From Edaphobacter lichenicola (GTDB lineage: Bacteria > Acidobacteriota > Terriglobia > Terriglobales > Acidobacteriaceae), in contig NZ_JACHDY010000005.1 in NCBI RefSeq assembly GCF_014201315.1, positions 1-64,000 of the forward strand: DNA of 64,000 bases. The letters run 5' to 3'. The notes under the pieces are model-generated. The model was not told where the DNA came from. It ran no database searches and saw only the letters and a list, made by a program, of their open reading frames with translations. Shown in pieces: positions 1-64,000 of the stretch (position 1 is its first letter; each line of letters begins with the position of its first letter). The position numbers were made by a program, and so were the translations under genes.

Positions 1-69
1 AAATGAGCGCCCAAGTGAAATTGACGAAAATAGGCTAGGGCTCAGTGAGCAATTTATCGGCCTTACAGA

Positions 70-495
70 TTATCGGCGCGCGATGCGTTTTGTCTGAAGC
101 AACTTGCAGGGTTGGTCTTGCAGGCGGCTGTCGAGCGGGAAGAATTTTCTGGCGTTTCTAATTACTGCGGAAGCCCAATATGACGCACAGGATCCTGGAA
201 GCGCGAGCCAGAGCAGGAGGCACCAGAGAATCCAACGCGCAGAGTCGAGCTTGATTCGCCAAAGGTAGAACGCAGAGATGGCCATGAGCGCGCCGAACCA
301 AGTCCCAAGGCCAACCATGATGTGATAGCTGTAGAACAACAGCGGCAAGGTGGAAGGCCATTGGTCGCGGGGAAAGTGGTCGAGGCCTTCGACTTCAGCG
401 GCAGTAGTGCCATAGATGAGGAAGCTGAGGACCTTGTTGACACGAAGTGGATTGTCGATGGTTTGCGACTCGTAGTCGGTCCTGGCAATCAGATC
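70..495 (-). pseudogene. Remnant of cytochrome bd oxidase subunit I (cydA)
   Basis: Read on the minus strand, residues matching the central part of CydA appear in one frame: a segment with PLRVNKVLSFLIYGT followed by PLLFYSYHIMVGLGTWFGA and a transmembrane-like stretch. CydA is the haem-bearing membrane subunit of the quinol oxidase. Only about 100 of the usual 450 or so residues are present. Upstream the frame meets a stop near 515, and downstream the similarity dissolves near 185 before a stop at 70. No cydB or other oxidase gene lies beside it. I infer a decayed fragment rather than a functional gene. The similarity is from memory of the family, not a search. Confidence 0.7.
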
Positions 496-1149
496 GGGTT
501 CGATACGCTGGTGCCCTACCCTCCGCCTGCGCAGTTCATCCGAAACCGAACCATAACAGCAATGCGCGAAGAATTCAAAAGGGTGTGGATTGGATGGAGA
601 ATTTCAATTGGTGAAGCCAACCACATCGATGACTTTCGTTGACAACGTCACTGCAGATTTCGCAACTGTGATGTAGCGGTCGCGCTTCTGGTCGTTGAAT
701 TCGTTCACATCGTTATTTATCGCGACCCGAAGGGCTGCTTTATCTCAGCCACGTCAGTTTTCTGCTACGTCGAATGATAACCTTCTGGCTGGAAATGATT
801 TTAGCCATGCAATGATCTGGCCAGCGAACGACAAATCGGATGTCGAAAGGTGGCGCTTCACGCTTCGGGTTATGGCAATGACTTCAGCTCGCAACTCGAC
901 GGAGAAGTCGGTTTCCTTAAGAGAGCTGGTCGAAAAGATCGCCGTGTTTTGGGAAAGACCAAGGAACCAGTTCTCGTTCGAACAGGAGAATGGATAAAAA
1001 ATCCAACAGACAGGCGCTGAACGGTCATCATAGATCGCTAAAGAAAAACCGGCTCTTACTATTGAGGGCCAGCACATGATCAGCTATATTCTTGGTCGGA
1101 TTTAGAAATGTGGCGGCGGGTCCACGCTAATAATTGAAACAGCATCATG
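496..1149. other. No recognisable gene
   Basis: This stretch of about 650 bases has short open frames on both strands (about 100 residues at 695-997 on the plus strand and at 754-1077 on the minus strand). Neither shows a domain I recognise, a ribosome site or the codon bias of the neighbouring genes. It adjoins the cydA remnant and is most simply decayed DNA. Confidence 0.5.
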
Positions 1150-1195
1150 AAAATAACCCATAATTTGGCCATTTGGCCAAATTATGGGTTATTTT
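1150..1195 (-). terminator. Perfect 22-bp inverted repeat, dnaN terminator
   Basis: Two perfectly complementary 22-base arms (1150-1171 and 1174-1195) are separated by two bases. The arms end in A4 on one side and T5 on the other, so on either strand the hairpin is followed by a short U-run. It begins 27 bases past the dnaN stop codon and fits a bidirectional Rho-independent terminator. A regulator-binding palindrome is possible but less likely at a gene's 3' end. Confidence 0.75.
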
Positions 1196-1221
1196 TCAGT
1201 GAACTGCGGCCTGAGCCAAAA

Positions 1222-2403
1222 TCAAATTCTCATGGGCATCAGGATGTATCTATACTTCACATCCTCATTCGCATCTTCGGGCCGCATCTGACCTGCGCTC
1301 TGTGCATCCTTGAACTCCAGACGCACCTCGCCGCTATTGCCGATCGCCTTCAGAAAATCGATAAGATACTGGCTGTTAAATCCCACCACCAGTGGATCGT
1401 AGTTATATGGTGTCTCGATCGTATCTTCCGACTCACCAGCATCCGTGCTCGAAGAAGAGAGCTTCAGTTCATTCTGTTCGAGCCGTATCTTGATCGCGCC
1501 ACTCCGCTCATCCGCAAACTGAGCCACGCGCTGAATCGAACCCATCAGATCCTCTGACCGAACGATCACAAACTTGTTGTTATCCCGCGGCAGCACGGCC
1601 TCATAATTAGGGAACTGGCCGGTCAGCTTCCGACTGGTCAACACCCGGCCACCAACCCTGAAGAACAACGTCTGATCGTCATCGCCAAACTCGAGCGTCT
1701 CGGCCTCCGTCGCCCCGAGCAGCGAAGAAAGCTCACTCAGCGCCTTCCGTGGAATCAGCGTCTTCTTCTCGCCCGACACACCATCCAGCGTCTCGCCCAT
1801 CTTTTCGATATGCGCCAGCCGATGGCCATCCGTCGCAACCATCGCCATGCTCTCCGCCTTCAGGACCAGCAGCGCCCCATTCAGCGTGTAACGAGACTCC
1901 TCGTTCGAGATCGCAAAGATCGTCTTCGACACCATGTTCTTCAGCGAAGGCACCGAGATCTTCACCGCACCGCTGGCAGGAAACTCAGGCACCTGCGGAA
2001 AGTTCGCCCGCGCCATACCCACCATCTTCGTATTTGATCGCCCCGCGCGGATCTGCACCCAGTGGTTGTCCATCAGCTTGATCGAGATCTCGCCCTCAGG
2101 CAGCAGCTTGATGTAGTCGTACAGCTTGCGCGCGGGAATCGTGCACGCGCCCGCCTTCTTCACCTTGGCTGCGCAGCTCGTCCGCAGGCTCTGATCGAGA
2201 TCAGTTGCAGTAATGGTCAACCGGTCGCCACCCTCGCCCTGCGTCGCCTCGAACAGAAAGTTCGACAGGATTGGAATCGTCGTCTTCCGCTCGACCACGC
2301 TCTGGGCAGCAGTCAACTCTCGCAGCAACTCCGTGCGGGAGACGGTGATCTCGAGGTTGCCGGTTGGGGCTTGCGCTGCGCTCGTCTCGGTCGGCAAAGT
2401 CAT
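1222..2403 (-). CDS. dnaN: DNA polymerase III beta sliding clamp
   Basis: The product of 393 residues is the ring-shaped processivity clamp that tethers DNA polymerase III to DNA. It shows the TDGHRLA motif, the family's three-fold arrangement and the typical C-terminal ending (YILMPMRI). The frame is open further upstream, but I chose the ATG at 2403 because AGGAG lies six bases before it and because the extension would add a non-homologous tail. It is separated from dnaA by about 3.7 kb holding a reductase, a pseudogene and an NTF2-like gene, whereas dnaA and dnaN are adjacent in many bacteria. A strong inverted repeat follows the stop. Identity is secure; the exact start is less so. Confidence 0.95.
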   Translation of the reverse strand: MTLPTETSAAQAPTGNLEITVSRTELLRELTAAQSVVERKTTIPILSNFLFEATQGEGGDRLTITATDLDQSLRTSCAAKVKKAGACTIPARKLYDYIKLLPEGEISIKLMDNHWVQIRAGRSNTKMVGMARANFPQVPEFPASGAVKISVPSLKNMVSKTIFAISNEESRYTLNGALLVLKAESMAMVATDGHRLAHIEKMGETLDGVSGEKKTLIPRKALSELSSLLGATEAETLEFGDDDQTLFFRVGGRVLTSRKLTGQFPNYEAVLPRDNNKFVIVRSEDLMGSIQRVAQFADERSGAIKIRLEQNELKLSSSSTDAGESEDTIETPYNYDPLVVGFNSQYLIDFLKAIGNSGEVRLEFKDAQSAGQMRPEDANEDVKYRYILMPMRI

Positions 2404-2981
2404 CTCGGGCTCCTGGGTCGCACTGGTCACTGTTTGTCTCTCCGTCTGCGTTGGTTGCTGCTGGCCAAACTGTACACCGAATCGAACCCACGATGCATCT
2501 CGGCCGTTCAACGTCTGCTTGATTCTAGGGGTGAAACGGCCTCCAGCGCGACAGATTTCTTTGTGGAAACCAGGGTTGTTGTGTGCGATGTCGAAATCTG
2601 CCAGAACTCAACCAACGCCCGTGACTGCCTTCTAAGAAACAAGAGAAAAAGAGAGAAATACTAGTAGCAGTAACCGTTGTCGCTTGAAAAGTGGATATCC
2701 TTCCCATCGATCTCATAAATAGACGTTTATGTCGCGGTCCTGTTTTAGAAAATAGGTCGCTCCAAAACGTATATTCAGGAAGACCGGCCTATACCTCCGC
2801 ATCAACCGTCCTCTTATCCCACTTCTTCACAGCCGCCGCCTTCAGCTTCTGAGAAGACTTGTCCCAAAACGTGGGAATGTTCACCAAACAAAACAGAATG
2901 AGCGCTTTACCCGAACCATTTTTTTCACACCTACATCTCACCTACGAGGATAATCAGTCCCAAAGCTCAAAGGAGTCCAGC
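2404..2981. other. Divergent intergenic region upstream of dnaN
   Basis: This 578-base region separates dnaN (minus) from the reductase gene (plus) and should hold both promoters; I could not fix a convincing -35/-10 pair. On the minus strand at 2789-2941 there is a 50-codon open frame from a GTG whose last 30 residues look protein-like (NIPTFWDKSSQKL, then a lysine-rich end). It has no clear ribosome site and could be the broken end of a lost gene. Confidence 0.4.
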
Positions 2982-3635
2982 ATGAAGATCGCGCTCTTCG
3001 GAGCCAGTGGGGCCACCGGAAGACTCCTCACCCAACGCTGTCTCGCCGCTGGATACCAGGTCACCGCGCTGCTCCGCACGCCCGAAACCTTTCCCTTGCG
3101 CGACCGCGTCCAGGTCATCCAGGGCAGCGCCTTCGACCCCAATCCAGTCCGTCAGACCATCGCAGACGCCGATGTAGTCCTGTCAGCGCTTGGGGCAAAC
3201 TCCCTGAAGAAGGAGGACGTCCTTGAACACGCCGTCCCCCAGATCGTCGCCGCCATGCAGGAGACATCTACTCAGCCAAAGCCCGTCCGCCGCATCATCG
3301 TCCTCGGCTCCGCTGGCGCGCTCTCCACATCGCTCGATAAGCAACCCGCATGGCGCCGCTGGATCGTCCAGAACATCGTCTACAACACCTTCCTCAAATG
3401 GCCAGTGGCGTCGCAGATCTCGCAGTGGAACACCCTCTCCCACAGCAGCCTCGACTGGACCATGGTGATGCCTCCCATGCTCACCAACACGCCCGGCCAC
3501 GGCACCTATCGCATCGACGGCGATGCCTTGCCCCCAAGCGGCAGCCGCATCTCTCGCGAGGACGTAGCCGACTTCATAATGCAACAGATCGACGATCCTC
3601 AATGGATCCGCAAAGGCGTCTACATCACCTGGTGA
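2982..3635 (+). CDS. NAD(P)-binding atypical SDR family reductase
   Basis: The product of 217 residues begins with a Rossmann nucleotide-binding motif, FGASGATGR, in the first 15 residues. This is the signature of the NAD(P)H-binding/NmrA-like atypical short-chain dehydrogenases such as flavin or biliverdin reductase-like proteins. The region around VLGSAGAL is the usual beta-strand 4-5 segment. An in-frame upstream ATG exists at 2859, but the ATG at 2982 has AAAGGAG six bases before it and puts the nucleotide-binding strand at the N-terminus, as in the family. The substrate cannot be read from the sequence. It stands alone, converging with the TPR pseudogene. Confidence 0.85.
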   Translation: MKIALFGASGATGRLLTQRCLAAGYQVTALLRTPETFPLRDRVQVIQGSAFDPNPVRQTIADADVVLSALGANSLKKEDVLEHAVPQIVAAMQETSTQPKPVRRIIVLGSAGALSTSLDKQPAWRRWIVQNIVYNTFLKWPVASQISQWNTLSHSSLDWTMVMPPMLTNTPGHGTYRIDGDALPPSGSRISREDVADFIMQQIDDPQWIRKGVYITW

Positions 3636-3652
3636 CAAGTGTCCGAGAAGCG

Positions 3653-4866
3653 TTAGTTATTCCTCGCCGTCTCCGTGTTCCCAGCCATCTTTACCGCGTG
3701 AGCCACATCCGTCCTCTGGCTCGTCTTGCCAAAGTCGGTCTGGCGCGCTGCTGCCGTGTAGAACGCCCGAGCCTCCTCGGGCTTCTTGTCTTCCTCTGCC
3801 GCCATCCCGGCGCTCATCAGCCATTCAACCGATTCGGGCTCAGCTTCAAAGCCATCTTGTACTCCACCAGCGCCTCGTCCGGTCTCTCCTCCATCATCAA
3901 TAGATCCCCCACCATTTCTCGCGCGGGAATATCCACCTCGCCCTGTCCGAGCTCGTCCTGCTGGTCGGCGGCCCTGCGCATCGCCGTCACTGCCTCCTCA
4001 GGCTTGTTCTCCCCGAACGCCTGCCACCCCACCATCTCGTTCCTCTCCACCTCCATCGAGCTGATGCGCGACGCATACGGAGATTTCTTCAACGCGTCAA
4101 CTCCCTTATCAAACTCCCTCAGCGCAGAAGCCGCCAGCTTCGCATCCTTCAGGTGTCCAGCCGCCACACCCTGGCCCCAGTACGTATCGAACTTCAGATA
4201 CTCCTTCGAACCCGGTGCTGGGGTCTCCGCTGCCAGCATCTTCCAGTCATGCATCTCGATCCCGTACACTGCCCTCACTTCGTTGTCCAGGCGGTTTCCG
4301 CCGTGCTTCATCGCCAGTGCGTCAAACGCCGCCCCGTCCACATCGTTGGGATACGCAGTGTGCAGCGCATTCATCTTCGCCTCATACGCGTCCGCCCGCT
4401 GCTGAAACGTCGTATCCTTCGCATCGGAAGGATCGAAGAACGCGCTCAAAGCCCGATATACGCCTGCTCTCTCGCCGTCACTATTGCAGGAGGCGCAGCC
4501 AGCCTCCGGGCCTCTGCCATCTCCTCCGCACCCGTCTTCAGCGCGGCGGCCTCCGGCTCTCCCCACAACTCCTGGTACTTCGTCATTGCCACGCCCCAGT
4601 GAGCCATCGCGCATGCCGGGTCGTCCTTCGCGATCGCACGAAACTGCATCTCCGACTGGGTGTATCCAAACGGGTGCAGCAACGTTACTCCGTGCTCCAT
4701 CGGCCCTTGCGATCGCACTGCGCACGAGGTCGGAAACGAAACCCGCCGCCCCCAGCGTCTTATTCGCATCATCATGATGATGGTGGTGCTCCGCCGGCAT
4801 ATCAGGCATCGACTGGCCATACGCGATACCAGAGGGCATCACGACTGCGCACATCGCCCCGCACAA
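3653..4866 (-). pseudogene. Frameshifted periplasmic TPR-repeat protein
   Basis: Reading the minus strand, similarity to secreted tetratricopeptide-repeat proteins jumps between frames at three places. An N-terminal part with a signal-like segment and a His/Asp-rich stretch (HHHHHDD) shifts near 4740-4755, at a G-rich run. The next part (VSFPTSC through AHWGVAM to EQAYIG) shifts back near 4450. The long part ending KLSPNRLNG meets a stop at 3817, while the TPR sequence continues in another frame (LMSAGMAAEE to ETARNN) to a stop at 3653. The start is also unclear: only TTG or an ATG a few codons later is available in frame. Three shifts in one gene among intact neighbours argue for a real pseudogene, although assembly error at the G-run cannot be excluded for one of them. 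Confidence 0.8.
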
Positions 4867-5100
4867 TGCTCCACAGGCTATGCCGCGAAGCGCGTCTTCG
4901 CAACGGCTATCCCGCTACTAATCTTGCAACCGCACGCCGCCCTTTTGTTTTGCATTCCGCAATGAAGCGGAGGAGCCTGCTTACTCTTCTATGCTCCACA
5001 GGTATGCTTCACAATCCATTCCGTGACCTGAGCAGGACCTCGCATTAACCGAAATGCTCCCGCCCGCAGTAAAGTAACACTGTCTCTCAAAGGAGCTTCC

Positions 5101-5703
5101 GTGAAGCCAGCGAACCGAATCGCCTCTACCTTCCTACTCGTCACGCTAGCGAGCATCGCCGCGAAGGCGCAGACCCCGGCAACCCCGCAGCCATCAGCTC
5201 CTCCCACGCTGATCGGCTCCATCGCAACTCGAAGCGACTGGCCTCAGGCTAAGCCCGAGGACGTCAAATCTCCTGAAGCGATTCTGAACGCTGTTTACAG
5301 CGTCATCTCCGGTCCTAAGGGTCAGACGCGTGACTGGGACCGCATGCGTTCTCTCTTCATCCCGGATGCGCGCCTTATTCCCGCGGTGACGTCACCTACT
5401 AGTGGCCATAGCGATGCAGTGGTTCTTACGATTGACAGCTATATCGCCCGTAGTCAGGGGCGTATGACTGCGAATGGATTCTTTGAGCGCTCTATTCACA
5501 ATGAGATTGAGCAGTTCGGCAATATCGTTCAGGTCTGGAGCACTTACGAGTCTCGCCACAACGCTGATGACCCTGCTCCTTTTACTCGGGGGATCAATAG
5601 CTTTCAGTTGCTGAAGGATGGGGACCGGTATTGGGTCGTCAATATCTTCTGGGATTCGGAGTCTTCTGCCAATCCGATCCCTGCTAAATATCTTCCGAAG
5701 TAG
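5101..5703 (+). CDS. Secreted SnoaL/NTF2-like protein
   Basis: The product of 200 residues starts with a GTG preceded by AAAGGAG at good distance and has a signal peptide ending near AKAQ (residues 1-24). The mature part has the length and pattern of NTF2-like folds: an N-terminal helix (AILNAVYSVISG), a DWDRMRSLF segment as in SnoaL-like nuclear-transport-factor domains, and a C-terminal strand pair (FQLLKDGDRYWVVNIFW). No catalytic function can be assigned. It is presumably periplasmic. It converges with dnaA, and a large inverted repeat lies between them. Confidence 0.8.
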   Translation: MKPANRIASTFLLVTLASIAAKAQTPATPQPSAPPTLIGSIATRSDWPQAKPEDVKSPEAILNAVYSVISGPKGQTRDWDRMRSLFIPDARLIPAVTSPTSGHSDAVVLTIDSYIARSQGRMTANGFFERSIHNEIEQFGNIVQVWSTYESRHNADDPAPFTRGINSFQLLKDGDRYWVVNIFWDSESSANPIPAKYLPK

Positions 5704-5769
5704 TTTTTTTCTGGCGCTGGTGGAAGGGGGTTTTAATTGGGGTTTTTGGGGAAAAGGGTGTGTTTGTTG

Positions 5770-5876
5770 TGGTGATTTGGTGGTGAGAACGTGGTGGTTT
5801 GCGTGGTAAACGTGGTGAGTTAGCAGCGTGTTTTTGGGGTGCTAAAAATACGCCACTTTTTCAAACTTTATTTTGG
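5770..5876 (+). repeat. GTGGT-rich dispersed repeat, copy A
   Basis: A G/T-rich block containing GCGTGGTAAACGTGGTG is followed by GTGCTAAAAATACGCCAC and then TTTTTCAAACTTTATTTTG. The same ordered blocks recur at 38225-38450 (reverse orientation) and 59210-59375. No coding potential is seen. This copy is about 100 bases; the other two extend further on the G/T-rich side. Confidence 0.75.
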
Positions 5877-5879
5877 GAG

Positions 5880-6085
5880 AGACTCTGTCCTGCCGGACGG
5901 GCTCCCTGCGCGGGAGGCGGTCACTTCGTGACTTGTATACCGCTTCGCGTGGTCCTCCCGTTGGTCGGAGGGATGATTGTGCCGACCAACGGGAGGCCCC
6001 ATGCTGCTCGTCCTGCCTGGACCGGTATACGCGTCACGAAGTGACCGCCTCCCGCGCAGTGGGCCCGTCCGGCAGGACAGAGTCT
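5880..6085. repeat. Family-1 intergenic repeat, inverted pair
   Basis: Two units face each other, making a 206-base imperfect palindrome. Each contains the ordered blocks GTCCTGCCGGACGGGC, GCGGTCACTTCGTGAC, TTGTATACC-like sequence and CTCCCGTTGGTCGG. The outermost 23 bases on each side are perfectly complementary, including AGACTCT/AGAGTCT. It lies between the convergent NTF2-like gene and dnaA, ending ten bases from the dnaA stop, so it may also stop transcription. Other copies are at 24484, 37142, 52628, 53210, 58304 and 61789. Confidence 0.9.
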
Positions 6086-6095
6086 TTCAGAGGGG

Positions 6096-7523
6096 TTAGC
6101 TCAGCGTCTCCATCAGCTTGTTGATCGTCCGATTCAGGTCCTTGTCGGCACGACGCTGCTCGTCGATCTTCGAGATCGAGTGCATCACCGTCGTATGGTG
6201 CTTGCCGCCAAACTGCCGCCCAATCTCCGGCAGGGAAGCCTCCGTCAACTGCTTGGCCAGGAACATCGCAATCTGCCGCGGCACCACAATCTGGCGGGAG
6301 TTATTCTTCTGCTTCAACTCCGCAACCCGCATCCCAAACTGCTCAGCTACCGTGCGCTGAATCGTCTCAATCGTGATCTTGCGAACCTGGGTGTCGATGA
6401 ACTGCTTCAGGCACTGCTGCGTGACGGCAAGGGTGATCTCCACACCATGCATGCTGCACCAGGCGATCAGCCGCACCAGCGCGCCCTCAAGCTCCCGCAC
6501 ATTGGTCCGGACGTTCGAGGCGATAAACATCGCTACGTCGGTTGGGAGTTGCGTCTGCTCGCTCTCGGCCTTCTTCTGCAGGATCGCGACTTTGGTTTCG
6601 AGATCCGGCGGCTGAATGTCGGCGATCAAACCCCACTCGAAGCGCGACCGCAGACGATCTTCAAAGTCGGCCAGCTCTTTGGGCGGTCGGTCGCTGGCAA
6701 TGACGATCTGCTTCATGCTCTCGTGGAGGGTGTTGAAGGTGTGGAAGAACTCCTCCTGGGTCCGCTCCTTGCCGGCTAGAAACTGGATGTCGTCGATCAA
6801 CAACACGTCGACGTTGCGGAACTTGTCGCGGAAGCCGGTCATCTTGTCGTACCGGACCGAGTTGATCATCTCGTTGGTGAACTTTTCGCCGCTGACGTAG
6901 CTGATGGAGGCGTGCGGCTGCCTGCGCTTTACGTCATGTCCGATGGCATGCATCAGGTGGGTCTTGCCCATGCCGACGCCGCCGTAGAGGAAGAGCGGGT
7001 TGTAGGCCTTGGAGGGCCGTTCGGCCACGGCCTGGGCCGCTGCTGTGGCGAACTGGTTGCCGCTGCCGATGACAAAGGCGTCGAACTGATAGCGCGGGTT
7101 GAGCTGGGAGGCTGCACTCCAGTCGAATCGAGCCTGCTCCGGCGCTGGCCCTGAGACTGAGTTGGTCGATGCGCCGAGGCGCTGCCTGGGTGCGCTCTGG
7201 CTGTGGCTAGGCACGGGAGCAAAGCCGCCGTCCTCCCGCACCTTGGGGGCGCGGGGGTCCTGTTCGGGCGTGGTGAAGGCGACGGACTCGACGTCGAGGC
7301 CGAGATTGTCGATCGCTTCCTGGATTAGGTCGGCGTAGCGGTCGCCGATGTGCTGGAAGTCGGTGGAGGGAATTCGCACGAAGAGCTTTTTGCCCTCGAG
7401 GTGTGAGAACCGTGTCGGCTTGAGCCATGTCTCGTAAGACTGGCGGTTGATCTTCTTCTCAAGGGCAGCCAGAATACGAACCCAATAATTCAATACGGCG
7501 GTAGCCGTCGGAACGAATGACAT
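6096..7523 (-). CDS. dnaA: Chromosomal replication initiator DnaA
   Basis: The product of 475 residues is the AAA+ ATPase that binds origin boxes and melts oriC. Visible are the N-terminal helicase-loading domain (residues 1 to about 80), a variable linker, the Walker A motif GGVGMGKTHL near residue 183, Walker B LLIDDIQFL, and a C-terminal helix-turn-helix DNA-binding domain with the DnaA signature written here as GGKHHTTVMHSISKI. AAGGAA lies just upstream of the ATG at 7523. It is transcribed away from rpmH; the 768-base gap between them contains two copies of AGGTTCACACG that could be regulatory. Length and motifs are normal. Confidence 0.98.
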   Translation of the reverse strand: MSFVPTATAVLNYWVRILAALEKKINRQSYETWLKPTRFSHLEGKKLFVRIPSTDFQHIGDRYADLIQEAIDNLGLDVESVAFTTPEQDPRAPKVREDGGFAPVPSHSQSAPRQRLGASTNSVSGPAPEQARFDWSAASQLNPRYQFDAFVIGSGNQFATAAAQAVAERPSKAYNPLFLYGGVGMGKTHLMHAIGHDVKRRQPHASISYVSGEKFTNEMINSVRYDKMTGFRDKFRNVDVLLIDDIQFLAGKERTQEEFFHTFNTLHESMKQIVIASDRPPKELADFEDRLRSRFEWGLIADIQPPDLETKVAILQKKAESEQTQLPTDVAMFIASNVRTNVRELEGALVRLIAWCSMHGVEITLAVTQQCLKQFIDTQVRKITIETIQRTVAEQFGMRVAELKQKNNSRQIVVPRQIAMFLAKQLTEASLPEIGRQFGGKHHTTVMHSISKIDEQRRADKDLNRTINKLMETLS

Positions 7524-8291
7524 TCTTAATTTCCTTGTCTTGTTTCCTGTTCCAAACCAGACGTGGCACTTCTTTCAGTCGTGCAGGTTCACACGATAAG
7601 CAGCAAATAGGAGTCCATACCTGGCCCCTGAGGACAAGGTTCACACGGCCCCTGTGTTGCTAGAATGCTCTCCGCTGGGCACCCTTGCAACCTTGGCTGC
7701 GGAGAGGAGTAGTTCAACGTGAATCAGAGTGCGGGACGGCTGGGCTTGCAGAAAAACGTCTTGCGAATCGGGTTCGATAGTAGCACGGAAAAGACGACGT
7801 TTTTCAATGCATCCGATCAAAAAAAAGAAGTTGCACCATTAGCAGTGAAGACGGTGAAATCAAGCGTCTGTAGCAGGGAGAAAATACGTTGCGACTGGAT
7901 GTTTCTTCTCTACTACTGCGAAGTTTCTTGTGATAAGAGATTCGCGATCCGGTCTCCTTGCGTGGTTGGTTGATATCACTATCAGGATATCCGGTGTGTC
8001 TGTTTTGCGGTGCATGTTCGCGCCTTTGGTGGTAGTGATTTTCTTTTACAGGATAGTTAGTTGAGTCGTCTCATTTTGAAACTTTCATCTCCCATCGCAC
8101 TCCGTCGTCGCTGCGAAGGAGTTCGATGGCTAATCCGATCAAGACTCTTCGCTGAAGATAAGTTCGTCACTGGCACAAAGGACGCAGTGGATTGGGCTGT
8201 GAAAATTCGGTCTGATCGGGTATACTCAGAGATTGTTGCAACAGCCTAAAAGTTTGAGCAGGTGTTCTACCCTGCGCAGGAGTTTTTTGTC
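7524..8291. other. dnaA-rpmH divergent intergenic region, possible origin
   Basis: This gap of 768 bases has no convincing gene. It holds the direct repeat AGGTTCACACG at 7585-7595 and 7637-7647, and GGCCCCTG twice at 7623 and 7647, all within the dnaA leader. The stretch 7790-7960 is AT-richer than its surroundings. A TATACT at about 8221 could be an rpmH -10 element, but no well-spaced -35 is seen. In several bacteria oriC lies in this gap; here I find no clear TTATCCACA-type DnaA boxes, so origin function is possible but unsupported. Confidence 0.45.
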
Positions 8292-8447
8292 ATGCCGAAG
8301 CGTACTTTTCAACCCAACCGCCGCCATCGCGCCAAGACCCACGGCTTTCTTTCCCGCATGAAGACCAAGGCGGGAGCAGCTGTGCTTAGCCGTCGCCGCG
8401 CCAAGGGCCGTCATAAGATCGCCGTCAGCGCCGGTTTCCGCGACTAG
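8292..8447 (+). CDS. rpmH: 50S ribosomal protein L34
   Basis: The product of 51 residues begins [19 protein letters not shown], which is diagnostic of L34, a small basic protein of the large ribosomal subunit. The gene is usually directly followed by rnpA, but here 921 bases intervene, with a hairpin about 100 bases downstream. CAGGAG lies about seven bases before the ATG. Confidence 0.98.
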
Positions 8448-8549
8448 TCTTTTGCGTATAGTGAATCAACGCCTTCAAGGCTCTTGATGTTCCGGTTTCG
8501 CGGAACCCGTAAACGACAGCAATCTCAAAAAAGTATCCATGGTTTCTAT

Positions 8550-8597
8550 AGACCATCGAGGAGGGCTATTGCCCCCTTCGATGGTCTGTGTCTTTTT
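8550..8597 (+). terminator. Hairpin with U-run after rpmH
   Basis: AGACCATCGA (8550-8559) pairs perfectly with TCGATGGTCT (8578-8587), with further G/C pairing inside, and is followed within a few bases by CTTTTT. This fits a Rho-independent terminator ending an rpmH transcript, which would separate rpmH from rnpA. Confidence 0.7.
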
Positions 8598-8813
8598 GAC
8601 ACTAAGCCTCGTGAGCCTCGCTAGCCCGATCGTCCACATTCGAAACGAGTTTCCGTACGTCGGAGATTGTGTTGGCTAAACCCACCTCTGTCAGTGCATA
8701 AGGCCAGCACGGTAGGCGATTTTTTGGGGCAACCATCCGGCTGCGGCAGGTCTCCTATTTAGGGTCGGCAACGTTGCGATAGTGGTCGACGGCCGGCATA
8801 GGAGATGATCGTT

Positions 8814-8960
8814 ATGGCACAGAATATGAATCCTCCAAATCAGGGAAACCAAGGTAACAATCCTTCGCAGGGCAACAACCCAGGAACTACAACGACGAAG
8901 AAACCGGGACAAGATACTTCCGTGAAGAGTGGAGAGCACACCCCGAGCGATAAGAAATAG
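8814..8960 (+). CDS. Small Asn/Gly/Pro/Gln-rich hypothetical protein
   Basis: This 48-codon open frame starts with ATG preceded by TAGGAG eight bases upstream and is followed about 80 bases later by a strong terminator hairpin, so it has the layout of a real small gene. The predicted product is hydrophilic and of low complexity: Asn/Gly/Gln repeats, a TTTTKK stretch and a Lys-ending tail. It has no signal peptide or membrane segment and is probably disordered. I recognise no family. It sits in the unusual gap between rpmH and rnpA. Confidence 0.55.
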   Translation: MAQNMNPPNQGNQGNNPSQGNNPGTTTTKKPGQDTSVKSGEHTPSDKK

Positions 8961-9036
8961 TTAGCGTCTTCAGCGTCTGTTGAAGAGACGCGTAGCCTGA
9001 GGGATGTGTCGCTGTCGTCCCTTGGAAATCCACCCG

Positions 9037-9065
9037 AGAAGCCCGTCTTGCAGGCGGGCTTCTTT
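9037..9065 (+). terminator. Terminator after the small Asn/Gly-rich gene
   Basis: AGAAGCCCG (9037-9045) pairs with CGGGCTTCT (9055-9063), and the stem runs into TTT. It lies 77 bases downstream of the small gene's stop. Confidence 0.75.
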
Positions 9066-9169
9066 GCGTGATTCGCATGGTCTGATGGCTTGCAGCTTTG
9101 GAGAGACAGGCTTGGAGACGGTGATGAAGAAATATTCTCCGATGACGAAAGACAGACCTCAGCGGCTAA

Positions 9170-9291
9170 AGCCGCAATGCAACTAAAGCTCTTGCGGCAC
9201 GGCTGAAGCCGTGCCCTTAAGCAAAGCGGATTTTTCAGCAGCCCCATGAAGCTGTCCCCTTAAGCGAGACGGACTTTTTCAGCAGCCCTCT
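9170..9291. repeat. Hairpin and direct repeats between rpmH and rnpA
   Basis: GGCACGGC and GCCGTGCC (9196-9215) form an eight-base-pair stem with a TGAA loop. It is followed by two direct copies of a CCTTAAGC... GGA(C)TTTTTCAGCAGCCC segment (about 9213-9247 and 9256-9291). It has the character of short interspersed hairpin repeats and no coding potential. Confidence 0.6.
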
Positions 9292-9368
9292 GGAGGGCAG
9301 AGAAGCTTGTACGATGGAGAGAGTGGCAAGCTGGGCTTGCGCCAAGGGACTTTTGCTCGTACACGCTG

Positions 9369-9830
9369 ATGAATGCCAAGCCAAATTCGATCTTCCGCCT
9401 GCGAAAACATGCAGACTACCAGCGCGTGTATAAGGCGAGCCGCAAGCTGTTTGCGAAGCAGATGAGCTATTTTTTTGCTCTTCGTCCACTGCTGGGGGCC
9501 GATGGAACTCCGCTGCGGGACGCTGATGCGTCGAGCCCGCGGGTGGGCCTGACGGTGGGGAAGGTGATGGGAAAGGCGGTTGACCGCAACCGCATCAAAC
9601 GCCGCATGCGCGAAGCCGTTCGCAGGAACCTGGCGACGCTCAACACGCCGGTCGATGTGATTCTGCATCCGCGCCGCAGCGTGATCGATCTCGACTTTCC
9701 GACGCTGGAGCGCGAGGTTGCGACGGTGTTTCGGACCATTCAGACGGTGGCTGATCGAGACCCCGTCCGGCAGCCTGGTCGGCAGCCTGGGGATCGCTCC
9801 AACAAGCAGAACTCGGCGCCATCGCTCTAA
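9369..9830 (+). CDS. rnpA: Ribonuclease P protein component
   Basis: The product of 153 residues is the protein subunit that assists the RNase P RNA in 5' maturation of tRNA. The N-terminal [12 protein letters not shown] segment and the family's RNR box, seen here as [18 protein letters not shown] near residues 70-87, are clear. The C-terminal tail after about residue 130 is Pro/Arg/Gln-rich and longer than usual. It is followed four bases later by yidD, so translational coupling is likely. Confidence 0.95.
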
Positions 9831-9834
9831 ACAG

Positions 9835-10170
9835 ATGAAGGATACTGAAGCCAGTCTCGCGGAATCGCCTCTTTCTGAGCCCCGACTCGCTGAACCTAGT
9901 CTCGCGGTCCGCGTGGCTTACGGGATTTACAAGGGCATCGTGTCGCCGGTGCTGCATGCCTTCAGCCCCAGCCAGTGCCTCTATCTTCCGACGTGCTCGG
10001 AGTATGCCTATGTTGCGCTGGTTCGGTTTGGTGTGGCGAGGGGGACGTGGCTGGCGCTGCGACGCGTCGGCAGGTGCCATCCGTTTGCGAAGGGCGGGCT
10101 GGATCCGGTGCCTCTGCGAAGCGCCGATACGGCCGCGGCCGCCCCTATTTCCACAGACCATTTATCATAG
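9835..10170 (+). CDS. yidD: Membrane protein insertion efficiency factor YidD
   Basis: The product of 111 residues contains the conserved YidD core: [27 protein letters not shown] (written here only to locate it, residues 31-57 or so), then the [17 protein letters not shown] segment with the conserved Cys and His. YidD assists YidC in inserting inner-membrane proteins. An upstream extension within rnpA is open, but the ATG at 9835 fits the family length and the gene order rnpA-yidD-yidC. Confidence 0.95.
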
Positions 10171-10232
10171 GGGTAGCGTCTCCAAAGTCTGCGGAGGCGG
10201 CCTCACGTTTAGCAAAGAATAGGAAGTCTCTT

Positions 10233-12038
10233 TTGGCAGAGTTCAAAAACCCAAATCAACAGGGCGGCGGCGACAATAAATCGCTCCTGGTCATGATGCT
10301 CGTCCTGGTCACCGTCTTCTTTGGCCTGCAGTACTTTCGCGCGAAGAATAACCCGCAGACGAGCTCGCCCAACGCCGGCCAGAGTGCTGCTGCGGTTCCC
10401 GGCGCGCCGGTGCCTGCGCAGCCCGCGCTTGCTGCAGCCAATCCTGCCGTTGCGGCTACGCCTGCAACTTCGGCCTCGGCGGTTCCTGCGGTGCAGGCCC
10501 CTGCAGAGGCGACTACGACGGTCGAGAATGAACTCTACAGGATCACGTTCACCAATCGCGGCGGTCAGGTAGCGAGCTGGATTTTGAAGAAGTACAAGGA
10601 CTCCGACGGCAAGCCGCTGAACCTGGTTCACACGCAGGCGGCGCAGCAGTTTGGATATCCGCTGTCGCTGTATACGTACGATGCGGCGTTGACGGCGAGC
10701 CTGAGTAAAGCGCTGTATGTGCCGTCGGCTACCGGGGCGCTTGCTGCTCCGGCGAGCCTGACATTCAAATACTCCGACGGCGCTACGACGGTGCGCAAGA
10801 CGTTCTCCTTCGATGAGACCTATGTTCTGCATGCCGATGTCGAGGTTACGCAAGGTGACGTTCCGGTTCGCGCGTTGATCAACTGGCCGGGCGGGTTTGG
10901 CGATCAGGACAATGCGTCGGCGTATGCGGGGGCGCAGCTGGATTACGCACAACATGCCAAGGAGCAGCACCTGGCTCCGAAGAAGGTCTCGGGTGGCGAG
11001 ACGCTCAATGGGCCGTTCGATTGGGCTGGCACCAGCGACACTTACTTCGCCGCGATCTTCCTGCCGGATTCGCCAGACACCGCGACCGTGGCGATGCTGC
11101 ATAACCAGCTGGACGTGGCGAAGACGATTCGTCGTACCGGTCTTGGGGCTGGCGCGCCGGCCAAGGGAGCGATTGAGGTGCCGGTCCTCGGCGCTGCACT
11201 GGGTGATACCAGCGGCCGCACTCAGACTCGCGTGTATGTTGGCCCCAAGGCGGTGAACATTCTGCGCGGCATTCATGCCACCGGCGATACGATCTCGCTG
11301 GAGCCTCTGCTCGACTTTGGGTTCTTCGGCCCGATCGGAAAGTATCTCTTCCTCTCGCTACAGTTCATCCACGCCCACATTACTTCGAACTGGGGCTGGG
11401 CGATTGTACTGTTGACGGTCTTGATCAACCTGCTGATTCTGCCGCTGCGCGTGAAGACGATGCAGAGCGGCCTGAAGATGCAGCGCATTCAACCGCAGAT
11501 GGACGCCATCAAGGAGCGCTACAAGAAGTACAAGGCGACCGACCCCAAGCGCAACGAGATGAACGTCGAGATCATGAAGCTGCAAAAGGATAACGGCGTC
11601 AACATGTTTGGCGGCTGTATTCCTACGCTGATCCAGATGCCTCTGCTCTTCGCGTTCTTCAGCATGCTGCCCAAGGTGGTGGAGCTACGCCAGGCGCACT
11701 GGTTCTGGCTGCCGGATCTTTCGAGCGCAGATCCGTACCACATCCTTCCGATCGTCATGATCGTGAGCCAGTTCCTGGTGCAGTTCTATACGCCGTCTCC
11801 CGGCGTCGATCCCCAGCAGCAGAAGATGATGGCGTTCATGATGCCAGCGGTCTCCGGGTACATGACCTGGAACTACGCCTCGGGCCTGGCCCTCTACTGG
11901 ACTATCGGCAACCTGATCAGCATCATTCAGCAGTCGGTGATGAACCGCACCAGCCTTGGCCGAGAGATGCGCGAGATCGCAGCCAAACGCGCTCGCCGCA
12001 AGGCAGGAGCGCCTACGACCATCTCGGGAAAGCGGTAG
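10233..12038 (+). CDS. yidC: Membrane protein insertase YidC
   Basis: The product of 601 residues inserts proteins into the cytoplasmic membrane, alone or with SecYEG. An N-terminal membrane segment (about residues 16-33) is followed by an Ala/Pro-rich linker, the large periplasmic beta-sandwich domain of Gram-negative YidC, and the C-terminal insertase domain with its membrane helices (from about residue 370; GWAIVLLTVLINLL, then the cytoplasmic coiled hairpin QPQMDAIKERYKKYK). I chose the TTG at 10233 because AGGAAG lies about eight bases before it and because the longer open frame overlaps yidD out of frame. It is in line with rnpA and yidD. Confidence 0.96.
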   Translation: MAEFKNPNQQGGGDNKSLLVMMLVLVTVFFGLQYFRAKNNPQTSSPNAGQSAAAVPGAPVPAQPALAAANPAVAATPATSASAVPAVQAPAEATTTVENELYRITFTNRGGQVASWILKKYKDSDGKPLNLVHTQAAQQFGYPLSLYTYDAALTASLSKALYVPSATGALAAPASLTFKYSDGATTVRKTFSFDETYVLHADVEVTQGDVPVRALINWPGGFGDQDNASAYAGAQLDYAQHAKEQHLAPKKVSGGETLNGPFDWAGTSDTYFAAIFLPDSPDTATVAMLHNQLDVAKTIRRTGLGAGAPAKGAIEVPVLGAALGDTSGRTQTRVYVGPKAVNILRGIHATGDTISLEPLLDFGFFGPIGKYLFLSLQFIHAHITSNWGWAIVLLTVLINLLILPLRVKTMQSGLKMQRIQPQMDAIKERYKKYKATDPKRNEMNVEIMKLQKDNGVNMFGGCIPTLIQMPLLFAFFSMLPKVVELRQAHWFWLPDLSSADPYHILPIVMIVSQFLVQFYTPSPGVDPQQQKMMAFMMPAVSGYMTWNYASGLALYWTIGNLISIIQQSVMNRTSLGREMREIAAKRARRKAGAPTTISGKR

Positions 12039-12141
12039 CGCAAGGTTGACGGTTAGAAGAGATTTGAGCCATTTAGTACGTTGTGAGAATCAAAAAATAC
12101 ATAGGGTGAAACTCCATGCCCTCGAAATCGGTCTTATATAA

Positions 12142-12762
12142 ATGATGAACCCCCTGATAGATCAGGGCCGTGCGGTGAAGAAGATCGCGGACTTCCTGGA
12201 AGTTTTGAAAGAGACAGGAAGTCTCGATTTGCAATCTCAAATTCTTGCCTGCAACGGCCACGTGCAACCCAACGCTGACGCTCCCGCCGGCGCGGCCCCC
12301 TCTGCCTTACCCGGCGCTTCTGCCCCCGACTCGTCCCCTGTAATCTGCGTCGAGTTTACCGGCACCGATACTCCCCTTCTTCTTGCCCGCAACGGCGAAC
12401 TCCTCCACGCCATCGAGCATCTCGCCGCCAAGATTCTTCGGCTTGAACCCGAAGAGCACGACCTCATCTTCTTCGACGCGGAAGGTTTCAAAGCAAACCG
12501 CGACCGGGAGCTCCAGCACTCTGCCGAGACGGCCATCGAACAGGTTCGCGCCACGGGCAGGCCCTACTCCTTTCCTCCCATGACCTCGCGCGAGCGCCGC
12601 ATGCTTCACCTTGCGCTGGCAAAGTCCGGCTTGCCGACGGCCTCCTCGGGCGAAGGCCCCGGGCGTTTTGTGGTTCTCTATCCGGAGGGCCCCGCAGCTG
12701 CGCAACCGCTTGCTACTGCCGACCGAACGCGCGCTATTCGCAACAGCTTTCGCCGGCGCTGA
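12142..12762 (+). CDS. jag: Jag/KhpB-like RNA-binding protein with R3H domain
   Basis: The product of 206 residues shows a KH-like middle part (residues about 70-125, ending DLIFFDAEGFKANRDRELQ) and a C-terminal R3H domain with PPMTSRERRMLHLALA, the usual Jag signature. Jag/KhpB proteins bind RNA and act with KhpA in cell elongation and RNA regulation. The small N-terminal Jag_N domain is replaced by an Ala/Pro-rich linker. It follows yidC by about 100 bases, the usual neighbour order. Confidence 0.9.
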   Translation: MMNPLIDQGRAVKKIADFLEVLKETGSLDLQSQILACNGHVQPNADAPAGAAPSALPGASAPDSSPVICVEFTGTDTPLLLARNGELLHAIEHLAAKILRLEPEEHDLIFFDAEGFKANRDRELQHSAETAIEQVRATGRPYSFPPMTSRERRMLHLALAKSGLPTASSGEGPGRFVVLYPEGPAAAQPLATADRTRAIRNSFRRR

Positions 12763-12824
12763 CGATGCGTTCGTCTGGTTCGTAGAGGTTCGTCGTGGAC
12801 GATGGGGTGCGATTTTTTGAGCGG

Positions 12825-13388
12825 CTAACTCTGGGAGCGAGGCAGCAGGCTGGTTGCTTCCCATCTCTTCTTCGCCGAACTTCCTTCGGGAGCGACCGAG
12901 ATGGTCACCGATTGACCGTCCAGATAGCGGTGCCAGTCGTTGGACTCTGCCACCTGTTTGATCACCGCATTCCGTTGCAACAGGAACGCGCTGAGGTGAC
13001 GCTTCACCAGAAGCTTGGTCGCAAGACGCCCTATCGCGCCCCAGGGAGCGGTGAATCGAATCTCGTCTCGTAGCCGGGTACCATCATCCATCGCCGCGAA
13101 GTGATGTTCATGCTCGAAGTGCGAGAAGACGCCTGAGACCATGGCATCGCGAAAGTACGAGTAAGGCCGCAGAACCTCGATGCGGCTCTTGTGCCGCAGC
13201 TTCACCCCGAGATGACGGCCGCGAAAGGTCACCGTCTCGCCCTCGCTGATCAGGCCGGTCGTGACCCCTTCTACTGCCTGTTCTCGGGAGGAATGCGCCG
13301 ACGCGAGATGAAGATCAACACTCAGGCAAAGCAGAAAACACCGTTCTACCGGTGCATCGATCCAGGTTTCTAATCGAATTGTTTCCAT
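12825..13388 (-). CDS. SRPBCC (START-like) family protein
   Basis: The product of 187 residues has the START/SRPBCC ligand-binding pattern: ETWIDAPVERCFLLCLSVDLH at the start, a central FEHEHHFAAMDDGTRLRDEI strand pair, and a C-terminal long helix. Such proteins bind small hydrophobic molecules; the ligand is unknown. It is a paralogue of the gene at 14455-14949, sharing INAPIERCFLLS-like and FxHxHHF segments, with a quinone oxidoreductase-like gene between them. A GTG four codons upstream is an alternative start. Confidence 0.85.
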   Translation of the reverse strand: METIRLETWIDAPVERCFLLCLSVDLHLASAHSSREQAVEGVTTGLISEGETVTFRGRHLGVKLRHKSRIEVLRPYSYFRDAMVSGVFSHFEHEHHFAAMDDGTRLRDEIRFTAPWGAIGRLATKLLVKRHLSAFLLQRNAVIKQVAESNDWHRYLDGQSVTISVAPEGSSAKKRWEATSLLPRSQS

Positions 13389-13436
13389 GGGCCCGGCCAC
13401 CGTTTACTCTTGAGTACTTGGCGTAACAGAAACAGA

Positions 13437-14345
13437 TTACGCCAGTAACAGTATCTTTCCAATCCCACCTTTTGCGGCTGCGGCTTGTGCCTGCCCTGCC
13501 TCCTCAAGCGGCACCATCCTGTCGATTGGAATGGAAAATCGTCCGGCGACCACGTCTTCGGCCAGCGTTCTCAGTGTTTTAGCGTCTGGCTCGGAGCGAA
13601 TCATCTCGACCCTGACGGTGGGATGCAGCTTCGCGTCCGACGGGGGCCCAAGTACCGAGGCGAAGACCCCTCCCTGCTTTACCTTCGCCAGGAGTTGGTT
13701 TGCGGTCTCACCTCCAACCGCGTCCGCAACCGCATCGATGAATCCGAGCTTGTCCATCGCTGCCGCGTCATCAAGCGCGATCACGTGGTCGGCCTTCAAA
13801 CTCTCCGCCTCTTTTAGCTGCGACTTCCTTACCCCGGCGAAGACAATAGCCCCGGCTTTCTTTGCGGTCCAGACCGCAGAACGGCCAACGCCGCCGACAG
13901 CACCCGCGACCAGTACAGTCTGGCCGGTTTGAATCTTCGTGCCGCGCGAAATCAACTGCTCCCCGGCCAGGGCCACCACAGGGAGTGCGGCCGCGTGCAC
14001 GAGGTCCAGCTTCTCCGGAATGAGCGCGAGATCTGTCGCCTTGACCACCACCAGCTCGGCGTATGTCTTTGTCGCGGTAGCCATCACCTTGTCACCCGGC
14101 GCAAAGCCGCTCACGCCTTGGCCGACCTCGCGCACGATCCCGGAGAGATCTCTCCCGAGGATCGCCGGCAGCTCCAGCGGAAGATACTTCTTCATCTCTC
14201 CACTGCGCATCTTGTAGTCGATCGGATTGACACTGGCCGCTGCGACCCGCACCAGCACCTCACCCCGTCCGGCCACAGGGTCAGGAACAACTTCATACTT
14301 CAACTTATCCGGTCCACCATACTCATGCAGGACGACAGCCCTCAT
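13437..14345 (-). CDS. Quinone oxidoreductase-like medium-chain dehydrogenase
   Basis: The product of 302 residues begins MRAVVLHEYGGPDKL, typical of zinc-free NADPH:quinone oxidoreductases of the medium-chain dehydrogenase family. It has the N-terminal catalytic fold with ILGRDLSGIVREVG and the Rossmann motif VAGAVGGVGRSAV near residue 150. No structural-zinc cysteine cluster is visible. AGAGGTG precedes the ATG at 14345; an upstream start at 14384 is possible. The gene lies between two SRPBCC paralogues on the same strand, so the three may form one transcript acting on a shared hydrophobic substrate, which is inference. Confidence 0.88.
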   Translation of the reverse strand: MRAVVLHEYGGPDKLKYEVVPDPVAGRGEVLVRVAAASVNPIDYKMRSGEMKKYLPLELPAILGRDLSGIVREVGQGVSGFAPGDKVMATATKTYAELVVVKATDLALIPEKLDLVHAAALPVVALAGEQLISRGTKIQTGQTVLVAGAVGGVGRSAVWTAKKAGAIVFAGVRKSQLKEAESLKADHVIALDDAAAMDKLGFIDAVADAVGGETANQLLAKVKQGGVFASVLGPPSDAKLHPTVRVEMIRSEPDAKTLRTLAEDVVAGRFSIPIDRMVPLEEAGQAQAAAAKGGIGKILLLA

Positions 14346-14454
14346 CGAAGCACCTCTAAACAGTCCGATTGCTATTTGATGCACAAATCGGCGTGCCTGT
14401 TCGTGAGGTGGTTAACCCGATGCAGCTTATGTTTGTCGCGCCTAAGGACGAGCG

Positions 14455-14949
14455 TTACGACGCAGCACTGGTCTGCTCGATCTCTTCCGGAAGATACTTA
14501 CGCCACTCATGACTCTCGGCTATCCTTTTCAACAGCTTCAGCCTGCGGCGCAGAACCCGCGAGAGGTAAGGCACAAGAATCGTGCGGGCTACCAATCTTC
14601 CCGCCCACGAAAGCGGAAGCGTGAAACGGATCTTGTCGTTCAGCACCGTTCGGCCATCAATATAGAAGAGGTGATGGTCGTGCTGGAATCGCTTGAAGCG
14701 GCCTCGCCCCATGGTGTCCTGAAAGAACACGGGCCGTTCGTACCGGGTGATGAGGGTCTCATGCATCTGGGGAAAACCGAACTTCCATCCTGCCCACAGG
14801 AGTTTGTCTCCAGGGGTAATCATTCCCCGGGTCTTACCTTCGATCGGCTTCATCCCCAACGTCTTTCCCACCAACTCAATGTTGGTCGAAAGCAGGAAAC
14901 ATCTCTCGATCGGAGCATTGATATGAATACTGTCGCTAATCGTAAACAT
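14455..14949 (-). CDS. SRPBCC (START-like) family protein
   Basis: The product of 164 residues has the START-like pattern: IHINAPIERCFLLSTNIELV at the N-terminus, FKRFQHDHHLFYIDGRTVLNDK in the centre and a C-terminal helix rich in Arg, Lys and Leu. It closely resembles the protein encoded at 12825-13388, which implies a duplication with the oxidoreductase in between. It has no signal peptide and is presumably cytoplasmic. The ligand is unknown. Confidence 0.85.
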   Translation of the reverse strand: MFTISDSIHINAPIERCFLLSTNIELVGKTLGMKPIEGKTRGMITPGDKLLWAGWKFGFPQMHETLITRYERPVFFQDTMGRGRFKRFQHDHHLFYIDGRTVLNDKIRFTLPLSWAGRLVARTILVPYLSRVLRRRLKLLKRIAESHEWRKYLPEEIEQTSAAS

Positions 14950-15099
14950 CGGTCCCCTGTTGATTGTACTGCTGTTCCGTCTGCAGGCTCAATCTAAACC
15001 TTTGTCAGTCAACAGATCCGCGACCGCCGCTGCTATTTTCTGTCGATACCTTATCGTTTGATCAACCGTGATGGAGTTCTCAAGGACGAGTCCTCGACA

Positions 15100-15459
15100 T
15101 CATGCGAATCCGCGTTCTGCTTCGGCCTTCTGATGGCAACTATGGCAAACCAGCTGGGTATTTCTTGCAGTATACCCATCGATGGCACGAAAGCGGTCAA
15201 GTTCCGCGCCACGGTCGGGCAGCGCGGTGTGGCAGAGGGCGCAGAGGCCAAGCTGACTCTTCCGCTTCGCCTCTTTCAACTTGCGACGCTGCGTCGGCGT
15301 TCCTCGCTCGTCGAACTCCAACCGCTTGAGGATGTATCGCCGCATCTGGAAGAGCCGTTCGCGATCCTCACCGGCGACAGCAGCGATCCGCTCGCGTAAC
15401 TGCTCGAGAATCGTAATCGCTGCTGCGCGGTCCTGATCGGAGAGCGAAGCCATCTGCAT
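15100..15459 (-). CDS. Small protein with HNH-like paired CxxC zinc site
   Basis: The product of 119 residues has an Arg/Glu-rich helical N-terminal half and a C-terminal zinc-binding-like part, CALCHTALPDRGAELDRF then TQLVCHSCHQKAEAERG. Two CxxC pairs flanking a beta-hairpin resemble the HNH nuclease/zinc-ribbon fold, but a full catalytic HNH triad is not apparent. It lies 27 bases downstream of thrS on the same strand. Function unknown; a DNA- or RNA-binding role is a guess. Confidence 0.7.
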   Translation of the reverse strand: MQMASLSDQDRAAAITILEQLRERIAAVAGEDRERLFQMRRYILKRLEFDERGTPTQRRKLKEAKRKSQLGLCALCHTALPDRGAELDRFRAIDGYTARNTQLVCHSCHQKAEAERGFA

Positions 15460-15486
15460 CCCTCTTAGAGTGCAACTCTCGTAGAG

Positions 15487-17505
15487 TCAAAGTGCAACTG
15501 ATTTGGAAGCGACCAATGCTTTGGCTCGTTCGATAAAGTCGGCGAGTGCGACACTGCCCTCATCGCCCTTTCCGCGAGTCCTTACACTGACTGCTTCCGT
15601 CGCCGCTTCCTTGTCGCCCATCACCAGCACAAACGGAACCTTCTGCAGGGTGAACTCGCGGATCTTCGCGTTCATCTTTTCATTTCGCTGGTCGAGTTCG
15701 ACGCGCAGCCCCGCAGCCTCAAGCTTCGCCTTGACCGCAGCGGCGTAGTCCACATGCTTCTCCGAGATGGGTACGATGCCGATCTGCACCGGCGCGAGCC
15801 ACAACGGAAAAGCGCCGGCGTAGTGCTCGATCAGCACACCGAAGAAACGCTCCACCGAACCGAAGAGCGCACGATGCACCATCACGGGTTGATGCAGCTC
15901 CCCGTCCTCGCCCTTGTACTCCAACTGAAAACGCGCAGGCAGATTGAAGTCGAACTGTACCGTCGACAGTTGCCACAGCCGTCCCAGGACGTCCACGAGC
16001 TTGATATCGATCTTCGGGCCGTAGAACGCGCCCTCTCCGGGAATGGCCTTAAACGCGACGCTGCGTTTGGTCAGCACATTCTTGAGGGCGGACTCGGCTT
16101 TCTCCCAGTCGCCAGGGTTGCCGACAAACTCGCCTGACTTCTTCGGATCGTGCAGCGAGAGCTCGACGCGGTACTCGTTAAACCCGAAGGTCTTCAGCAC
16201 CGCTTCGGCGAAGTCGAGGCACCCTTCGATCTCGCTGACGACCTGCTCCGGCATGCAGAAGATGTGCGCATCGTCCTGCGTAAAGCCACGCACGCGCAGC
16301 AGTCCGTGCATGGTTCCGCTGCGTTCGTAGCGATACACATTTCCCAGCTCCGCGTAACGCACAGGCAGGTCGCGATAGCTCTTGGGGGAGTTCTTGTAGA
16401 TGAGAATATGGCCGGGGCAGTTCATCGGCTTCAACCGGTACTCCGCGTCGTCAAGCTCCATCGGCGGATACATATTCTGCGAATAAAAACCCTCATGCCC
16501 GGAGATCTTCCAAAGCTCCCGCCGCATGATGTGTGGCGTGTAGACCATATCGTAACCGCGACGGATACATTCTTCGCGCATCCAGTCTTCCATCGTCTTG
16601 CGAATGAGCCCGCCCTTCGCATGCCAGAAGATCAACCCCGATCCCGCGACCTCCTGGATGGAAAACAGATCGAGCTGCTTGCCCAGCACGCGGTGGTCGC
16701 GAGCCTTGATCTCCTCCAGCCGCTTGAAGTGCGCGTCGAGGTCCTTCGTGTTGAAGAACGCTGTGCCGTAGATCCGCTGCAGCTGCTGATTTTTCTCATC
16801 GCCGAGCCAGTAAGCACCAGCGACCGACGTCACCTTGAACGCCTTGACTCGCCCCGTTGAAGGCACATGAGGCCCGCGACAGAAGTCCACAAACTTCCCA
16901 TTGCGATAAAGCGATATCTCATCGCCCGGCTGTGTGAACTTCTCGATGAAGTGGACCTTCATGAACTCGCCCTGCTCGGCGTAGTCCTTCAATCCCATCT
17001 CGCGCGACTCTTCCTCACGCAGGAACTTCTCATCCCGTGCGACAACCTCAGCCATGCGTGTCTCGATCGCGGCGAGGTCCTCATCGCTGAACGGCGTCTC
17101 ACGGTAGACGTCATAGAAGAAGCCCGAGTCGGTCGCCGGCCCATGGCCCAGTTTGGTCTCGGGAAAGAGTTCGAGGATCGCCGTCGCCATCACGTGCGCG
17201 GCAGAGTGACGCACCACCTTCAGTGCAGCCTCATCGCTCTCCTTCAGTAGCTCGAGCGCCACATCTTCCATCAGTGGCACCGCGAGATCCACCAGCCGCT
17301 CGCCGCTCTCGGCAGCACCATACATCGCAGCCTCTGAGGTCTCATCCTCCACCGCGGCTCCCGTAGTCACCGGCGTCAGCGGACGGATCCGCGCCACCAC
17401 CACCGCTGCAGCCAGCCGCGGCGAGATGCTCATCGCCACGTCATACGCTGTCGTACCGCGCGAAACCTCGCGCACTGAACCGTCCGGAAGCTGAATCCTG
17501 ATCAT
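15487..17505 (-). CDS. thrS: Threonyl-tRNA synthetase
   Basis: The product of 672 residues charges tRNA-Thr. In order there are a TGS domain (MIRIQLPDGSVREV, residues 1 to about 65), the editing domain with the HSAAHVMA zinc motif near residue 115, the class II catalytic core with motif 2 (RYERSGTMHGLLRVRGF) and the active-site Cys/His residues (MNCPGHI), and the C-terminal anticodon-binding domain. The frame is open 32 codons further upstream; I chose the ATG that begins the TGS domain. No T-box leader is seen. Length is slightly above the family's typical 640. Confidence 0.95.
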   Translation of the reverse strand: MIRIQLPDGSVREVSRGTTAYDVAMSISPRLAAAVVVARIRPLTPVTTGAAVEDETSEAAMYGAAESGERLVDLAVPLMEDVALELLKESDEAALKVVRHSAAHVMATAILELFPETKLGHGPATDSGFFYDVYRETPFSDEDLAAIETRMAEVVARDEKFLREEESREMGLKDYAEQGEFMKVHFIEKFTQPGDEISLYRNGKFVDFCRGPHVPSTGRVKAFKVTSVAGAYWLGDEKNQQLQRIYGTAFFNTKDLDAHFKRLEEIKARDHRVLGKQLDLFSIQEVAGSGLIFWHAKGGLIRKTMEDWMREECIRRGYDMVYTPHIMRRELWKISGHEGFYSQNMYPPMELDDAEYRLKPMNCPGHILIYKNSPKSYRDLPVRYAELGNVYRYERSGTMHGLLRVRGFTQDDAHIFCMPEQVVSEIEGCLDFAEAVLKTFGFNEYRVELSLHDPKKSGEFVGNPGDWEKAESALKNVLTKRSVAFKAIPGEGAFYGPKIDIKLVDVLGRLWQLSTVQFDFNLPARFQLEYKGEDGELHQPVMVHRALFGSVERFFGVLIEHYAGAFPLWLAPVQIGIVPISEKHVDYAAAVKAKLEAAGLRVELDQRNEKMNAKIREFTLQKVPFVLVMGDKEAATEAVSVRTRGKGDEGSVALADFIERAKALVASKSVAL

Positions 17506-17736
17506 CTGCTCGCTCACATCTTCAAGAATAGATGGTTGCTGCAAATCGCGTCGAGGCGACGGGCTGCGGGACGCAACGGAGAACAATCGCCGGTCGGTCA
17601 TAACTGCGAACGTTACTACTGGCCCGCCACCCTCACACCACCGTGCTATGGCCTCGCTCAGCCGGTCCGGCTACGGTAAGGATGTTCGGAGTGTCCAGAG
17701 ATTCGGGGAGAAATCGCCCACAAGGACGACAACAAC

Positions 17737-18063
17737 ATGCAGGTCTTACTTAGAAGGTCCGAGTTCCGGCAGGATATTCACTGTTCGGTTTGCGGTCAGG
17801 GCTTCCGCCTCTACTGGGAGTCGAGTTCCCCCGCTGAACGCTCCACCACGCGCTCCATGGTTCTCGGCGACCTTCGCGACCATCACTCTCCGGAGCAGGG
17901 CGGCGACACAACTGCTGCAGCCCACCCCTTCGATCTGTTCCGCCTCCCAGGCTGGACCGGCTCGCCGCGCTTCACCAGGACCGCGATGCTGGCAAGCCCT
18001 GCCCGCATTCCCAGCGAGATCTCCAAAGTGGTCATGATCTCCAGGCAGGCGAAGCAGAGATAG
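17737..18063 (+). CDS. Small CxxC-containing hypothetical protein
   Basis: The 108-codon frame starts at an ATG with AAGGAC upstream. It encodes a single zinc-finger-like CSVCGQGFRLYWE segment near residue 16, followed by SPAERSTTRSMVLGDLRDHH, in the manner of short conserved proteins that pair one CxxC with a downstream His pair, and then a Pro/Arg-rich tail. The Cys pair and His pair could bind one zinc ion. I cannot name a family. It is divergent from thrS and upstream of azoR. Support is moderate: an overlapping frame is also open. Confidence 0.5.
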   Translation: MQVLLRRSEFRQDIHCSVCGQGFRLYWESSSPAERSTTRSMVLGDLRDHHSPEQGGDTTAAAHPFDLFRLPGWTGSPRFTRTAMLASPARIPSEISKVVMISRQAKQR

Positions 18064-18211
18064 CGGCTTCGACAGTCTCGGTTCCTGCGGCGGACGACCG
18101 CAACCCTCACGGTAAATCCGAATTCTCCTGCATCCGCCCCATCTTCCTCACATCTACTTCAGTGAGGCCAAGGTTCATCTGTGGCCAATCCAAGCACGAT
18201 TGAGGACATGA

Positions 18212-18838
18212 ATGGCAACCCTACTAAAGATCGACGTCAGCCCGCGCGGTGACTCTTCCATCTCGCGCCAGCTCGGCAGCCGCTTCGCCACCGAGTGGCA
18301 GTCCAACCATGTAGGCGGCGAGATCGTTACCCGCGACCTGGCCACCACCAAGATCCCCTACGTCGACCTGCCGTGGATCGCCGGAGCCTTCTCCGCTCCC
18401 GACCAGCACACTGCCGAGCACAAAGCCGCCCTCAAGATCTCCGACGAGTTGATTGGCGAGCTCCTCAGCGCCGACGAGGTCCTCATCACAACCCCGATGT
18501 ATAACTTCAGCACTCCGGCCATACTCAAGGCCTGGATCGACCACATCGTCCGCCTCAACAAGACCTTCTCCTTTGGACCGGAGGGACTCAAGGGTCTCGC
18601 AGCCGGCAAAAAGGTCACAATCATCATCGCCAGCGGCAGCGAATACACCGCAGGCTCGCCGCTCGAGTCCTACAACATTGAAGGCCCCTACTTCCGCGTG
18701 ATCTTCGGCTTCATCGGCATCACCGACCTCACCATCGTCCATGCCGGCGGCACCAACAAGGTCGCCCAGGGCGAAGTCACCGCACCGGTCTTTGTTGAGA
18801 AGTTCATCCACGAGGTCGATCTCGCGGCCGCCAAATAA
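18212..18838 (+). CDS. azoR: FMN-dependent NADH-azoreductase
   Basis: The product of 208 residues has the flavodoxin-like fold of AzoR: an N-terminal phosphate-binding segment DVSPRGDSSISRQL, the FMN-binding PMYNFSTPAILKAWIDHIVR motif at about residues 95-114, and SGSEYTAGSPLE. These enzymes reduce quinones and azo compounds with NADH by two-electron steps and are cytoplasmic dimers. TGAGGA lies just before the ATG. It stands alone. Confidence 0.95.
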   Translation: MATLLKIDVSPRGDSSISRQLGSRFATEWQSNHVGGEIVTRDLATTKIPYVDLPWIAGAFSAPDQHTAEHKAALKISDELIGELLSADEVLITTPMYNFSTPAILKAWIDHIVRLNKTFSFGPEGLKGLAAGKKVTIIIASGSEYTAGSPLESYNIEGPYFRVIFGFIGITDLTIVHAGGTNKVAQGEVTAPVFVEKFIHEVDLAAAK

Positions 18839-18945
18839 CCGCCGCAAATAATCGAAGATCGGCAGCAATGGCGAGCAGCGATACAACTGTCCGCCGTTTT
18901 TGCGTTCCGAGCCAAGTAACCCACCGCCTGACTTCCAAAAAGGCA

Positions 18946-18981
18946 AAAGAAAAGGACCGCACCCCTGTGGGCAACGGTCCT
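18946..18981 (-). terminator. Terminator of the small membrane-protein gene
   Basis: On the minus strand AGGACCG and CGGTCCT (18975-18981 and 18953-18959 in window coordinates) form a stem with further pairing in the loop. It is followed by TTTTCTTTT. It lies 30 bases past the stop of the 44-residue gene at 19012-19146. Confidence 0.8.
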
Positions 18982-19011
18982 GTTCTCTCGTAACGTCTGT
19001 TAACTCTTTAG

Positions 19012-19146
19012 TTAAGCAATCTCTGGAACGCTCTTCATGGTGCGTTCCGCCGGGACATGCTTCCTCAACCAGACATTCGCTCTCCAACGGCCTAAAAATG
19101 GTGCAACGGCGATCATTCCAAAAGCGATACCAAGTGCTAAGCGCAT
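19012..19146 (-). CDS. Small single-span membrane protein, 44 residues
   Basis: This short gene has an ATG at 19146 with AAAAGGAG upstream and a clear terminator downstream, so it is likely expressed. The product begins MRLALGIAFGMIAVAPFLGRW, one hydrophobic segment, followed by a basic, short cytoplasmic or periplasmic tail (NVWLRKHVPAERTMKSVPEIA). No family is recognised. The frame is open upstream but that part lacks the strong ribosome site. Confidence 0.7.
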   Translation of the reverse strand: MRLALGIAFGMIAVAPFLGRWRANVWLRKHVPAERTMKSVPEIA

Positions 19147-19380
19147 AGACTTCTCCTTTTTCTCCTTGGGTCTTGAGGACCCCTCCAGGTTTCGAACGGG
19201 CAGATTGGGTTGCAAAATATTGCATGTTGCAACTGTTGATACCCCACTATCGACCCGCCGAACCACCCTCGATATCCCACCTTGGTGTTACAGGCGGCAC
19301 GTGAGTGGAATTGGCAGGGTTCGACCGGTTAGGCAGCCCAGCCGAGTATTCAAACTCACGTCATCGCCTAAAATAACCCC

Positions 19381-20859
19381 ATGTCCTACACGGCAGCGGT
19401 CGACCATCTCTATGCTTTGGGCCAGGAACTTGCCCCCTCAACGCCCAGTACCCCTCGCCGGAAGTTTGACCTCGCCCACATGCGGGTCCTCGCCGCTGCC
19501 CTGGGCAACCCGCAGACCGCCTTCCCCTCGATTCTGATTGCCGGAACCAACGGTAAAGGCTCCACGGCCGCCACTCTCAGCAGCATCTTCACCGCCGCAG
19601 GCTACCGCACCGGCCTCTACACCTCGCCCCACCTGGTCCGCGTCAACGAGCGAATCCAGATCGACGGGCAACAGATCCCCGACGAGGACTTCGCCCGCCT
19701 CTACTTTCAAGTCGACGAGACCGCCCGCCATCTCGTCGAGGCCGGCGACCTGCCCTACCCGCCCAGCTTCTTTGAGGTTCTCACCGCGGTAGGCTTTCTC
19801 TACTTCGCGGGAGAGAGCGCAACCCACGCGGAAAAGACCCCGGTAGACATCGCCGTCCTTGAAGTAGGCCTGGGGGGTCGTCTCGACGCCACCAACATCG
19901 TCGACCCGCTCCTCTCCATCCTCACCGACATCGCGCTCGACCATCAGGATTACCTCGGCAACACCATCGCCGAGATCACCCGCGAAAAAGCCGGCATCTT
20001 GCGCCCCAACGGCACGCTCATCACGCTGCCCCAACACCCCGAAGCCAATCAGGCCATCGGCGAGGCTGCGGCCACGCTCAATCTCCGCGCCATCAACGCC
20101 GCCGCCTACATCCCCACCAACGTACCTGGCCAGACTGCCGGTGTTCCACGACATCCCGGAACCGCTGGCCAAGAAGCAGGGCCGCTCCCTGCAAATCACT
20201 ACATCCTCACCCTCGATGGGGAGACGCTCGAAGTGGATTCGCCCCTGTCCGGACATCATCAGCAACGCAATATTGCCTTGGCAATCGCCGCTGCGGCGGA
20301 GTTACGTAACTATAAAGGTTACAAACTATCCGAAATCCGGCAAATAAGCAACCAAAACGGTTACAAAATAACCAACACGCATATTGAAACGGGAATCCGC
20401 AACACGCACTGGCCCGGCCGCCTCGAACTCTTTACCTTCCCCGAAGGCCCGCAGCTCCTGTTGGACGTAGCGCACAACCCGGCCGGGGCCTGGACGCTCC
20501 GGGCAGCCATCGCGCAGCTTCCCGAAGCCCAGCCTCGCACCCTCCTCTTCAGCTGCCTCCGCGATAAGGATCTCAAAGAGATGGGCCAGATCCTCTTTCC
20601 GCTCTTCGACGCCTCCTCGACCGATCCCGAACGCCGCAAAGACCACATTGTCTTCGCCCCCATCGACAACCCGCGAGCCGCCCATATCGAAGATCTCCTG
20701 GCCGCCGCTCATGCTCTAGATATCCCTGCCCACGCCGCCCCTCACCTGGCCGCCGCTCTCGCCCAGGCCCGTGCCTTGACGCCGTCCGAAGGCCTCATCA
20801 TCGCCACCGGCTCCGTCTATTTAGTGGGCGAGATCCGCCGTCTAGCCGGAGAGCTATGA
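19381..20859 (+). CDS. folC: Folylpolyglutamate synthase / dihydrofolate synthase
   Basis: The product of 492 residues adds glutamate to dihydropteroate and folates. It shows the Mur-ligase ATP-binding loop GTNGKGSTAATL near residue 57, the YTSPHLVRVNERI segment, the EVGLGGRLDATN motif near residue 161, and the C-terminal ligase domain (GRLELF...LLDVAHNPAGA). It is longer than the usual 420-440 residues because of insertions near residues 247-265 and 305-340. The second is encoded by an unusually AT-rich stretch (20295-20390). The stop overlaps the start of plsC by four bases (ATGA), so the two are coupled. Confidence 0.95.
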   Translation: MSYTAAVDHLYALGQELAPSTPSTPRRKFDLAHMRVLAAALGNPQTAFPSILIAGTNGKGSTAATLSSIFTAAGYRTGLYTSPHLVRVNERIQIDGQQIPDEDFARLYFQVDETARHLVEAGDLPYPPSFFEVLTAVGFLYFAGESATHAEKTPVDIAVLEVGLGGRLDATNIVDPLLSILTDIALDHQDYLGNTIAEITREKAGILRPNGTLITLPQHPEANQAIGEAAATLNLRAINAAAYIPTNVPGQTAGVPRHPGTAGQEAGPLPANHYILTLDGETLEVDSPLSGHHQQRNIALAIAAAAELRNYKGYKLSEIRQISNQNGYKITNTHIETGIRNTHWPGRLELFTFPEGPQLLLDVAHNPAGAWTLRAAIAQLPEAQPRTLLFSCLRDKDLKEMGQILFPLFDASSTDPERRKDHIVFAPIDNPRAAHIEDLLAAAHALDIPAHAAPHLAAALAQARALTPSEGLIIATGSVYLVGEIRRLAGEL

Positions 20860-21752
20860 ACGACTCCCCTTTAGCGGACAACGTGGCGCATAAGAACGTG
20901 GACGGCAAAAGCGAGAGCAGCGAAGTCGCAGCATCTGCCGAACCCAAGCCATCGGCCCAATCCATCCTTTCTGTGGAGGAGCCGGATCTTCCCGCCTCTG
21001 CCTTTCCCTCGAAGCAGCCGCCCTTCGCCCTGCGCTGGCTGTCGTATCTTCTTCTGATCCCCCTCGTGGGCCTGGCTACCGCGGGCTACGGCTGTATCTC
21101 CCTCCTCGCGGGTCTATGGGACAAGTCCGGCCGCCAGCAGCACGCCATCGCTCACCTGTGGGCGCGCACCCTCCTCCTTATCAGCCTCTCTCCCGTCAAG
21201 ATCATCGGCCGCGAGAAGCTCCACGAGCATGAGACAGCCGTCTACACCTCCAACCACCTCAGCTATATGGACACGCCTGTCCTCTTCGCGAAGCTCCCCT
21301 TCCAGTTCCGCATTCTGGCCAAGCAGTCCCTTTGGAAGATCCCCTTCATCGGGTGGTACCTCAACCGCTCCGGCCAGGTTCCGGTTGACTCGAACAGCCC
21401 CCGCTCGCTGATTGCCAGCCTCAACCGCGGCGTCGCCACGCTCAAGCACGGCCTGCCCCTCGTCCTCTTTCCCGAGGGTGGCCGCGCAGCCACCGGCCAA
21501 CTTCAGACCATGATGTCTGGCTGTGCCTACATGGCCATCAAGGCCCAGGTCCCCCTGGTTCCCCTCACTCTCATCGGGACCTATGAGCTTCTTCCCATCC
21601 ACGTCTACGCGCTGCACCCCAGGCCCATCTTCATCGTCGTAGGCGATCCGATCCCTACGACTGGCCTCAATGCTCGCGACGCCGATGCGCTTACCCGGCG
21701 GCTCTACGAATCCATCTCCGCCACCTACGCTCAATACTCCGCCAGCAACTGA
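20856..21752 (+). CDS. plsC: 1-acyl-sn-glycerol-3-phosphate acyltransferase
   Basis: The product of 298 residues belongs to the PlsC acyltransferases that make phosphatidic acid. It has a membrane segment after an Ala/Glu-rich N-terminal tail of about 55 residues, the catalytic SNHLSYMD (HxxxxD) box near residue 131, and the FPEGGRA substrate-binding box near residue 206. It overlaps folC by four bases. The long hydrophilic N-terminal extension is unusual. Confidence 0.92.
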   Translation: MNDSPLADNVAHKNVDGKSESSEVAASAEPKPSAQSILSVEEPDLPASAFPSKQPPFALRWLSYLLLIPLVGLATAGYGCISLLAGLWDKSGRQQHAIAHLWARTLLLISLSPVKIIGREKLHEHETAVYTSNHLSYMDTPVLFAKLPFQFRILAKQSLWKIPFIGWYLNRSGQVPVDSNSPRSLIASLNRGVATLKHGLPLVLFPEGGRAATGQLQTMMSGCAYMAIKAQVPLVPLTLIGTYELLPIHVYALHPRPIFIVVGDPIPTTGLNARDADALTRRLYESISATYAQYSASN

Positions 21753-21808
21753 GTGCGCAGGGCGCCCGCCCGGCAGGACCCAGCAACAGGTCGTATGATT
21801 AATCAGCC

Positions 21809-22588
21809 ATGAAGCCCCGCATCGCCATTCCCGTCCCTACCAGCACAGACCTCGCCTATAACCAGCGCTCCTGGCCCCAATACGCCGCCGCGATCGAGCG
21901 CAGCGGAGGAACTCCCGTCGAGATTCCCCTTGCCGCCACCCCTACCGCCATCGCCGACCTCATCAACACCTGTCATGCTGTCCTCCTTCCCGGCAGCCCC
22001 GCCGACGTCAACCCGCAGAAGTACGGCCAGGACCCCATCCCCGAATGCTCCCCAGCCGATAACGCCCGGGAGAATGTCGACGAGCTCCTCATCCAGGACG
22101 CCCACAACCTCTACAAACCAGTCTTCGCCATCTGTTTCGGCCTCCAGTTCCTCAACGTCTGGCGTGGGGGCACCCTGGTGCAGGATCTCGCAATTCTCCC
22201 CGTCAACCACACCGCCGGCAGGAGCGTAGCCGTAGCCCACACCGCCGCGATCGCCCCGGACTCCCTCCTGGGATCCTTCTTGGACCCCGCCGAAGCCCTC
22301 GCGCAGGATGAGTTCCTCCGTCTCCCCATCAACTCCAGCCACCATCAGGCTATTGGCATCCCGGGAGACGGCCTCCGCGTCGCAGCCCGCTGCCCGCAGG
22401 ACGGAGTCGTTGAAGCCGTAGAGGGCGGACAGGCCAGCGAAGGAGCCACCTCACACTTTGTCCTGGGCGTTCAGTGGCACCCCGAGCGCAGCTACGACCT
22501 GAGCCCCAGCTCCCGCGCTCTCTTCGACCGCTTCGTCACCCAAGCCGCCCACTGGACCCCGCGCCCGGTCCACACCTCCGTGGCCTGA
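21809..22588 (+). CDS. Gamma-glutamyl-gamma-aminobutyrate hydrolase-like amidotransferase (peptidase C26)
   Basis: The product of 259 residues has a class I glutamine amidotransferase fold. The nucleophile is in AICFGLQFLNVWRGG near residue 110 and the catalytic His/Glu pair is in GVQWHPERSY near residue 224. INSSHHQAI is also typical of the PuuD-like C26 family, which hydrolyses gamma-glutamyl bonds. The true substrate is not evident, as no putrescine pathway genes lie nearby. A parS site starts 17 bases after the stop. Confidence 0.88.
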   Translation: MKPRIAIPVPTSTDLAYNQRSWPQYAAAIERSGGTPVEIPLAATPTAIADLINTCHAVLLPGSPADVNPQKYGQDPIPECSPADNARENVDELLIQDAHNLYKPVFAICFGLQFLNVWRGGTLVQDLAILPVNHTAGRSVAVAHTAAIAPDSLLGSFLDPAEALAQDEFLRLPINSSHHQAIGIPGDGLRVAARCPQDGVVEAVEGGQASEGATSHFVLGVQWHPERSYDLSPSSRALFDRFVTQAAHWTPRPVHTSVA

Positions 22589-22604
22589 CGACTTCCTGTC
22601 GTAA

Positions 22605-22620
22605 TGTTCCACGTGGAACA
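22605..22620. promoter_or_regulatory. parS centromere site 1
   Basis: TGTTCCACGTGGAACA is a perfect 16-base palindrome matching the ParB-binding parS consensus of chromosomal ParABS systems. It lies between the C26 hydrolase gene and rsmG, less than 2 kb before parB. Confidence 0.93.
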
Positions 22621-22667
22621 CCCTTTCCTCCTCTTTCAAGCCCTCACCCTTGAGATACTGAAACCCC

Positions 22668-23300
22668 ATGCCAACCCTCTCAGAGGCGGAGATCGCCTCG
22701 CTCCTAACGCCCTATCTCCCTGACGCCGCCCCCCTGGTCCTCTCCAGGACCGTCCTCTCCAGGCTCGCTGTCTACCTCGAACTGCTGCTCAAATGGAACG
22801 CCCGAACCAACCTCACCGCGATCCGTGACCCCGAGGAGATCGTTCGCCGTCACTTCGGCGAAAGCCTCTTCGCAGGGCAACATCTAGCCCCCGGGGCCAA
22901 CACCCTCCTCGACTTCGGCTCCGGCGCAGGCTTCCCCGGCCTGCCCATCGCTATCCTCCACCCCGAGATAGCCGTAACCTTGGCCGAATCCCAGAATAAA
23001 AAGGCCACCTTCCTCCGCGAAGTCGTGCGAACCCTCGCTATTCCGGTCGAAATCTGGGCAGCCCGCGTCGAAACCATGCCCGAAGCCCGTCAATTCCATA
23101 CCATAACCCTTCGCGCCGTGGACAATATGGCCTCCGCCCTTGCCGCCGCGGCGCCCCGAGCCACCAATGATCTCCTCCTCCTGGCGGGGGCCACCCCACC
23201 CGCGCCCCCCGGCTTCATCCTCCAGCCTCCCATTCAGATCCCCACCACCCAATCAACCGTCCTGGTTCGTGCCACCCGCGATGATGCCACCTGCGATTAA
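22668..23300 (+). CDS. rsmG: 16S rRNA (guanine-527-N7) methyltransferase
   Basis: The product of 210 residues carries the RsmG SAM-binding motif LDFGSGAGFPGLPIAI near residue 83, preceded by the family's N-terminal KWNARTNLTAIRDPEEIVRRH segment. RsmG methylates 16S rRNA in the small subunit. It precedes parA as in many genomes, and a parS site lies on either side of it, the second directly after its stop. Confidence 0.97.
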   Translation: MPTLSEAEIASLLTPYLPDAAPLVLSRTVLSRLAVYLELLLKWNARTNLTAIRDPEEIVRRHFGESLFAGQHLAPGANTLLDFGSGAGFPGLPIAILHPEIAVTLAESQNKKATFLREVVRTLAIPVEIWAARVETMPEARQFHTITLRAVDNMASALAAAAPRATNDLLLLAGATPPAPPGFILQPPIQIPTTQSTVLVRATRDDATCD

Positions 23301-23301
23301 C

Positions 23302-23317
23302 TGTTCCACGTGGAACA
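23302..23317. promoter_or_regulatory. parS centromere site 2
   Basis: This is a second identical copy of TGTTCCACGTGGAACA, starting one base after the rsmG stop codon and 147 bases before parA. Confidence 0.93.
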
Positions 23318-23463
23318 AAGATTTCCACACCTTCTCTCCGGAAACCCCACAATTCAGGCCCTGAATCACGTATCCCACAAGTTCTCCACAGCCTTCAGCG
23401 GTTCTGCACAGACACCAACCCATTGCCACGCTACCCTCCACCGGATACCCTTCATCTACCGCA

Positions 23464-24426
23464 ATGACGACTGAACAGCTCACTCCCAAGCCTGAAGACA
23501 CCACCCAAAAGCCCGCAGAGCCCAAATCCTCCCCCAAACCGTCCAAGGTCATCGCGGTCGTCAATCAAAAGGGCGGAGTCGGCAAGACCACCACTGCCAT
23601 CAATCTCGCGGCCGCCCTGGCCCTCGAAGGCCTCAATACCCTCCTCATCGACTGCGACCCCCAGGCCAACTCCACCGGCGGCCTCGGTTTTGCCCGCGCC
23701 AGGGACGGCGAAGAGGCCCGCCTCAGCATCTATGACATCCTCGTCGGCCAAACCACCATCGCCGAAGCCCTCCTCTCCACCGAGATCGACACCCTCAAGC
23801 TCATCCCCAGCAGCAAAAACCTCATCGGCGCCACCATCGAGCTCATCGGCCTCGACCGCCGAGAGTACAAGCTCCGCGATGCCATCGAGCCCATCCGCGC
23901 CGACTACCCCTTCATCCTCCTCGACTGCCCCCCAGCTCTCGACCTCCTCACCCTCAACTCCCTCGTCGCCGCCGACAGCCTCCTCGTCCCCATGCAGGCC
24001 GAGTACTTTGCCCTCGAAGGCATCTCCGAGCTGATGAGCACCCTCGACCGCGTCGGCCAGAGCTTCAACCACGGCCTTGCTCTCGAGGGCGTCCTCCTGA
24101 CCATGTACGACGACCGCACCAACCTCTCCCAGCAGGTCTCGGAGAATCTGCAGGCCTTCTTCACCGACAAGCTCCTCAAGACCACTATCCCGCGCAACAT
24201 CCGCCTCGCCGAAGCGCCCAGCCACGGCAAGCCTGTCTCGCTCTACGACCCCAAATCCCGCGGCTCCGAGGCCTATCGTGAGCTGGCCCTCGAGCTCCTG
24301 ACCCGCAACAAGATGGACAGCCCCGAAGAGAAGCGTAGAAAAGCCGCGGCAGCGGCAGCCGCTAGCGCTCTCAAGTCCTTCCACAAGCCCGAAAAGAAAC
24401 CCCGCTTCTGGCAATCCAGCAAATAG
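23464..24426 (+). CDS. parA: Chromosome-partitioning ATPase ParA
   Basis: The product of 320 residues is a deviant-Walker ATPase of the Soj/ParA type. The ATP-binding motif VVNQKGGVGKTTTAIN is at about residues 33-48, with LLIDCDPQANSTGG and the LLDCPPALDLLTLNSL Walker B region following. It acts with ParB on parS to segregate the replicated origin. The N-terminal Pro/Lys-rich tail (about 30 residues) and C-terminal Ala/Lys-rich tail are probably disordered. A family-1 repeat copy separates it from parB. Confidence 0.96.
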   Translation: MTTEQLTPKPEDTTQKPAEPKSSPKPSKVIAVVNQKGGVGKTTTAINLAAALALEGLNTLLIDCDPQANSTGGLGFARARDGEEARLSIYDILVGQTTIAEALLSTEIDTLKLIPSSKNLIGATIELIGLDRREYKLRDAIEPIRADYPFILLDCPPALDLLTLNSLVAADSLLVPMQAEYFALEGISELMSTLDRVGQSFNHGLALEGVLLTMYDDRTNLSQQVSENLQAFFTDKLLKTTIPRNIRLAEAPSHGKPVSLYDPKSRGSEAYRELALELLTRNKMDSPEEKRRKAAAAAAASALKSFHKPEKKPRFWQSSK

Positions 24427-24483
24427 CAAAGAAATTACACCCGAGCATCGCGAGGACCCAGTCCATTCCCTAACCCAAAGCAA

Positions 24484-24539
24484 GGTATACAAGTCACGAA
24501 GTGACCGCACCACGCGAAGTGGGCCCGTCCGGCAGGACA
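24484..24539. repeat. Family-1 intergenic repeat, partial unit
   Basis: The sequence from GGTATACAAGTCACGAAGTG to GGGCCCGTCCGGCAGGAC is one truncated family-1 unit in reverse orientation, lacking the CCGACCAACGGGAG block. It lies between parA and parB. Confidence 0.85.
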
Positions 24540-24565
24540 AATACTTCACACAAAGAAAGTCATAA

Positions 24566-25483
24566 ATGATGCCAACCGCCACCGCAGATCCCAAACGTCG
24601 AGCCCTGGGCAAGGGCCTTGAATCCCTCCTCCCTCAACGCCCCGCCGCGCCCGCACCTCTACCGCCCCCACCGGTAGTCGAGTCCACCGGCAAGCCGCTC
24701 GAGATCCCCCTCGACCAGATCGAACGCAACCCCTTCCAGACGCGCAGTCAGTTCGACGAGGCCAAGCTGGCCGAACTGGCGCAGTCCATCGCAGCCTCCG
24801 GCGTAGTGCAACCCATTGTGGTACGGCCACTTAGCGGAGGGCGCTACCAGCTCATCACCGGCGAGCGCCGCTGGCTGGCCAGCAAAAAAGCCAACAAGAC
24901 CACCATCCCCTCCATCGTGCGTCAGGTCTCAGACGAGCAGACGCTCGAGATGACCATCGTTGAAAACCTCCAGCGTGCCGATCTCAACCCCATCGAACAG
25001 GCACGCGCCTACCAGCGCCTCAGCAGCGACTTCAAGATGACCCAGGAGCAGATGGCCGTCCGCACCGGCAAAGAGCGGGCAAGCGTAGCTAATTTCCTTC
25101 GTTTGTTGCGTTTACCGGAATCAATCCAGCAAAAAGTGGAGTCCGGCGATCTCACCTTCGGCCACGCCCGCACCCTTCTCGCGCTCGATTCGCCCGAAGC
25201 GATCACCACCGCCGCTCAAAAGGTGATGGCACTGTCGCTCTCCGTCCGTCAGACCGAAAGCTACGTCCAAGGCCTCATCAATCCTGAGGCAAAGGAGAAG
25301 AAGGAGTCCAAGGCCGACGCCCAGCCCGAAGACCCCAACGTCCGCGAGGCACAAGACCGCCTGCGCCGCTCCCTCGGCCTCAAGGTGCGCATCGAGGACA
25401 AGAAGGGCAAAGGCCGCGTCATCATCGAGTACTCCGGCCTCGAAGACTTCGACTCCATCCTCACTGCACTAGGCGGGCAGTAG
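24566..25483 (+). CDS. parB: Chromosome-partitioning protein ParB
   Basis: The product of 305 residues binds parS and, with CTP, spreads on DNA. Visible are the N-terminal KRRALGKGLESLLPQ segment, the ParB/Srx CTP-binding domain with NPFQTRSQFDEAKLAELAQS and the GERRWLASKKA box (near residue 97), the helix-turn-helix with LNPIEQARAYQRL, and a C-terminal dimerisation domain ending in a Gly-rich KGRVIIEYSGLEDFDSIL. Two parS palindromes lie 1.3-2 kb upstream. Confidence 0.96.
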   Translation: MMPTATADPKRRALGKGLESLLPQRPAAPAPLPPPPVVESTGKPLEIPLDQIERNPFQTRSQFDEAKLAELAQSIAASGVVQPIVVRPLSGGRYQLITGERRWLASKKANKTTIPSIVRQVSDEQTLEMTIVENLQRADLNPIEQARAYQRLSSDFKMTQEQMAVRTGKERASVANFLRLLRLPESIQQKVESGDLTFGHARTLLALDSPEAITTAAQKVMALSLSVRQTESYVQGLINPEAKEKKESKADAQPEDPNVREAQDRLRRSLGLKVRIEDKKGKGRVIIEYSGLEDFDSILTALGGQ

Positions 25484-25570
25484 TTTTTCTTAAGAATTCA
25501 GGTCACGCACATACATTCAGGTCACGCCATAAGCAACCAAGACTCTCGCAGACACGTCAGGAGACTCCAC

Positions 25571-26869
25571 ATGCGTCAAGCCCGTCACGTGAAACTCTAT
25601 TTATTCCTCTTTCTGTTACAAATTGCTTTCCTCAACCTTCACGCCCAAACGACACCCCGCACCCTCGTCCGCACCGGTCATCTTCTCGAGGTAAAAACCG
25701 GAGCCGAGCCTGCGGCCCAGACCATCATCGTCACCGGCGACCGCATCACCGCCATCGCGCCTACTGCCTCCACGCCGAAGCAAGCCGGTGACACCGAGAT
25801 CGACCTCACCCGATTCACCGTCATGCCCGGCCTCATCGACGTGCACACCCACCTCACAGCAGCCAACAACTTCGATCCCTACTTCGAACTCAGCATGACC
25901 CCCGCCAAAGAAGCCATCATCGGCGTCGAAAATGCAAAGGTCACCCTCGAAGCCGGCTTCACGACGGTACGCAATGTCGGCGCGAACGACTTCACCGACG
26001 TAGCCCTCCGCGACGAGATCAACGCCGGCCACATCCCCGGCCCGCACATGCAGGTCTCCGGCCCAGCCCTCGGCATCACCGGCGGACACATGGATGAGAA
26101 CCTTCTCCCCTACGAGTTTCACTACCACGCTGAAGGCGTAGCCGACGGCATCCCCGCCGTCCAGCATCAGGTCCGCGAGAACATCAAGTACGGCGCCGAC
26201 CTCATCAAGATCGGAGCTACTGGCGGCGTCCTCTCCAAGGGAGACGACCCGCAGGCATCGCAGTACACCCTCGAAGAGATGCAGGCCATCGTAGCCGACG
26301 CTCATCGTCTCGGCCGGAAGGTCGCGGCTCACGCTCATGGAGCGCAAGGCATCCTCTTCGCCACCGAAGCAGGCGTCGACTCCATCGAACACGGCAGCTA
26401 TATCAACGACGAAGACATCGCCCTCATGAAGAAGAAAGGCACCTACCTCGTCCCCACCGCGTATCTCGTCGACTGGATGCAGCAGTACGGCAACCTTCCG
26501 CCCTTCTACCAGCAGAAGATGAAAGACGTCAGCGCCGTCGAAAAGCAGAATGCGATCAAGGCCATCAAAGCCGGTGTCAAAATCGCACTCGGCACCGACG
26601 CCGCCGTCTATCCACACGGCCTCAACGCCCACGAGGTTGATGTCTATGTCAATCAATTCGGCATGTCGCCACTGCAAGGCATTCAGACCGGCACCCTCAA
26701 CGCCGCCGACCTCATGGGATGGAACGATCGCGTCGGTTCCATCGACCCCGGCAAATGGGCCGACCTCATCGCCATCGACGGCGACCCACTCAAAGACGTC
26801 AAGCTCCTCCAGCACGTCCCCTTCGTCATGAAATCAGGCATTGTTTACAAAGACGAGACACACAAGTAG
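25571..26869 (+). CDS. Secreted amidohydrolase, Xaa-Pro dipeptidase-like
   Basis: The product of 432 residues has a signal peptide (to about residue 25, NLHAQ). Metal-binding DVHTHL lies near residue 85, the metal-bridging Lys is in DLIKIGATGG near residue 215, the His pair is in VAAHAHG, and the Asp is in LGTDAAVYPHG. This is the layout of the two-metal amidohydrolase superfamily; prolidase-type imidodipeptidases are the closest kind I recognise. It is probably periplasmic and acts on a dipeptide or related amide. The exact substrate is not determined. Confidence 0.9.
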   Translation: MRQARHVKLYLFLFLLQIAFLNLHAQTTPRTLVRTGHLLEVKTGAEPAAQTIIVTGDRITAIAPTASTPKQAGDTEIDLTRFTVMPGLIDVHTHLTAANNFDPYFELSMTPAKEAIIGVENAKVTLEAGFTTVRNVGANDFTDVALRDEINAGHIPGPHMQVSGPALGITGGHMDENLLPYEFHYHAEGVADGIPAVQHQVRENIKYGADLIKIGATGGVLSKGDDPQASQYTLEEMQAIVADAHRLGRKVAAHAHGAQGILFATEAGVDSIEHGSYINDEDIALMKKKGTYLVPTAYLVDWMQQYGNLPPFYQQKMKDVSAVEKQNAIKAIKAGVKIALGTDAAVYPHGLNAHEVDVYVNQFGMSPLQGIQTGTLNAADLMGWNDRVGSIDPGKWADLIAIDGDPLKDVKLLQHVPFVMKSGIVYKDETHK

Positions 26870-26892
26870 CAGGAAAGTAATCGCCGAATCAA

Positions 26893-27630
26893 ATGAAAGC
26901 CTCAGCCCTCGAGTTCCGTCTCCGTTTTCTCATCATCGTAGTCATCTATCTTCTCGGCTTCATCGCCCCGTGGAACAGTTTCCTGCATCTGGACTCCATC
27001 CGCACCTGGCAGTACCTTGCAGCGTGGCCCGCGCGCAGTGGATGGATCGGCTTCAGCGCAGCCACCATCATGGTCCTGGTCCTCGGCATCCTTTGCGCAA
27101 TTGCAGGAGCGTTCCTGCGCACCTGGGGCTCGGCCTACCTCGATCCCTCCACCGTTCAAGCCGGTGCGATGCACGGCGAAGGCGTCGTAGCCGCCGGCCC
27201 CTATCGCCATCTCCGCAATCCGCTCTACCTTGGCACGCTCTTCCACACCTTTGCCCTCGCGCTTCTCATGCCACCCAGCGGAGCCATCTTCTCCATCCTC
27301 GCCATCACACTCTTCCAGCTCCGCCTCATCTTCGCGGAAGAGTCCTTCCTCACCGCAAAACTCGGCGCTCCCTATCTCGACTACTGCGCCAAAGTCCCAC
27401 GCCTCTTCCCATCATTCACTGCACGCATTCCCGCATCCCCGCTGCGCCCCTCGTCTCCATCGTGGCCCACAGCATTCCTCCCCGAGATCTACATGTGGGG
27501 AGTAGCCGTCTCCTTCGCGGCACTCGGCTGGCGCTACAACTCCGTGCTCATCATCAAAGGCGTCCTCATCTCACTCGGCCTCTCCCTCATCGTCCGAGCG
27601 TTCCTCAAGCCCGCACCCAGGAGAACCTAG
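26893..27630 (+). CDS. Isoprenylcysteine carboxyl methyltransferase-like membrane protein
   Basis: The product of 245 residues has five or so hydrophobic segments and the family's C-terminal catalytic pattern, GPYRHLRNPLYLGTLFHTF (about residues 100-118) and EESFLTAKLGAPYLDYCAKVPR. These SAM-binding residues are shared by isoprenylcysteine carboxyl methyltransferases and phospholipid N-methyltransferases. The substrate in bacteria is usually unknown. The gene converges with the GNAT gene and overlaps it by four bases at the 3' end. Confidence 0.85.
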   Translation: MKASALEFRLRFLIIVVIYLLGFIAPWNSFLHLDSIRTWQYLAAWPARSGWIGFSAATIMVLVLGILCAIAGAFLRTWGSAYLDPSTVQAGAMHGEGVVAAGPYRHLRNPLYLGTLFHTFALALLMPPSGAIFSILAITLFQLRLIFAEESFLTAKLGAPYLDYCAKVPRLFPSFTARIPASPLRPSSPSWPTAFLPEIYMWGVAVSFAALGWRYNSVLIIKGVLISLGLSLIVRAFLKPAPRRT

Positions 27631-28181
27631 AGAGTTTCGGGACGGCCCGGATTCATCAGCAGATAGGACGGGTGATTTGCGCCCGTAGGTGCATAGAACT
27701 CTTCGTGCGTAAAAGAAAACCCAAGCCTTCCGAGAAGACGTTTCGAGGAGGCATTCTTCGGGTGGTGTCCCGCGAACAATCCTCGGATCTGCAGCGTCTC
27801 AAACGCAAATTTGATAACGGCGCGTGCCGCCTCCTGAGCGAGACCCTGCCCCTGGTAACTCTTTCTCACATGGACTCCCATCTCGAAGATGCGGCCATCG
27901 AGATGGTAGGGCCGAAGTCCGGCACACCCGGCAAAATCATCGCTTTGAAGCAGGAAGACAGGCCAATACTGAACCTGGTGGTCGATCAACATGGTTCTCT
28001 CACGAGCTAGCCGCGCACCGATCTCACGATCGGTAAAGGGCCCGCCAATCAGCGAAGACACTCCAGGATCGCCCCATAGTTCAAGGGCGAGGGGAAGGTC
28101 TCCTTCGCTCCACTGTCCAAACCCCAAGCGATCTGTCCGAAGAAAGTAGTCGTGCGGTCGAGTCAAAGAGGAATCCGCCAT
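27627..28181 (-). CDS. GNAT family N-acetyltransferase
   Basis: The product of 184 residues resembles the RimJ/RimL branch of GNAT enzymes. It opens with LRTDRLGFGQWSEGDLPLALELWGDPGV, has the acetyl-CoA-binding segment RKSYQGQGLAQEAARAVIKFAF near residues 108-130, and ends with ASSKRLLGRLGFSF. It may acetylate an N-terminus or another amine. I chose the ATG at 28181; the frame continues upstream but runs through the HU terminator. No obvious ribosome site is present. Confidence 0.85.
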   Translation of the reverse strand: MADSSLTRPHDYFLRTDRLGFGQWSEGDLPLALELWGDPGVSSLIGGPFTDREIGARLARERTMLIDHQVQYWPVFLLQSDDFAGCAGLRPYHLDGRIFEMGVHVRKSYQGQGLAQEAARAVIKFAFETLQIRGLFAGHHPKNASSKRLLGRLGFSFTHEEFYAPTGANHPSYLLMNPGRPETL

Positions 28182-28192
28182 CTGTAAAGGGA

Positions 28193-28239
28193 AAACCCGC
28201 CGCGCCCACACGATCAAAATCGTGGACGCAAGCGGGTTT
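28193..28239 (-). terminator. Terminator downstream of the HU gene
   Basis: AAACCCGC (28193-28200) pairs with GCGGGTTT (28232-28239), with an inner pairing of CCACACGAT and ATCGTGG. On the minus strand it is followed by TTTTCCCTTT. It lies about 110 bases past the HU stop and just upstream of the GNAT start. Confidence 0.75.
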
Positions 28240-28348
28240 GTCTTGCTCTCGCGCATCAGCAGCCCAGACTCTGAGGCGCGTCAATCGGGGAGGGCCCTCT
28301 CCTGCGACACCATCGCACCAACTGGCGCACGCGAGCGTCGCTCTAGAA

Positions 28349-28645
28349 CTACTTCTTTACCGGTGCGATCGTGTCCTTCGCAACCTTGGCCACGCGGAAC
28401 TTCACCACGGTCTTGGCCTTGATCTTGATGGTCTCACCCGTCTGCGGGTTGCGGCCAAGACGCGCCTTACGCTCTGCCTTCACCAGCTTGCCAATACCAG
28501 GAATGGTGAACTCGCCATTCTTCTTGGTCTCTTTGACGGCAGTCTCGGCCAGCAGTTCCAGGAAGCCAGCAGTCTGCTTGTTGGTGAGTTCGAGCTTCTC
28601 CGCCAGGTGGCGAACCAGCGCTGTCTTTGTCATTCCCTTTGCCAT
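28349..28645 (-). CDS. HU-family DNA-binding protein
   Basis: The product of 98 residues is a histone-like architectural protein. It shows MTKTALVRHLAEKLELTNKQ helices, the central FTIPGIGKLVKAERKARLGRNPQTGETI beta-arm (residues 46-73 or so), which is the family signature, and a Lys-rich end. It acts as a dimer that bends DNA. AAGGAG lies seven bases before the ATG at 28645; the frame is open upstream but without such a site. It is monocistronic with its own terminator. Confidence 0.96.
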   Translation of the reverse strand: MAKGMTKTALVRHLAEKLELTNKQTAGFLELLAETAVKETKKNGEFTIPGIGKLVKAERKARLGRNPQTGETIKIKAKTVVKFRVAKVAKDTIAPVKK

Positions 28646-29147
28646 GTAGTGCTCCTTCTTGCTTTCGATATAGAGTCTAAGGTCTGCTCGCCTGGCCCGC
28701 ATAAAGATTTCGTAAGGCCGCATCCAGTTTTGCAATGCGAAATCACCAGTGTTCATGCGGGTGCGGAGAACCGTACCGCAATTCACCTTCAGCCTTTCCG
28801 CGCGCTTTGTCAACTCCCTTTCTTCGGTTTCCACAGGTTTTTTCCGGTTTTTCTCGGTTTTGTTCGAAAACAGGTACATTTTTCTCACAAATTCCAAGTA
28901 AAACCCATAGTTCCGGCGTAAAAATCTCAACGGCAGACTTCAAGACTGGAACCAATCTGATCCCTCGAAAAGGGTCATCTTCGCCAGAATCCTCTGCTGC
29001 AAACTCCATCTTGGGCCCTTACAGAAGAAAATATCGCAACCGTTCGTTCACTAATATGAAACAAAATTATAGATATGCTCAAAATTATTTCATCTCGTTG
29101 CGGCGGTGTGATATCTTCCTCCGCAGTAAATCCAAGGAGTGAAGTCA
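28646..29147. other. Divergent intergenic region, HU and PNGase A-like genes
   Basis: This gap of 502 bases is AT-rich from about 28830 to 29110 and presumably contains both promoters. I see no small gene, no repeat family copy and no clear operator in it. Confidence 0.5.
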
Positions 29148-30884
29148 ATGCACAAGCCAGTCTCCCCCTCGCGCGCCGTCGGAACCATTCCCTCTGTCTC
29201 AAAATTCCTCCTCCTCGCATCCCTCGCTCTCGGCACCGCCTCTGCGCAAGTCGTTCCCGCCCCACCAACTCCGCAGGTAGGCTCGTCCAATCCCGTCACC
29301 GCCGAGCCTCTCGTCCCACGTCCCCCCACCAAGCCGTGCGTCGTCTCGCTGCTCAGCAACGCCGCCTTTGAAAACTTCAACGGCGCGCCCCTCACCTACG
29401 CGCCTCCCGCGGCCTGTCCCGGCCCCTGGGCAAAGGTCGTCCTCACCGCCGACTTCACCGTCACCGCCGGCCGCCAGTTCGACCGCAGCGCCTGGTTCTA
29501 TCTCGGCAACACCAACATCTTCTACGGCACCACCGCCGAACCCCGCGCCGCCCTCAGCCCCTCCTGGCACGTCGAGCGCGACCTCACCGACCTCACCGCG
29601 CTCTTCAAATCCCCGCAGACCGGCCTCGCCTCCATCGGCAACATCGTCAACTCCACCTACACCGGCATCATCTACGCCAGCGCCGCGCTCGAGTTCTACC
29701 CCGCCTCCTGGCGAGCACCCGCGCCCATCACGCCTGACGTCGTCGTCCCCGTCAGCTCCGGCAACAGCCCCGTCACCCTCAACACCACCACCGACCAGGC
29801 TACCGCCACCCTCAACCTCCCGCGCAACGTCGAGAAGGTCTACCTCGACGTCATCTCGCAGAGCCAGATCGGCGACGAGTTCTGGTATCTCTGCGTCCCC
29901 AGCGCCGTCGCAGGCGAGCTCGAAACCTGCGGCAACACCGCCTTCCGCGAAACCGAAATCTCCATCGACGGAACACCAGCAGGCGTCGCCCCCGTCTATC
30001 CCTGGATCTACACCGGCGGCCTCGACCCCTATCTCTGGGAGCCCATCACCGGCGTCCAGACCCTCGACTTCAAACCCTACCGCGTTGACCTCACACCCTT
30101 CGCCGGCCTCCTCGCCGACGGCACCCAGCACACCGTCGCCGTCAGCGTCTACAACGCCAACGGATACTTCCTCTCCACCGCCAACCTGCTCGTCTACACC
30201 GACCACGGCAGCAAAGAAGTCTCAGGCGGAGTCACCAGCAACACCCTCACCACACCCAATCCAGAGATCGTCCAGAACCTCTCCACCGACGCCACCGGCA
30301 CCACCACCGGCACCGTCAACGTAGGCTCCAACCGCACCTTCTCCATCACGGGATACGTCAACACCTCACACGGCCGCGTCGAAACCACCGTCGCACAAAA
30401 GGTAAACTTCCTCAGCGCGCAGACCTTCGATGTCAACGTAGCCAACGGCCCCGAGATTCAGAACCTCGTCCAGACCAGCACCGTAGACTCCGAGACCACG
30501 ACCCGCGACGGCTTCCTCGTAGAAAAAACATCGAAGCACATCTCCTTCCCACTCACGCTTGACTACTCCTTCGTCAACAATCCCAACGGCACCTTCACCC
30601 AGGTAGTCTCCTCCAACCAGCAAAACCTCCATACCGAGGCGAAATCCCTCAACGGCTTCTCGCTCTTCCAGTCCAACTCGCAGGAGCAGGTCGTCTCGAA
30701 GGACACCCTGCAGTTCAACCCCGACTTCACCGTCTCAGCTCCCGGCGTAGGCAGCTCCAGCGCCTCCTACCGCAGCAACGACTCGCTCGGCGACTGCTAC
30801 AGCCGCTCCCTCACCGCCGCTGACCAGAAGCTAACCTCCATCACCGATGGCAAAGGCTGCCACGACCACGACCACTGGTTCTAA
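29148..30884 (+). CDS. Secreted PNGase A-like protein (peptide N-glycanase A family)
   Basis: The product of 578 residues has a signal peptide (to about ASAQ, residue 33) followed by a Pro-rich stretch. It then shows a pattern I associate with the peptide-N4-(N-acetyl-beta-glucosaminyl)asparagine amidase A family: FTVTAGRQFDRSAWFYLG, a VERDLTDLTALF segment, GNIVNSTYTGIIYASAALEFYP and GDEFWY. These are beta-sandwich enzymes that remove N-glycans; known members are mostly plant and fungal. ATG at 29148 is chosen because AAGGAG lies eight bases upstream. The C-terminal 150 residues are Thr/Ser-rich beta sequence and end in a His/Asp cluster (HDHDHWF). Whether it is catalytic is not known. Confidence 0.75.
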   Translation: MHKPVSPSRAVGTIPSVSKFLLLASLALGTASAQVVPAPPTPQVGSSNPVTAEPLVPRPPTKPCVVSLLSNAAFENFNGAPLTYAPPAACPGPWAKVVLTADFTVTAGRQFDRSAWFYLGNTNIFYGTTAEPRAALSPSWHVERDLTDLTALFKSPQTGLASIGNIVNSTYTGIIYASAALEFYPASWRAPAPITPDVVVPVSSGNSPVTLNTTTDQATATLNLPRNVEKVYLDVISQSQIGDEFWYLCVPSAVAGELETCGNTAFRETEISIDGTPAGVAPVYPWIYTGGLDPYLWEPITGVQTLDFKPYRVDLTPFAGLLADGTQHTVAVSVYNANGYFLSTANLLVYTDHGSKEVSGGVTSNTLTTPNPEIVQNLSTDATGTTTGTVNVGSNRTFSITGYVNTSHGRVETTVAQKVNFLSAQTFDVNVANGPEIQNLVQTSTVDSETTTRDGFLVEKTSKHISFPLTLDYSFVNNPNGTFTQVVSSNQQNLHTEAKSLNGFSLFQSNSQEQVVSKDTLQFNPDFTVSAPGVGSSSASYRSNDSLGDCYSRSLTAADQKLTSITDGKGCHDHDHWF

Positions 30885-30937
30885 CCAAACCGTGTCCAAC
30901 GCAGTAACAATCAATTAATCGTCGGAATCACCAGAAT

Positions 30938-30979
30938 CATCGGGTGCCCCATCCATCGCGCACTTTGCGATGGGTGGGA
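30938..30979. repeat. CCCATCCATCGC hairpin repeat, copy 1
   Basis: CATCGGGTGCCCCATCCATCGC, a short loop, then GCGATGGGTGGGA forms a 12-pair stem with one T-G wobble. The same sequence is found at 38139-38181 with one extra T in the loop. It lies just past the PNGase A-like gene and may act as a terminator. Confidence 0.8.
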
Positions 30980-31013
30980 GGTACCTCTCCCCCGGCCAAC
31001 GCCGTGTAGTTGT

Positions 31014-31103
31014 TTTTGCAGTTGCAGTTGCAGTTGCAGTTCATGTTGATGTTGCCCTTGCCCTTTTGTTGTCATTCCGCACCCTGAGCGCAGTCGAACG
31101 GGG
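31014..31103. repeat. TTGCAG hexamer array and Asp/Ser-like CGAACGGG repeat
   Basis: Four TTGCAG units (about 31016-31041) are followed by degenerate units (TTGATG, TTGCCC) and then by CACCCTGAGCGCAGTCGAACGGG (31079-31102), whose reverse form appears at 43883-43922. Similar hexamer tracts occur at 36549, 37955 and 43960, each next to a covarying-hairpin copy. Confidence 0.65.
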
Positions 31104-31137
31104 GAGGAATTTGTTGTCCCTGCCCCTCCCCCAAAAA

Positions 31138-31205
31138 CGTCGTCTCGACCGAAGCTGTTCACAGTCTCATCGTGAACGGCGCAGTGGAGAGATCCTGTAT
31201 TTCGT
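31138..31205 (+). repeat. Covarying-stem hairpin repeat, copy 1
   Basis: Conserved flank TCTCGACCGAAG, variable stem GTTCAC/GTGAAC around the conserved loop AGTCTCATC, then the conserved flank GCAGTGGAGAGATCC. Six copies occur in the window with different but self-complementary stems. This one lies in the 424-base gap between the PNGase A-like gene and the LLM oxidoreductase gene. Confidence 0.85.
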
Positions 31206-31308
31206 CTTTGCCGCAGGGGTGCACGATTTTGGTGCAGTGAGCACACCATGAATCAAATCCCCTACCCTCGCATCAACCTAAGAGACAATCAACTCTGAGG
31301 GACAACCG

Positions 31309-32361
31309 ATGCAGATCGGCATTGACAGCTTCGCCGCACTCGTTCCAGACCCCATCACCGGCCAAACCGTCACAGCGCAGCAGCGCATCGCCCATCTCCT
31401 CGAAGAGATCAGGCTCGCCGATGAAGTGGGCCTCGACCAGTTCGGCCTCGGCGAGCATCACCGCACTGAGTACCTCGACTCCGCCCCCGCCGTCATCCTC
31501 GCCGCCGCCTCCTCCATCACCAAAACCATCCGCCTCACCTCTGCCGTCACCGTCCTCAGCGCCGCCGATCCCGTCCGCGTCTTCCAGGAGTTCGCAACCC
31601 TCGACCTCCTCTCCGGCGGCCGTGCCGAAATCGTCGCAGGCCGCGGCTCCTTCATCGAATCCTTCCCTCTCTTCGGCCTCAAGCTCGAAGACTACGATGA
31701 CCTCTTCGCCGAAAAGCTCGACCTCCTCCTCGCCCTCCGCGAAGGCAACAACATCCATTGGAAAGGCAAACACCGCGCCGCACTCACCGGTCAGGGAGTC
31801 TTCCCGCGTCCGCTGCAAAACCCGCTGCCCGTCTGGCTCGGCGTAGGTGGCACCCCGGAGTCCTTCATCCGCGCCGGCATGCTCGGCCTGCCCCTCATGG
31901 TCGCCATCATCGGCGGTGAGCCCCACCGCTTCCGCCCCCTCATCGACCTCTACCGCGAAGCAGGCAAGCACGCCGGCCACGCCCCCGACTCCCTCAAAGT
32001 CGGCATCCACGCCCTCGGCTACGTAGCCGACACCGACCAGCAAGCCTCCGACGACTTCTTCCCCGGCTACGCCGAAGCCTTCACCAAGATCGGCAAAGAG
32101 CGCGGCTGGCCGCCAGTCACCCGCAGCCAGTTCGAAGCCCTCCGCCGCCCCACCGGCGCGCTCATGGTCAGCGACCCCGAGACCGTAGCCGCAAAGCTCC
32201 TCAAGATGAACGAAGCCCTCGGCGGCATCTCCCGCATCAGCTTCCAGATGAGCGTAGCCGCCCTCCACCACGACAAACTCCTCCACGCCATCGAACTCCT
32301 CGGCACCCGCGCAGCCCCCATCGTCCGCAAAGCTCTCCTCAAACCCACCGCGACAAAATAA
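31309..32361 (+). CDS. LLM class flavin-dependent oxidoreductase
   Basis: The product of 350 residues has the luciferase-like monooxygenase barrel: the GLDQFGLGEHHRTEYLDSAP segment near residue 41, then LTSAVTVLSAADPVRVFQEFATLDLLSGGRAEIVAGRG, and a C-terminal substrate-binding part. Members use reduced F420 or FMN; the substrate cannot be told. AGGGACAACCG precedes the ATG. The gene is single between repeat-rich gaps. Confidence 0.92.
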   Translation: MQIGIDSFAALVPDPITGQTVTAQQRIAHLLEEIRLADEVGLDQFGLGEHHRTEYLDSAPAVILAAASSITKTIRLTSAVTVLSAADPVRVFQEFATLDLLSGGRAEIVAGRGSFIESFPLFGLKLEDYDDLFAEKLDLLLALREGNNIHWKGKHRAALTGQGVFPRPLQNPLPVWLGVGGTPESFIRAGMLGLPLMVAIIGGEPHRFRPLIDLYREAGKHAGHAPDSLKVGIHALGYVADTDQQASDDFFPGYAEAFTKIGKERGWPPVTRSQFEALRRPTGALMVSDPETVAAKLLKMNEALGGISRISFQMSVAALHHDKLLHAIELLGTRAAPIVRKALLKPTATK

Positions 32362-32597
32362 CGCGACGAAATAAATCGAGAAGGTGTAGCTACGCCGCAT
32401 CCCTGATGGCGAGACATACCCTCCCCGATTCCCCGCATCCCAAAGCCAGACACTCGAAATAAGCAAAAAGATGAGATGCTGTTGGGGCGCGCAGTCAGCC
32501 ACTCCTCTACGCCGCCAGCAAGACTGCTCCAAAGCACTACTGCAAACTCTTTCCCGTCCGGGCCCCCAAGGCGCTGTCGATGTTGGAGGACTTTGGT

Positions 32598-34877
32598 ATG
32601 TCGCTGCACCGAAGAAAAAATCACACCCGGCTCCTGCCTCTCGCACTTCTCTTCGCCGCCAGCATCGCGCACAGCCAGACCCCGGAAGCAAATCCCGCAC
32701 CCCCTCCCGCACCCCAGACAACCCAACCCAACGAAGCCTCACCCGTCCTCCGGCACCACCCCCGCGTCGCCCTCGTCCTCGAAGGCGGCGGAGCCCTCGG
32801 CTTCGCTCACATCGGCGTCCTCCAGTATCTTGAGCAGCATCACATCCCCATCGACCTCATCGTAGGGACCAGCATGGGCGGACTCGTAGGCGGGCTCTAC
32901 GCCACCGGCCGCAGCCCCGACGAGATCCGCAACCTCGTCCAGAACATCGACTGGGACAGAGCCATCGGCGGCCGCACTCCGTTCCCCGATCTCTCCTACC
33001 GCCGCAAACAGGATCGCGTCGAGTACCCCAACCGCCTCGAGTTCGGCCTCCGCCACGGCCTCTCTCTCCCCGAAGGCCTCAACACCGGCCAGCAGGTCGG
33101 CCTCATCCTCGACGCCGCCACCCTCGCCGACTACAACCTCAAATCCTTCGACGACCTCCCCACCCCCTTCCGCTGCGTCGCCACCAACATGAACACCGGC
33201 CGCGCCCACGTCTTTGACAACGGCTCTCTCGCCCGCGCCCTCCGCGCCACCATGTCCATCCCCGCCCTCTTCGTCCCCGTCGTCATCGACGGCGTCACCT
33301 ACACCGACGGCGCAGCCGTAGACAACCTCCCCGTCGACGTCGCCAAGGCCAACGGAGCCGACATCATCATCGCCAGCTACCTCGACAACACCGGCGGCCC
33401 GCAGACCACCCCAGGGTCTTTCCTCGCCACCACCGGAAACTTCGTCAGCATCGCCATCGCCGCCAACGAGATGCGCAGCCTCGAAGCCGCCGACATCCTC
33501 ATCACCTCCAAACTCCAGGGCTTCACCAGCACCATGTTCCCCAAATCCGCAGAGATCATCCCAAAAGGCGTGACCGCCGCCGAAGCCAAAGCAAAACTCC
33601 TCGACCGCTTCTCCGTCTCCGACGCCGAGTGGGCCGCCTACCGCGCCCAGCGCAACTCCCGCCGCCAAGCCCAACCGCCCAATCCACAATTTGTAACCGT
33701 AGCAGGTGTAAATACCCCTGCCGCCCTCGAGATCGAGCGCAGCCTCCGCCAGATCATCAACCAACCCATCGACACAAAGTTCCTCGACCAGGAGATGACC
33801 CGCTACGTAGGCTACGGCACCCTCAACGCCGCCGGCTACACCATGATCGACCGCGACGGCACTCCGGGCCTGAACATCAACACCTACCCCCGCTACAACG
33901 GCCCGCCCTTCCTCGACCTCGCCATCAACATCGACGGCTCCGACACCCAGGACGTCCTCTTCGGCATGGCCGGCCGCATCATCTTTCAGAACCTCGGCGG
34001 CTTCCGCTCCGAGTGGCGCACCGACGCCTTCTTCGGCTACTCCTACGGCGTCCGAAGCGAGTACTACCGCCCCTTCACCCCGCACAGTCAGTTCTTCTAC
34101 GCGCCCCGCGCCTACGCCACCAGCACCCGGTTCGACTTCTACAACGAAGGCACCAAGACCTCGCAGTATCAAATCAACCAGAGCGGTGTAGGCTTCGACG
34201 CAGGCTACACCTGGAAGCGCAGCGCAGAACTCCGCTTCGGTCAGGACGAGTACTGGTACTCCGTCACCAAGCGCATCGACTTCGACAACCTCTCCATCCC
34301 GCCCCAGCAGCAGAGCGTCACCTCCCTGCGTTTCACCTCCTACAACACCGACAACTCCGTCCTCCCCTTCCGCGGCGTCAACACCTTCCTCCGCATCGAA
34401 CGCCATGAACCCTCCAAAGGCAACGATCCCTTCACCCTCGCCGAAGCCCGCGTCGCCGCCTACCTCCCCCTCACTGCAAAGGACTCCGTCTTCCTCACTG
34501 CTAGCGGAGGCACAGCCTTCGGCGCACCGCCCGAGGTCACCGACCTCCAGGGCTTCCCTCTAGGCGGACCCTTCCGCCTCGGCTCCTACGGCCGCAACGA
34601 GCTACTCGGCACCCAGTACTGGCTCTTTCAAGGAGGCTACGAGCGCAAGATCTTCCAGCTCCCACCCCTCCTCGGCGAAGGCGTCTACGCCGTCGGATTC
34701 TTCGAAGGCGGCAAGGTCTACAACAACCTCAACGCCGCCGACGAACTGGAGTCCGAAGCCTACGACGGCAGCTTCGTCCTCGTCACCCGCACCGCGCTCG
34801 GCCCCATCTACATCGGCGGAGCCTCCGGCAACAACGACCATCGCAAGTGGTGGTTCGGCCTCGGCCACGTCTTCTAG
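32598..34877 (+). CDS. Patatin-like phospholipase fused to an outer-membrane barrel (type Vd autotransporter)
   Basis: The product of 759 residues has a signal peptide (ASIAHSQ), then a patatin domain with the oxyanion motif EGGGALGFAHIGVL near residue 60, the nucleophile in VGTSMGG near residue 92 and the DGA catalytic motif near residue 238. After this come a POTRA-like segment (TVAGVNTPAALEIERSLRQI, about residue 365 onward) and a C-terminal barrel domain with many Tyr/Phe-rich strands, ending in F. This is the layout of PlpD/FplA-type autotransporters, which put a lipase on the cell surface. ATG at 32598 follows TTGGAGG; an upstream start at 32580 is possible. Confidence 0.88.
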   Translation: MSLHRRKNHTRLLPLALLFAASIAHSQTPEANPAPPPAPQTTQPNEASPVLRHHPRVALVLEGGGALGFAHIGVLQYLEQHHIPIDLIVGTSMGGLVGGLYATGRSPDEIRNLVQNIDWDRAIGGRTPFPDLSYRRKQDRVEYPNRLEFGLRHGLSLPEGLNTGQQVGLILDAATLADYNLKSFDDLPTPFRCVATNMNTGRAHVFDNGSLARALRATMSIPALFVPVVIDGVTYTDGAAVDNLPVDVAKANGADIIIASYLDNTGGPQTTPGSFLATTGNFVSIAIAANEMRSLEAADILITSKLQGFTSTMFPKSAEIIPKGVTAAEAKAKLLDRFSVSDAEWAAYRAQRNSRRQAQPPNPQFVTVAGVNTPAALEIERSLRQIINQPIDTKFLDQEMTRYVGYGTLNAAGYTMIDRDGTPGLNINTYPRYNGPPFLDLAINIDGSDTQDVLFGMAGRIIFQNLGGFRSEWRTDAFFGYSYGVRSEYYRPFTPHSQFFYAPRAYATSTRFDFYNEGTKTSQYQINQSGVGFDAGYTWKRSAELRFGQDEYWYSVTKRIDFDNLSIPPQQQSVTSLRFTSYNTDNSVLPFRGVNTFLRIERHEPSKGNDPFTLAEARVAAYLPLTAKDSVFLTASGGTAFGAPPEVTDLQGFPLGGPFRLGSYGRNELLGTQYWLFQGGYERKIFQLPPLLGEGVYAVGFFEGGKVYNNLNAADELESEAYDGSFVLVTRTALGPIYIGGASGNNDHRKWWFGLGHVF

Positions 34878-34922
34878 AGCAACGCGCAGTTGGTGTAGAG
34901 CAACGCCGCAGTTGGTGTAGAG
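34875..34922. repeat. Tandem 21/22-bp direct repeat at the patatin gene's 3' end
   Basis: TAGAGCAACGC(C)GCAGTTGGTG occurs twice in tandem, and the first copy starts with the gene's stop codon TAG. The second copy carries a one-base insertion. A further TAGAG follows. Confidence 0.8.
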
Positions 34923-35085
34923 TCGTCTTGGCCTTTTGTTTGTCATTCCCGAAGGGAATCGGCGTTTGCAGTCTCACCACCATCAGGCAAAATTGCCATA
35001 ACGTTATTCCCTTGACACCGCTTCGCCAACGCCAAGTAGACTGGCCTATCAGCCGAAGCAGCATACCGTAAAGATCAGGAGAAGC

Positions 35086-35994
35086 ATGAATCCCTCACGT
35101 CGTCTCTTCCTGCAGCAGTCCGCCGCCGTCAGCCTAGCCTCCCTGTTGCCCTTCCGTTCTGCGTTCGGCGAAACCAGCATGCCCATCGGCATCCAGCTCT
35201 ACACCGTGCAGGACGAGCTGAAAAAGGACGCCGTCGCCACCCTGCACGCCCTCGCAAAGATCGGCTACCGCGAGGTCGAGTCCTTCCCCCTCCAGGACAT
35301 CACCGCCGCGCAGATGCGAACCATGCTCGACGACGCCGGCCTCAAATGCCCCAGCGCGCATCTCTTCTTCGGCGTGGCCGACAACGCCCAGCTCTTCGAC
35401 CAGGCCAACGCCCTCGGCGCCCACTACGCCGTCAGCTCCGTCCTCCTTCCCAACACCCTCCAGGGCGCCGACCTCCCAAAGATGATGGACATCATCAAAG
35501 CCTTCACCCTCGACGACTTCAAAAAGATCGCCGCCAAAGCCAACGAGATCGGAGCCCAGGCCCAGAAGGCCGGCCTCCAGTACGCTTATCACAATCACAA
35601 CTTCGAGTTCCGCGACTACAGCGGCCACACCGGCTACGAGATTCTGATCAAAGAGACCGACCCCAAACTCGTTAAGTTCGAGCTCGACTGCGGCTGGATG
35701 GTCACCTCCGGCAACAACCCCATCGACTACTTCAAAAAATATCCCGGCCGCTATCCCCTCATGCACGCCAAGGACTTCCCCGCCGACACTCCCGTCACCA
35801 CCACGCTCGGCGTCGACCCCAACCACCGCCCCACCGAGATCGGCCGCGGTCACATCGACTTCAAACCCATCATCGCTGCCGCAGAGAAGTCAGGCCTCCA
35901 GCACATCTTCGTCGAACAGGATCCACCCATCGAAGGAATGACCTCGCTCGAAGCCGTAGGCGTCAGCTACGAGGCACTCCGTCCCCTCGTCTAA
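35086..35994 (+). CDS. Tat-exported sugar phosphate isomerase/epimerase-like protein
   Basis: The product of 302 residues starts with a twin-arginine signal, SRRLFLQQSAAVSL, so it is probably exported folded. The rest is the xylose-isomerase-like TIM barrel: IGIQLYTVQDELKKDAVATL, then YHNHNFEFRD and ELDCGWM metal-binding strands and EIGRGHIDFKPII. Relatives act on sugars or related polyols; the substrate is unknown. AGGAGAAGC precedes the ATG. Confidence 0.9.
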   Translation: MNPSRRLFLQQSAAVSLASLLPFRSAFGETSMPIGIQLYTVQDELKKDAVATLHALAKIGYREVESFPLQDITAAQMRTMLDDAGLKCPSAHLFFGVADNAQLFDQANALGAHYAVSSVLLPNTLQGADLPKMMDIIKAFTLDDFKKIAAKANEIGAQAQKAGLQYAYHNHNFEFRDYSGHTGYEILIKETDPKLVKFELDCGWMVTSGNNPIDYFKKYPGRYPLMHAKDFPADTPVTTTLGVDPNHRPTEIGRGHIDFKPIIAAAEKSGLQHIFVEQDPPIEGMTSLEAVGVSYEALRPLV

Positions 35995-36105
35995 ACAAAA
36001 AGCGTCCATCCTCTAAATAAGAAAGATCGTCCTCAAGAAAGATCGCAAACGCATCCCGCAAACCAATCCGCATCCTATATCCAGCACGCTCCAGAGGGGG
36101 GAAAC

Positions 36106-36294
36106 ATGGAAACAGAGGAACTGGTCGAAAATCGCCGCTCTATGAGCAAGCTGATCCTGTTCGCAACCATCGCATCGGGAGTCATCGCAGCCTACCTGAT
36201 GTACCGCCGCGGCGAACCGCTGGGAACCATCGCGAAACAGGCCATCACAAATCCCATCGGCTCACTGATGACCGAAGTAAAAAACAAGCTCTAA
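36106..36294 (+). CDS. Small single-span membrane protein, 62 residues
   Basis: The gene has a strong AGAGGGGG site before its ATG. The product has an acidic N-terminal tail, one hydrophobic span (LILFATIASGVIAAYLM, about residues 16-32), then a basic stretch and a tail ending in EVKNKL. I recognise no family; such small proteins are common in acidobacteria. A role in the cell envelope is a guess. Confidence 0.7.
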   Translation: METEELVENRRSMSKLILFATIASGVIAAYLMYRRGEPLGTIAKQAITNPIGSLMTEVKNKL

Positions 36295-36363
36295 ATATCT
36301 CAAACCCAGGTTGGGAAGATACGGGTCTCTTACGTCTCGACCCGAAAACCTGTCCACAACTAA

Positions 36364-36435
36364 GAAATGCGTCATGTCGATGGGAACTAAGAAGTACGCA
36401 ATCTCGATCGGGACTAATAAAATGCGTCGACCGGA
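36364..36435. repeat. Degenerate tandem repeat, about 29 bp
   Basis: The pattern AATGCGTCATGTCGATGGGA then ACTAAG is followed by a second, divergent unit (TACGCAATCTCGATCGGGAC, TAATAA) and the start of a third (ATGCGTCGAC). It lies in the gap before the rhodanese gene and has no coding support. Confidence 0.6.
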
Positions 36436-36487
36436 GCCCAGCACTTCGCCTTTGCCGTTGTTCGTTCTTCCATCCCTACCCAAAACA

Positions 36488-36552
36488 TCGTCATCTCGAC
36501 CGAAGTCACGCAGTCTCACCGCGTGACGCAGTGGAGAGACCCCCGCATTTTT
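36488..36552 (+). repeat. Covarying-stem hairpin repeat, copy 2
   Basis: The same flanks as copy 1 (CATCTCGACCGAAG and GCAGTGGAGAGACC) enclose a stem CACGC/GCGTG around the loop AGTCTCACC. It is followed by TTGCAG hexamer-type sequence. Confidence 0.88.
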
Positions 36553-36626
36553 GCCTTTGCAGTTGCTTGTTTTCCCTCAAATAAGGCCGGCTAGTCTTTA
36601 CAAGATCTCTTGAACTCTGGGACAGG

Positions 36627-37070
36627 CTACGTCGCCGTGTCCAGGTGAAAAGACTCGGTGTAGGCCTCCACCGGATATCCCTTCTCCTTCCACGCGGCAA
36701 GCCCGCCCTTCAGCAGCTTCACGCGTGTAAAGTTCAGCGCACGCGCCTTGCCCAACACCATCTGACTGGTCTCATCGTCGCCGCCCGTGCAATAGATCAC
36801 TGAGTGCTGATCGCGAGGAAACGCAGCCGTTCGCCCTGCAATATCCTTAGGCGCGATCCTCGTCGCGCCGGGAATAATCTCAGGATGCGCCAGAAAGTCC
36901 AACGGCTGGCGCACATCGTAGAGCAGAATCTTCTTCGCCTTCAGCAGCGCATACAAAGCCTCAGGCTCAATGCTCTTCTCCCTCACCTCGCGCCCGGCAA
37001 GAACGCGCCGCACGACCCACCCAAGGACCAGAACGCAAAGCACCGCAACAACGATAGCCGTCACGCTCAT
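36627..37070 (-). CDS. Membrane-anchored rhodanese-domain protein
   Basis: The product of 147 residues has an N-terminal membrane span (TAIVVAVLCVLVLGWVV) and a rhodanese domain: LLYDVRQPLDFLAHPEIIPGATRI near residue 49, and an active-site loop containing the Cys in VIYCTGGDDETS near residue 91. The loop differs from the common CRSGxR form, so sulfurtransferase activity is likely but not certain. ATG at 37070 follows GGAGGAC; the open frame upstream runs through a family-1 repeat and is rejected. It lies just downstream of the DUF2461 gene, with a family-1 repeat between them. Confidence 0.85.
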   Translation of the reverse strand: MSVTAIVVAVLCVLVLGWVVRRVLAGREVREKSIEPEALYALLKAKKILLYDVRQPLDFLAHPEIIPGATRIAPKDIAGRTAAFPRDQHSVIYCTGGDDETSQMVLGKARALNFTRVKLLKGGLAAWKEKGYPVEAYTESFHLDTAT

Positions 37071-37141
37071 CCCGTCCTCCACGTATAGCCAGATTAGATG
37101 TACGCAACCCAAAGCCAGTTGTTGCGCAGCTAATTCGAAAT

Positions 37142-37239
37142 CCGACCAACGGGAGGACCGAAGCACCCAACCCACCCAGAAAAGGGTACACAAGTCACGA
37201 AGTGACCGCTCTCCGCGCAGGAGGCCCGTCCGGCAGGAC
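37142..37239. repeat. Family-1 intergenic repeat, one unit
   Basis: A reverse-orientation unit: CCGACCAACGGGAGGACCG, then GGGTACACAAGTCACGAAGT, CGCGCAGGAGGCCCGTCCGG and CAGGAC. It ends eight bases from the stop of the DUF2461 gene. Confidence 0.88.
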
Positions 37240-37247
37240 ACCGGTCT

Positions 37248-37940
37248 TTAAAAGAGAGACCTCTTAGGCTTACCAACCAGCGGAGTATTCAGCAGCCGAA
37301 TCAAAGGCGCAGCCACCCTGAACCGCTCCACCACATCCTTCAGCAGCCCAGGCGAAGTAGCCCGCTCCACCGGCAGAGTAGCCGACAATCCCCACTGCTT
37401 GCACATGATCAAATCAATCGCCGGATCATCCGCAGCAAACCCCTTCGGCGGCCGCGTCAGCGACAGCGTCTCGGTCTCTTGCATCAATGACCGCAGCTTC
37501 TTCCCCGCCATGATCCTGCGAAACTCCAGATGATGATCCACCAGGTAGCGCCGTATCGCCAGCAGCTGCTCCCGCTCCGGCATATAAACCCCGGCGGCGA
37601 TCAGCACGTCCGTCGAGCTCACCTGCAGATAGAACCCGCCCCCCGAGGTCTTCTGCAGACCATCCCTCGCCCACCACGCCGAAACATGATGTTTGTAAGG
37701 CCGCTTGTCCTTGCTGAAGCGAATGTCACGGTAGATCCGCATCAGGATCTTGTTGGCTGGCCGCACGTGCTCCGGCGAAAACTCCGCCATCGCCTCATTC
37801 ACCTCGCCGATCAGCCCCAGCATCGGCTCCTTCAGCTGCTTCTCGTAGACGTCCTTGCGCTCTCCAAACCACTCGCGGTCGTTGTTCTTCTTCAGCCCCC
37901 GCAAAAACTTCAAAGCCTCATTCGAAAATTGTGTCGCCAT
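37248..37940 (-). CDS. DUF2461 family protein
   Basis: The product of 230 residues matches the DUF2461 family: FLRGLKKNNDREWFGERKDVYEKQ at the start, then RIYRDIRFSKDKRPYKHH (about residues 67-84) and GGGFYLQVSSTDVLIAAGVYMP. Members are cytoplasmic proteins of unknown function. It is well conserved and likely expressed, but no role can be assigned. Confidence 0.88.
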   Translation of the reverse strand: MATQFSNEALKFLRGLKKNNDREWFGERKDVYEKQLKEPMLGLIGEVNEAMAEFSPEHVRPANKILMRIYRDIRFSKDKRPYKHHVSAWWARDGLQKTSGGGFYLQVSSTDVLIAAGVYMPEREQLLAIRRYLVDHHLEFRRIMAGKKLRSLMQETETLSLTRPPKGFAADDPAIDLIMCKQWGLSATLPVERATSPGLLKDVVERFRVAAPLIRLLNTPLVGKPKRSLF

Positions 37941-37954
37941 CCCTCAATCGTAAA

Positions 37955-38016
37955 CGCCATTTGCACTTGTACTTGCCATTGCACTTGTACTTGCCGTTGC
38001 ACTTGTACTTGCCTTG
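37955..38016. repeat. TTGCACTTGTAC tandem repeat
   Basis: Three units of a 18-base pattern TTGCACTTGTACTTGCC(A/G) run in tandem, built from hexamers (TTGCAC, TTGTAC, TTGCCG). It directly precedes a covarying-hairpin copy. Confidence 0.75.
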
Positions 38017-38040
38017 CATTTTGCTCCTTCTTCCCCCAAA

Positions 38041-38103
38041 TCGTCATCTCGACCGAAGTCGCGCAGTCTCATCGCGCGACGCAGTGGAGAGATCCCTGTA
38101 TTT
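38041..38103 (+). repeat. Covarying-stem hairpin repeat, copy 3
   Basis: CATCTCGACCGAAG, stem TCGCGC/GCGCGA around the loop AGTCTCATC, then CGCAGTGGAGAGATCC. It is the most symmetrical copy; an outer ATCTC/GAGAT pair closes the structure. Confidence 0.9.
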
Positions 38104-38138
38104 AGCCGTTGTCTGTTCTTAGCCACTCAGCCACGATC

Positions 38139-38181
38139 CATCGGGTGCCCCATCCATCGCGCACTTTTGCGATGGGTGGGA
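38139..38181. repeat. CCCATCCATCGC hairpin repeat, copy 2
   Basis: Nearly identical to 30938-30979: CATCGGGTGCCCCATCCATCGC, a loop GCACTTTT, then GCGATGGGTGGGA. It forms a 12-pair stem with one wobble. Confidence 0.8.
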
Positions 38182-38224
38182 ATGTAAACTCTTCCTTTTA
38201 TCTCTGTCGTTGCTTGTTCTTTTT

Positions 38225-38450
38225 GGTTGTCATCTCGCAGGGATCTGCTGGTGCTTTCGCCTGCCTGCAAAATAAAGTTGAAAAAGCTGGCACATTTTTA
38301 GCGCGCGAAAAACGATGGTTTTAAACACCACGTTTACCACGCAATCCACCATGATCACACCAGCAAAAAACCACGTTCTGCACCACAGTTTTTCGCAAAA
38401 AACCCTGAAAAACACCACAAAGCACCACGCCGATTTTTTTCTCCCGCTAC
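38225..38450 (-). repeat. GTGGT-rich dispersed repeat, copy B
   Basis: Read on the minus strand this holds, in order, a TTTTTTGCGAAAAACTGTGG-like block, AACGTGGTTTTTTGCTGG, TGCGTGGTAAACGTGGTG, GCGCTAAAAATGTGCCAGC and TTTTTCAACTTTATTTTGC. The same order occurs in the other two copies. It fills the gap in front of mnmE and could carry its promoter. Confidence 0.78.
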
Positions 38451-38465
38451 CATGGAAAAATCCAG

Positions 38466-39851
38466 GTGAGCGACTCCAACCCCAACTCCGATTCCAGCTT
38501 CCTCTCTGAAGACACCATCGTAGCCATCTCCACCCCACCCGGCCGCGGCGGCATCGGCATCGTCCGCCTCTCCGGCCCCGCCGCCCGCGCCATCGCCGAA
38601 CCCCTCCTCAAACTCCGCCATCCCCTCGCCCCCGGCCAGGCGCGCTTCGCCGAAATCCTTGATTCCACAGGCGAAATCCTCGACGAAGCAGTCGTCACCT
38701 ACTTCCAGTCCCCCCATTCCTACACCTCCGAAGACGTAGTAGAGATCGCTGCCCACGGCTCCCCCGTCCTCCTCGATCACCTCCTCCGCCAATGCGCAGC
38801 CCATGGCGCCCGCCTCGCCGAACCAGGCGAATTCACCCAGCGAGCCTTCCTCTCCGGCCGCCTCGACCTCACCCAGGCCGAAGCTGTCCACGACCTCATC
38901 GAATCCACCACCCTCCACCAGGCCCGCATCGCAGCCCAGCAGCTGGGCGGCTCCCTCTCCCGTCAGATAACCCCAATAAAGCAACAACTTATAAGCCTCA
39001 TCGCCGTAATGGAAGCCGGCATCGACTTCGCCGAAGACGACATCGACCTCCTCCCCCAAGCTCAAATCACCACCCAAATCGCAGCAATCCAAGCCCCCCT
39101 CACCGCACTGGAGCACTCCTTTGCCTACGGCCGCATCGTCCGTGAAGGCTTCACCATGGCCATCGTTGGCCGCCCCAACGTCGGTAAATCCTCTCTTTTC
39201 AATCGTCTCGTTCAACGCGACCGCGCCATCGTCACCGCTACACCAGGTACAACCCGAGACCTAGTCACAGAACGCGTCTCCCTTAACGGCATCCCAGTCG
39301 AACTCATCGACACCGCAGGCCTGCGCGACTCCGCTGACGAGGCCGAGTCCATAGGGATCAAGAAATCTCGTGAAGCCATGTCAGAAGCCGACATAGTACT
39401 TCTCGTGCTGGATGCCACTGCGGCGCCCCACGAAGAAGATAAAGCAACGGCAGCCGCTTTGGCGGGCCGCCCTTTCCTTATTGTTATCAACAAACAAGAC
39501 CTCGAACACCCGGAATCGCAGATCCCGGAAACTGCTCTTCAATTGGTTCGGACGTCTGCGCTCACTGGATCGGGTATCCCAGAGTTACGTCGCGCAATCC
39601 TGTCGCTGATGACGAAAGAGATCCCAAACATCGAAACCGCAGTTCTAACAAACCAACGGCAACAGCAATCAATATCGGACGCGTTGGCAGCTCTTCATCA
39701 AGCACGACGTGCGGCAACCGCAATCATCCCTCACGAGATGATCCTTCTGGATCTCTACGAAGCTCTTCGCGCTCTCGATGCATTCACAGGCTCTACATCG
39801 AGCGATGACATACTGAACCTCATCTTCACCAAGTTCTGTATCGGCAAATAA
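38466..39851 (+). CDS. mnmE: tRNA uridine-5-carboxymethylaminomethyl modification GTPase MnmE
   Basis: The product of 461 residues works with MnmG on the wobble uridine of certain tRNAs. It has the N-terminal formyl-tetrahydrofolate-binding domain (TIVAISTPPGRGGIGIVRLSG), a helical domain, and an inserted GTPase with G1 GRPNVGKSSLFN near residue 233, G3 DTAGLRD, and G4 NKQD, ending in the catalytic CIGK. The start is a GTG at 38466. Third-codon positions are mostly C up to about 39160 and markedly less so after it. MnmG is encoded 17 kb away rather than next to it. Confidence 0.97.
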   Translation: MSDSNPNSDSSFLSEDTIVAISTPPGRGGIGIVRLSGPAARAIAEPLLKLRHPLAPGQARFAEILDSTGEILDEAVVTYFQSPHSYTSEDVVEIAAHGSPVLLDHLLRQCAAHGARLAEPGEFTQRAFLSGRLDLTQAEAVHDLIESTTLHQARIAAQQLGGSLSRQITPIKQQLISLIAVMEAGIDFAEDDIDLLPQAQITTQIAAIQAPLTALEHSFAYGRIVREGFTMAIVGRPNVGKSSLFNRLVQRDRAIVTATPGTTRDLVTERVSLNGIPVELIDTAGLRDSADEAESIGIKKSREAMSEADIVLLVLDATAAPHEEDKATAAALAGRPFLIVINKQDLEHPESQIPETALQLVRTSALTGSGIPELRRAILSLMTKEIPNIETAVLTNQRQQQSISDALAALHQARRAATAIIPHEMILLDLYEALRALDAFTGSTSSDDILNLIFTKFCIGK

Positions 39852-39954
39852 CTTTACCTAAGCAGCAGTTCGTGTCGATGCCACTTGAGGGAACAGGTCT
39901 ACCCCTGGATCGAATTCAATCGGAGGAAATATCCTCGAGAACGAACGTCAAAGG

Positions 39955-41256
39955 TTAGTCGACACTTGTCAGTGGCAGCGAATCGCTTTTCACCAAAATC
40001 CTATGTCGCCTGGATGAGGAATATGATTGGTATTGCCTGATCGATAATTCGCCCCAGCATACCCGGTTGCGCCCCGATGCCTTTGCCCGGTAGAGCGCCT
40101 TATCAGCCGCCTCCAACAGGTCCTCCTTGCAGGTAATGTCGCTCGGGTAGCAGGATGCTCCGCCGCAGCTTACCGTTGAAAGCCTGGGATGGCTGCCGGG
40201 CTCAGGGAGCGCTGGAGAACCAGCCACCTCGACGAGCTTGCGAATGCGTTCGGCGACGATCATCGCTCCTTCCTGAGTTGTGCCGGGAAGCAAAACTACG
40301 AACTCTTCACCACCGAATCTGGCTGCGAAATCGTCCTTACAACGCAGACCTTGGAGCAGCAGAGAAGCAACTCGCACCAAGACGCGGTCGCCGTACAGAT
40401 GCCCGCGGGTGTCGTTTGTGAGCTTGAAGTGATCGATGTCGATCACGATGGCGGATAAGCATGAGCCGGAGTCGACAGACTCGCTCCACAGTTTGGCAAA
40501 CTGCAGCTCGTAAGCATGCCGATTGGCCAGTCCAGTCAGGCTATCGATGCTCGAAATTCTTTGCAGCTCAACGTTCAGGAAGGAGAGCTCTTTGCTTTGG
40601 ATCTCGCTGCGCAGCCGCATCAGGAAGCCCAGTCGCTCTTCTCTGCCGGTGCTGTAGTTCGCAATCACGGTCATCGAAATGGCGCAGACCGCCAGGGTGA
40701 TTCCGAGCAGCTTCTCCGAAGAGTTCAGGAAGTGATCGTGTTGAATGAAGACGAGATCGCTTGCCAGCATAATGGCCGATGCGCTGAGAGCGTAAAAGAA
40801 CTGAAGCCGCATCACGACATTGACAAAGATGACCGCGACAATCAGGCCTACTTGAGCGTACGCGGAGGAGGTCGCATTTTTATTACTCTCGATGTAAAGG
40901 TGCATTACTCCTATAAGACAGCTCACTGCGGCGATGCTTGTTTCGCGATAGATCTTGTTTGGACTCCAGCGCATGCTGAGATTAATCAGCAGGGCCAGAG
41001 GCGTGACAATGCACAGGCGGAGTTGTACCGGAAGCCAGGAGCCGCTGCCCTGAAGAAGGTGGTCTACAAGGACATAAATATTGAAGAGGCCAATCGCTAC
41101 CAGGCCTTCGAGCCAGAGACGTTCGGATCGTCGAGCGAGCGTCGACTGCTCGAAGGCGTTCTCAAGGGGCCCCGGCAGCGACAGTCGCTGAAACCCTCTT
41201 CGTGAAAGCCGCTCGACCTGCTGAATCGCGAGCTCGTGAATGGAAGTGCTCGGCAT
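39955..41256 (-). CDS. Membrane-bound diguanylate cyclase (GGDEF)
   Basis: The product of 433 residues has a cytoplasmic N-terminal tail, about six membrane spans (residues 45-200) and a C-terminal GGDEF domain. The domain starts near residue 235 (SIDSLTGLANRHAYE), and the catalytic motif is RFGGEEFVVLLPG near residue 315, which should support c-di-GMP synthesis. The arginine that starts the usual RxxD inhibitory site is replaced by Cys at that position, so product inhibition may be reduced. The signal sensed is unknown. The gene lies alone between mnmE and panC. Confidence 0.92.
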   Translation of the reverse strand: MPSTSIHELAIQQVERLSRRGFQRLSLPGPLENAFEQSTLARRSERLWLEGLVAIGLFNIYVLVDHLLQGSGSWLPVQLRLCIVTPLALLINLSMRWSPNKIYRETSIAAVSCLIGVMHLYIESNKNATSSAYAQVGLIVAVIFVNVVMRLQFFYALSASAIMLASDLVFIQHDHFLNSSEKLLGITLAVCAISMTVIANYSTGREERLGFLMRLRSEIQSKELSFLNVELQRISSIDSLTGLANRHAYELQFAKLWSESVDSGSCLSAIVIDIDHFKLTNDTRGHLYGDRVLVRVASLLLQGLRCKDDFAARFGGEEFVVLLPGTTQEGAMIVAERIRKLVEVAGSPALPEPGSHPRLSTVSCGGASCYPSDITCKEDLLEAADKALYRAKASGRNRVCWGELSIRQYQSYSSSRRHRILVKSDSLPLTSVD

Positions 41257-41464
41257 CGAAAGTCGCCTCTACCCTGCGGTCATGTCTTGCACCCTTGAAC
41301 GTGCGTGGTTTCTATCACGGCAATTCAGGGACAAATCGTAACCAAAATGATGCTGCCTGCATGTTACTAAAGCGGAAACGGAATACACGCGTAATTACAA
41401 GAGTTGCATGGTACTTCCGTGTCATTCGCAGAGTTGCTCAGGTGCTATCGCCGGTTAGTTGGCT

Positions 41465-42307
41465 TCAGGCCACGAGAAGGTTGTCGATCAGACGCGTGCG
41501 GCCCACATAGGCCGCCACTGCGACGAGCGCGCCCCTCTCCGCAGATGCCTCTGGGAGAAGCGATCGGGCGTCGACGATGGCGAGGTAGTCCACCTTTATG
41601 CCCGTTGCGGTCTCCAAAGTGATTCTTCCAATCTGTAAGAGCGCTGAGCTGCGGCGTTCGCCGTGGGCGATGCTCTGTTCGATTTCGGTGAGTGCTCGAT
41701 GCAGGACTAATGCCTGTTCGCGCTCCGGAAAGCTAAGGTATCTATTTCTGCTGCTCAGAGCCAGGCCATCTGCGTCTCGCACGATAGGGCAACTCACCAG
41801 CTCCAGGTCGAAGTTGAGATCCTGAACCATCTGTCGCAGGACGGCGATCTGCGCGGCATCTTTCTGACCGAAGTAGGCGCGGTGCGGTGCGATGATGTGA
41901 AACAGCTTGGCAACAACGGTGGCTACCCCGGTGAAGTGGCCGGGGCGGGAGGCTCCGTCCAACCGGTCGCCGATGCCGGATACGGTGATGGTTGTTACAG
42001 CGCCGCTGGGGTACATCTCCTTAGCCTCGGGGGCGAACAGGACAGCGACTCCTTCCGCCTCGAGCTGCCTGCAGTCTTCGTCGAAGGTTCGTGGATACTG
42101 GGCGAAGTCTTCTCCTGGCGCGAACTGGAGGGGATTGACGAAGATCGACGCTATGACCGTCTGACATTCAGAGCGGGCTCGCTGGACCAGGGAGAGATGA
42201 CCCCTATGAAGCGCACCCATCGTCGGCGCAAAGCCTATGGAGACGCCTCGCGTCCGGAGTTCGCGGCAGATGCCTTGCATCTCCGCAACACTCTTCACGA
42301 TCTTCAT
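41465..42307 (-). CDS. panC: Pantoate-beta-alanine ligase
   Basis: The product of 280 residues makes pantothenate from pantoate, beta-alanine and ATP. The nucleotidyltransferase motif FAPTMGALHRGHLSLVQRA near residue 27 and the segment YFGQKDAAQIAVLRQMVQDL are characteristic, as is the VRDADGLALSSRNRYLS block. It lies 134 bases downstream of panB on the same strand, probably one transcript for coenzyme A precursors. Confidence 0.97.
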   Translation of the reverse strand: MKIVKSVAEMQGICRELRTRGVSIGFAPTMGALHRGHLSLVQRARSECQTVIASIFVNPLQFAPGEDFAQYPRTFDEDCRQLEAEGVAVLFAPEAKEMYPSGAVTTITVSGIGDRLDGASRPGHFTGVATVVAKLFHIIAPHRAYFGQKDAAQIAVLRQMVQDLNFDLELVSCPIVRDADGLALSSRNRYLSFPEREQALVLHRALTEIEQSIAHGERRSSALLQIGRITLETATGIKVDYLAIVDARSLLPEASAERGALVAVAAYVGRTRLIDNLLVA

Positions 42308-42441
42308 CGAATGACTGCTCCTCTTGGCCGCATTGCTGCGGGGTTGGCTCTAATTTTTCTGTTCTTCTTCAGGCGCACACCACTATCAACGAGCTCGATT
42401 TGACCTCTAGATCGTTCTTGTCTGTCGATGCGGCCTGGCTG

Positions 42442-43383
42442 CTATCCCACTGCTTCGATGGGTTCGGCCGGCTCGGTTGCTTCGGTCGACTCATGCATCA
42501 ATTCGCGGACCTCGCGCGAGAAGTGGTAGCTTTCGGCGTCCGCGGGGAAGGTTCGGGCTTCGACGTCGTGCCGGTACACCTCCAACGCCTTGCGCATGAC
42601 TCCCGCTACGTCGGCATACCGCCGGACAAACTTTGCGGGAGGCGAGAAGGTCATGGCCATCATGTCGTGGAGGACGAGGATCTGTCCGTCGCAGTCGGGG
42701 CCGGCACCGATTCCGATGGTGGGGATGCGAAGCTCTTCGGTGATGATGTGGGCGAGTTCGCGGGGCACACCCTCAAGGACGATGGCGAAGCAGCCTGCCT
42801 CCTCGAGAGCGAGAGCGTCGGTGCGCAGCTCGTCGATCGCCTGCATCGTCTTGCCCTGGACTTTGTAGCCTCCCATACGATGGACGCTCTGGGGAGTGAG
42901 GCCGATGTGTCCCATGACGGGGATCTCGGCGGCTGTGATTCGGCGAATAAGCTCGGCGCGTTCGCGGCCACCTTCGAGCTTGACGGCTTCGGCACCCGAC
43001 TCCTTGACGAAGCGGATCGCGTTGGCGAGGGCCTCGCGGTCGTCGGTGTGGTAGCTGCCGAAGGGCATGTCGGCCACCAGCAGGGCGCGTTTTACGGCAC
43101 GGCGCACTCCGCGGGTGTAGAGGAGCATCTCGTCCATGGTGACGGCGAGGGTGTTTTCGTGGCCCTGCATGACCATGGCGAGCGAGTCGCCGACGAGGAC
43201 GACGTCGAGGCCAGCCTCGTCGACGAGCCTGGCGCTGGCGTAGTCATAGGCCGTGATGGCGCTGATTGGCCGGCGTAGAAGTTTCTTTTCGAGGAGGGAT
43301 GGGACGGTAACTTTGGCGGGGGAATCGGCCTGTCGCCCACCCGGGGCGTCGGCTCGTTCCGTTGAGAACGTGGTCAAACTCAT
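42442..43383 (-). CDS. panB: 3-methyl-2-oxobutanoate hydroxymethyltransferase
   Basis: The product of 313 residues makes ketopantoate, the first step to pantothenate. The active site loop ITAYDYASARLVDEAGLDVVLVGDSLAMVM and the GHIGLTPQSVHRMGGYKVQGK motif identify it. It has an N-terminal extension of about 25 residues and a C-terminal Glu/Ala-rich tail ending AEPIEAVG. Its upstream region is the candidate origin gap. It is followed by panC. Confidence 0.97.
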   Translation of the reverse strand: MSLTTFSTERADAPGGRQADSPAKVTVPSLLEKKLLRRPISAITAYDYASARLVDEAGLDVVLVGDSLAMVMQGHENTLAVTMDEMLLYTRGVRRAVKRALLVADMPFGSYHTDDREALANAIRFVKESGAEAVKLEGGRERAELIRRITAAEIPVMGHIGLTPQSVHRMGGYKVQGKTMQAIDELRTDALALEEAGCFAIVLEGVPRELAHIITEELRIPTIGIGAGPDCDGQILVLHDMMAMTFSPPAKFVRRYADVAGVMRKALEVYRHDVEARTFPADAESYHFSREVRELMHESTEATEPAEPIEAVG

Positions 43384-43733
43384 TGCAATCTCCAGTGCAG
43401 CTCCGCCGCGTGTCGTCTTAGTGAGGACGACTTTGGCTGGATACCACCTGTCCCAGCAGGTACCTAGGGCGCTTTAAACTTACGCGTCTTGTGGTTCTGA
43501 TGGCAAGGGGATGATGGGTCGCTGCCGTGTCCTCGGAGGGTACCCCCCCCCATATTACCCGCGTATAACCCTTTTGTTATCACAAGCTTGCGGGAGGTTA
43601 TCTCTCGCAAATATGTCATTCTAAACGGGTTATCCGCAGATACGTGGAAACAAAAGGGTTAGAGTGTTCCCGGCACTTGCGGGGTGCCAGACCATCCCAC
43701 ACAATCTGACTGTTTCAATTGTAACGGTTTAGA
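43384..43733. other. Candidate replication origin region (panB-obgE gap)
   Basis: The part at 43540-43700 is AT-richer than its neighbours. It holds a 13-base inverted repeat, TAACCCTTTTGTT (43566-43578) and AACAAAAGGGTTA (43649-43661), a third GGGTTA at 43627, a TTATCCGCA (43630-43638) that is one base from the DnaA box consensus TTATCCACA, and TTATCACAA. It lies next to the place where plus-strand composition changes from C-rich to G-rich. Only the composition switch is strong evidence; box spacing and number are weak. Confidence 0.4.
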
Positions 43734-43882
43734 TGAAACTAATGCGCACGGCGCAAATGTCTGATTGCAAATGGTTTAGTGTGGTTGGGGGCTTGACAGC
43801 AACGGTTGGAAGCGTAACAGCAACGGCACTGGAGATTATGGGTGAAAAGGGGCGAAAGGTTTGGGCGGGACAGGCTTCGTCG

Positions 43883-43985
43883 GGATCCTTGCCCTTCGAC
43901 TTCGCTCAGGGTCAGGATGACGGCACGAACAGGCAACGACAAATGCAGCGGTAGCAGCAACAGCAACAGCAACGGCAAATTGCGG
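43883..43985. repeat. CTTCGACTTCGCTCAGGG element and AGCAAC hexamer array
   Basis: GGGATCCTTGCCCTTCGACT, then TCGCTCAGGGTCAGGATGAC is a short interspersed element whose core CCCT...AGGG is self-complementary; degenerate copies occur at 31079 and 59645. It is followed at about 43960 by GCAGCAACAGCAACAGCAAC, an AGCAAC hexamer tract. Confidence 0.6.
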
Positions 43986-43986
43986 G

Positions 43987-44045
43987 GGTTTCTCCACTGC
44001 GCGGACCACGATGAGACGGTGGTCCGCTTCGGTCGAAATGACGAT
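43987..44045 (-). repeat. Covarying-stem hairpin repeat, copy 4
   Basis: In reverse orientation: TCTCCACTGC, stem GCGGACCAC/GTGGTCCGC around the loop GATGAGACG, then TTCGGTCGAAATGACG. The stem is nine pairs and differs fully from the other copies. Confidence 0.88.
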
Positions 44046-44210
44046 CTAAAGTGGGCGAGGTCGAAATGACGATGTTCTTGGGTGAGAGACAGCAGATCCC
44101 TGCGGGATGACAAGCCAAAAAGGCAGATCCTTGTGGGAGACAAGCGAAAAGAACGCTGCTGGGCGTTGTCGCGAACGGCGTGATTGTCCGGAATGGCTTG
44201 AGATTGACTG

Positions 44211-45323
44211 CTAGGCGCGGCCGCGGGCGGAGCCGGGGGGTGGGGGGTAGTTGGGCTTGAGCTTTACGGGTTCGACGATCTCGGGTTCGAGGGCGATGGG
44301 GCGGTGGACGGCGACCAGCTCTGCGATGGCGAATTTGAGCGGCTCGATGCCCTCGCCGGTGACGGCGGAGATGATGAAGAAGGGCAGCTTGCGGCGCTTG
44401 GCCATGGTGGTGAGCTTTTTGAGCTTGTCTGGATTGGCGACGTCGGCTTTGGCGGCTACGAGGATGGTCGGCTTGGCGGCGAGCGCGGGATCGAAGCTCT
44501 TGAGCTCTTCGGTGATGACCTTGTAGTCGGCGACGGGGTCGGGACGGGAGGTGCCTTCGGCGGCGCCGGAGTCGGAGACGTCGACGAGGTGGACGATGAC
44601 GCTGGTGCGCTCGATGTGTTTGAGGAACTGGATGCCGAGACCGGCGCCGAGGTGTGCGCCTTCGATGAGGCCAGGGAGGTCGGCGACGGTGAAGGATTCG
44701 GTGTGGGGGAAGTCGCCGACCTGGACGACGCCGAGGTTGGGCTCGAGCGTGGTGAAGGCGTAGTTGGCGATCTTGGGTTTGGCGGCGGAGAGGCGCGAGA
44801 TAAGGGTGGATTTGCCGACGTTGGGGTAGCCTACGAGGCCGGCGTCGGCGAGGAGACGGAGTTCGAGGCGGTAGGTGCGCTCTTCGCCGGCGCGGCCGAG
44901 CTCGTGCTCGCGCGGGGCCTGGTGGGTGCTGGTGGCGAAGTGCTGGTTGCCGCGTCCGCCGCGTCCGCCCTTGGCGATGACGATGGTCTCGTTGGGGCGG
45001 GCGAAGTCGTGGATGAGCTCGCCGGTGGCGTCGTCGTAGAGGAGCGTGCCTACAGGAACTTTGAGGGTGGTGCTTTCGCCGGAGTATCCTGAGCAGTTGG
45101 AGCCGAGGCCGTGGCCGCCGCGCTGCGCCTTGTGCTCGGGGTTGAAACGGAAGTGGACCAGGGTGTTGTGGCTGAGGGAGGAGGACATGAGGACGTCGCC
45201 TCCGTGGCCGCCGTCGCCGCCCGAGGGGCCGCCTTTGGGGACGAACTTTTCGCGGCGGAAGGCCATGCAGCCGTTGCCGCCGTCGCCGGCCTTGATACGA
45301 ATTCTTGCTTCATCAATAAACAT
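44211..45323 (-). CDS. obgE: Obg-family GTPase
   Basis: The product of 370 residues is an essential ribosome-associated GTPase. It has the Gly-rich Obg fold (residues 1 to about 158, with [18 protein letters not shown]), the G1 motif [14 protein letters not shown] near residue 167 and the G3 region [16 protein letters not shown]. The G4 region reads [13 protein letters not shown]. There is a Pro-rich C-terminal tail. The gene is divergent from the first TonB-dependent receptor. Confidence 0.97.
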
Positions 45324-45457
45324 TTCTATTAACAGTGTACAAGTTTGCTAGCGGGGAGCGGACGGGGCGGACGGGCGCGAGGGGATGCGACAATCCGCGG
45401 GTGGGGCGCGCTGGAGCTTGTAAAAGACGGCATTTTTACAAATCGTAATCCCATATT

Positions 45458-45499
45458 AATGGCGTTATGCGAGTCTAAAATGGCATTATGCGAGTCTAA
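45458..45499 (+). repeat. Tandem 21-bp repeat upstream of the receptor gene
   Basis: AATGGCGTTATGCGAGTCTAA is followed directly by a second copy with one change (GCA for GCG), 88 bases ahead of the receptor start. It could be a tandem operator or a spontaneous duplication. Confidence 0.85.
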
Positions 45500-45587
45500 G
45501 AGGACTCATACGATGCAGCAGGACTTGGCTCGTAGCAGACGCGGAACGATGTGCAGTCTGCAGGGCGAACAAAATTCAGGAGACCAG

Positions 45588-48500
45588 ATGAAAATTTCAG
45601 GATGTATGTTGCGGGGCGCGCTGATTGCGACGTTTTGCGCGGTTACAGGAGTGCAGGGCTACGGGCAGTCGGCTGTCGATGGTGCGATTGGCGGTACGGT
45701 CGAGGATGCGAGCGGTTCGGCGATTAGCGGTGCGGTCGTGGTGGTGCATTCGAACAAGACGAACGCTGAGCAGAATATAAAGGCCGATGGTTCGGGCGTC
45801 TTCCGGGCAATCCATCTGCAGCCCGCAACCTACACGGTTACGATTACTGCGCCTGGATTCCAGACCTATCGGTCTAGCGAGGTGATCGTTGAGGTTGGCT
45901 CGCTGACAGACATCTCTCCCAAGCTTCCTGTGGGTAAGGCGAGTGAGACGATTGAGGTGACCAGTGAGGCACCAGCGCTGAATACGACGTCTCCGGATTT
46001 TTCCGGAGTGATCGATCAGAAGCTGCTGCTGGATCTTCCGGTGAACAACTACCGTTGGTCGGCTTACGCGCTGCTGACGCCGGGAGTGGTTGCCGATTCG
46101 AACGGGTTTGGGCTTTTGAGCTTTCGCGGGCAGAGCACTTTGCTGAATAACGTAACCATCGATGGAGCAGATGACAATCAGGCCTACTTCTCTGAAGAGC
46201 GTGGACGCACTCGCGCAGGCTACTCGACGGCGAAGGCTTCGATTCAGGAGTTCCAGGTCAATACTTCGAACTACACGGTGGAGTACGGCCGGTCCGCTGG
46301 CGGCGTTGTGAATTCGATCACGAAGTCAGGCGGCAATCAGTTTCACGGCGAGGCGTACTTTTACGATCGCGACGCGGAGTGGGGCGCTGCGAACGCGTTT
46401 ACGACCAAGACCGAGCAGCTGGTTCCGAATGGGCCTTTTACGCCGGTGAACTTCAAGCCGACCGATCGACGCAAGCAGTGGGGCGGGGCAGTTGGCGGCC
46501 CGATCTTTCGAGACAAGCTGTTTTTCTTCTTTGCGGCTGATCGCTTTCAAAGGAACTTTCCGGCAGTGGCGGCGGCAAGCAATCCGACGAGTTTCTTCGC
46601 TACTCCTGATGCGGCGCTTCCGGCGGGTCAGGTGTGCGGCGGAAAAGGAGCGACGGCGCCAAGCACGATCGACGCGGCGGCGTGTACGCTACAGACCAAT
46701 CTGAAGCTGGCCAGCTATGGCGCTGCGGCGACGAAGTACGTCAATGGTCTTTCAGGATTGAATACGCTGCTCGGCAACGTGCCACGTACGGGCGATCAGA
46801 CGATCTTCTTTCCTAAGCTAGATTGGCAGATCAACGGAAAGAATCATGCATCGTTTGAAGTGAACCGGTTGCGGTGGATCTCGCCGGCGGGAATTCAGAC
46901 TGCGTCGACGGTCTTCGATGGTTCGCATAGCTTTGGCAACGATTATGTGCGCGATACGTTCGGCATCGCGAAGCTGGATACGGTGATTACGAACAACATC
47001 AGCAACGAAGTCCGCTATCAATATGGGCGCGACTTTGAGTTCGAGTTCGCGCAAAATCCGTCGACGTACGAGACGTCGAACCTGGTGGGCCCGACGTCGG
47101 GCGGCTATACCAATCCCTTTGGTGGGCTTCCACCCAGCGTTGCAATTACCAACGGCTTCACATTTGGGACTCAGACGTTTCTGCAGCGTGCTGCGCTGCC
47201 GGATGAGCGCCGCAATCAGGTCGCTGATACGGTGAACTGGATTCGCGGAAACCACAGCATCAAATTTGGCGGCGACTACATCCACACGTATGACCTGATC
47301 AACAACCTCTTCGCGCAGTATGGTGGATATAGCTATTCCACGCTGACGAACTATCTTACGGACCTGAACCTCTCGCAGAATCCTGCAACGGTTTCGCAGG
47401 CTCACAACTACAGCTCGTATACGCAGGGCTTCGGTATTCCTGGGCTCAACTTCACGACGGGCGACTATGGGTTCTTCCTGCAGGATGAGTGGAAGCTGAA
47501 TCCACGGCTGAGCTTGACCGGCGGCATTCGGTATGAGTATGAACAACTGCCTTCGCCGGTCAGCAATCTTATTGTTTCCTCGATTCCGCAGACGGGGTCG
47601 CTGCCTAGCAACAAGAGCAATATCGGTCCGCGAGTTGGCTTTGCCTATGACGTGTTCGGAAGCGGCAAGACGATTCTGAGGGGAGGTTATGGAGAGTTCT
47701 TCGCTCGCGTGATCAACTCGACGATCTATAACGCGCTGATCAATACGGGCTCGCTCAACGGGCAGCCGAGCTTTAGCTACACGTCGACGAGCGCGGGCGC
47801 GCCGGTGTTCCCAGAGGTGATTCCGGCACTGGTCAACACGGGAACGCCACCGAACTCGACGTTCTTCGACAAGAACTTCAAACTGCCCGAGATTCACCAG
47901 GCTGACCTGACGGTTGAGCAGGACCTTGGCTGGAACACGGTGGTGAGCGTGACCTGGTTGGGGTCGTTTGGGCGGCGTCTGCCGAGTTTTGTCGACCTGA
48001 ACCTGCCTGCTCCGACCAGCGTGACGTACACGGTGGTGGATACGTCGGGGAAGGGGCCGCTGCCGAATGGCTCTACTTTCACGTCGAACTTCTTTGCGAA
48101 GAGCACGGTGTCTTCCAAGATCTGCCCGAGTCAGCGTCCGGATTGCAACTTCGGATCGAAGACGAATGTCTTCAGCGGTGTGAACTCGAACTACCAGGGC
48201 CTGGTGGGTCAGATCTCACACCGTCTTACGCACAACCTGCAGTTCAGCGCGAACTATACGTGGTCGCATGCCTTGGATTACGGCGAAAACAACCAGACTG
48301 GTACCTCTGCTAATGCACTGCAGGACCCCACCAGTCTTCGCGGGGAGTATGGAAACTCCAATCAGAATGTTCCGAACCGATTTGTGCTGACTGCGGTGGC
48401 GACGTCGCCGTGGCGCTTTACGGGTTGGAAGAGTTATCTGCTGAACGACTATGAAGTTTCGCCAAACTTCTCGGCGCAGAGCGGCTTGCCCTATTCGGTG

Positions 48501-48953
48501 GTCACGAGCGGGACACTGTCGACCGGTCTTATTAACGGCGCGCAGTTGAACGCGGTGGGGAGCGGTGTGAACGGATCGGGCGGAACCGGCACTGGCAACG
48601 GAACTTTCCGGCTGCCGGGGTTTGAGCGCAATGGGCTTCAGCAGCCGAGTACGAATGTGCTGGATCTTCGGCTCTCGAAGCGGTTCACCATCGCTGAGCG
48701 GTTGAAGCTGGAGTTGCTTGGCGAGAGCTTCAACATTTTGAACCGTCAGAACGTCACATCGGTGAATACGACCGGATACTTCATCGGCACTGCAACCAAT
48801 GCGGCAAAACAAGTGACGGGGAACCTGCTGACGTTCAACACGAGCAGCGCGAACTCGGCGTTGCCATTGTTTGGTTCCGTGACGAACTCGAACGCCAGCG
48901 GGTTTACTTACACTCCCCGCCAGGTTCAGTTGTCGATTCGGGCGCAGTTCTAA
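45588..48953 (+). CDS. Oar-like TonB-dependent outer-membrane receptor
   Basis: The product of 1121 residues has a signal peptide (CAVTGVQGYGQS), a carboxypeptidase-type regulatory-like domain (residues about 30-110, GGTVEDASGSAISGAVVVVHS), and a plug-like segment with LLSFRGQSTLLNNVTIDGADDN. A long beta-barrel follows (LPDERRNQVADTVNW onward), ending in a strand with terminal F (VQLSIRAQF). These Oar-like receptors are abundant in acidobacteria and are thought to import polymers or complexes, with energy from TonB. ATG at 45588 has AGGAGA five bases before it. The substrate is unknown. A terminator follows. Confidence 0.92.
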   Translation: MKISGCMLRGALIATFCAVTGVQGYGQSAVDGAIGGTVEDASGSAISGAVVVVHSNKTNAEQNIKADGSGVFRAIHLQPATYTVTITAPGFQTYRSSEVIVEVGSLTDISPKLPVGKASETIEVTSEAPALNTTSPDFSGVIDQKLLLDLPVNNYRWSAYALLTPGVVADSNGFGLLSFRGQSTLLNNVTIDGADDNQAYFSEERGRTRAGYSTAKASIQEFQVNTSNYTVEYGRSAGGVVNSITKSGGNQFHGEAYFYDRDAEWGAANAFTTKTEQLVPNGPFTPVNFKPTDRRKQWGGAVGGPIFRDKLFFFFAADRFQRNFPAVAAASNPTSFFATPDAALPAGQVCGGKGATAPSTIDAAACTLQTNLKLASYGAAATKYVNGLSGLNTLLGNVPRTGDQTIFFPKLDWQINGKNHASFEVNRLRWISPAGIQTASTVFDGSHSFGNDYVRDTFGIAKLDTVITNNISNEVRYQYGRDFEFEFAQNPSTYETSNLVGPTSGGYTNPFGGLPPSVAITNGFTFGTQTFLQRAALPDERRNQVADTVNWIRGNHSIKFGGDYIHTYDLINNLFAQYGGYSYSTLTNYLTDLNLSQNPATVSQAHNYSSYTQGFGIPGLNFTTGDYGFFLQDEWKLNPRLSLTGGIRYEYEQLPSPVSNLIVSSIPQTGSLPSNKSNIGPRVGFAYDVFGSGKTILRGGYGEFFARVINSTIYNALINTGSLNGQPSFSYTSTSAGAPVFPEVIPALVNTGTPPNSTFFDKNFKLPEIHQADLTVEQDLGWNTVVSVTWLGSFGRRLPSFVDLNLPAPTSVTYTVVDTSGKGPLPNGSTFTSNFFAKSTVSSKICPSQRPDCNFGSKTNVFSGVNSNYQGLVGQISHRLTHNLQFSANYTWSHALDYGENNQTGTSANALQDPTSLRGEYGNSNQNVPNRFVLTAVATSPWRFTGWKSYLLNDYEVSPNFSAQSGLPYSVVTSGTLSTGLINGAQLNAVGSGVNGSGGTGTGNGTFRLPGFERNGLQQPSTNVLDLRLSKRFTIAERLKLELLGESFNILNRQNVTSVNTTGYFIGTATNAAKQVTGNLLTFNTSSANSALPLFGSVTNSNASGFTYTPRQVQLSIRAQF

Positions 48954-48972
48954 CCGTAGTGTCATTTTGAGG

Positions 48973-49001
48973 GGCGGTGGCTTCGGTCGCCGCCTTTTTT
49001 T
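48973..49001 (+). terminator. UUCG-loop terminator after the first receptor gene
   Basis: GGCGGTGGC, the tetraloop TTCG and GTCGCCGCC form a nine-pair stem with two wobbles, followed by seven T. It is a textbook Rho-independent terminator. Confidence 0.92.
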
Positions 49002-49193
49002 GGGTTAACACGGAAGTGGCCTTTCATAATTGCGGCGTCTGCGGCTAATCTCATAGTGTTCTCTTGTTTTTGCGTAGTGAGGAACAGCTTGTGGCTGCGA
49101 CGCTTTGCCTAGACAGCGAGAGGGCATGGCGAGCTTACTTTTCAATCTTCCCGTGGTTGCGGCGTAGAGCGGTACAGAATCCGCGGAGAGTGC

Positions 49194-52100
49194 ATGTCGT
49201 TCTGTCTGGGACGCGCGAGGTTGAGCGCGGGTGTGAGGAACGTGGTCCGGGCCTGCTTGCTGTGGTGTAGTGCCGCTGCTGCCTTGGGGGGGTGCGCGTG
49301 GGGACAGACGCCGGTCGATGGCGAGGTCAGCGGATTTGTGGTGGATGCGACGGGCGCTGCACTGAAGGGCGCAGTGGTGCAGGTACGGAATCTCGCAAAC
49401 GGATTGACTGCGGTTGCGAAGACCGAGGGCAGGGGCGAGTTTGTGGTGGCGCACCTGCCCGCGGGAGACTATCGGGTGGTGGTGGCCTATGAGCGATTCG
49501 CGAATCTGACGCTGGAGCCGGTGGTGGTGGAGGTTGGCGGGGTGACCTCGGTGGAGGCCAGGCTCAAGGTTGGAGGGATCATCAGCTCGGTGAACGTGAC
49601 CGCGGTGCCGGAGCCGCCGGCTACGGTCAGCGTCGATGAGGTGGCCTCAACGGCAACGTCCAGTGTCGTGACCCCGGAGGAGATGGAGCGAACTCCGGTG
49701 AATGGGCGGCGATGGCAGGCGTTCGCGCTGTTGACGCCGACGGTCAACGCCGATCCGGAGGGGGATGGGTTGTTGAGCTTTCGCGGGGTGGCTTCGACGC
49801 AGAATAGCAGTCGAGTCGATGGCGGAGATGATGACCAGAGCTTTGGCGCGGTGCCACGAGGGACGGGCGGGGAGAGTGGCGCCGAGATCGAAGACGCGGC
49901 GGAGACTGGGTCGTCAAAGCGAGTGAGTGCTGGCAATGTGGATGGTGGTGGCGGGTATGGGCGTCATGCGGGTGCGGCTTACACGTTTTCTCAGGAGGCG
50001 GTGAAGGAGTTTCGCGTGAGTGGGCAGAACTACTCGGCGCTGTATGGGCATGCAGCGGGAGGAATTATTACGACCGTGTCAAAGAGCGGTGCAAACGCTC
50101 TGCATGGGACGGGTTTTTACATGGTTCGGTCGAGTGCGTTTGGAGCTACGAATCCCTTTTCGATTGCGACGACTTATGTGGGCGGTGTGAGCACGAGTAC
50201 GGCGGTGAAGCCAAGCGATCTTCGGCAGCAGTTTGGAGGCAGCGTGGGCGGGGCTGCGGTGAGGGACAAACTCTTCTACTTTTATACCTACGATCAGCAG
50301 TTGCGGTCGTTTCCGGCGGTCTCGACTCCCGACGATCCGAACTTTTATCTGCTGACACCGACGCAGCGTGCATTGCTGGGCAATCGGGGCGTGAGACCGG
50401 CGAAGGTAGATGCTGCGCTGACCTATCTGGATAGCCTGACAGGAACTGTGCCGCGGCGACACGACCAGACGATCAACTTCGGCAAGGTGGATTGGCAGGC
50501 AGCGACGCGTCATCGCCTGAGCGTGCAGTATGACCGGGCGCGATCGAGTTCGCCGTCTGGGGCGCGGTCTTCGCCGGTGGTGGGCCTGGGAGCGGCAAGC
50601 CTGGGGAGCAGCTATACGAAGGTGGATTCGGTGCTGGGGCGATGGATGTGGACGGTGTCGCCGAAGCTGAGCCACGAGCTGCGCGTGCAGTATGGGCGGG
50701 ATCTTCAGTTTGAAACGGCATCGAAGCCGCTGCCGCAGGAGCCGGCGGTGGGTCCCGATGGATATGCTCCCGAGATTGCGATTGGGCCGGATGGATTTAC
50801 GTTCGGCACTTCGACTTCGCTGGGGCGCAGGGCGTATCCGGACGAGAACAAGGTTCAGCTGGCCGATCTGTTGACGGTGGTGCGGGGGCGTCATCAGATC
50901 CAGGTAGGGATGGATGTCAGCTTTGTTCATGACGATATTTCGAGTTTGAGCAATCTGCCGGGGGCATTTCACTACGACAGCGGGATCACTTCCGGGCATG
51001 CGGGCGGGCTGGTGGATTGGATTACGGACTATACGTTCAATGTGAATGCGTATCCGAATGGCGGTTGTCCGTCGATCACGGCGGCGGTGCATGATTTCTG
51101 CTTTCGCTCCTTTACGCAGACCTTTGGGCAAAAGACGGTGACGTTCGATACGCAGGAGTGGGCGGGTTTTTTGCAGGATGACTGGAGGGTGAGGCGGGGG
51201 CTGACAATAAGTGCCGGATTGCGTTACGAATACGAACTCTCTCCGCTGCCGCAGCAGCCTAATGCAGCGCTCGATGCGGTGTTTGGGCAGAAGGGCGCAA
51301 CGAGCGTGTTTCCAGAGGATCGCAATAACTTTGGCCCGAGGGTGGGGGTGTCCTGGGAGCCGTTCGGGTCGGGCCGGGGGGTGGTGCGGATTGGATACGG
51401 CCTGTTTTATGGCAGGCTGCCCGGAGCCACTTTGAGCAGTGCGTTGACCAGGACTGCGCTGCCCTCTTCGGTGGCCAGCGTTCTGATCTTACCGACGACG
51501 GTTACAAATTGTCCGCAGGTTGCGAACCAGGGGTTTGGATATGCCTGCTCGTACGTGACGACGCCGCCGGCGGCTGTGGGGAAGACGACCTCGGCGATGG
51601 TGTTCGATCGCAGATTTCGGCTGCCGGCCGTGCAGCAGGGGAGTTTCTCAATTGAGCGCGAGGTGGGCGCCGGGACGGTTGCGAGTGCGACTTATTTGAT
51701 GAATCTTGACCGGCAGCTGCCGAACTCGGTGGATATTAATATTGCGCCGGCGGTTGCGACGAAGGAGTTTCAGCTGCAAGGCGGGACGGGTGCGGTGGGG
51801 GTTCGGGATGGCGAGACGTTTGTGGTTCCGTTTTATTCGCAGAGGCTGAATACGAACTTTGGGCCTGTGACCGACATACTTTCGAACGCGGATGCGACCT
51901 ATAACGCGCTGGTGCTAGAGGCGCGGCGAAGGAGCCGTGGGGGAGTGGAGTTCAGGGCGAGCTGGACGTGGGCCAAGGCGATCGATTATGGACAGAGCGG
52001 CGGCGCGACTCCGCGGACGAATGCGCAGTTCGATCCATTTGATGTGCGGTATGACAAGGGGCTCTCGGCGTTGAACTATCCGCATAAGTTTGTGGCCAGC

Positions 52101-52613
52101 GTGGTGTGGGAGCCGAGGTTTACGATCGAGCAGCACTGGTTGAGGAGTACGGTGAATGGCTGGGCGGTGTCTCCTATTTTTACGGAGACGAGTGGGAGAC
52201 CTTACAGCCTGGATATCTTTGGCGGCACGCGGCTGACCGGGGGACATGAGAGCATCAACGGCGCGGGTGGGGCGGCGTATCTGCCGACGGTGGGGAGAAA
52301 TACGCTGCGGCTGCCGGATACGGGGCGCGTCGATCTTCGATTGAGCAAGGCAGTGCGGGTGAGCGAGGGCGTGAAGGTGCGTGGGGTTGCTGAGGCGTTC
52401 AACCTGACGAATCGTGTGAACTACTCTTCGATCATGCAGCGTGCTTATCTGGTAGGAAAGGAGACGAATGGGATTACGCCGCTGGTGTTTCAAAGTGCTG
52501 CGACGGTTGCGGCGGAGGGGCTGAATGTAAGGCCGTTTGGGACATTTACGGCGGCGTCGACGGGACAGTCGCCGGAGCGGCAGGTGCAGTTGGGTTTGAG
52601 GGTGGAGTTTTGA
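49194..52613 (+). CDS. Second Oar-like TonB-dependent outer-membrane receptor
   Basis: The product of 1139 residues is a paralogue of the preceding one: signal peptide to CAWGQ, regulatory-like domain with SGFVVDATGAALKGAVVQVRN, plug-like segment with LLSFRGVASTQNSSRVDGGDDD, and a barrel ending in VQLGLRVEF. It shares blocks such as NGRRWQAFALLTPTV versus NYRWSAYALLTPGVV with the first. It is richer in G at third positions. It carries an insertion of Gly/Glu/Asp-rich sequence (GTGGESGAEIEDAAETG) in the plug not seen in its neighbour. Likely role is uptake of an unidentified large substrate. Confidence 0.92.
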   Translation: MSFCLGRARLSAGVRNVVRACLLWCSAAAALGGCAWGQTPVDGEVSGFVVDATGAALKGAVVQVRNLANGLTAVAKTEGRGEFVVAHLPAGDYRVVVAYERFANLTLEPVVVEVGGVTSVEARLKVGGIISSVNVTAVPEPPATVSVDEVASTATSSVVTPEEMERTPVNGRRWQAFALLTPTVNADPEGDGLLSFRGVASTQNSSRVDGGDDDQSFGAVPRGTGGESGAEIEDAAETGSSKRVSAGNVDGGGGYGRHAGAAYTFSQEAVKEFRVSGQNYSALYGHAAGGIITTVSKSGANALHGTGFYMVRSSAFGATNPFSIATTYVGGVSTSTAVKPSDLRQQFGGSVGGAAVRDKLFYFYTYDQQLRSFPAVSTPDDPNFYLLTPTQRALLGNRGVRPAKVDAALTYLDSLTGTVPRRHDQTINFGKVDWQAATRHRLSVQYDRARSSSPSGARSSPVVGLGAASLGSSYTKVDSVLGRWMWTVSPKLSHELRVQYGRDLQFETASKPLPQEPAVGPDGYAPEIAIGPDGFTFGTSTSLGRRAYPDENKVQLADLLTVVRGRHQIQVGMDVSFVHDDISSLSNLPGAFHYDSGITSGHAGGLVDWITDYTFNVNAYPNGGCPSITAAVHDFCFRSFTQTFGQKTVTFDTQEWAGFLQDDWRVRRGLTISAGLRYEYELSPLPQQPNAALDAVFGQKGATSVFPEDRNNFGPRVGVSWEPFGSGRGVVRIGYGLFYGRLPGATLSSALTRTALPSSVASVLILPTTVTNCPQVANQGFGYACSYVTTPPAAVGKTTSAMVFDRRFRLPAVQQGSFSIEREVGAGTVASATYLMNLDRQLPNSVDINIAPAVATKEFQLQGGTGAVGVRDGETFVVPFYSQRLNTNFGPVTDILSNADATYNALVLEARRRSRGGVEFRASWTWAKAIDYGQSGGATPRTNAQFDPFDVRYDKGLSALNYPHKFVASVVWEPRFTIEQHWLRSTVNGWAVSPIFTETSGRPYSLDIFGGTRLTGGHESINGAGGAAYLPTVGRNTLRLPDTGRVDLRLSKAVRVSEGVKVRGVAEAFNLTNRVNYSSIMQRAYLVGKETNGITPLVFQSAATVAAEGLNVRPFGTFTAASTGQSPERQVQLGLRVEF

Positions 52614-52627
52614 TGCTTCGAAGAGGT

Positions 52628-52767
52628 GTCCTGCCGGACGGGCCCCCTGCGCTCGGCCACCCCACAAACGAAGACCTGTTTGCGGGGACCCTGGTTCGGG
52701 CGGTCACTTCGTGACTTGTGTACCTAGTCTGGGCGAGGCGCGCTGCTTCGGTCCTCCCGCTGGTCGG
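52628..52767. repeat. Family-1 repeat unit with hairpin insert
   Basis: GTCCTGCCGGACGGGC starts 15 bases after the receptor gene's stop, and the unit ends with CTCCCGCTGGTCGG. Between the first and second blocks it carries an extra module, CCCCACAAACGAAGACCTGT and TTGCGGGGACCC, forming a near-perfect ten-pair hairpin; the same module is in the copy at 58304. Confidence 0.9.
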
Positions 52768-52775
52768 AATTGGAC

Positions 52776-53150
52776 CTAGTGCTGTGAGAGGGAGAGGGTG
52801 TTGCCGTCGGGGTCGGCGAACCAGGCTACCTTGGCGGTGCCGCCGGGCGCGGTCCAGACGCCGTCGGGACTTTGCTCGAAGTGGGGATAGCGGGTGAATG
52901 TCAGGCCTTTGGCGGAGAGATCGGCTACGGACTTGTGGATGTCCTGGACTTGCCAGCCGAGGATGGTGAAGGGCGCGGGAGTAAAGTTGCCGACGCGAAC
53001 GATGCGGATCATGGTGCCGTTGGCTTCCATGACGAGGGCGAATTTGTCGTCGTCGATGAAGCGCAGGCCGAGGAGGCCCTCGTAGAAGCTGCGGGACTGA
53101 GCGGCGTCGCGGGTGGGGATGAAGGCGATGATGGGCGTTTGGCCTAGCAT
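52776..53150 (-). CDS. VOC (glyoxalase/bleomycin-resistance) family protein
   Basis: The product of 124 residues has the vicinal-oxygen-chelate fold: AFIPTRDAAQSRSFYEGLLGLRF at the start and a C-terminal VAWFADPDGNTLSLSQH with the metal-binding Glu position not clearly seen. Such proteins act as glyoxalases, dioxygenases or drug-binding proteins; no substrate is evident. It is flanked by two family-1 repeats. Confidence 0.88.
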   Translation of the reverse strand: MLGQTPIIAFIPTRDAAQSRSFYEGLLGLRFIDDDKFALVMEANGTMIRIVRVGNFTPAPFTILGWQVQDIHKSVADLSAKGLTFTRYPHFEQSPDGVWTAPGGTAKVAWFADPDGNTLSLSQH

Positions 53151-53209
53151 GGGGACCTCGCTGGATGGCTAGTTTATAGCGATTTTGGGTTGGGTGGGTG
53201 AAAGATTCT

Positions 53210-53304
53210 GTCCTGCCGGACGGGCCGCCTGCGCGGCGCGCGGTCACTTCGTGACTTGTGTACCTTGGGGGGTAGTGACCGGCGCTGGTCCTCCCGTTGG
53301 TCGG
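53210..53304. repeat. Family-1 intergenic repeat, one unit
   Basis: GTCCTGCCGGACGGGC, GCGCGGTCACTTCGTGAC, TTGTGTACC and CTCCCGTTGGTCGG in order, in the gap between the VOC gene and the MscS-like gene. No hairpin insert. Confidence 0.9.
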
Positions 53305-53319
53305 AAGCGGGATGCAGGT

Positions 53320-54528
53320 CTAGTGGTGGTCGGTTTGTTGCAGGGGATTTGCGAGCCTCTGGTCCTGCGGTTGGGCAGAGCTGTCTGGGCGGGAGGCGAA
53401 GCGGGTGGTGGGGAAGGCTGCGGGGTAGTTCTGCTGGATCCAGGCGGTCATCTTTTCGCGGACGAGGCAGCGGAGGTCGAAGTTTTCGCTGGAGTTGCGC
53501 GAGCTCATGAGGCAGCGGAGCTCCATGGAGCGGTCGGTGAGGTTGGTGACCTGGAGGCCGCAGACCTGTTTGTTCCAGAGCGGCGAGGGGTGGACGATGG
53601 ATTCGAGTTGCTGTCGGAGGGCTTCGACGGGGATGGAGTAGTCGACGTAGAGGAAGGCGGTGCCCATGATGTCGGAGGACTCGCGGGTCCAGTTCTGGAA
53701 GGAGTTTTCGATGAAGTAGCTAAGGGGCACGATGAGGCGGCGGAGGTCCCAGATGCGGATGACGACGTAGGCGGAGTTGATCTCTTCGATGCGGCCCCAC
53801 TCGCCCTGGACTACGACGACGTCGTCGATGCGAATGGGTTCGGTGACGGCGATCTGGAGGCCGGCGAAGAAGTTGGCGGCGGTGGATTTGGCGGCGGTGG
53901 CGAGGATGAGCGAGGCGATGCCGGCGGAGGCGAGGAGGCCGGAGCCGTAGTGCCAGATGCGCGGGTCGTTGAAGGTCCAGAGGAGGGCGCCGATGTCGAT
54001 GATGACGACGAAGCTGATGAGCATGCGGCGGAAGAGCTGGAACTGGGTGTGGACGCGGCGGGCCTGGATGTTGTTTTCGGCGTTGAGGTCGTAGCGCCGG
54101 AGCATGACGGACTGGAGGACGTAGATGCAGCCGACGGCGAACCAGCCGAGGGCGGCGACCATCGCCATGATGAAGCACTGGCGGATGGTGTCTTCGAGCT
54201 TGTCGGAGAGGCCGGGTACGGCGGGGAGGATGAGGAGGAGACAGGTGAGGAAGAAGATCGCGCGGGCGGGTTTGCCGAGGTAGCGCTGAAGGCCCCAGCC
54301 GAAGCTCTTGCTCTCCTCTTCTTTGCGGCGCAGCAAGCGAAAGAGGGCGTAGTGGACTACGTTTGCGAGCACGATGGCTGCGCAGAGCAGGAAGATGACG
54401 AAGAACCAGGTGTGACGGAAGTGCGGAACCTCCAGCGCAAGCAGATTCAGATGCGGGGTAGGGAGGCTGGGCGGGCTGAGCGCGAGTTGGTTCAAGGTTG
54501 CTCCGTCTGCTTCGCTGTTTAGATGCAA
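53320..54528 (-). CDS. MscS-family mechanosensitive ion channel
   Basis: The product of 402 residues has about five membrane spans and the MscS pore and beta-domain: GSGLLASAGIASLILATAAKSTAANFFAG (around residue 207, Ala/Gly-rich pore helix), then AVTEPIRIDDVVVVQGEWGRIEEI and the C-terminal cytoplasmic part. It releases solutes on membrane tension. The N-terminal tail of about 35 residues is Leu/Pro-rich. Start at 54528; later starts are possible. A family-1 repeat follows the stop. Confidence 0.92.
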   Translation of the reverse strand: MHLNSEADGATLNQLALSPPSLPTPHLNLLALEVPHFRHTWFFVIFLLCAAIVLANVVHYALFRLLRRKEEESKSFGWGLQRYLGKPARAIFFLTCLLLILPAVPGLSDKLEDTIRQCFIMAMVAALGWFAVGCIYVLQSVMLRRYDLNAENNIQARRVHTQFQLFRRMLISFVVIIDIGALLWTFNDPRIWHYGSGLLASAGIASLILATAAKSTAANFFAGLQIAVTEPIRIDDVVVVQGEWGRIEEINSAYVVIRIWDLRRLIVPLSYFIENSFQNWTRESSDIMGTAFLYVDYSIPVEALRQQLESIVHPSPLWNKQVCGLQVTNLTDRSMELRCLMSSRNSSENFDLRCLVREKMTAWIQQNYPAAFPTTRFASRPDSSAQPQDQRLANPLQQTDHH

Positions 54529-54578
54529 CGAAGCTGAGAGCAGTTTAATATCTGGTGGCTCGGCTGGGTGTGACAGCG

Positions 54579-55490
54579 CTATTTATGTTGAAGGTGGTCG
54601 AGGCTGTCGAGGACCGCCTTCTCGAGGGCGATGCGCTGGTCGGAGTAAGAATGGTCGGTTGCCATGTGGATTGCGGTGACCTCCTGATTGCCGGCTTTAT
54701 GGAGGGCTTCAACGAAGGCGTCGTTGGAGGGCGCGAGGCCGTCGTCGGAGGTGATGACGAGCATGGGACGGGTGGCTAGTTTCGGAGCGAGCGCGGGGAT
54801 ATTCCATGCGGTTGCGTTGGCGACGACCTCTTTGGCGAGGCTTTCGGGGGTGCATCCGGCGAGCGGGGCCATGCCTTCTGCAGCGAGGTGTGAGGCGAGA
54901 GCGGCGACTGCTGCGTCTCTCTGATCGGGTTTGATGGATTGAGCTCTGTCGACGCCCATATCGGCCGCGGAGATGAGGCCGACGGCTTTGATGGCGGGGT
55001 CTTGTGCGGCGACGTAGCGGGCTATGAAGCCACCCATACTGTGGCCGACGAGAACGATAGAGGACGGATCGGAGTGAAGCTTCTTTGCGTTGGCGGGGTC
55101 GCGCAGGTAGGCGATGGCGGAGTGGGTGTCCTCGATGGAGTGGGTGAAGGAGAAGTCGCCGGGGGAGCCCCAGGAGCCGCGGTAGTCGAAGTAGACGACG
55201 TCCCAGCCGTCGCGGCGGATGGCCTGTGCGAGATCGAGATTTTTCTCGTTGCCGGGGAAGCCGTGAAGTAGAAGGACGACGGGATGTGGGGCCGGGCCGG
55301 GTGCGATGTAGGCGAGCGCGTTGAGGAGGGCGCCGTGACTTGGGATTTGAAAGGTTTCGAAGGCGGCGGGGTTGGTCTTGTCGTGGGCGGGGTCGGTGGT
55401 GATGGCGGTGGGAAGCTGCTGGGCATGGAGCGGATGGAAGAATGCCGCACAGAGAAGCATGCTCGCGGCAATGATCTTGAGGGTAGACAT
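54579..55490 (-). CDS. Secreted alpha/beta hydrolase
   Basis: The product of 303 residues has a signal peptide (to FFHPLHAQ, about residue 24). The alpha/beta-hydrolase motifs follow: the oxyanion region VVLLLHGFPGNEKNLDLA, the nucleophile in VLVGHSMGGFIARYVA near residue 150, an Asp in VITSDDGLAPS and the catalytic His in IHMATDHSYSD. It is probably a periplasmic peptidase or esterase; the substrate is unknown. Confidence 0.88.
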   Translation of the reverse strand: MSTLKIIAASMLLCAAFFHPLHAQQLPTAITTDPAHDKTNPAAFETFQIPSHGALLNALAYIAPGPAPHPVVLLLHGFPGNEKNLDLAQAIRRDGWDVVYFDYRGSWGSPGDFSFTHSIEDTHSAIAYLRDPANAKKLHSDPSSIVLVGHSMGGFIARYVAAQDPAIKAVGLISAADMGVDRAQSIKPDQRDAAVAALASHLAAEGMAPLAGCTPESLAKEVVANATAWNIPALAPKLATRPMLVITSDDGLAPSNDAFVEALHKAGNQEVTAIHMATDHSYSDQRIALEKAVLDSLDHLQHK

Positions 55491-55535
55491 GCGTTGATTG
55501 TAGATAAGGTACGGTAGTCCTCATAGAATGTATTC

Positions 55536-56234
55536 ATGAGAATCCATAATCAGCTTAGGTCAAGCTGGATAGTGACCGCCTGCTGGATATGGACAATGAC
55601 GTCTGTAATGTCGGCTCGAGCGCAAGGGATTCCCGGGAATGACAGCGGTTGGAGGAACTTATCTAGGGTGAGCCACAACAGCTCATTGATGTTCATCAAG
55701 AAAGACGCTACCTGTGAGAAAGGGGCTGTTCTGAAAGTTGATGCATCAAGCGTAACGATAGCCCAATTTGATAAGAAAGACGTGACTATTCAGATACAGG
55801 ACTTACTGCAGGTTGGTGAGGGTGGTCCGCATAACCTTGTATTCAGTGCGCGATCATCTTGGAGCGATGTAATCGGTGCAAAACCTGGTCACGCAGAAGC
55901 ACTTTCGATTACAAAGAAAGATGGCACGAAATACACGGGCAGACCAGTTTCAGTCTCGGGTACCGAGATTACTCTCAAGGGCCTTACGAGGAACGAAACA
56001 CTTGCGAAGGCAGACATAGCAACCATCGATTACATACGCCAAAAGCCATTGACGGACACGGAAGAGTACCTGGCGCAGGAAGCGCCCTACCTGCTGTTAT
56101 TTTCTCCAAAGAGTTACGTAGTTGCTATGGGGCTGTCACCCACGCTGGATGTGCGCCTGTTCGATGTATCGAAGCCCGAGGACAACTCACAAGTGGGTTG
56201 TAACCAAACGAAATCTGAGCCGCCTCTAAAATAG
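55536..56234 (+). CDS. Secreted hypothetical protein of atypical composition
   Basis: The product of 232 residues has a signal peptide (to SARAQ, about residue 30) and is rich in Lys, Asp, Ser and Thr. It shows an [22 protein letters not shown] segment and a second, similar [27 protein letters not shown] beta pattern (about residues 125-150), which hints at two small beta domains. Base composition is clearly lower in GC than neighbouring genes. No family is recognised. It ends five bases before mnmG. Confidence 0.65.
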
Positions 56235-56238
56235 AACT

Positions 56239-58287
56239 ATGAGCTTTTCGGAACAGTTCGATGTGGTGGTGGTGGGTGCGGGACACGCTGGTTGCGAGGC
56301 GGCGATGGCGGCTGCACGGATGGGGCTGCGCACGGCGATCTTTACGTTGAATCTGGATCTGATTGCGCAGATGAGTTGTAACCCCGCGATTGGTGGGATT
56401 GCGAAGGGGCACCTGGTGCGTGAGGTGGATGCGCTGGGTGGCGTGATGGGTGAGGTTGCGGATGCTACGGGGATACAGTTTCGTCTGCTGAATACCTCGC
56501 GAGGGCCGGCGGTGTGGTCGCCGAGGGCGCAGTGCGATAAAGCGCTCTATCGCGTGAAGATGCGCGAGGTGCTGGAGGAGCAGAAGAATCTCTTCATCAA
56601 GCAGGCTGAGGTGGTGGACCTGATTGTGGAGGACAGCGAGTCGGCGAGTCAGCGAGTTGGCGAGTTTTTGCCGACCCGTGTGGTGCGGGGGTTGAGGCTG
56701 CGAGATGGGCGGGTGATTCATGCTGCGGCGACGATTGTTACGACAGGAACGTTTCTGAATGGGTTGATTCATTGCGGGGAGCAGCAGTACACCGCCGGGA
56801 GAAGCGGGGAGCCGGCGAGTGTGTTGCTGGGGGAGGCGCTGAAGCGGCTGGGGCTGCGGGAGTGCAGGCTGAAGACGGGGACGCCGCCGCGGCTCGATGG
56901 CCGCACGATTGACTGGAGTCAGTTTCAGGAGCAGCCGGGGGATGAAGACCCGACGCCGTTCAGCTTTAGATCAGCGAGTCAGCGAGTTAGCGAGTCAGCG
57001 GGTCAGCATTGGGTGCCGGAGTTGCGGCAGATCAACTGCCATATCGCGCATACGACACCGGAGACGCTGCGGCTGATTCGGGAGAATGTGCATCGGTCGC
57101 CGATGTATACGGGGCAGATTGAGGCGATTGGGCCGCGGTACTGTCCTTCGATTGAAGACAAGATCGTGCGGTTTCCGGAGAAGACGCGGCACCAGTTTTT
57201 TCTGGAGCCGGAGGGGTTGAATACGCATGAGGTCTACATCAACGGCATGAGCACGAGCCTGCCGATGGAGATTCAGGCGGCGATGGTGCGGTCGATTCCT
57301 GGGCTTGAGAACGCAGAGATGCTGCGGCCGGGGTATGCGATTGAGTATGACGCGATCGATCCGACGGAGCTGGATCGTACGCTGCGGGTGAAGTCGTTTG
57401 CGGGGCTTTATCTGGCGGGGCAGATCAACGGCACGAGCGGGTATGAAGAGGCTGCGTGCCAGGGATTGATGGCGGGGATCAATGCGGCGCTGGCGGCGCG
57501 GGCAGCCCTGAGCGGCGAACCAGAGGCGGGCTTTACGCTGGATCGGACGGAGGCTTACACGGGTATTTTGATTGATGATCTGATCAGCAAGGGGACGAAT
57601 GAGCCTTACCGGATGTTTACTTCGCGGGCGGAGTATCGGCTGCACCTGCGGATCGACAATGCGGATAGCAGACTGACTCCGCATGGGCGGCGGCTGGGGC
57701 TGATCGATGATGCCGCGTGGGCGGAGTATGAGGCGAAGCAGGCTCGGGCGGCGGCGTTTGAGAGGCTGTTGGGTTCGGCGCGGGTGCGGGCGGAGGAGTT
57801 GCCGATTGCGCTGCGGGAGAGGCTGGATGGTGACGCGGCTGGGATCAGCGGGCAGACGTTTGCGCAACTTTTGAAGCGGCCGGAGGTGCCGATCGAGGAG
57901 GTTGCACCGGTGCTTCGGGAGAGGCTGCGGGATGCGGAGGAGGTGCTGGGCGGTTGGGTGGCGGCGATGGATGCTGCGGGGGATGCGAAGCTGCCGGCGT
58001 GGGTTCGGAATGAGATGAAGACGGTGGAGACGGAGATTAAGTACTCGGGGTATCTGGACCAGCAGCGACGCTCGATGGAGAAGATGCGGAGGGCGGAGAA
58101 GCGGGGCATTCCGGGGTGGTTCGATTATTCGACGGTGAGCGGACTTTCGAGCGAGATGAAGGAGATTCTGACGAGGGTGCGGCCGCAGACGATTGGTCAG
58201 GCTAGCCGAATTGCTGGGGTTACGCCTGCTGCGGTTAGTTTGATTCATGTCTTTATCGAGATTCAGGGCAGGGCTCGGGTGGCTTAG
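56239..58287 (+). CDS. mnmG: tRNA uridine-5-carboxymethylaminomethyl modification enzyme MnmG
   Basis: The product of 682 residues binds FAD and acts with MnmE on wobble uridine. The motifs [20 protein letters not shown] at residues 10-29 and [23 protein letters not shown] near residue 50 are diagnostic, and the C-terminal helical tRNA-binding domain is present. It is longer than the usual 620 or so residues, partly because of two in-frame octamer repeat tracts (56636-56667 and 56974-57005), each coding for SASQRV(G/S)E-like sequence. MnmE is encoded 17 kb upstream. Confidence 0.96.
56636..56667 (+). repeat. Octamer tandem repeat inside mnmG, tract 1
   Basis: Four units: GCGAGTCG, GCGAGTCA, GCGAGTTG, GCGAGTTT. 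The tract lies between residue blocks VVDLIVEDS and [10 protein letters not shown], a surface loop in the family. Confidence 0.92.
56974..57005 (+). repeat. Octamer tandem repeat inside mnmG, tract 2
   Basis: Four units: GCGAGTCA, GCGAGTTA, GCGAGTCA, GCGGGTCA. It lies between PTPFSFR and the PELRQINCH block. Both tracts are 32 bases, of the same octamer. Confidence 0.92.
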
Positions 58288-58303
58288 GTTTTTGTGCTCG
58301 GGT

Positions 58304-58427
58304 GTCCTGCCGGACGGGCGCCCTACGCGTGGCCACCCCGCAAACGAAGACCTGTTTGCGGGGACCCCGGTTCGCGGCGGTCACCTCGTGACGGGTATAC
58401 CCCTTCGGTTGGAGCTCCCGTTGGTCG
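58304..58427. repeat. Family-1 repeat unit with hairpin insert
   Basis: Starts 17 bases after the mnmG stop with GTCCTGCCGGACGGGC and ends CTCCCGTTGGTCG. It contains the module CCCCGCAAACGAAGACCTGT followed by TTGCGGGG, whose ten-base arms CCCCGCAAAC/GTTTGCGGGG are perfectly complementary. Confidence 0.9.
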
Positions 58428-58489
58428 CTGCATTGAAATGTAACCGTTGGTGGGGTTTGGGCGTCCAAGGTGGGAAGGGTTGGTGCGTG

Positions 58490-59188
58490 ATGAGTTCTGC
58501 TTGGAAGACAGGTTTGATCGTGCTGGGTGTGGTGGTGGTCGCTTTGATCTTGTTTGGAAGGGGAAAGAGCATGGTGATGGGGGCGGAGAGGAAAGAGCCG
58601 ATTCCGGCTCCTGCGATGGATGAGCCGCATGTTGCGGCAACGCATGAGACTGCGGTGTTTGCAGGGGGCTGCTTCTGGGGCGTGCAGACGGTGTTTCAGC
58701 GGGTGAAGGGGGTTACGGCTACGACTGCGGGGTACTCGGGTGGATCTGCGTCTACGGCTACTTATGATCAGGTTTCTTCAGAAGGCACGGGACATGCGGA
58801 GTCGGTGAAGATTGTGTTTGATCCGGCGAAGGTTAGCTATGGGACGCTGCTGCGGATCTTCTTTTCGGTGGTGCATGATCCTACGCAGTTGAACCGGCAG
58901 GGGCCGGATGTGGGGACTTCTTATCGTTCGGTGATTTTTTACACGTCGCCGGAGCAGGAGAAGGTGGCTAAGGCCTATATCTCTCAGCTGGATGCGGCGC
59001 ATGTGTTTCCCAAGCCAATTGTGACTGAGGTTACGCCGCTGAAGGCCTTCTATGACGGGGAGGACTATCACCAGGACTATGCGGAGAAGAATCCTAACAA
59101 TCCGTACATTCAGGTCTGCGATGTGCCGAAGATGGCGGCTTTGAAGCAGCAGTTTCCTGATCTTTTTCAGGATTACAAGCACAAATAA
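58490..59188 (+). CDS. msrA: Peptide methionine sulfoxide reductase MsrA, membrane-anchored
   Basis: The product of 232 residues has an N-terminal membrane span (TGLIVLGVVVVALILFG) and then the MsrA domain. The catalytic Cys is in FAGGCFWGVQTVFQRVKG near residue 61, with the YSGGSASTATYDQVSSEGTGHAE segment following. It repairs oxidised Met, here probably on the periplasmic side. The open frame continues upstream through a family-1 repeat and mnmG's end, so I take the ATG at 58490; a GTG one codon earlier is also possible. Confidence 0.93.
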   Translation: MSSAWKTGLIVLGVVVVALILFGRGKSMVMGAERKEPIPAPAMDEPHVAATHETAVFAGGCFWGVQTVFQRVKGVTATTAGYSGGSASTATYDQVSSEGTGHAESVKIVFDPAKVSYGTLLRIFFSVVHDPTQLNRQGPDVGTSYRSVIFYTSPEQEKVAKAYISQLDAAHVFPKPIVTEVTPLKAFYDGEDYHQDYAEKNPNNPYIQVCDVPKMAALKQQFPDLFQDYKHK

Positions 59189-59209
59189 TTTTGGGCTGGT
59201 GGGGCTGGG

Positions 59210-59375
59210 GTGAAGGTCCGTTTTTGCAGGGGTTTTTGCGAAATCGTGGTGTCTGGACGTGGTTTTTTGGGTGGCTGGACGTGGTGGAATGTGTGGTGAA
59301 CGTGGTGTTGATGCACCACACATTCTGGCCGCTGAAAATGCGCCAGGTTTTCGGGATTTATTTTGGCCTGTGGCT
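59210..59375 (+). repeat. GTGGT-rich dispersed repeat, copy C
   Basis: TTTTTGCGAAATCGTGGTG, GACGTGGTTTTTTGGGTGG, TGTGTGGTGAACGTGGTG, GCCGCTGAAAATGCGCCAGG and a TTTCGGGATTTATTTTGG block follow in the order seen in copies A and B, with substitutions. Confidence 0.72.
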
Positions 59376-59397
59376 GGGAAAGGCGAAAATGCGGGGG

Positions 59398-59455
59398 GGC
59401 TCTCGACTGCATTACGCGATGAGACTGCGTGACTTCGGTCGAGATGACGGTTTCT
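59398..59455 (-). repeat. Covarying-stem hairpin repeat, copy 5
   Basis: Reverse orientation: CTCTCGACTGC, stem ACGC/GCGT (partial outer pairing) around the loop GATGAGACT, then GACTTCGGTCGAGATGACGG. It is one of two copies in this 516-base gap. Confidence 0.82.
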
Positions 59456-59540
59456 TGGGGTTGGGCTGGGTGGGGGCACGGGCGAGATGCGGACGGATAC
59501 CGCAGAATGCATCGGTTCGCTGCAACTGAGAGATGTGGCC

Positions 59541-59598
59541 GCAATCCACTGCGTGACAGACGGTGAGACTGTCTGTCGCTTCGGTCGAGAGGACGATG
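59541..59598 (-). repeat. Covarying-stem hairpin repeat, copy 6
   Basis: Reverse orientation: ATCCACTGCGT, stem GACAGAC/GTCTGTC around the loop GGTGAGACT, then GCTTCGGTCGAGAGGACG. The stem sequence is again different and fully paired. Confidence 0.85.
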
Positions 59599-59705
59599 TT
59601 TGGGGCGGGGACAGAAGAACGAACAATGGCAAAGGACTAAATACAGGGATCCTTCACTCCGTTCAGGATGACGACTTCAAAAAATGGTGGTGCTTAGAGT
59701 GCGGG

Positions 59706-60005
59706 TTATTGAGTGACTTCGCCCTCGGGTTCGTCGGTGGGGTTTTCGATCTCGGCCTCGAAGCCTTCGAGGAGGCGATTGAGGAAGGCTTCGGGGTTGG
59801 TGTCCTTGTTTTGGAGCTGGTGGGCGAGGGCGATGTGGCGGGCGAGGTCGGCGAGGACGATGCCCCAGGCGAAGGGATCCTCCCAGGCTCCGCTGCGGAT
59901 GCTGACGTGCTGACCCTGTTCGGCGATCCAGACGCGGAGTACCTCGAAGGAGGCTTTGTCGCGCTGTGCTTCTTCGGGGATTGCTAAGGTCTTTTCTGCT
60001 CCCAT
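59706..60005 (-). CDS. DUF5076 family protein
   Basis: The product of 99 residues contains VLRVWIAEQGQHVSIRSGAW followed by EDPFAWGIVLADLARHIALAH, the pattern of the DUF5076 family as I recall it. It is an acidic cytoplasmic protein of unknown function. It lies downstream of the small gene at 60047-60310 on the same strand, 41 bases apart, so the two are probably cotranscribed. Confidence 0.7.
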   Translation of the reverse strand: MGAEKTLAIPEEAQRDKASFEVLRVWIAEQGQHVSIRSGAWEDPFAWGIVLADLARHIALAHQLQNKDTNPEAFLNRLLEGFEAEIENPTDEPEGEVTQ

Positions 60006-60046
60006 GAAGTCTCTCTTTTCTTTGTGTCTTCTTTTTGTGTCTTCGG

Positions 60047-60310
60047 TCAGCTCTCGTCTTCGGTCATTCGGCGAAGATCGTCTGCGGTTGGAATACCAGG
60101 CATCCCGGCGAGGGTTGATGGTTCGTCGAGGAGTATTCGAATCTTATCGAGCTTCTTCTGCTCGACTTCGAGCATCTTCGCCCAGACGCGTTTTTCTTTG
60201 TAGGCGTAGAGGAGCATCTCCAGAAGTTGTTCGCGTGTGAGATTGGAGAGCTTGCTTCGCGCTTCGTCTTCGTCAAACTCAGGGATGTACTTGTCCAGGT
60301 TACTGCTCAT
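60047..60310 (-). CDS. Small acidic coiled-coil-like hypothetical protein
   Basis: The product of 87 residues is helical and charged (EFDEDEARSKLSNLTREQLLEMLLYAYKE, residues 11-39 or so, then KRVWAKMLEVEQKKLDKI) with an Ala/Gly/Pro turn near the end. No family is recognised. I take the ATG at 60310; the frame runs further upstream, overlapping the dnaB promoter region. It is divergent from dnaB. Confidence 0.65.
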   Translation of the reverse strand: MSSNLDKYIPEFDEDEARSKLSNLTREQLLEMLLYAYKEKRVWAKMLEVEQKKLDKIRILLDEPSTLAGMPGIPTADDLRRMTEDES

Positions 60311-60407
60311 CTGTGAATTAAACCCTTTGGTATGTGGGAAACCCGTTGATAACGGCAGGAAAGCGCTTGTTGCAACGGCCCCTGCAACAGCGGAGAATAG
60401 AGCCATT

Positions 60408-61787
60408 ATGGCATCTTTTGCTCAACTGAATGTGTCGGAGGGTCTGCCGGCATCGATACACACCGAGGTTGCCATTCTGGGGGCGATGCTTCTTGATGGG
60501 CTTGCGGTCAACGATGCGACGGGAAGGTTGAAGGCGGAAGATTTTTCGCTTGATTCGCACCAGCGCATCTATCGGGCGATGGTCGACATGATGGCGCTGG
60601 GGCACGGTATCGACTACATGACCGTTCGTGTGGAGCTGGAGCGCAGGCGTGAGATTGATTCGATTGGCGGGCCGGCGTATCTGGCTTTTTTGACGGAGGG
60701 GATTCCGCGCAACTTCAACATCGAGAGCTATGTCCGGATTGTGAAGGACAAGAGCCTGCTGCGACAGTTGATGGCCATCTTTGGCGACGGACTGACGCTT
60801 GCGTCGGACCAGTCCGAGGAGGCGATTCATGTTCTGAGTAATGTCGAAGCCAAGCTGTCGGAGGTGGCCGATAGCGCGATTCAGTATGGCTTTTCGGACA
60901 TTGCGACGATTGTGAAGGAGTCGTTTGGGTCGATTGACGCGCTGTATGAGCAGGGGCGCGAGGTTACGGGGCTGGCGACGCACTACATTGAGTTCGACCG
61001 GATGACGAGCGGGTTGCAGGAGTCGGAGCTGACGATTATTGCGGCGCGGCCTTCGATGGGCAAGACGGCGTGGGCGATCAACATTGCGGAGAATGCGGCG
61101 GTGCGCGGGGGCAAGGTGGTGGCGGTGTTCTCGCTTGAGATGAGCAAGGCGAGTCTGCTGCGCAGAATGCTGGCCTCGCAGGCGCTGGTGAACTCGAAGG
61201 CGATTCAGACGGGAATGTTGATGCGCGAGGACCGGGCGAAGCTGATCGCAGGCCTCGAGCGGCTGATGGAGTCGAAGATGTTTATCGACGATACGCCGGG
61301 GATTACGCTGGCGGAGATGCGGGCGAAGGCGCGTCGGCTGAAGCAGCAGCATGGGCAACTTGATCTGATCGTGATTGATTATTTGCAGCTGATGACGGGG
61401 TCCTCGGGGTCGCAGAAGGGATTTGAGAATCGGACGCAGGAGGTCTCGGCGATCTCGCGTGGGCTGAAGGCGCTGGCGAAGGAGATGAAGGTGCCGGTGG
61501 TGGCGCTGTCGCAGCTCTCGCGTGCGAGTGAGCAGAGGGGTGGGGATAAGAAGCCGCTGTTGAGCGATCTGCGCGAGTCGGGTTCGATCGAGCAGGATGC
61601 GGACGTGGTGTGCTTTATTCATCGCGAGGAGTACTACGACCGGGAGAATGAGGATCTGAAGGGCAAGGCGGAGATCATTATTGCGAAGCAGAGGAATGGG
61701 CCGACGGGGAGTATCCAGCTGGCGTATCTGTCGGACTATACGCGGTTCGAGAATCTGTCGCATGCTGGGGATTCGGGCGGGTACTAA
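60408..61787 (+). CDS. dnaB: Replicative DNA helicase DnaB
   Basis: The product of 459 residues is the hexameric replicative helicase. The N-terminal helical domain (SIHTEVAILGAMLLDG) is followed by the RecA-like domain with Walker A AARPSMGKTAWAINIAENAA near residue 218, Walker B DLIVIDYLQLMTGS and the LSQLSRASEQRGGDKKP loop. GGAGA lies upstream of the ATG at 60408; an earlier in-frame start would overlap the small divergent gene. A family-1 inverted pair starts two bases after its stop. Confidence 0.97.
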   Translation: MASFAQLNVSEGLPASIHTEVAILGAMLLDGLAVNDATGRLKAEDFSLDSHQRIYRAMVDMMALGHGIDYMTVRVELERRREIDSIGGPAYLAFLTEGIPRNFNIESYVRIVKDKSLLRQLMAIFGDGLTLASDQSEEAIHVLSNVEAKLSEVADSAIQYGFSDIATIVKESFGSIDALYEQGREVTGLATHYIEFDRMTSGLQESELTIIAARPSMGKTAWAINIAENAAVRGGKVVAVFSLEMSKASLLRRMLASQALVNSKAIQTGMLMREDRAKLIAGLERLMESKMFIDDTPGITLAEMRAKARRLKQQHGQLDLIVIDYLQLMTGSSGSQKGFENRTQEVSAISRGLKALAKEMKVPVVALSQLSRASEQRGGDKKPLLSDLRESGSIEQDADVVCFIHREEYYDRENEDLKGKAEIIIAKQRNGPTGSIQLAYLSDYTRFENLSHAGDSGGY

Positions 61788-61788
61788 T

Positions 61789-61966
61789 GTCCTGCCGGAC
61801 GGGCGCCCTGCGCGGGCGGCGATCACTTCGTGATTTGTATACCCCTTCGGTTGGCGCTCCCGTTGGTCGCGAGGAAGATTGATTCCGACCAACGGGAGGA
61901 CCACGCGAAGCTTTAAAAAGGCGTGCGAACGCCCGCTCTCCGCGCAGGAGGCCCGTCCGGCAGGAC
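61789..61966. repeat. Family-1 intergenic repeat, inverted pair
   Basis: Two facing units: GTCCTGCCGGACGGGCGCCC to CTCCCGTTGGTCG, a short spacer, then CCGACCAACGGGAGGACCAC to GGCCCGTCCGGCAGGAC. It begins immediately after the dnaB stop and ends nine bases from the stop of the convergent secreted-protein gene. Confidence 0.92.
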
Positions 61967-61974
61967 CTAGTCTC

Positions 61975-62682
61975 TCAGTGGGTAAACTGCGTGCCGTCGG
62001 ACCAGTGGTCAACAACTACCATGAAGATGGTCATCCGGTCTTCGGGGACATTGCCTGCAATCACTGGCACACCCGGCTGATTGGCTTCCCAACTCTTAGT
62101 CGAGTCGCCCGGAACGTACCACATCATGTGCGGATGCCAGTGCACGTCATTGTCGCTTAGATACTGCTGCTTCGACATCATGTAGCAAATCGCATTCGGC
62201 TCGAGCGTCGGGAGTTCTTTGCTCTCCCATGCCGCTTTGAGAGTCTGCGCGATTTCTGTCTTTGACTTTCCCGCGAGCACCAGGGTGGTCTTCCTCAGGA
62301 CAATGGGCAGATAGGTCTTCGCGGCTGGCGCATTCAGGCAGTGGGGGGCTCTGATTTTGGGGCTCCAGAACTCCGGGTCGTCAGTGGACTTGGCCCATGA
62401 CCGCTCGACCAGACAAACAAAGCCATTTCCGCCCTTCGCGGCTGTGACGTATCCGTCCTTCGTGAACACCAGCACCTCTGCCTGGTCCGAGATAGATGCG
62501 GGAGCGGCACTGCGGGCCAGCTCGATCTCGGAAGACTTGTCGGGGATGAGGTACTGATCGAGAGGAGCGGCGGTGGGATAGGGAGCCGGTGGCCCCTGCG
62601 CTTGTACCTGCCGGGTTGCGCCGGGCAAAGCAACTCCCACAAAACATACGAGGGCGAGAAGACTGATCACGTTCTTCGTCAT
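61975..62682 (-). CDS. Secreted hypothetical protein
   Basis: The product of 235 residues has a signal peptide (to ATRQVQAQ, about residue 29) and a Pro-rich start. The mature part has a VLVFTKDGYVTAAKGGNGFVC segment near residue 70, two or more Cys, and a His/Trp/Met-rich C-terminal part (HWHPHMMWYVPGD). It might bind a metal through the His/Met cluster, which is inference. I recognise no named family. GGAGA lies before the ATG at 62682; the open frame continues upstream without such a site. Confidence 0.7.
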   Translation of the reverse strand: MTKNVISLLALVCFVGVALPGATRQVQAQGPPAPYPTAAPLDQYLIPDKSSEIELARSAAPASISDQAEVLVFTKDGYVTAAKGGNGFVCLVERSWAKSTDDPEFWSPKIRAPHCLNAPAAKTYLPIVLRKTTLVLAGKSKTEIAQTLKAAWESKELPTLEPNAICYMMSKQQYLSDNDVHWHPHMMWYVPGDSTKSWEANQPGVPVIAGNVPEDRMTIFMVVVDHWSDGTQFTH

Positions 62683-62880
62683 GGCATTCTCCAGAAAGGA
62701 ATTCTCAGGACACGAATCTTCCGCTTCCGGTTGGCGCATATTGGGCCCATATCGCCACGCTGCTGCGGTGCGGATAGTAGAGCACAGAACGCCACTGCGA
62801 GGTGCCGGTGGCGCTCACGCTTATAGACGAGTAGAGACGCGCTTGGTTATCGTGCTTGGTTATCGTGCTTGGTTGTCGCA

Positions 62881-63765
62881 CTAGGGCTTCGGCGCTGTGG
62901 CGATTGCGTTGAGGCTGGTGATGGTTTCGGGTGGGAGTTCGAGGGTTGCGGCTTTTAGGTTCTCGCGCAGGTGGTCGAGGGATGAGGTGCCGGGGATGAG
63001 GAGCATGTTGGGGGAGCGGTGGAGGAGCCAGGCCTGGGCGACCTGCATGGGGGTGGATTGGAGGGAGGCTGCGGCTGCATCGAGCGTTGCGGACTGTAGC
63101 GGCGTGAAGCCTCCGAGGGGGAAGAAGGGGACGTAGGCTATGCCTTGCCGGGTGAGGTCGTCGAGGAAGGCGTCGTCGGTGCGGTGGGCTACGTTGTAGA
63201 GGTTCTGGATGCAGACGATGTCGGTGATTTTTTGCGCTTCGGCTAGCTGCTGGGGGGTGACGTTGCTGAGGCCAAGGTGGCGGATGAGGCCCTGGGCTTT
63301 GAGTTCGGCGAGGACGGTGAGGGGGGCTTCGATGGAGCCGTCGGTTGGGCCCATGACTCCTCCGACGCGGAGGTTGACGATGTCGAGTTTTTCGAGGGCG
63401 AGGTTGCGGAGGTTGTCGTGGACGGCGTCGATGATGTCCTGGCGGGAGAGGGCTGGGTTCCAGGATGCGTCTGCGCCGCGGCGGGCGCCTACTTTGGTGA
63501 CGATGACGAGGCCGTCGGGGTAGGGGTGGAGGGCCTGTTTGATGATCTGGTTGGTGACGTGGGGGCCGTAGAAGTCGCTGGTGTCGATGTGATTGACGCC
63601 GGCGGCGATGGCTTCGCGGAGGACGGCCAGGGCTGCGTCTAGGTCGCGCGGTGGGCCGAAGACGTGGGGGCCGGCGAGTTGCATGGCTCCGTAGCCCATG
63701 CGATTGACGGTCATTGCGGTGCCGGGGAAGGTGAAGGTTCCGGCTAGATTTGTCTGTTGCGTCAT
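62881..63765 (-). CDS. Aldo/keto reductase
   Basis: The product of 294 residues has the AKR barrel: the catalytic Asp and Tyr in NHIDTSDFYGPH near residue 58, the Lys in VIVTKVGARRG, and a C-terminal NADPH-binding part with PGTSSLDHLRENLKAA. It uses NADPH on carbonyl substrates. It is divergent from the TetR-family gene, which could regulate it. Confidence 0.94.
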   Translation of the reverse strand: MTQQTNLAGTFTFPGTAMTVNRMGYGAMQLAGPHVFGPPRDLDAALAVLREAIAAGVNHIDTSDFYGPHVTNQIIKQALHPYPDGLVIVTKVGARRGADASWNPALSRQDIIDAVHDNLRNLALEKLDIVNLRVGGVMGPTDGSIEAPLTVLAELKAQGLIRHLGLSNVTPQQLAEAQKITDIVCIQNLYNVAHRTDDAFLDDLTRQGIAYVPFFPLGGFTPLQSATLDAAAASLQSTPMQVAQAWLLHRSPNMLLIPGTSSLDHLRENLKAATLELPPETITSLNAIATAPKP

Positions 63766-63876
63766 GCTGTTGCTCCTTTTTGTCAGTGGGCGGGTGCGGT
63801 TTTGTCGGTGCGGTGCTTGCTCTTGTCGTGGTTACCTGTGGTTAGATGAAGAAAGCCTCAGGTTAGGAGTTCGCAT

Positions 63877-64000
63877 TTGACCCAACGTTCTCAGATGCTG
63901 CTGGAGCCGCGTAAATCGCCGGTGCAGGCGCGTTCGGCTGCGAGTGTGGATGCGATTCTGGAGGCGACCATTCAGGTTTTGTTGAGCGTGGGCAAGGAGC
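63877..64000 (+). CDS. TetR-family regulator, N-terminal part only
   Basis: The window ends inside this gene. From a TTG with TAGGAG seven bases upstream, the frame reads an N-terminal tail and PRKSPVQARSAASVDAILEA, then TIQVLLSVGKE, the first helix of a TetR DNA-binding domain. Being divergent from the aldo/keto reductase by about 110 bases, it is a plausible local repressor. The rest is outside the window. Confidence 0.8.
   Translation, partial: MTQRSQMLLEPRKSPVQARSAASVDAILEATIQVLLSVGKE

Follow-up and report, generated by a model that had tools for sequence, protein, structure and literature searches.

Background

Palindromic repeats linked to transposases are the closest described systems. 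According to the portions of PMC3116915 that treat their structure, REPINs are built from two inverted REPs with conserved 16-mers, and they have conserved ends and a hairpin middle in which compensatory changes are common. The 2013 REP survey, in its passages on CGTC REP families, describes a terminal CGTC (or TGTC, CCTC), a complementary AT in the first two stem positions, a single stem of 8-9 bp, a loop of 4-5 nt, subsets with differing stem, loop or tail, and a predominance of head-to-head dimers, and it leaves open which enzyme, if any, mobilises these repeats (PMC3733652). In the same survey's account, TIRYT/TIRtron repeats, which include a sharply defined acidobacterial group, are inverted repeats that flank Y1 genes and can also be dispersed. 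For the TnpAREP enzymes of Marinomonas and Stenotrophomonas, the relevant sections of PMC8266576 state that cleavage requires a stem free of mismatches and one particular loop; a stem mismatch or loop change cripples cleavage, and exchanging the whole stem for its complement has a moderate effect. IS200/IS605 transposition is strand-specific in the same account.

The hairpin family analysed here, from a soil bacterium of the genus Edaphobacter, was thought in a preliminary description to match no described element, a view that is not supported given the design features shared by REPINs, CGTC REP families and TnpAREP substrates in the portions of PMC3116915, PMC3733652 and PMC8266576 that describe them. 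The family most probably represents a new form of the palindromic repeats already known to be linked to transposases, not a new design. With barely better than even confidence, we regard its copies as CGTC-type REP-like, non-autonomous single-stranded DNA (ssDNA) elements with a RAYT-type apical hairpin. No paper describing the family appeared among the literature matches listed. Very small mobile repeats of cyanobacteria, reportedly described by Elhai in 2008, resemble it in being very small and dispersed.

As in the CGTC REP superfamily, the Edaphobacter repeats have a CGTC end with an AT adjoining it in the 5' arm, vary in stem, loop and tail, and abut no transposase gene at any of the 32 RAYT loci of the genus (survey passages in PMC3733652). 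They differ in having an interrupted, nested stem with a 9-nt inner loop and in lying on one strand, and not head to head, when hits are less than 3 kb apart, and their phylum is not among the five that those passages name for CGTC repeats. With REPINs they share ends that are conserved, a middle that forms a hairpin and is freer in sequence, and frequent compensatory changes, but their ends are only partly complementary and are not inverted copies of each other, and the loop is nearly fixed (structural portions of PMC3116915). A resident RAYT gene, as found with REPINs and GTAG REPs, does not accompany the family throughout, Y1 matches numbering three in the genome carrying the locus (G000) and none in G014, G002, G011 and G064. 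The tetranucleotide GTAG used by known TnpAREP is absent from the consensus of 25 copies and from that of the flanks, a point against a RAYT-type element, although GTAGTGG was read in a minority of copies.

Hairpin copies in the 64-kb window

All six copies of the preliminary description are present in the window, that is, the whole 64-kb stretch of DNA analysed, and all belong to the family retrieved by a model (R1). Copy 1 (31138..31202, + strand; 82.1 bits) consists of the head CGTCGTCTCGACCGAA, the stem GCTGTTCAC/GTGAACGGC around the loop AGTCTCATC (31163-31171, +) and the tail GCAGTGGAGAGATCC. Copy 2 (36489..36549, +; 72.9 bits) has the stem GTCACGC/GCGTGAC and the loop AGTCTCACC at 36512-36520, with a different stem at the orthologous site in G014, and copy 3 (38042..38102, +; 74.1 bits) has the stem GTCGCGC/GCGCGAC and the loop AGTCTCATC at 38065-38073. 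On the opposite strand lie copy 4 (43979..44043, -; 89.4 bits), with the outer stem TTTC/GAAA, the stem GCGGACCAC/GTGGTCCGC and the loop CGTCTCATC (44010-44018, -); the decayed copy 5 (59388..59449, -; 46.6 bits), in which a TCACGC arm faces GCGTAA around the loop AGTCTCATC at 59418-59426; and copy 6 (59531..59595, -; 55.0 bits), with the stem GCGACAGAC/GTCTGTCAC and the loop AGTCTCACC at 59562-59570.

Of the parts said to be common to the copies, the flank CGACCGAAG occurs in all six. The loop AGTCTCA(T/C)C is exact in five, copy 4 being the exception, and the flank GCAGTGGAGAG only in copies 1 to 3; in its place copy 4 has a GAGAA end, copy 5 has GCAGTCGAGAG and copy 6 has GCAGTGGATTG, because a second module starts there. 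The stems are not different in every copy, as had been proposed, the TCACGC arm being common to copies 2 and 5, and the stem of copy 5 has decayed on its 3' side. The window holds six occurrences of AGTCTCAYC where 1.14 would be expected, a count reached in none of 100 shuffles; one of these occurrences, at 34970, lacks a stem and is no family copy.

Three features had previously been overlooked: a covarying outer stem, TCTC/GAGA as against TTTC/GAAA in copy 4; a common head CGTCAT with a tail A(C/T)CCC; and the optional 3' module TTGCGGCC...GGTATCCGTC of copy 6 (59492..59544, -). In most other copies seen with this module it lies between GTGGA and AGA(C/T)CCC, the AGACCCC end being absent in copy 6, and at one orthologous site its presence differs, by gain or by loss.

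Distribution of the family in Edaphobacter

The R1 search, in which only 150 candidates were scored per genome, gave 98 hits at E<=0.001 in G000. Two of them (C3:163515 and 163605) fall on a single copy that has expanded in tandem, and a few of the lowest-scoring ones may be decayed copies or chance matches. A pattern that fixed both flanks and allowed any sequence between them found 50 copies genome-wide and its reversed form none. Further hits numbered 105 in G014, 49 in G002, 14 in G011 and, in a stricter search, five in G064; G012 and G013 gave none. The density is about one per 50 kb, and most of the copies inspected are intergenic with unrelated flanks. The commonest type has an inner stem of 7 or 9 bp, a 9-nt loop and an interrupted outer stem. 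At the four positions of the CGTC head, which the search model included, 197 copies carry the consensus base at frequencies of 0.89, 0.96, 0.94 and 0.98, with A (0.96) and T (0.98) next to CGTC on the 5' side; in the copies read, the 3' partner makes this an A-T pair in ATCCC copies and an A-C in ACCCC copies.

The copies are not recent duplicates of a few sequences, the 189 context-distinct copies pooled from several genomes carrying 65 different 5' arms. This variety, together with the unrelated flanks of most copies inspected, argues against their being old passengers that lack any mobility of their own and have spread by segmental duplication and gene conversion alone. That explanation, which we consider quite improbable, would fit the neighbours resembling tandem duplicates (G014 C2:558660 and 558789 against a single copy in G000; also G000 C1:938845-939403) and the intergenic blocks that change as wholes. 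A sequence search returned 93 stretches at 80 loci, of which 23 were titled as outside Acidobacteria and were dismissed as chance matches without a proper stem, and a single 91-base query found no match in plasmid and phage collections.

Covariation of the stems

The proposed covariation holds genome-wide, on one strand, around the nearly fixed loop. In the inner stems of 25 aligned copies, 98.3% of cells were paired against 84.1% after shuffling, 59 cells were changed on both sides against 16.2, and the covariation score was 0.402 against 0.118, none of 500 shuffles being as high in any of the three. Two coarser measures on these copies showed no difference, namely pairs with a double change (6 vs 5.3 shuffled; 226/500) and further pair types (15 vs 13.9; 170/500). 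The outer stem was complementary in 176 of 185 elements (shuffle maximum 104).

Among 100 distinct arm pairs, G·T exceeded A·C by 41 to 18 (p=0.004) when the filter accepted Watson-Crick pairs alone, and by 39:14 and 39:12 with stricter filters; this count supersedes one of 41:15 of 99, for which the filter was biased towards G·T. Under neutral mutation on the C-rich strand, A·C would be expected to be no rarer than G·T. The excess of G·T therefore indicates that the structure is kept on one strand.

Such an excess would also be expected if the hairpin acted at the RNA level in transcripts, through mRNA stability, processing or an RNA loop bound by a protein, and was for that reason conserved in place. 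We consider this unlikely: no Rfam 15 family reached its gathering score in the window, the sole Rfam match near copy 1 up to E 5 was a chance-level lncRNA, and the distribution is patchy, with no hits in G012 and G013. An intrinsic terminator is unlikely, because the copies read have no T run after the hairpin. A pseudoknot between GTCTC of the loop and GAGAC of the 3' flank was rejected by eye, as TTTC/GAAA copies retain a GTCTC-kind loop.

Orthologous sites

At orthologous sites, inner modules have been gained or exchanged in place. Among 52 site pairs between G000 and E. lichenicola M8UP30, interiors were identical in 10, differed only in the loop in six, differed in length in 20 and were unparsed in three; pair changes were confined to one side at 11 sites (15 pairs) and double at two (4 pairs, three of them at one swap-like site). 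A compensated change of a single pair was rare, with one clean case of G-C to A-T (C1:579219 vs C5:169993). On this tally, the stems seem to owe their variety chiefly to the exchange of modules and to a large number of source copies rather than to compensation in place. The earlier argument that drift would break the stems, implying selection, is only half right. Exchange in place is a second route to stems that appear to covary, and it cautions against taking covariation among dispersed repeats for RNA selection.

A mutational origin, in which template switching copies one arm to the other in imperfect palindromes (quasipalindrome correction), would account for the near-perfect stems, the clean G-C to A-T change and, as a sign of slippage, the tandem amplification of the inner hairpin in one copy (G000 C3:163515-163670). 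It should erase G·T and A·C alike, however, which the 41 to 18 ratio contradicts; one-sided pair changes exceed double ones at sites of equal length (15 against 4); and both the 9-nt loop common to two flank families and the link to RAYT genes are left unexplained. We therefore regard it as rather improbable.

Of the 25 orthologous sites kept, 22 had an element with lower divergence than its flanks (medians 0.052 vs 0.154 and 0.182), 23 of 48 alignments having been dropped for a badly aligned flank. This could mean a function in place, although many flanks align poorly, and it counts both for action as RNA and against the reading as a REP-like ssDNA element. A further point against that reading is that the search for a clean target-site duplication or a precise empty site gave neither, whole intergenic blocks differing with no clean junction.

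Strand polarity and genomic context

Copies lie on the locally C-rich strand in 98 of 98 cases in G000 and in all 99 examined in M8UP30, and species-specific copies, too, follow the local skew (197/197 tested). A regex search gave 79 matches on this strand and seven on the other, the latter being chance matches by eye. Such strict polarity suggests that insertion is strand-specific and makes the strong skew domains themselves noteworthy.

Of 657 predicted genes, 502 lie on the same strand and 155 on the other. The copies thus track the base-composition domain strictly and gene direction only loosely, which again speaks against action as RNA. Action in transcripts would fit the 142 of 170 flanking predicted genes that share the copy's direction (58 +/+, 16 +/-, 10 -/+, 1 -/-; 11 further copies lie inside predicted ORFs), and the rarity of (-,-) placement (1/74 copies vs 24/373 intergenic regions) could hint at a tie to transcription, again a point against the ssDNA-element reading. 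Divergent regions, however, are used as often as intergenic space generally (11/74 vs 57/373) and convergent regions hardly more (15/74 vs 60/373), and there was no clear enrichment at gene 3' ends.

The polarity would also be expected of polar chromosome signals, like KOPS or Chi, whose single orientation is kept by selection. This is very improbable in view of the low density, of the lack of hits in G012, where the 200 kb sampled has mostly one-sign, weaker skew, and of the equally perfect polarity of GGCTTTAGCC, the core of REPs at two RAYT genes in G000 (19/19 on the locally C-rich strand), which makes polarity nothing special to the family.

Relation to RAYT genes

The guess that a REP-type (RAYT, Y1) transposase is involved is borne out to the extent that the loop hairpin, set in other flanks, adjoins RAYT genes of the genus. 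A Y1 gene sought elsewhere in G000 was found in the form of the three matches given above. Seven of seven proteins tested scored above the cut-off of NF047646 (REP-associated tyrosine transposase). The loop hairpin occurs in 13 of 32 genus RAYT loci, some of which adjoin or overlap; L357 and L346 show the same one, leaving 12 near a gene. None occurs in 29 RAYT loci of other genera. Its flanks there are GGGTGCCCCAT, unlike those of the dispersed family. Inverted GGGTGCCCCAT-like pairs were flagged at nine of 61 loci, seven with the loop; the genus RAYT loci (101 kb) contain 19 loop hairpins, by eye all with GGGTGCCCCAT-like flanks, against four, one with such a flank, in G012 and G014 sequence from elsewhere that totals 340 kb. 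Compared by text with the survey's description (PMC3733652), these repeats flank RAYT genes as TIRYT repeats do, whereas the dispersed CGACC family has other flanks and abuts no RAYT gene.

In stretches of G000 and G014 chosen around family hits, 51 AGTCTCAYC hairpins with a perfect stem of at least 6 were found, 37 in the CGACC family, 13 in a GGGTGCCCCA family and one elsewhere; shuffled words of AGTCTCATC gave a mean of 0.07, and the highest, with four, is itself a loop variant.

Against a RAYT reading, Y1_Tnp matches are lacking in the element-rich G014 and G002, each 99% complete, as well as in G011 and G064, and Y1 matches occur without family hits in G012 (two) and G013 (four); no relation between Y1 presence and the family was seen across the genomes examined. 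At L364 a CGACC-family member lies about 0.9 kb off and a GTCATCCTGAGC-type relative adjoins the RAYT-flanking repeat. Other GTCAT heads near RAYT genes are chance by eye, and the RAYT genes L055 and L056 were rejected as a source, having their own REPs with GGCTTTAGCC.

Proposed origin of the copies

If the copies are CGTC-type REP-like ssDNA elements, as we slightly favour, each would be a palindromic, non-autonomous set of nested hairpin modules. The outer arm pair, CGTCAT-YYY ... RRR-A(C/T)CC, would bear the CGTC-class tag, and the tip would be an exchangeable inner hairpin, most commonly a stem of free sequence with the AGTCTCA(T/C)C loop, of the same kind as the hairpin flanking many RAYT (Y1, HUH) genes of the genus. 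The inner hairpin would fold as ssDNA, on one strand only, and a RAYT-type Y1 enzyme acting in trans may recognise the loop and the perfection of the stem rather than its sequence. This would resemble the reliance of TnpAREP on loop bases and a mismatch-free stem more than on stem sequence, with a loop and tetranucleotide that differ from those in the relevant sections of PMC8266576. Copies would have moved or been exchanged in ssDNA hairpin form, presumably becoming mostly static or decaying afterwards. Because the tip of this CGTC-type family is a hairpin also found flanking RAYT genes of its own genus, it offers a candidate mobilising enzyme and a simple test.

A more specific form, which we hold only tentatively and think doubtful, is a hairpin-in-hairpin composite, in which the tip of a CGTC-type REP is a docking site that RAYT-type ssDNA hairpins can enter, replace one another at and stack upon without the element moving. 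If true, it would explain both the loops common to RAYT ends and the retention of the outer arms, would give the orphan CGTC class a candidate enzyme, and would mean that the polarity orienting the copies is also a mark of the GC-skew domains, strong and conserved, that Edaphobacter has.

Neighbouring repeats

Next to copy 1, a GTCAT-kind element (31071..31110, +), read from the sequence, has the outer stem TTCC/GGAA and the inner module CACCCTGAGCGCAGTCGAACGG; elsewhere, the gain or loss of a similar module was seen between orthologous sites. A GGGTGCCCCATC-stem-GCACTTT-stem-GGGTGGGA repeat, of a kind that also flanks RAYT genes, lies at 30942..30979 (+), and a second GGGTGCCCCATC copy, with the loop GCACTTTT, lies at 38143..38181 (+).

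Structure and distribution of the hairpin family

All six hairpin copies that the preliminary description had reported in the window were present at the coordinates given there, and the description of them needed small corrections. A candidate at window positions 34970-34978, which consists of AGTCTCACC without any stem, was rejected as a chance match. The copies have the layout CGTCAT-YYY-GACCG(A/G)A-(stem-loop-stem')-GCAGTGGA-RRR-A(C/T)CCC and are preceded by a leader that is first C-rich and then A-rich. The commonest type was represented by 189 context-distinct copies, whose inner stem was 9 bp long in 140 and 7 bp in 49; among them 65 different 5' arms were found, and the loops were AGTCTCATC (67), AGTCTCACC (21) and variants. 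Other copies have a GCACTTT-like loop or merely a minimal tip. Some copies have an additional 3' module about 54 nt long, located in most of them between GTGGA and AGA(C/T)CCC. Many combinations of stem, outer triplet and 3' module were found repeatedly.

The window corresponds to C5:1-64000 of genome G000. In one copy of that genome (C3:163515-163670), a single inner hairpin was amplified in tandem. Low-complexity tails of TTTGC/GTTGC units lie 3' of many copies (for example, window 43900-43990) and often run up to the following element of the GTCAT type; between species, whole blocks made up of a tail and elements were gained or lost.

A pattern search with both flanks fixed and the middle free identified 50 copies in G000, and the reversed flank pattern with a free middle gave 0 matches in the same genome. 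R1, a covariance model based on 25 copies, gave 98 hits there. R1 hits were found in 17 of 31 genomes, all 17 falling among the 19 genomes of one genus, and ranged from 1 to at least 150 per positive genome; none was found in 12 genomes of another family or in G012 and G013, both good assemblies. When 120 genomes of the host's family were searched with E<=1e-9 and stricter filters, seven had hits, three of the host genus and four of other genera, including G096 with 30 hits. Among 80 named loci, those inspected that had a proper hairpin belonged to Edaphobacter, Granulicella, and other Acidobacteriaceae and Acidobacteriales, and the 23 titled as outside the phylum had it in no case.

Covariation of the stems

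In the alignment of 25 copies (A1), 98.3% of cells were paired, and the covariation score was 0.402, compared with 0.118 for shuffled alignments and at most 0.089 for slid versions, a sliding control that leans towards the stem because A1 was taken from copies with conserved flanks and the stem was read from the same copies. Neither the double-change pairs in A1, of which there were 6, nor the 15 further pair types exceeded the numbers seen in shuffles. The outer triplet was complementary in 176 of 185 elements (2000 shuffles: mean 88, maximum 104), in six combinations: CTC/GAG (120), TTC/GAA (23), CCT/AGG (20), CCC/GGG (8), TCT/AGA (3) and TCC/GGA (2).

Among the non-Watson-Crick pairs in 100 distinct arm pairs, 41 were G·T and 18 were A·C, with 26 of other kinds; these counts pool related genomes, so that the events are not all independent. 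The excess of G·T indicates that the written strand is the one that folds, either as RNA or as single-stranded DNA (ssDNA). Since the C-rich strand is the one carrying the copies, an excess of G·T over A·C would not be expected from mutation alone.

Strand polarity and GC skew

With local skew measured over 3 kb on either side, hits were on the C-rich strand in 98 of 98 cases in G000, where skew on the strand of the hit averaged -0.266, and in all 99 examined of the 105 in G014 (E. lichenicola M8UP30). Adjacent hits mostly shared a strand (G000, 54 of 70; G014, 61 of 83), which was matched by none of 10,000 random draws and is attributed to base composition. By simple ORF scoring, 502 of 657 predicted genes were on the C-rich strand. 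GGCTTTAGCC was on that strand in 19 of 19 cases. The skew changed sign at least seven times along contig C1, as judged from the stretches surrounding hits, and once in the window, near 40-43 kb; the latter flip is common to G014, is found displaced in G002 and is less clear in G018.

Sampled genome-wide, G000 and G014 have very strong GC-skew domains of about +/-0.27, with many flips per contig, that are independent of single-gene direction; GC3 skew reaches 0.7 in single genes. A further abundant dispersed repeat, at window 37194-37239 and on the opposite strand at about 5885-5929, resembles the family in design, with fixed flanks and a changing stem (GTCACGAAGTGACCGC, a covarying stem such as CCCAC/GTGGG or CTCCC/GGGAG, then GCCCGTCCGGCAGGAC); its polarity is not strict, at 88 to 28.

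Change at orthologous sites

For 72 of the 99 G014 copies examined, a position between collinear flanks could be assigned within the G000 stretches. A copy was present in G000 as well in 52 rows, not all of which are proven orthologues and some of which have low flank identity: 10 had identical interiors, 6 differed in the loop only, 11 had one-sided pair changes (15 pairs), 2 had double changes (4 pairs), 20 had interiors of unequal length and 3 remained unparsed. Clear differences in place included the 3' module at C2:901552/C1:1279365, the inner module at C1:821113/C2:791202, and a minimal versus a filled tip at C1:1534254/C2:158826. At C1:954750/C2:642694, a shared left flank is followed by two different stems, and the adjacent upstream element is minimal in one genome and filled in the other. 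Copies were less diverged than their flanks, many of which align poorly, at 22 of the 25 sites kept, and this lower divergence may reflect function in place.

Relation to REP systems and RAYT transposases

The family fits the CGTC superfamily of REPs (PMC3733652) in its CGTC tag and in having no transposase gene abutting it, and may do so in the adjoining AT; its nested stem, its long loop and its arrangement on a single strand do not fit. REPINs (PMC3116915) likewise combine conserved ends with a hairpin of freer sequence. In the TnpAREP assays described in PMC8266576, the loop and a mismatch-free stem weighed most, and replacing the whole stem by its complement had a moderate effect, requirements that would yield fixed loops and covarying stems under selection. 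The family was therefore placed among REP-like elements as a new variant.

A putative ssDNA mechanism driven by a RAYT (REP-associated tyrosine, or Y1, transposase) has roughly an even chance of being correct. Against such a link, no Y1 matches were found in G014, G002, G011 and G064 despite their family hits, and the reverse, Y1 matches but no family hits, holds for G012 and G013. Recent loss, or a different enzyme, is possible in the element-rich genomes that lack Y1 genes.

The three Y1_Tnp matches of G000 are L054, L055 and L056. L054 (C2:338361) is a RAYT gene truncated at its 3' end beside a dispersed repeat that has the AGTCTCACC loop and of which copies flank the gene on either side. 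L055 (C3:221161) and L056 (C1:481201) score as REP-associated tyrosine transposases and have their own GGCTTTAGCC REPs, which read GGGGCTTTAGCCCC or CGGCTTTAGCCG; the loop TTTA is the one that proved essential for the Marinomonas enzyme in PMC8266576.

RAYT genes of the genus are often framed by repeats of the form GGGTGCCCCAT-stem-loop-stem'-GTGGG with an AGTCTCAYC-like loop; several form inverted pairs, and their stems also differ (TTCATGC, CCTTCGC, ATCTGGC, CCATGAC). The 32 RAYT loci of the genus (101 kb) contained 19 loop hairpins in 13 loci, or near the gene in 12 loci, as locus L357 shows the hairpin of L346; none was found at 29 RAYT loci of other genera, and another 340 kb of G012 and G014 contained four, one of them, by eye, in a GGGTGCCCCAT-type flank. 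Where readable, the transposases so framed have H(V/I)H, RYYDFN and Y(I/M)HRNPV in common. At locus L364 (G010, about 1850-1950), a family relative of the GTCATCCTGAGC type adjoins a RAYT-flanking GGGTGCCCCAT-like repeat.
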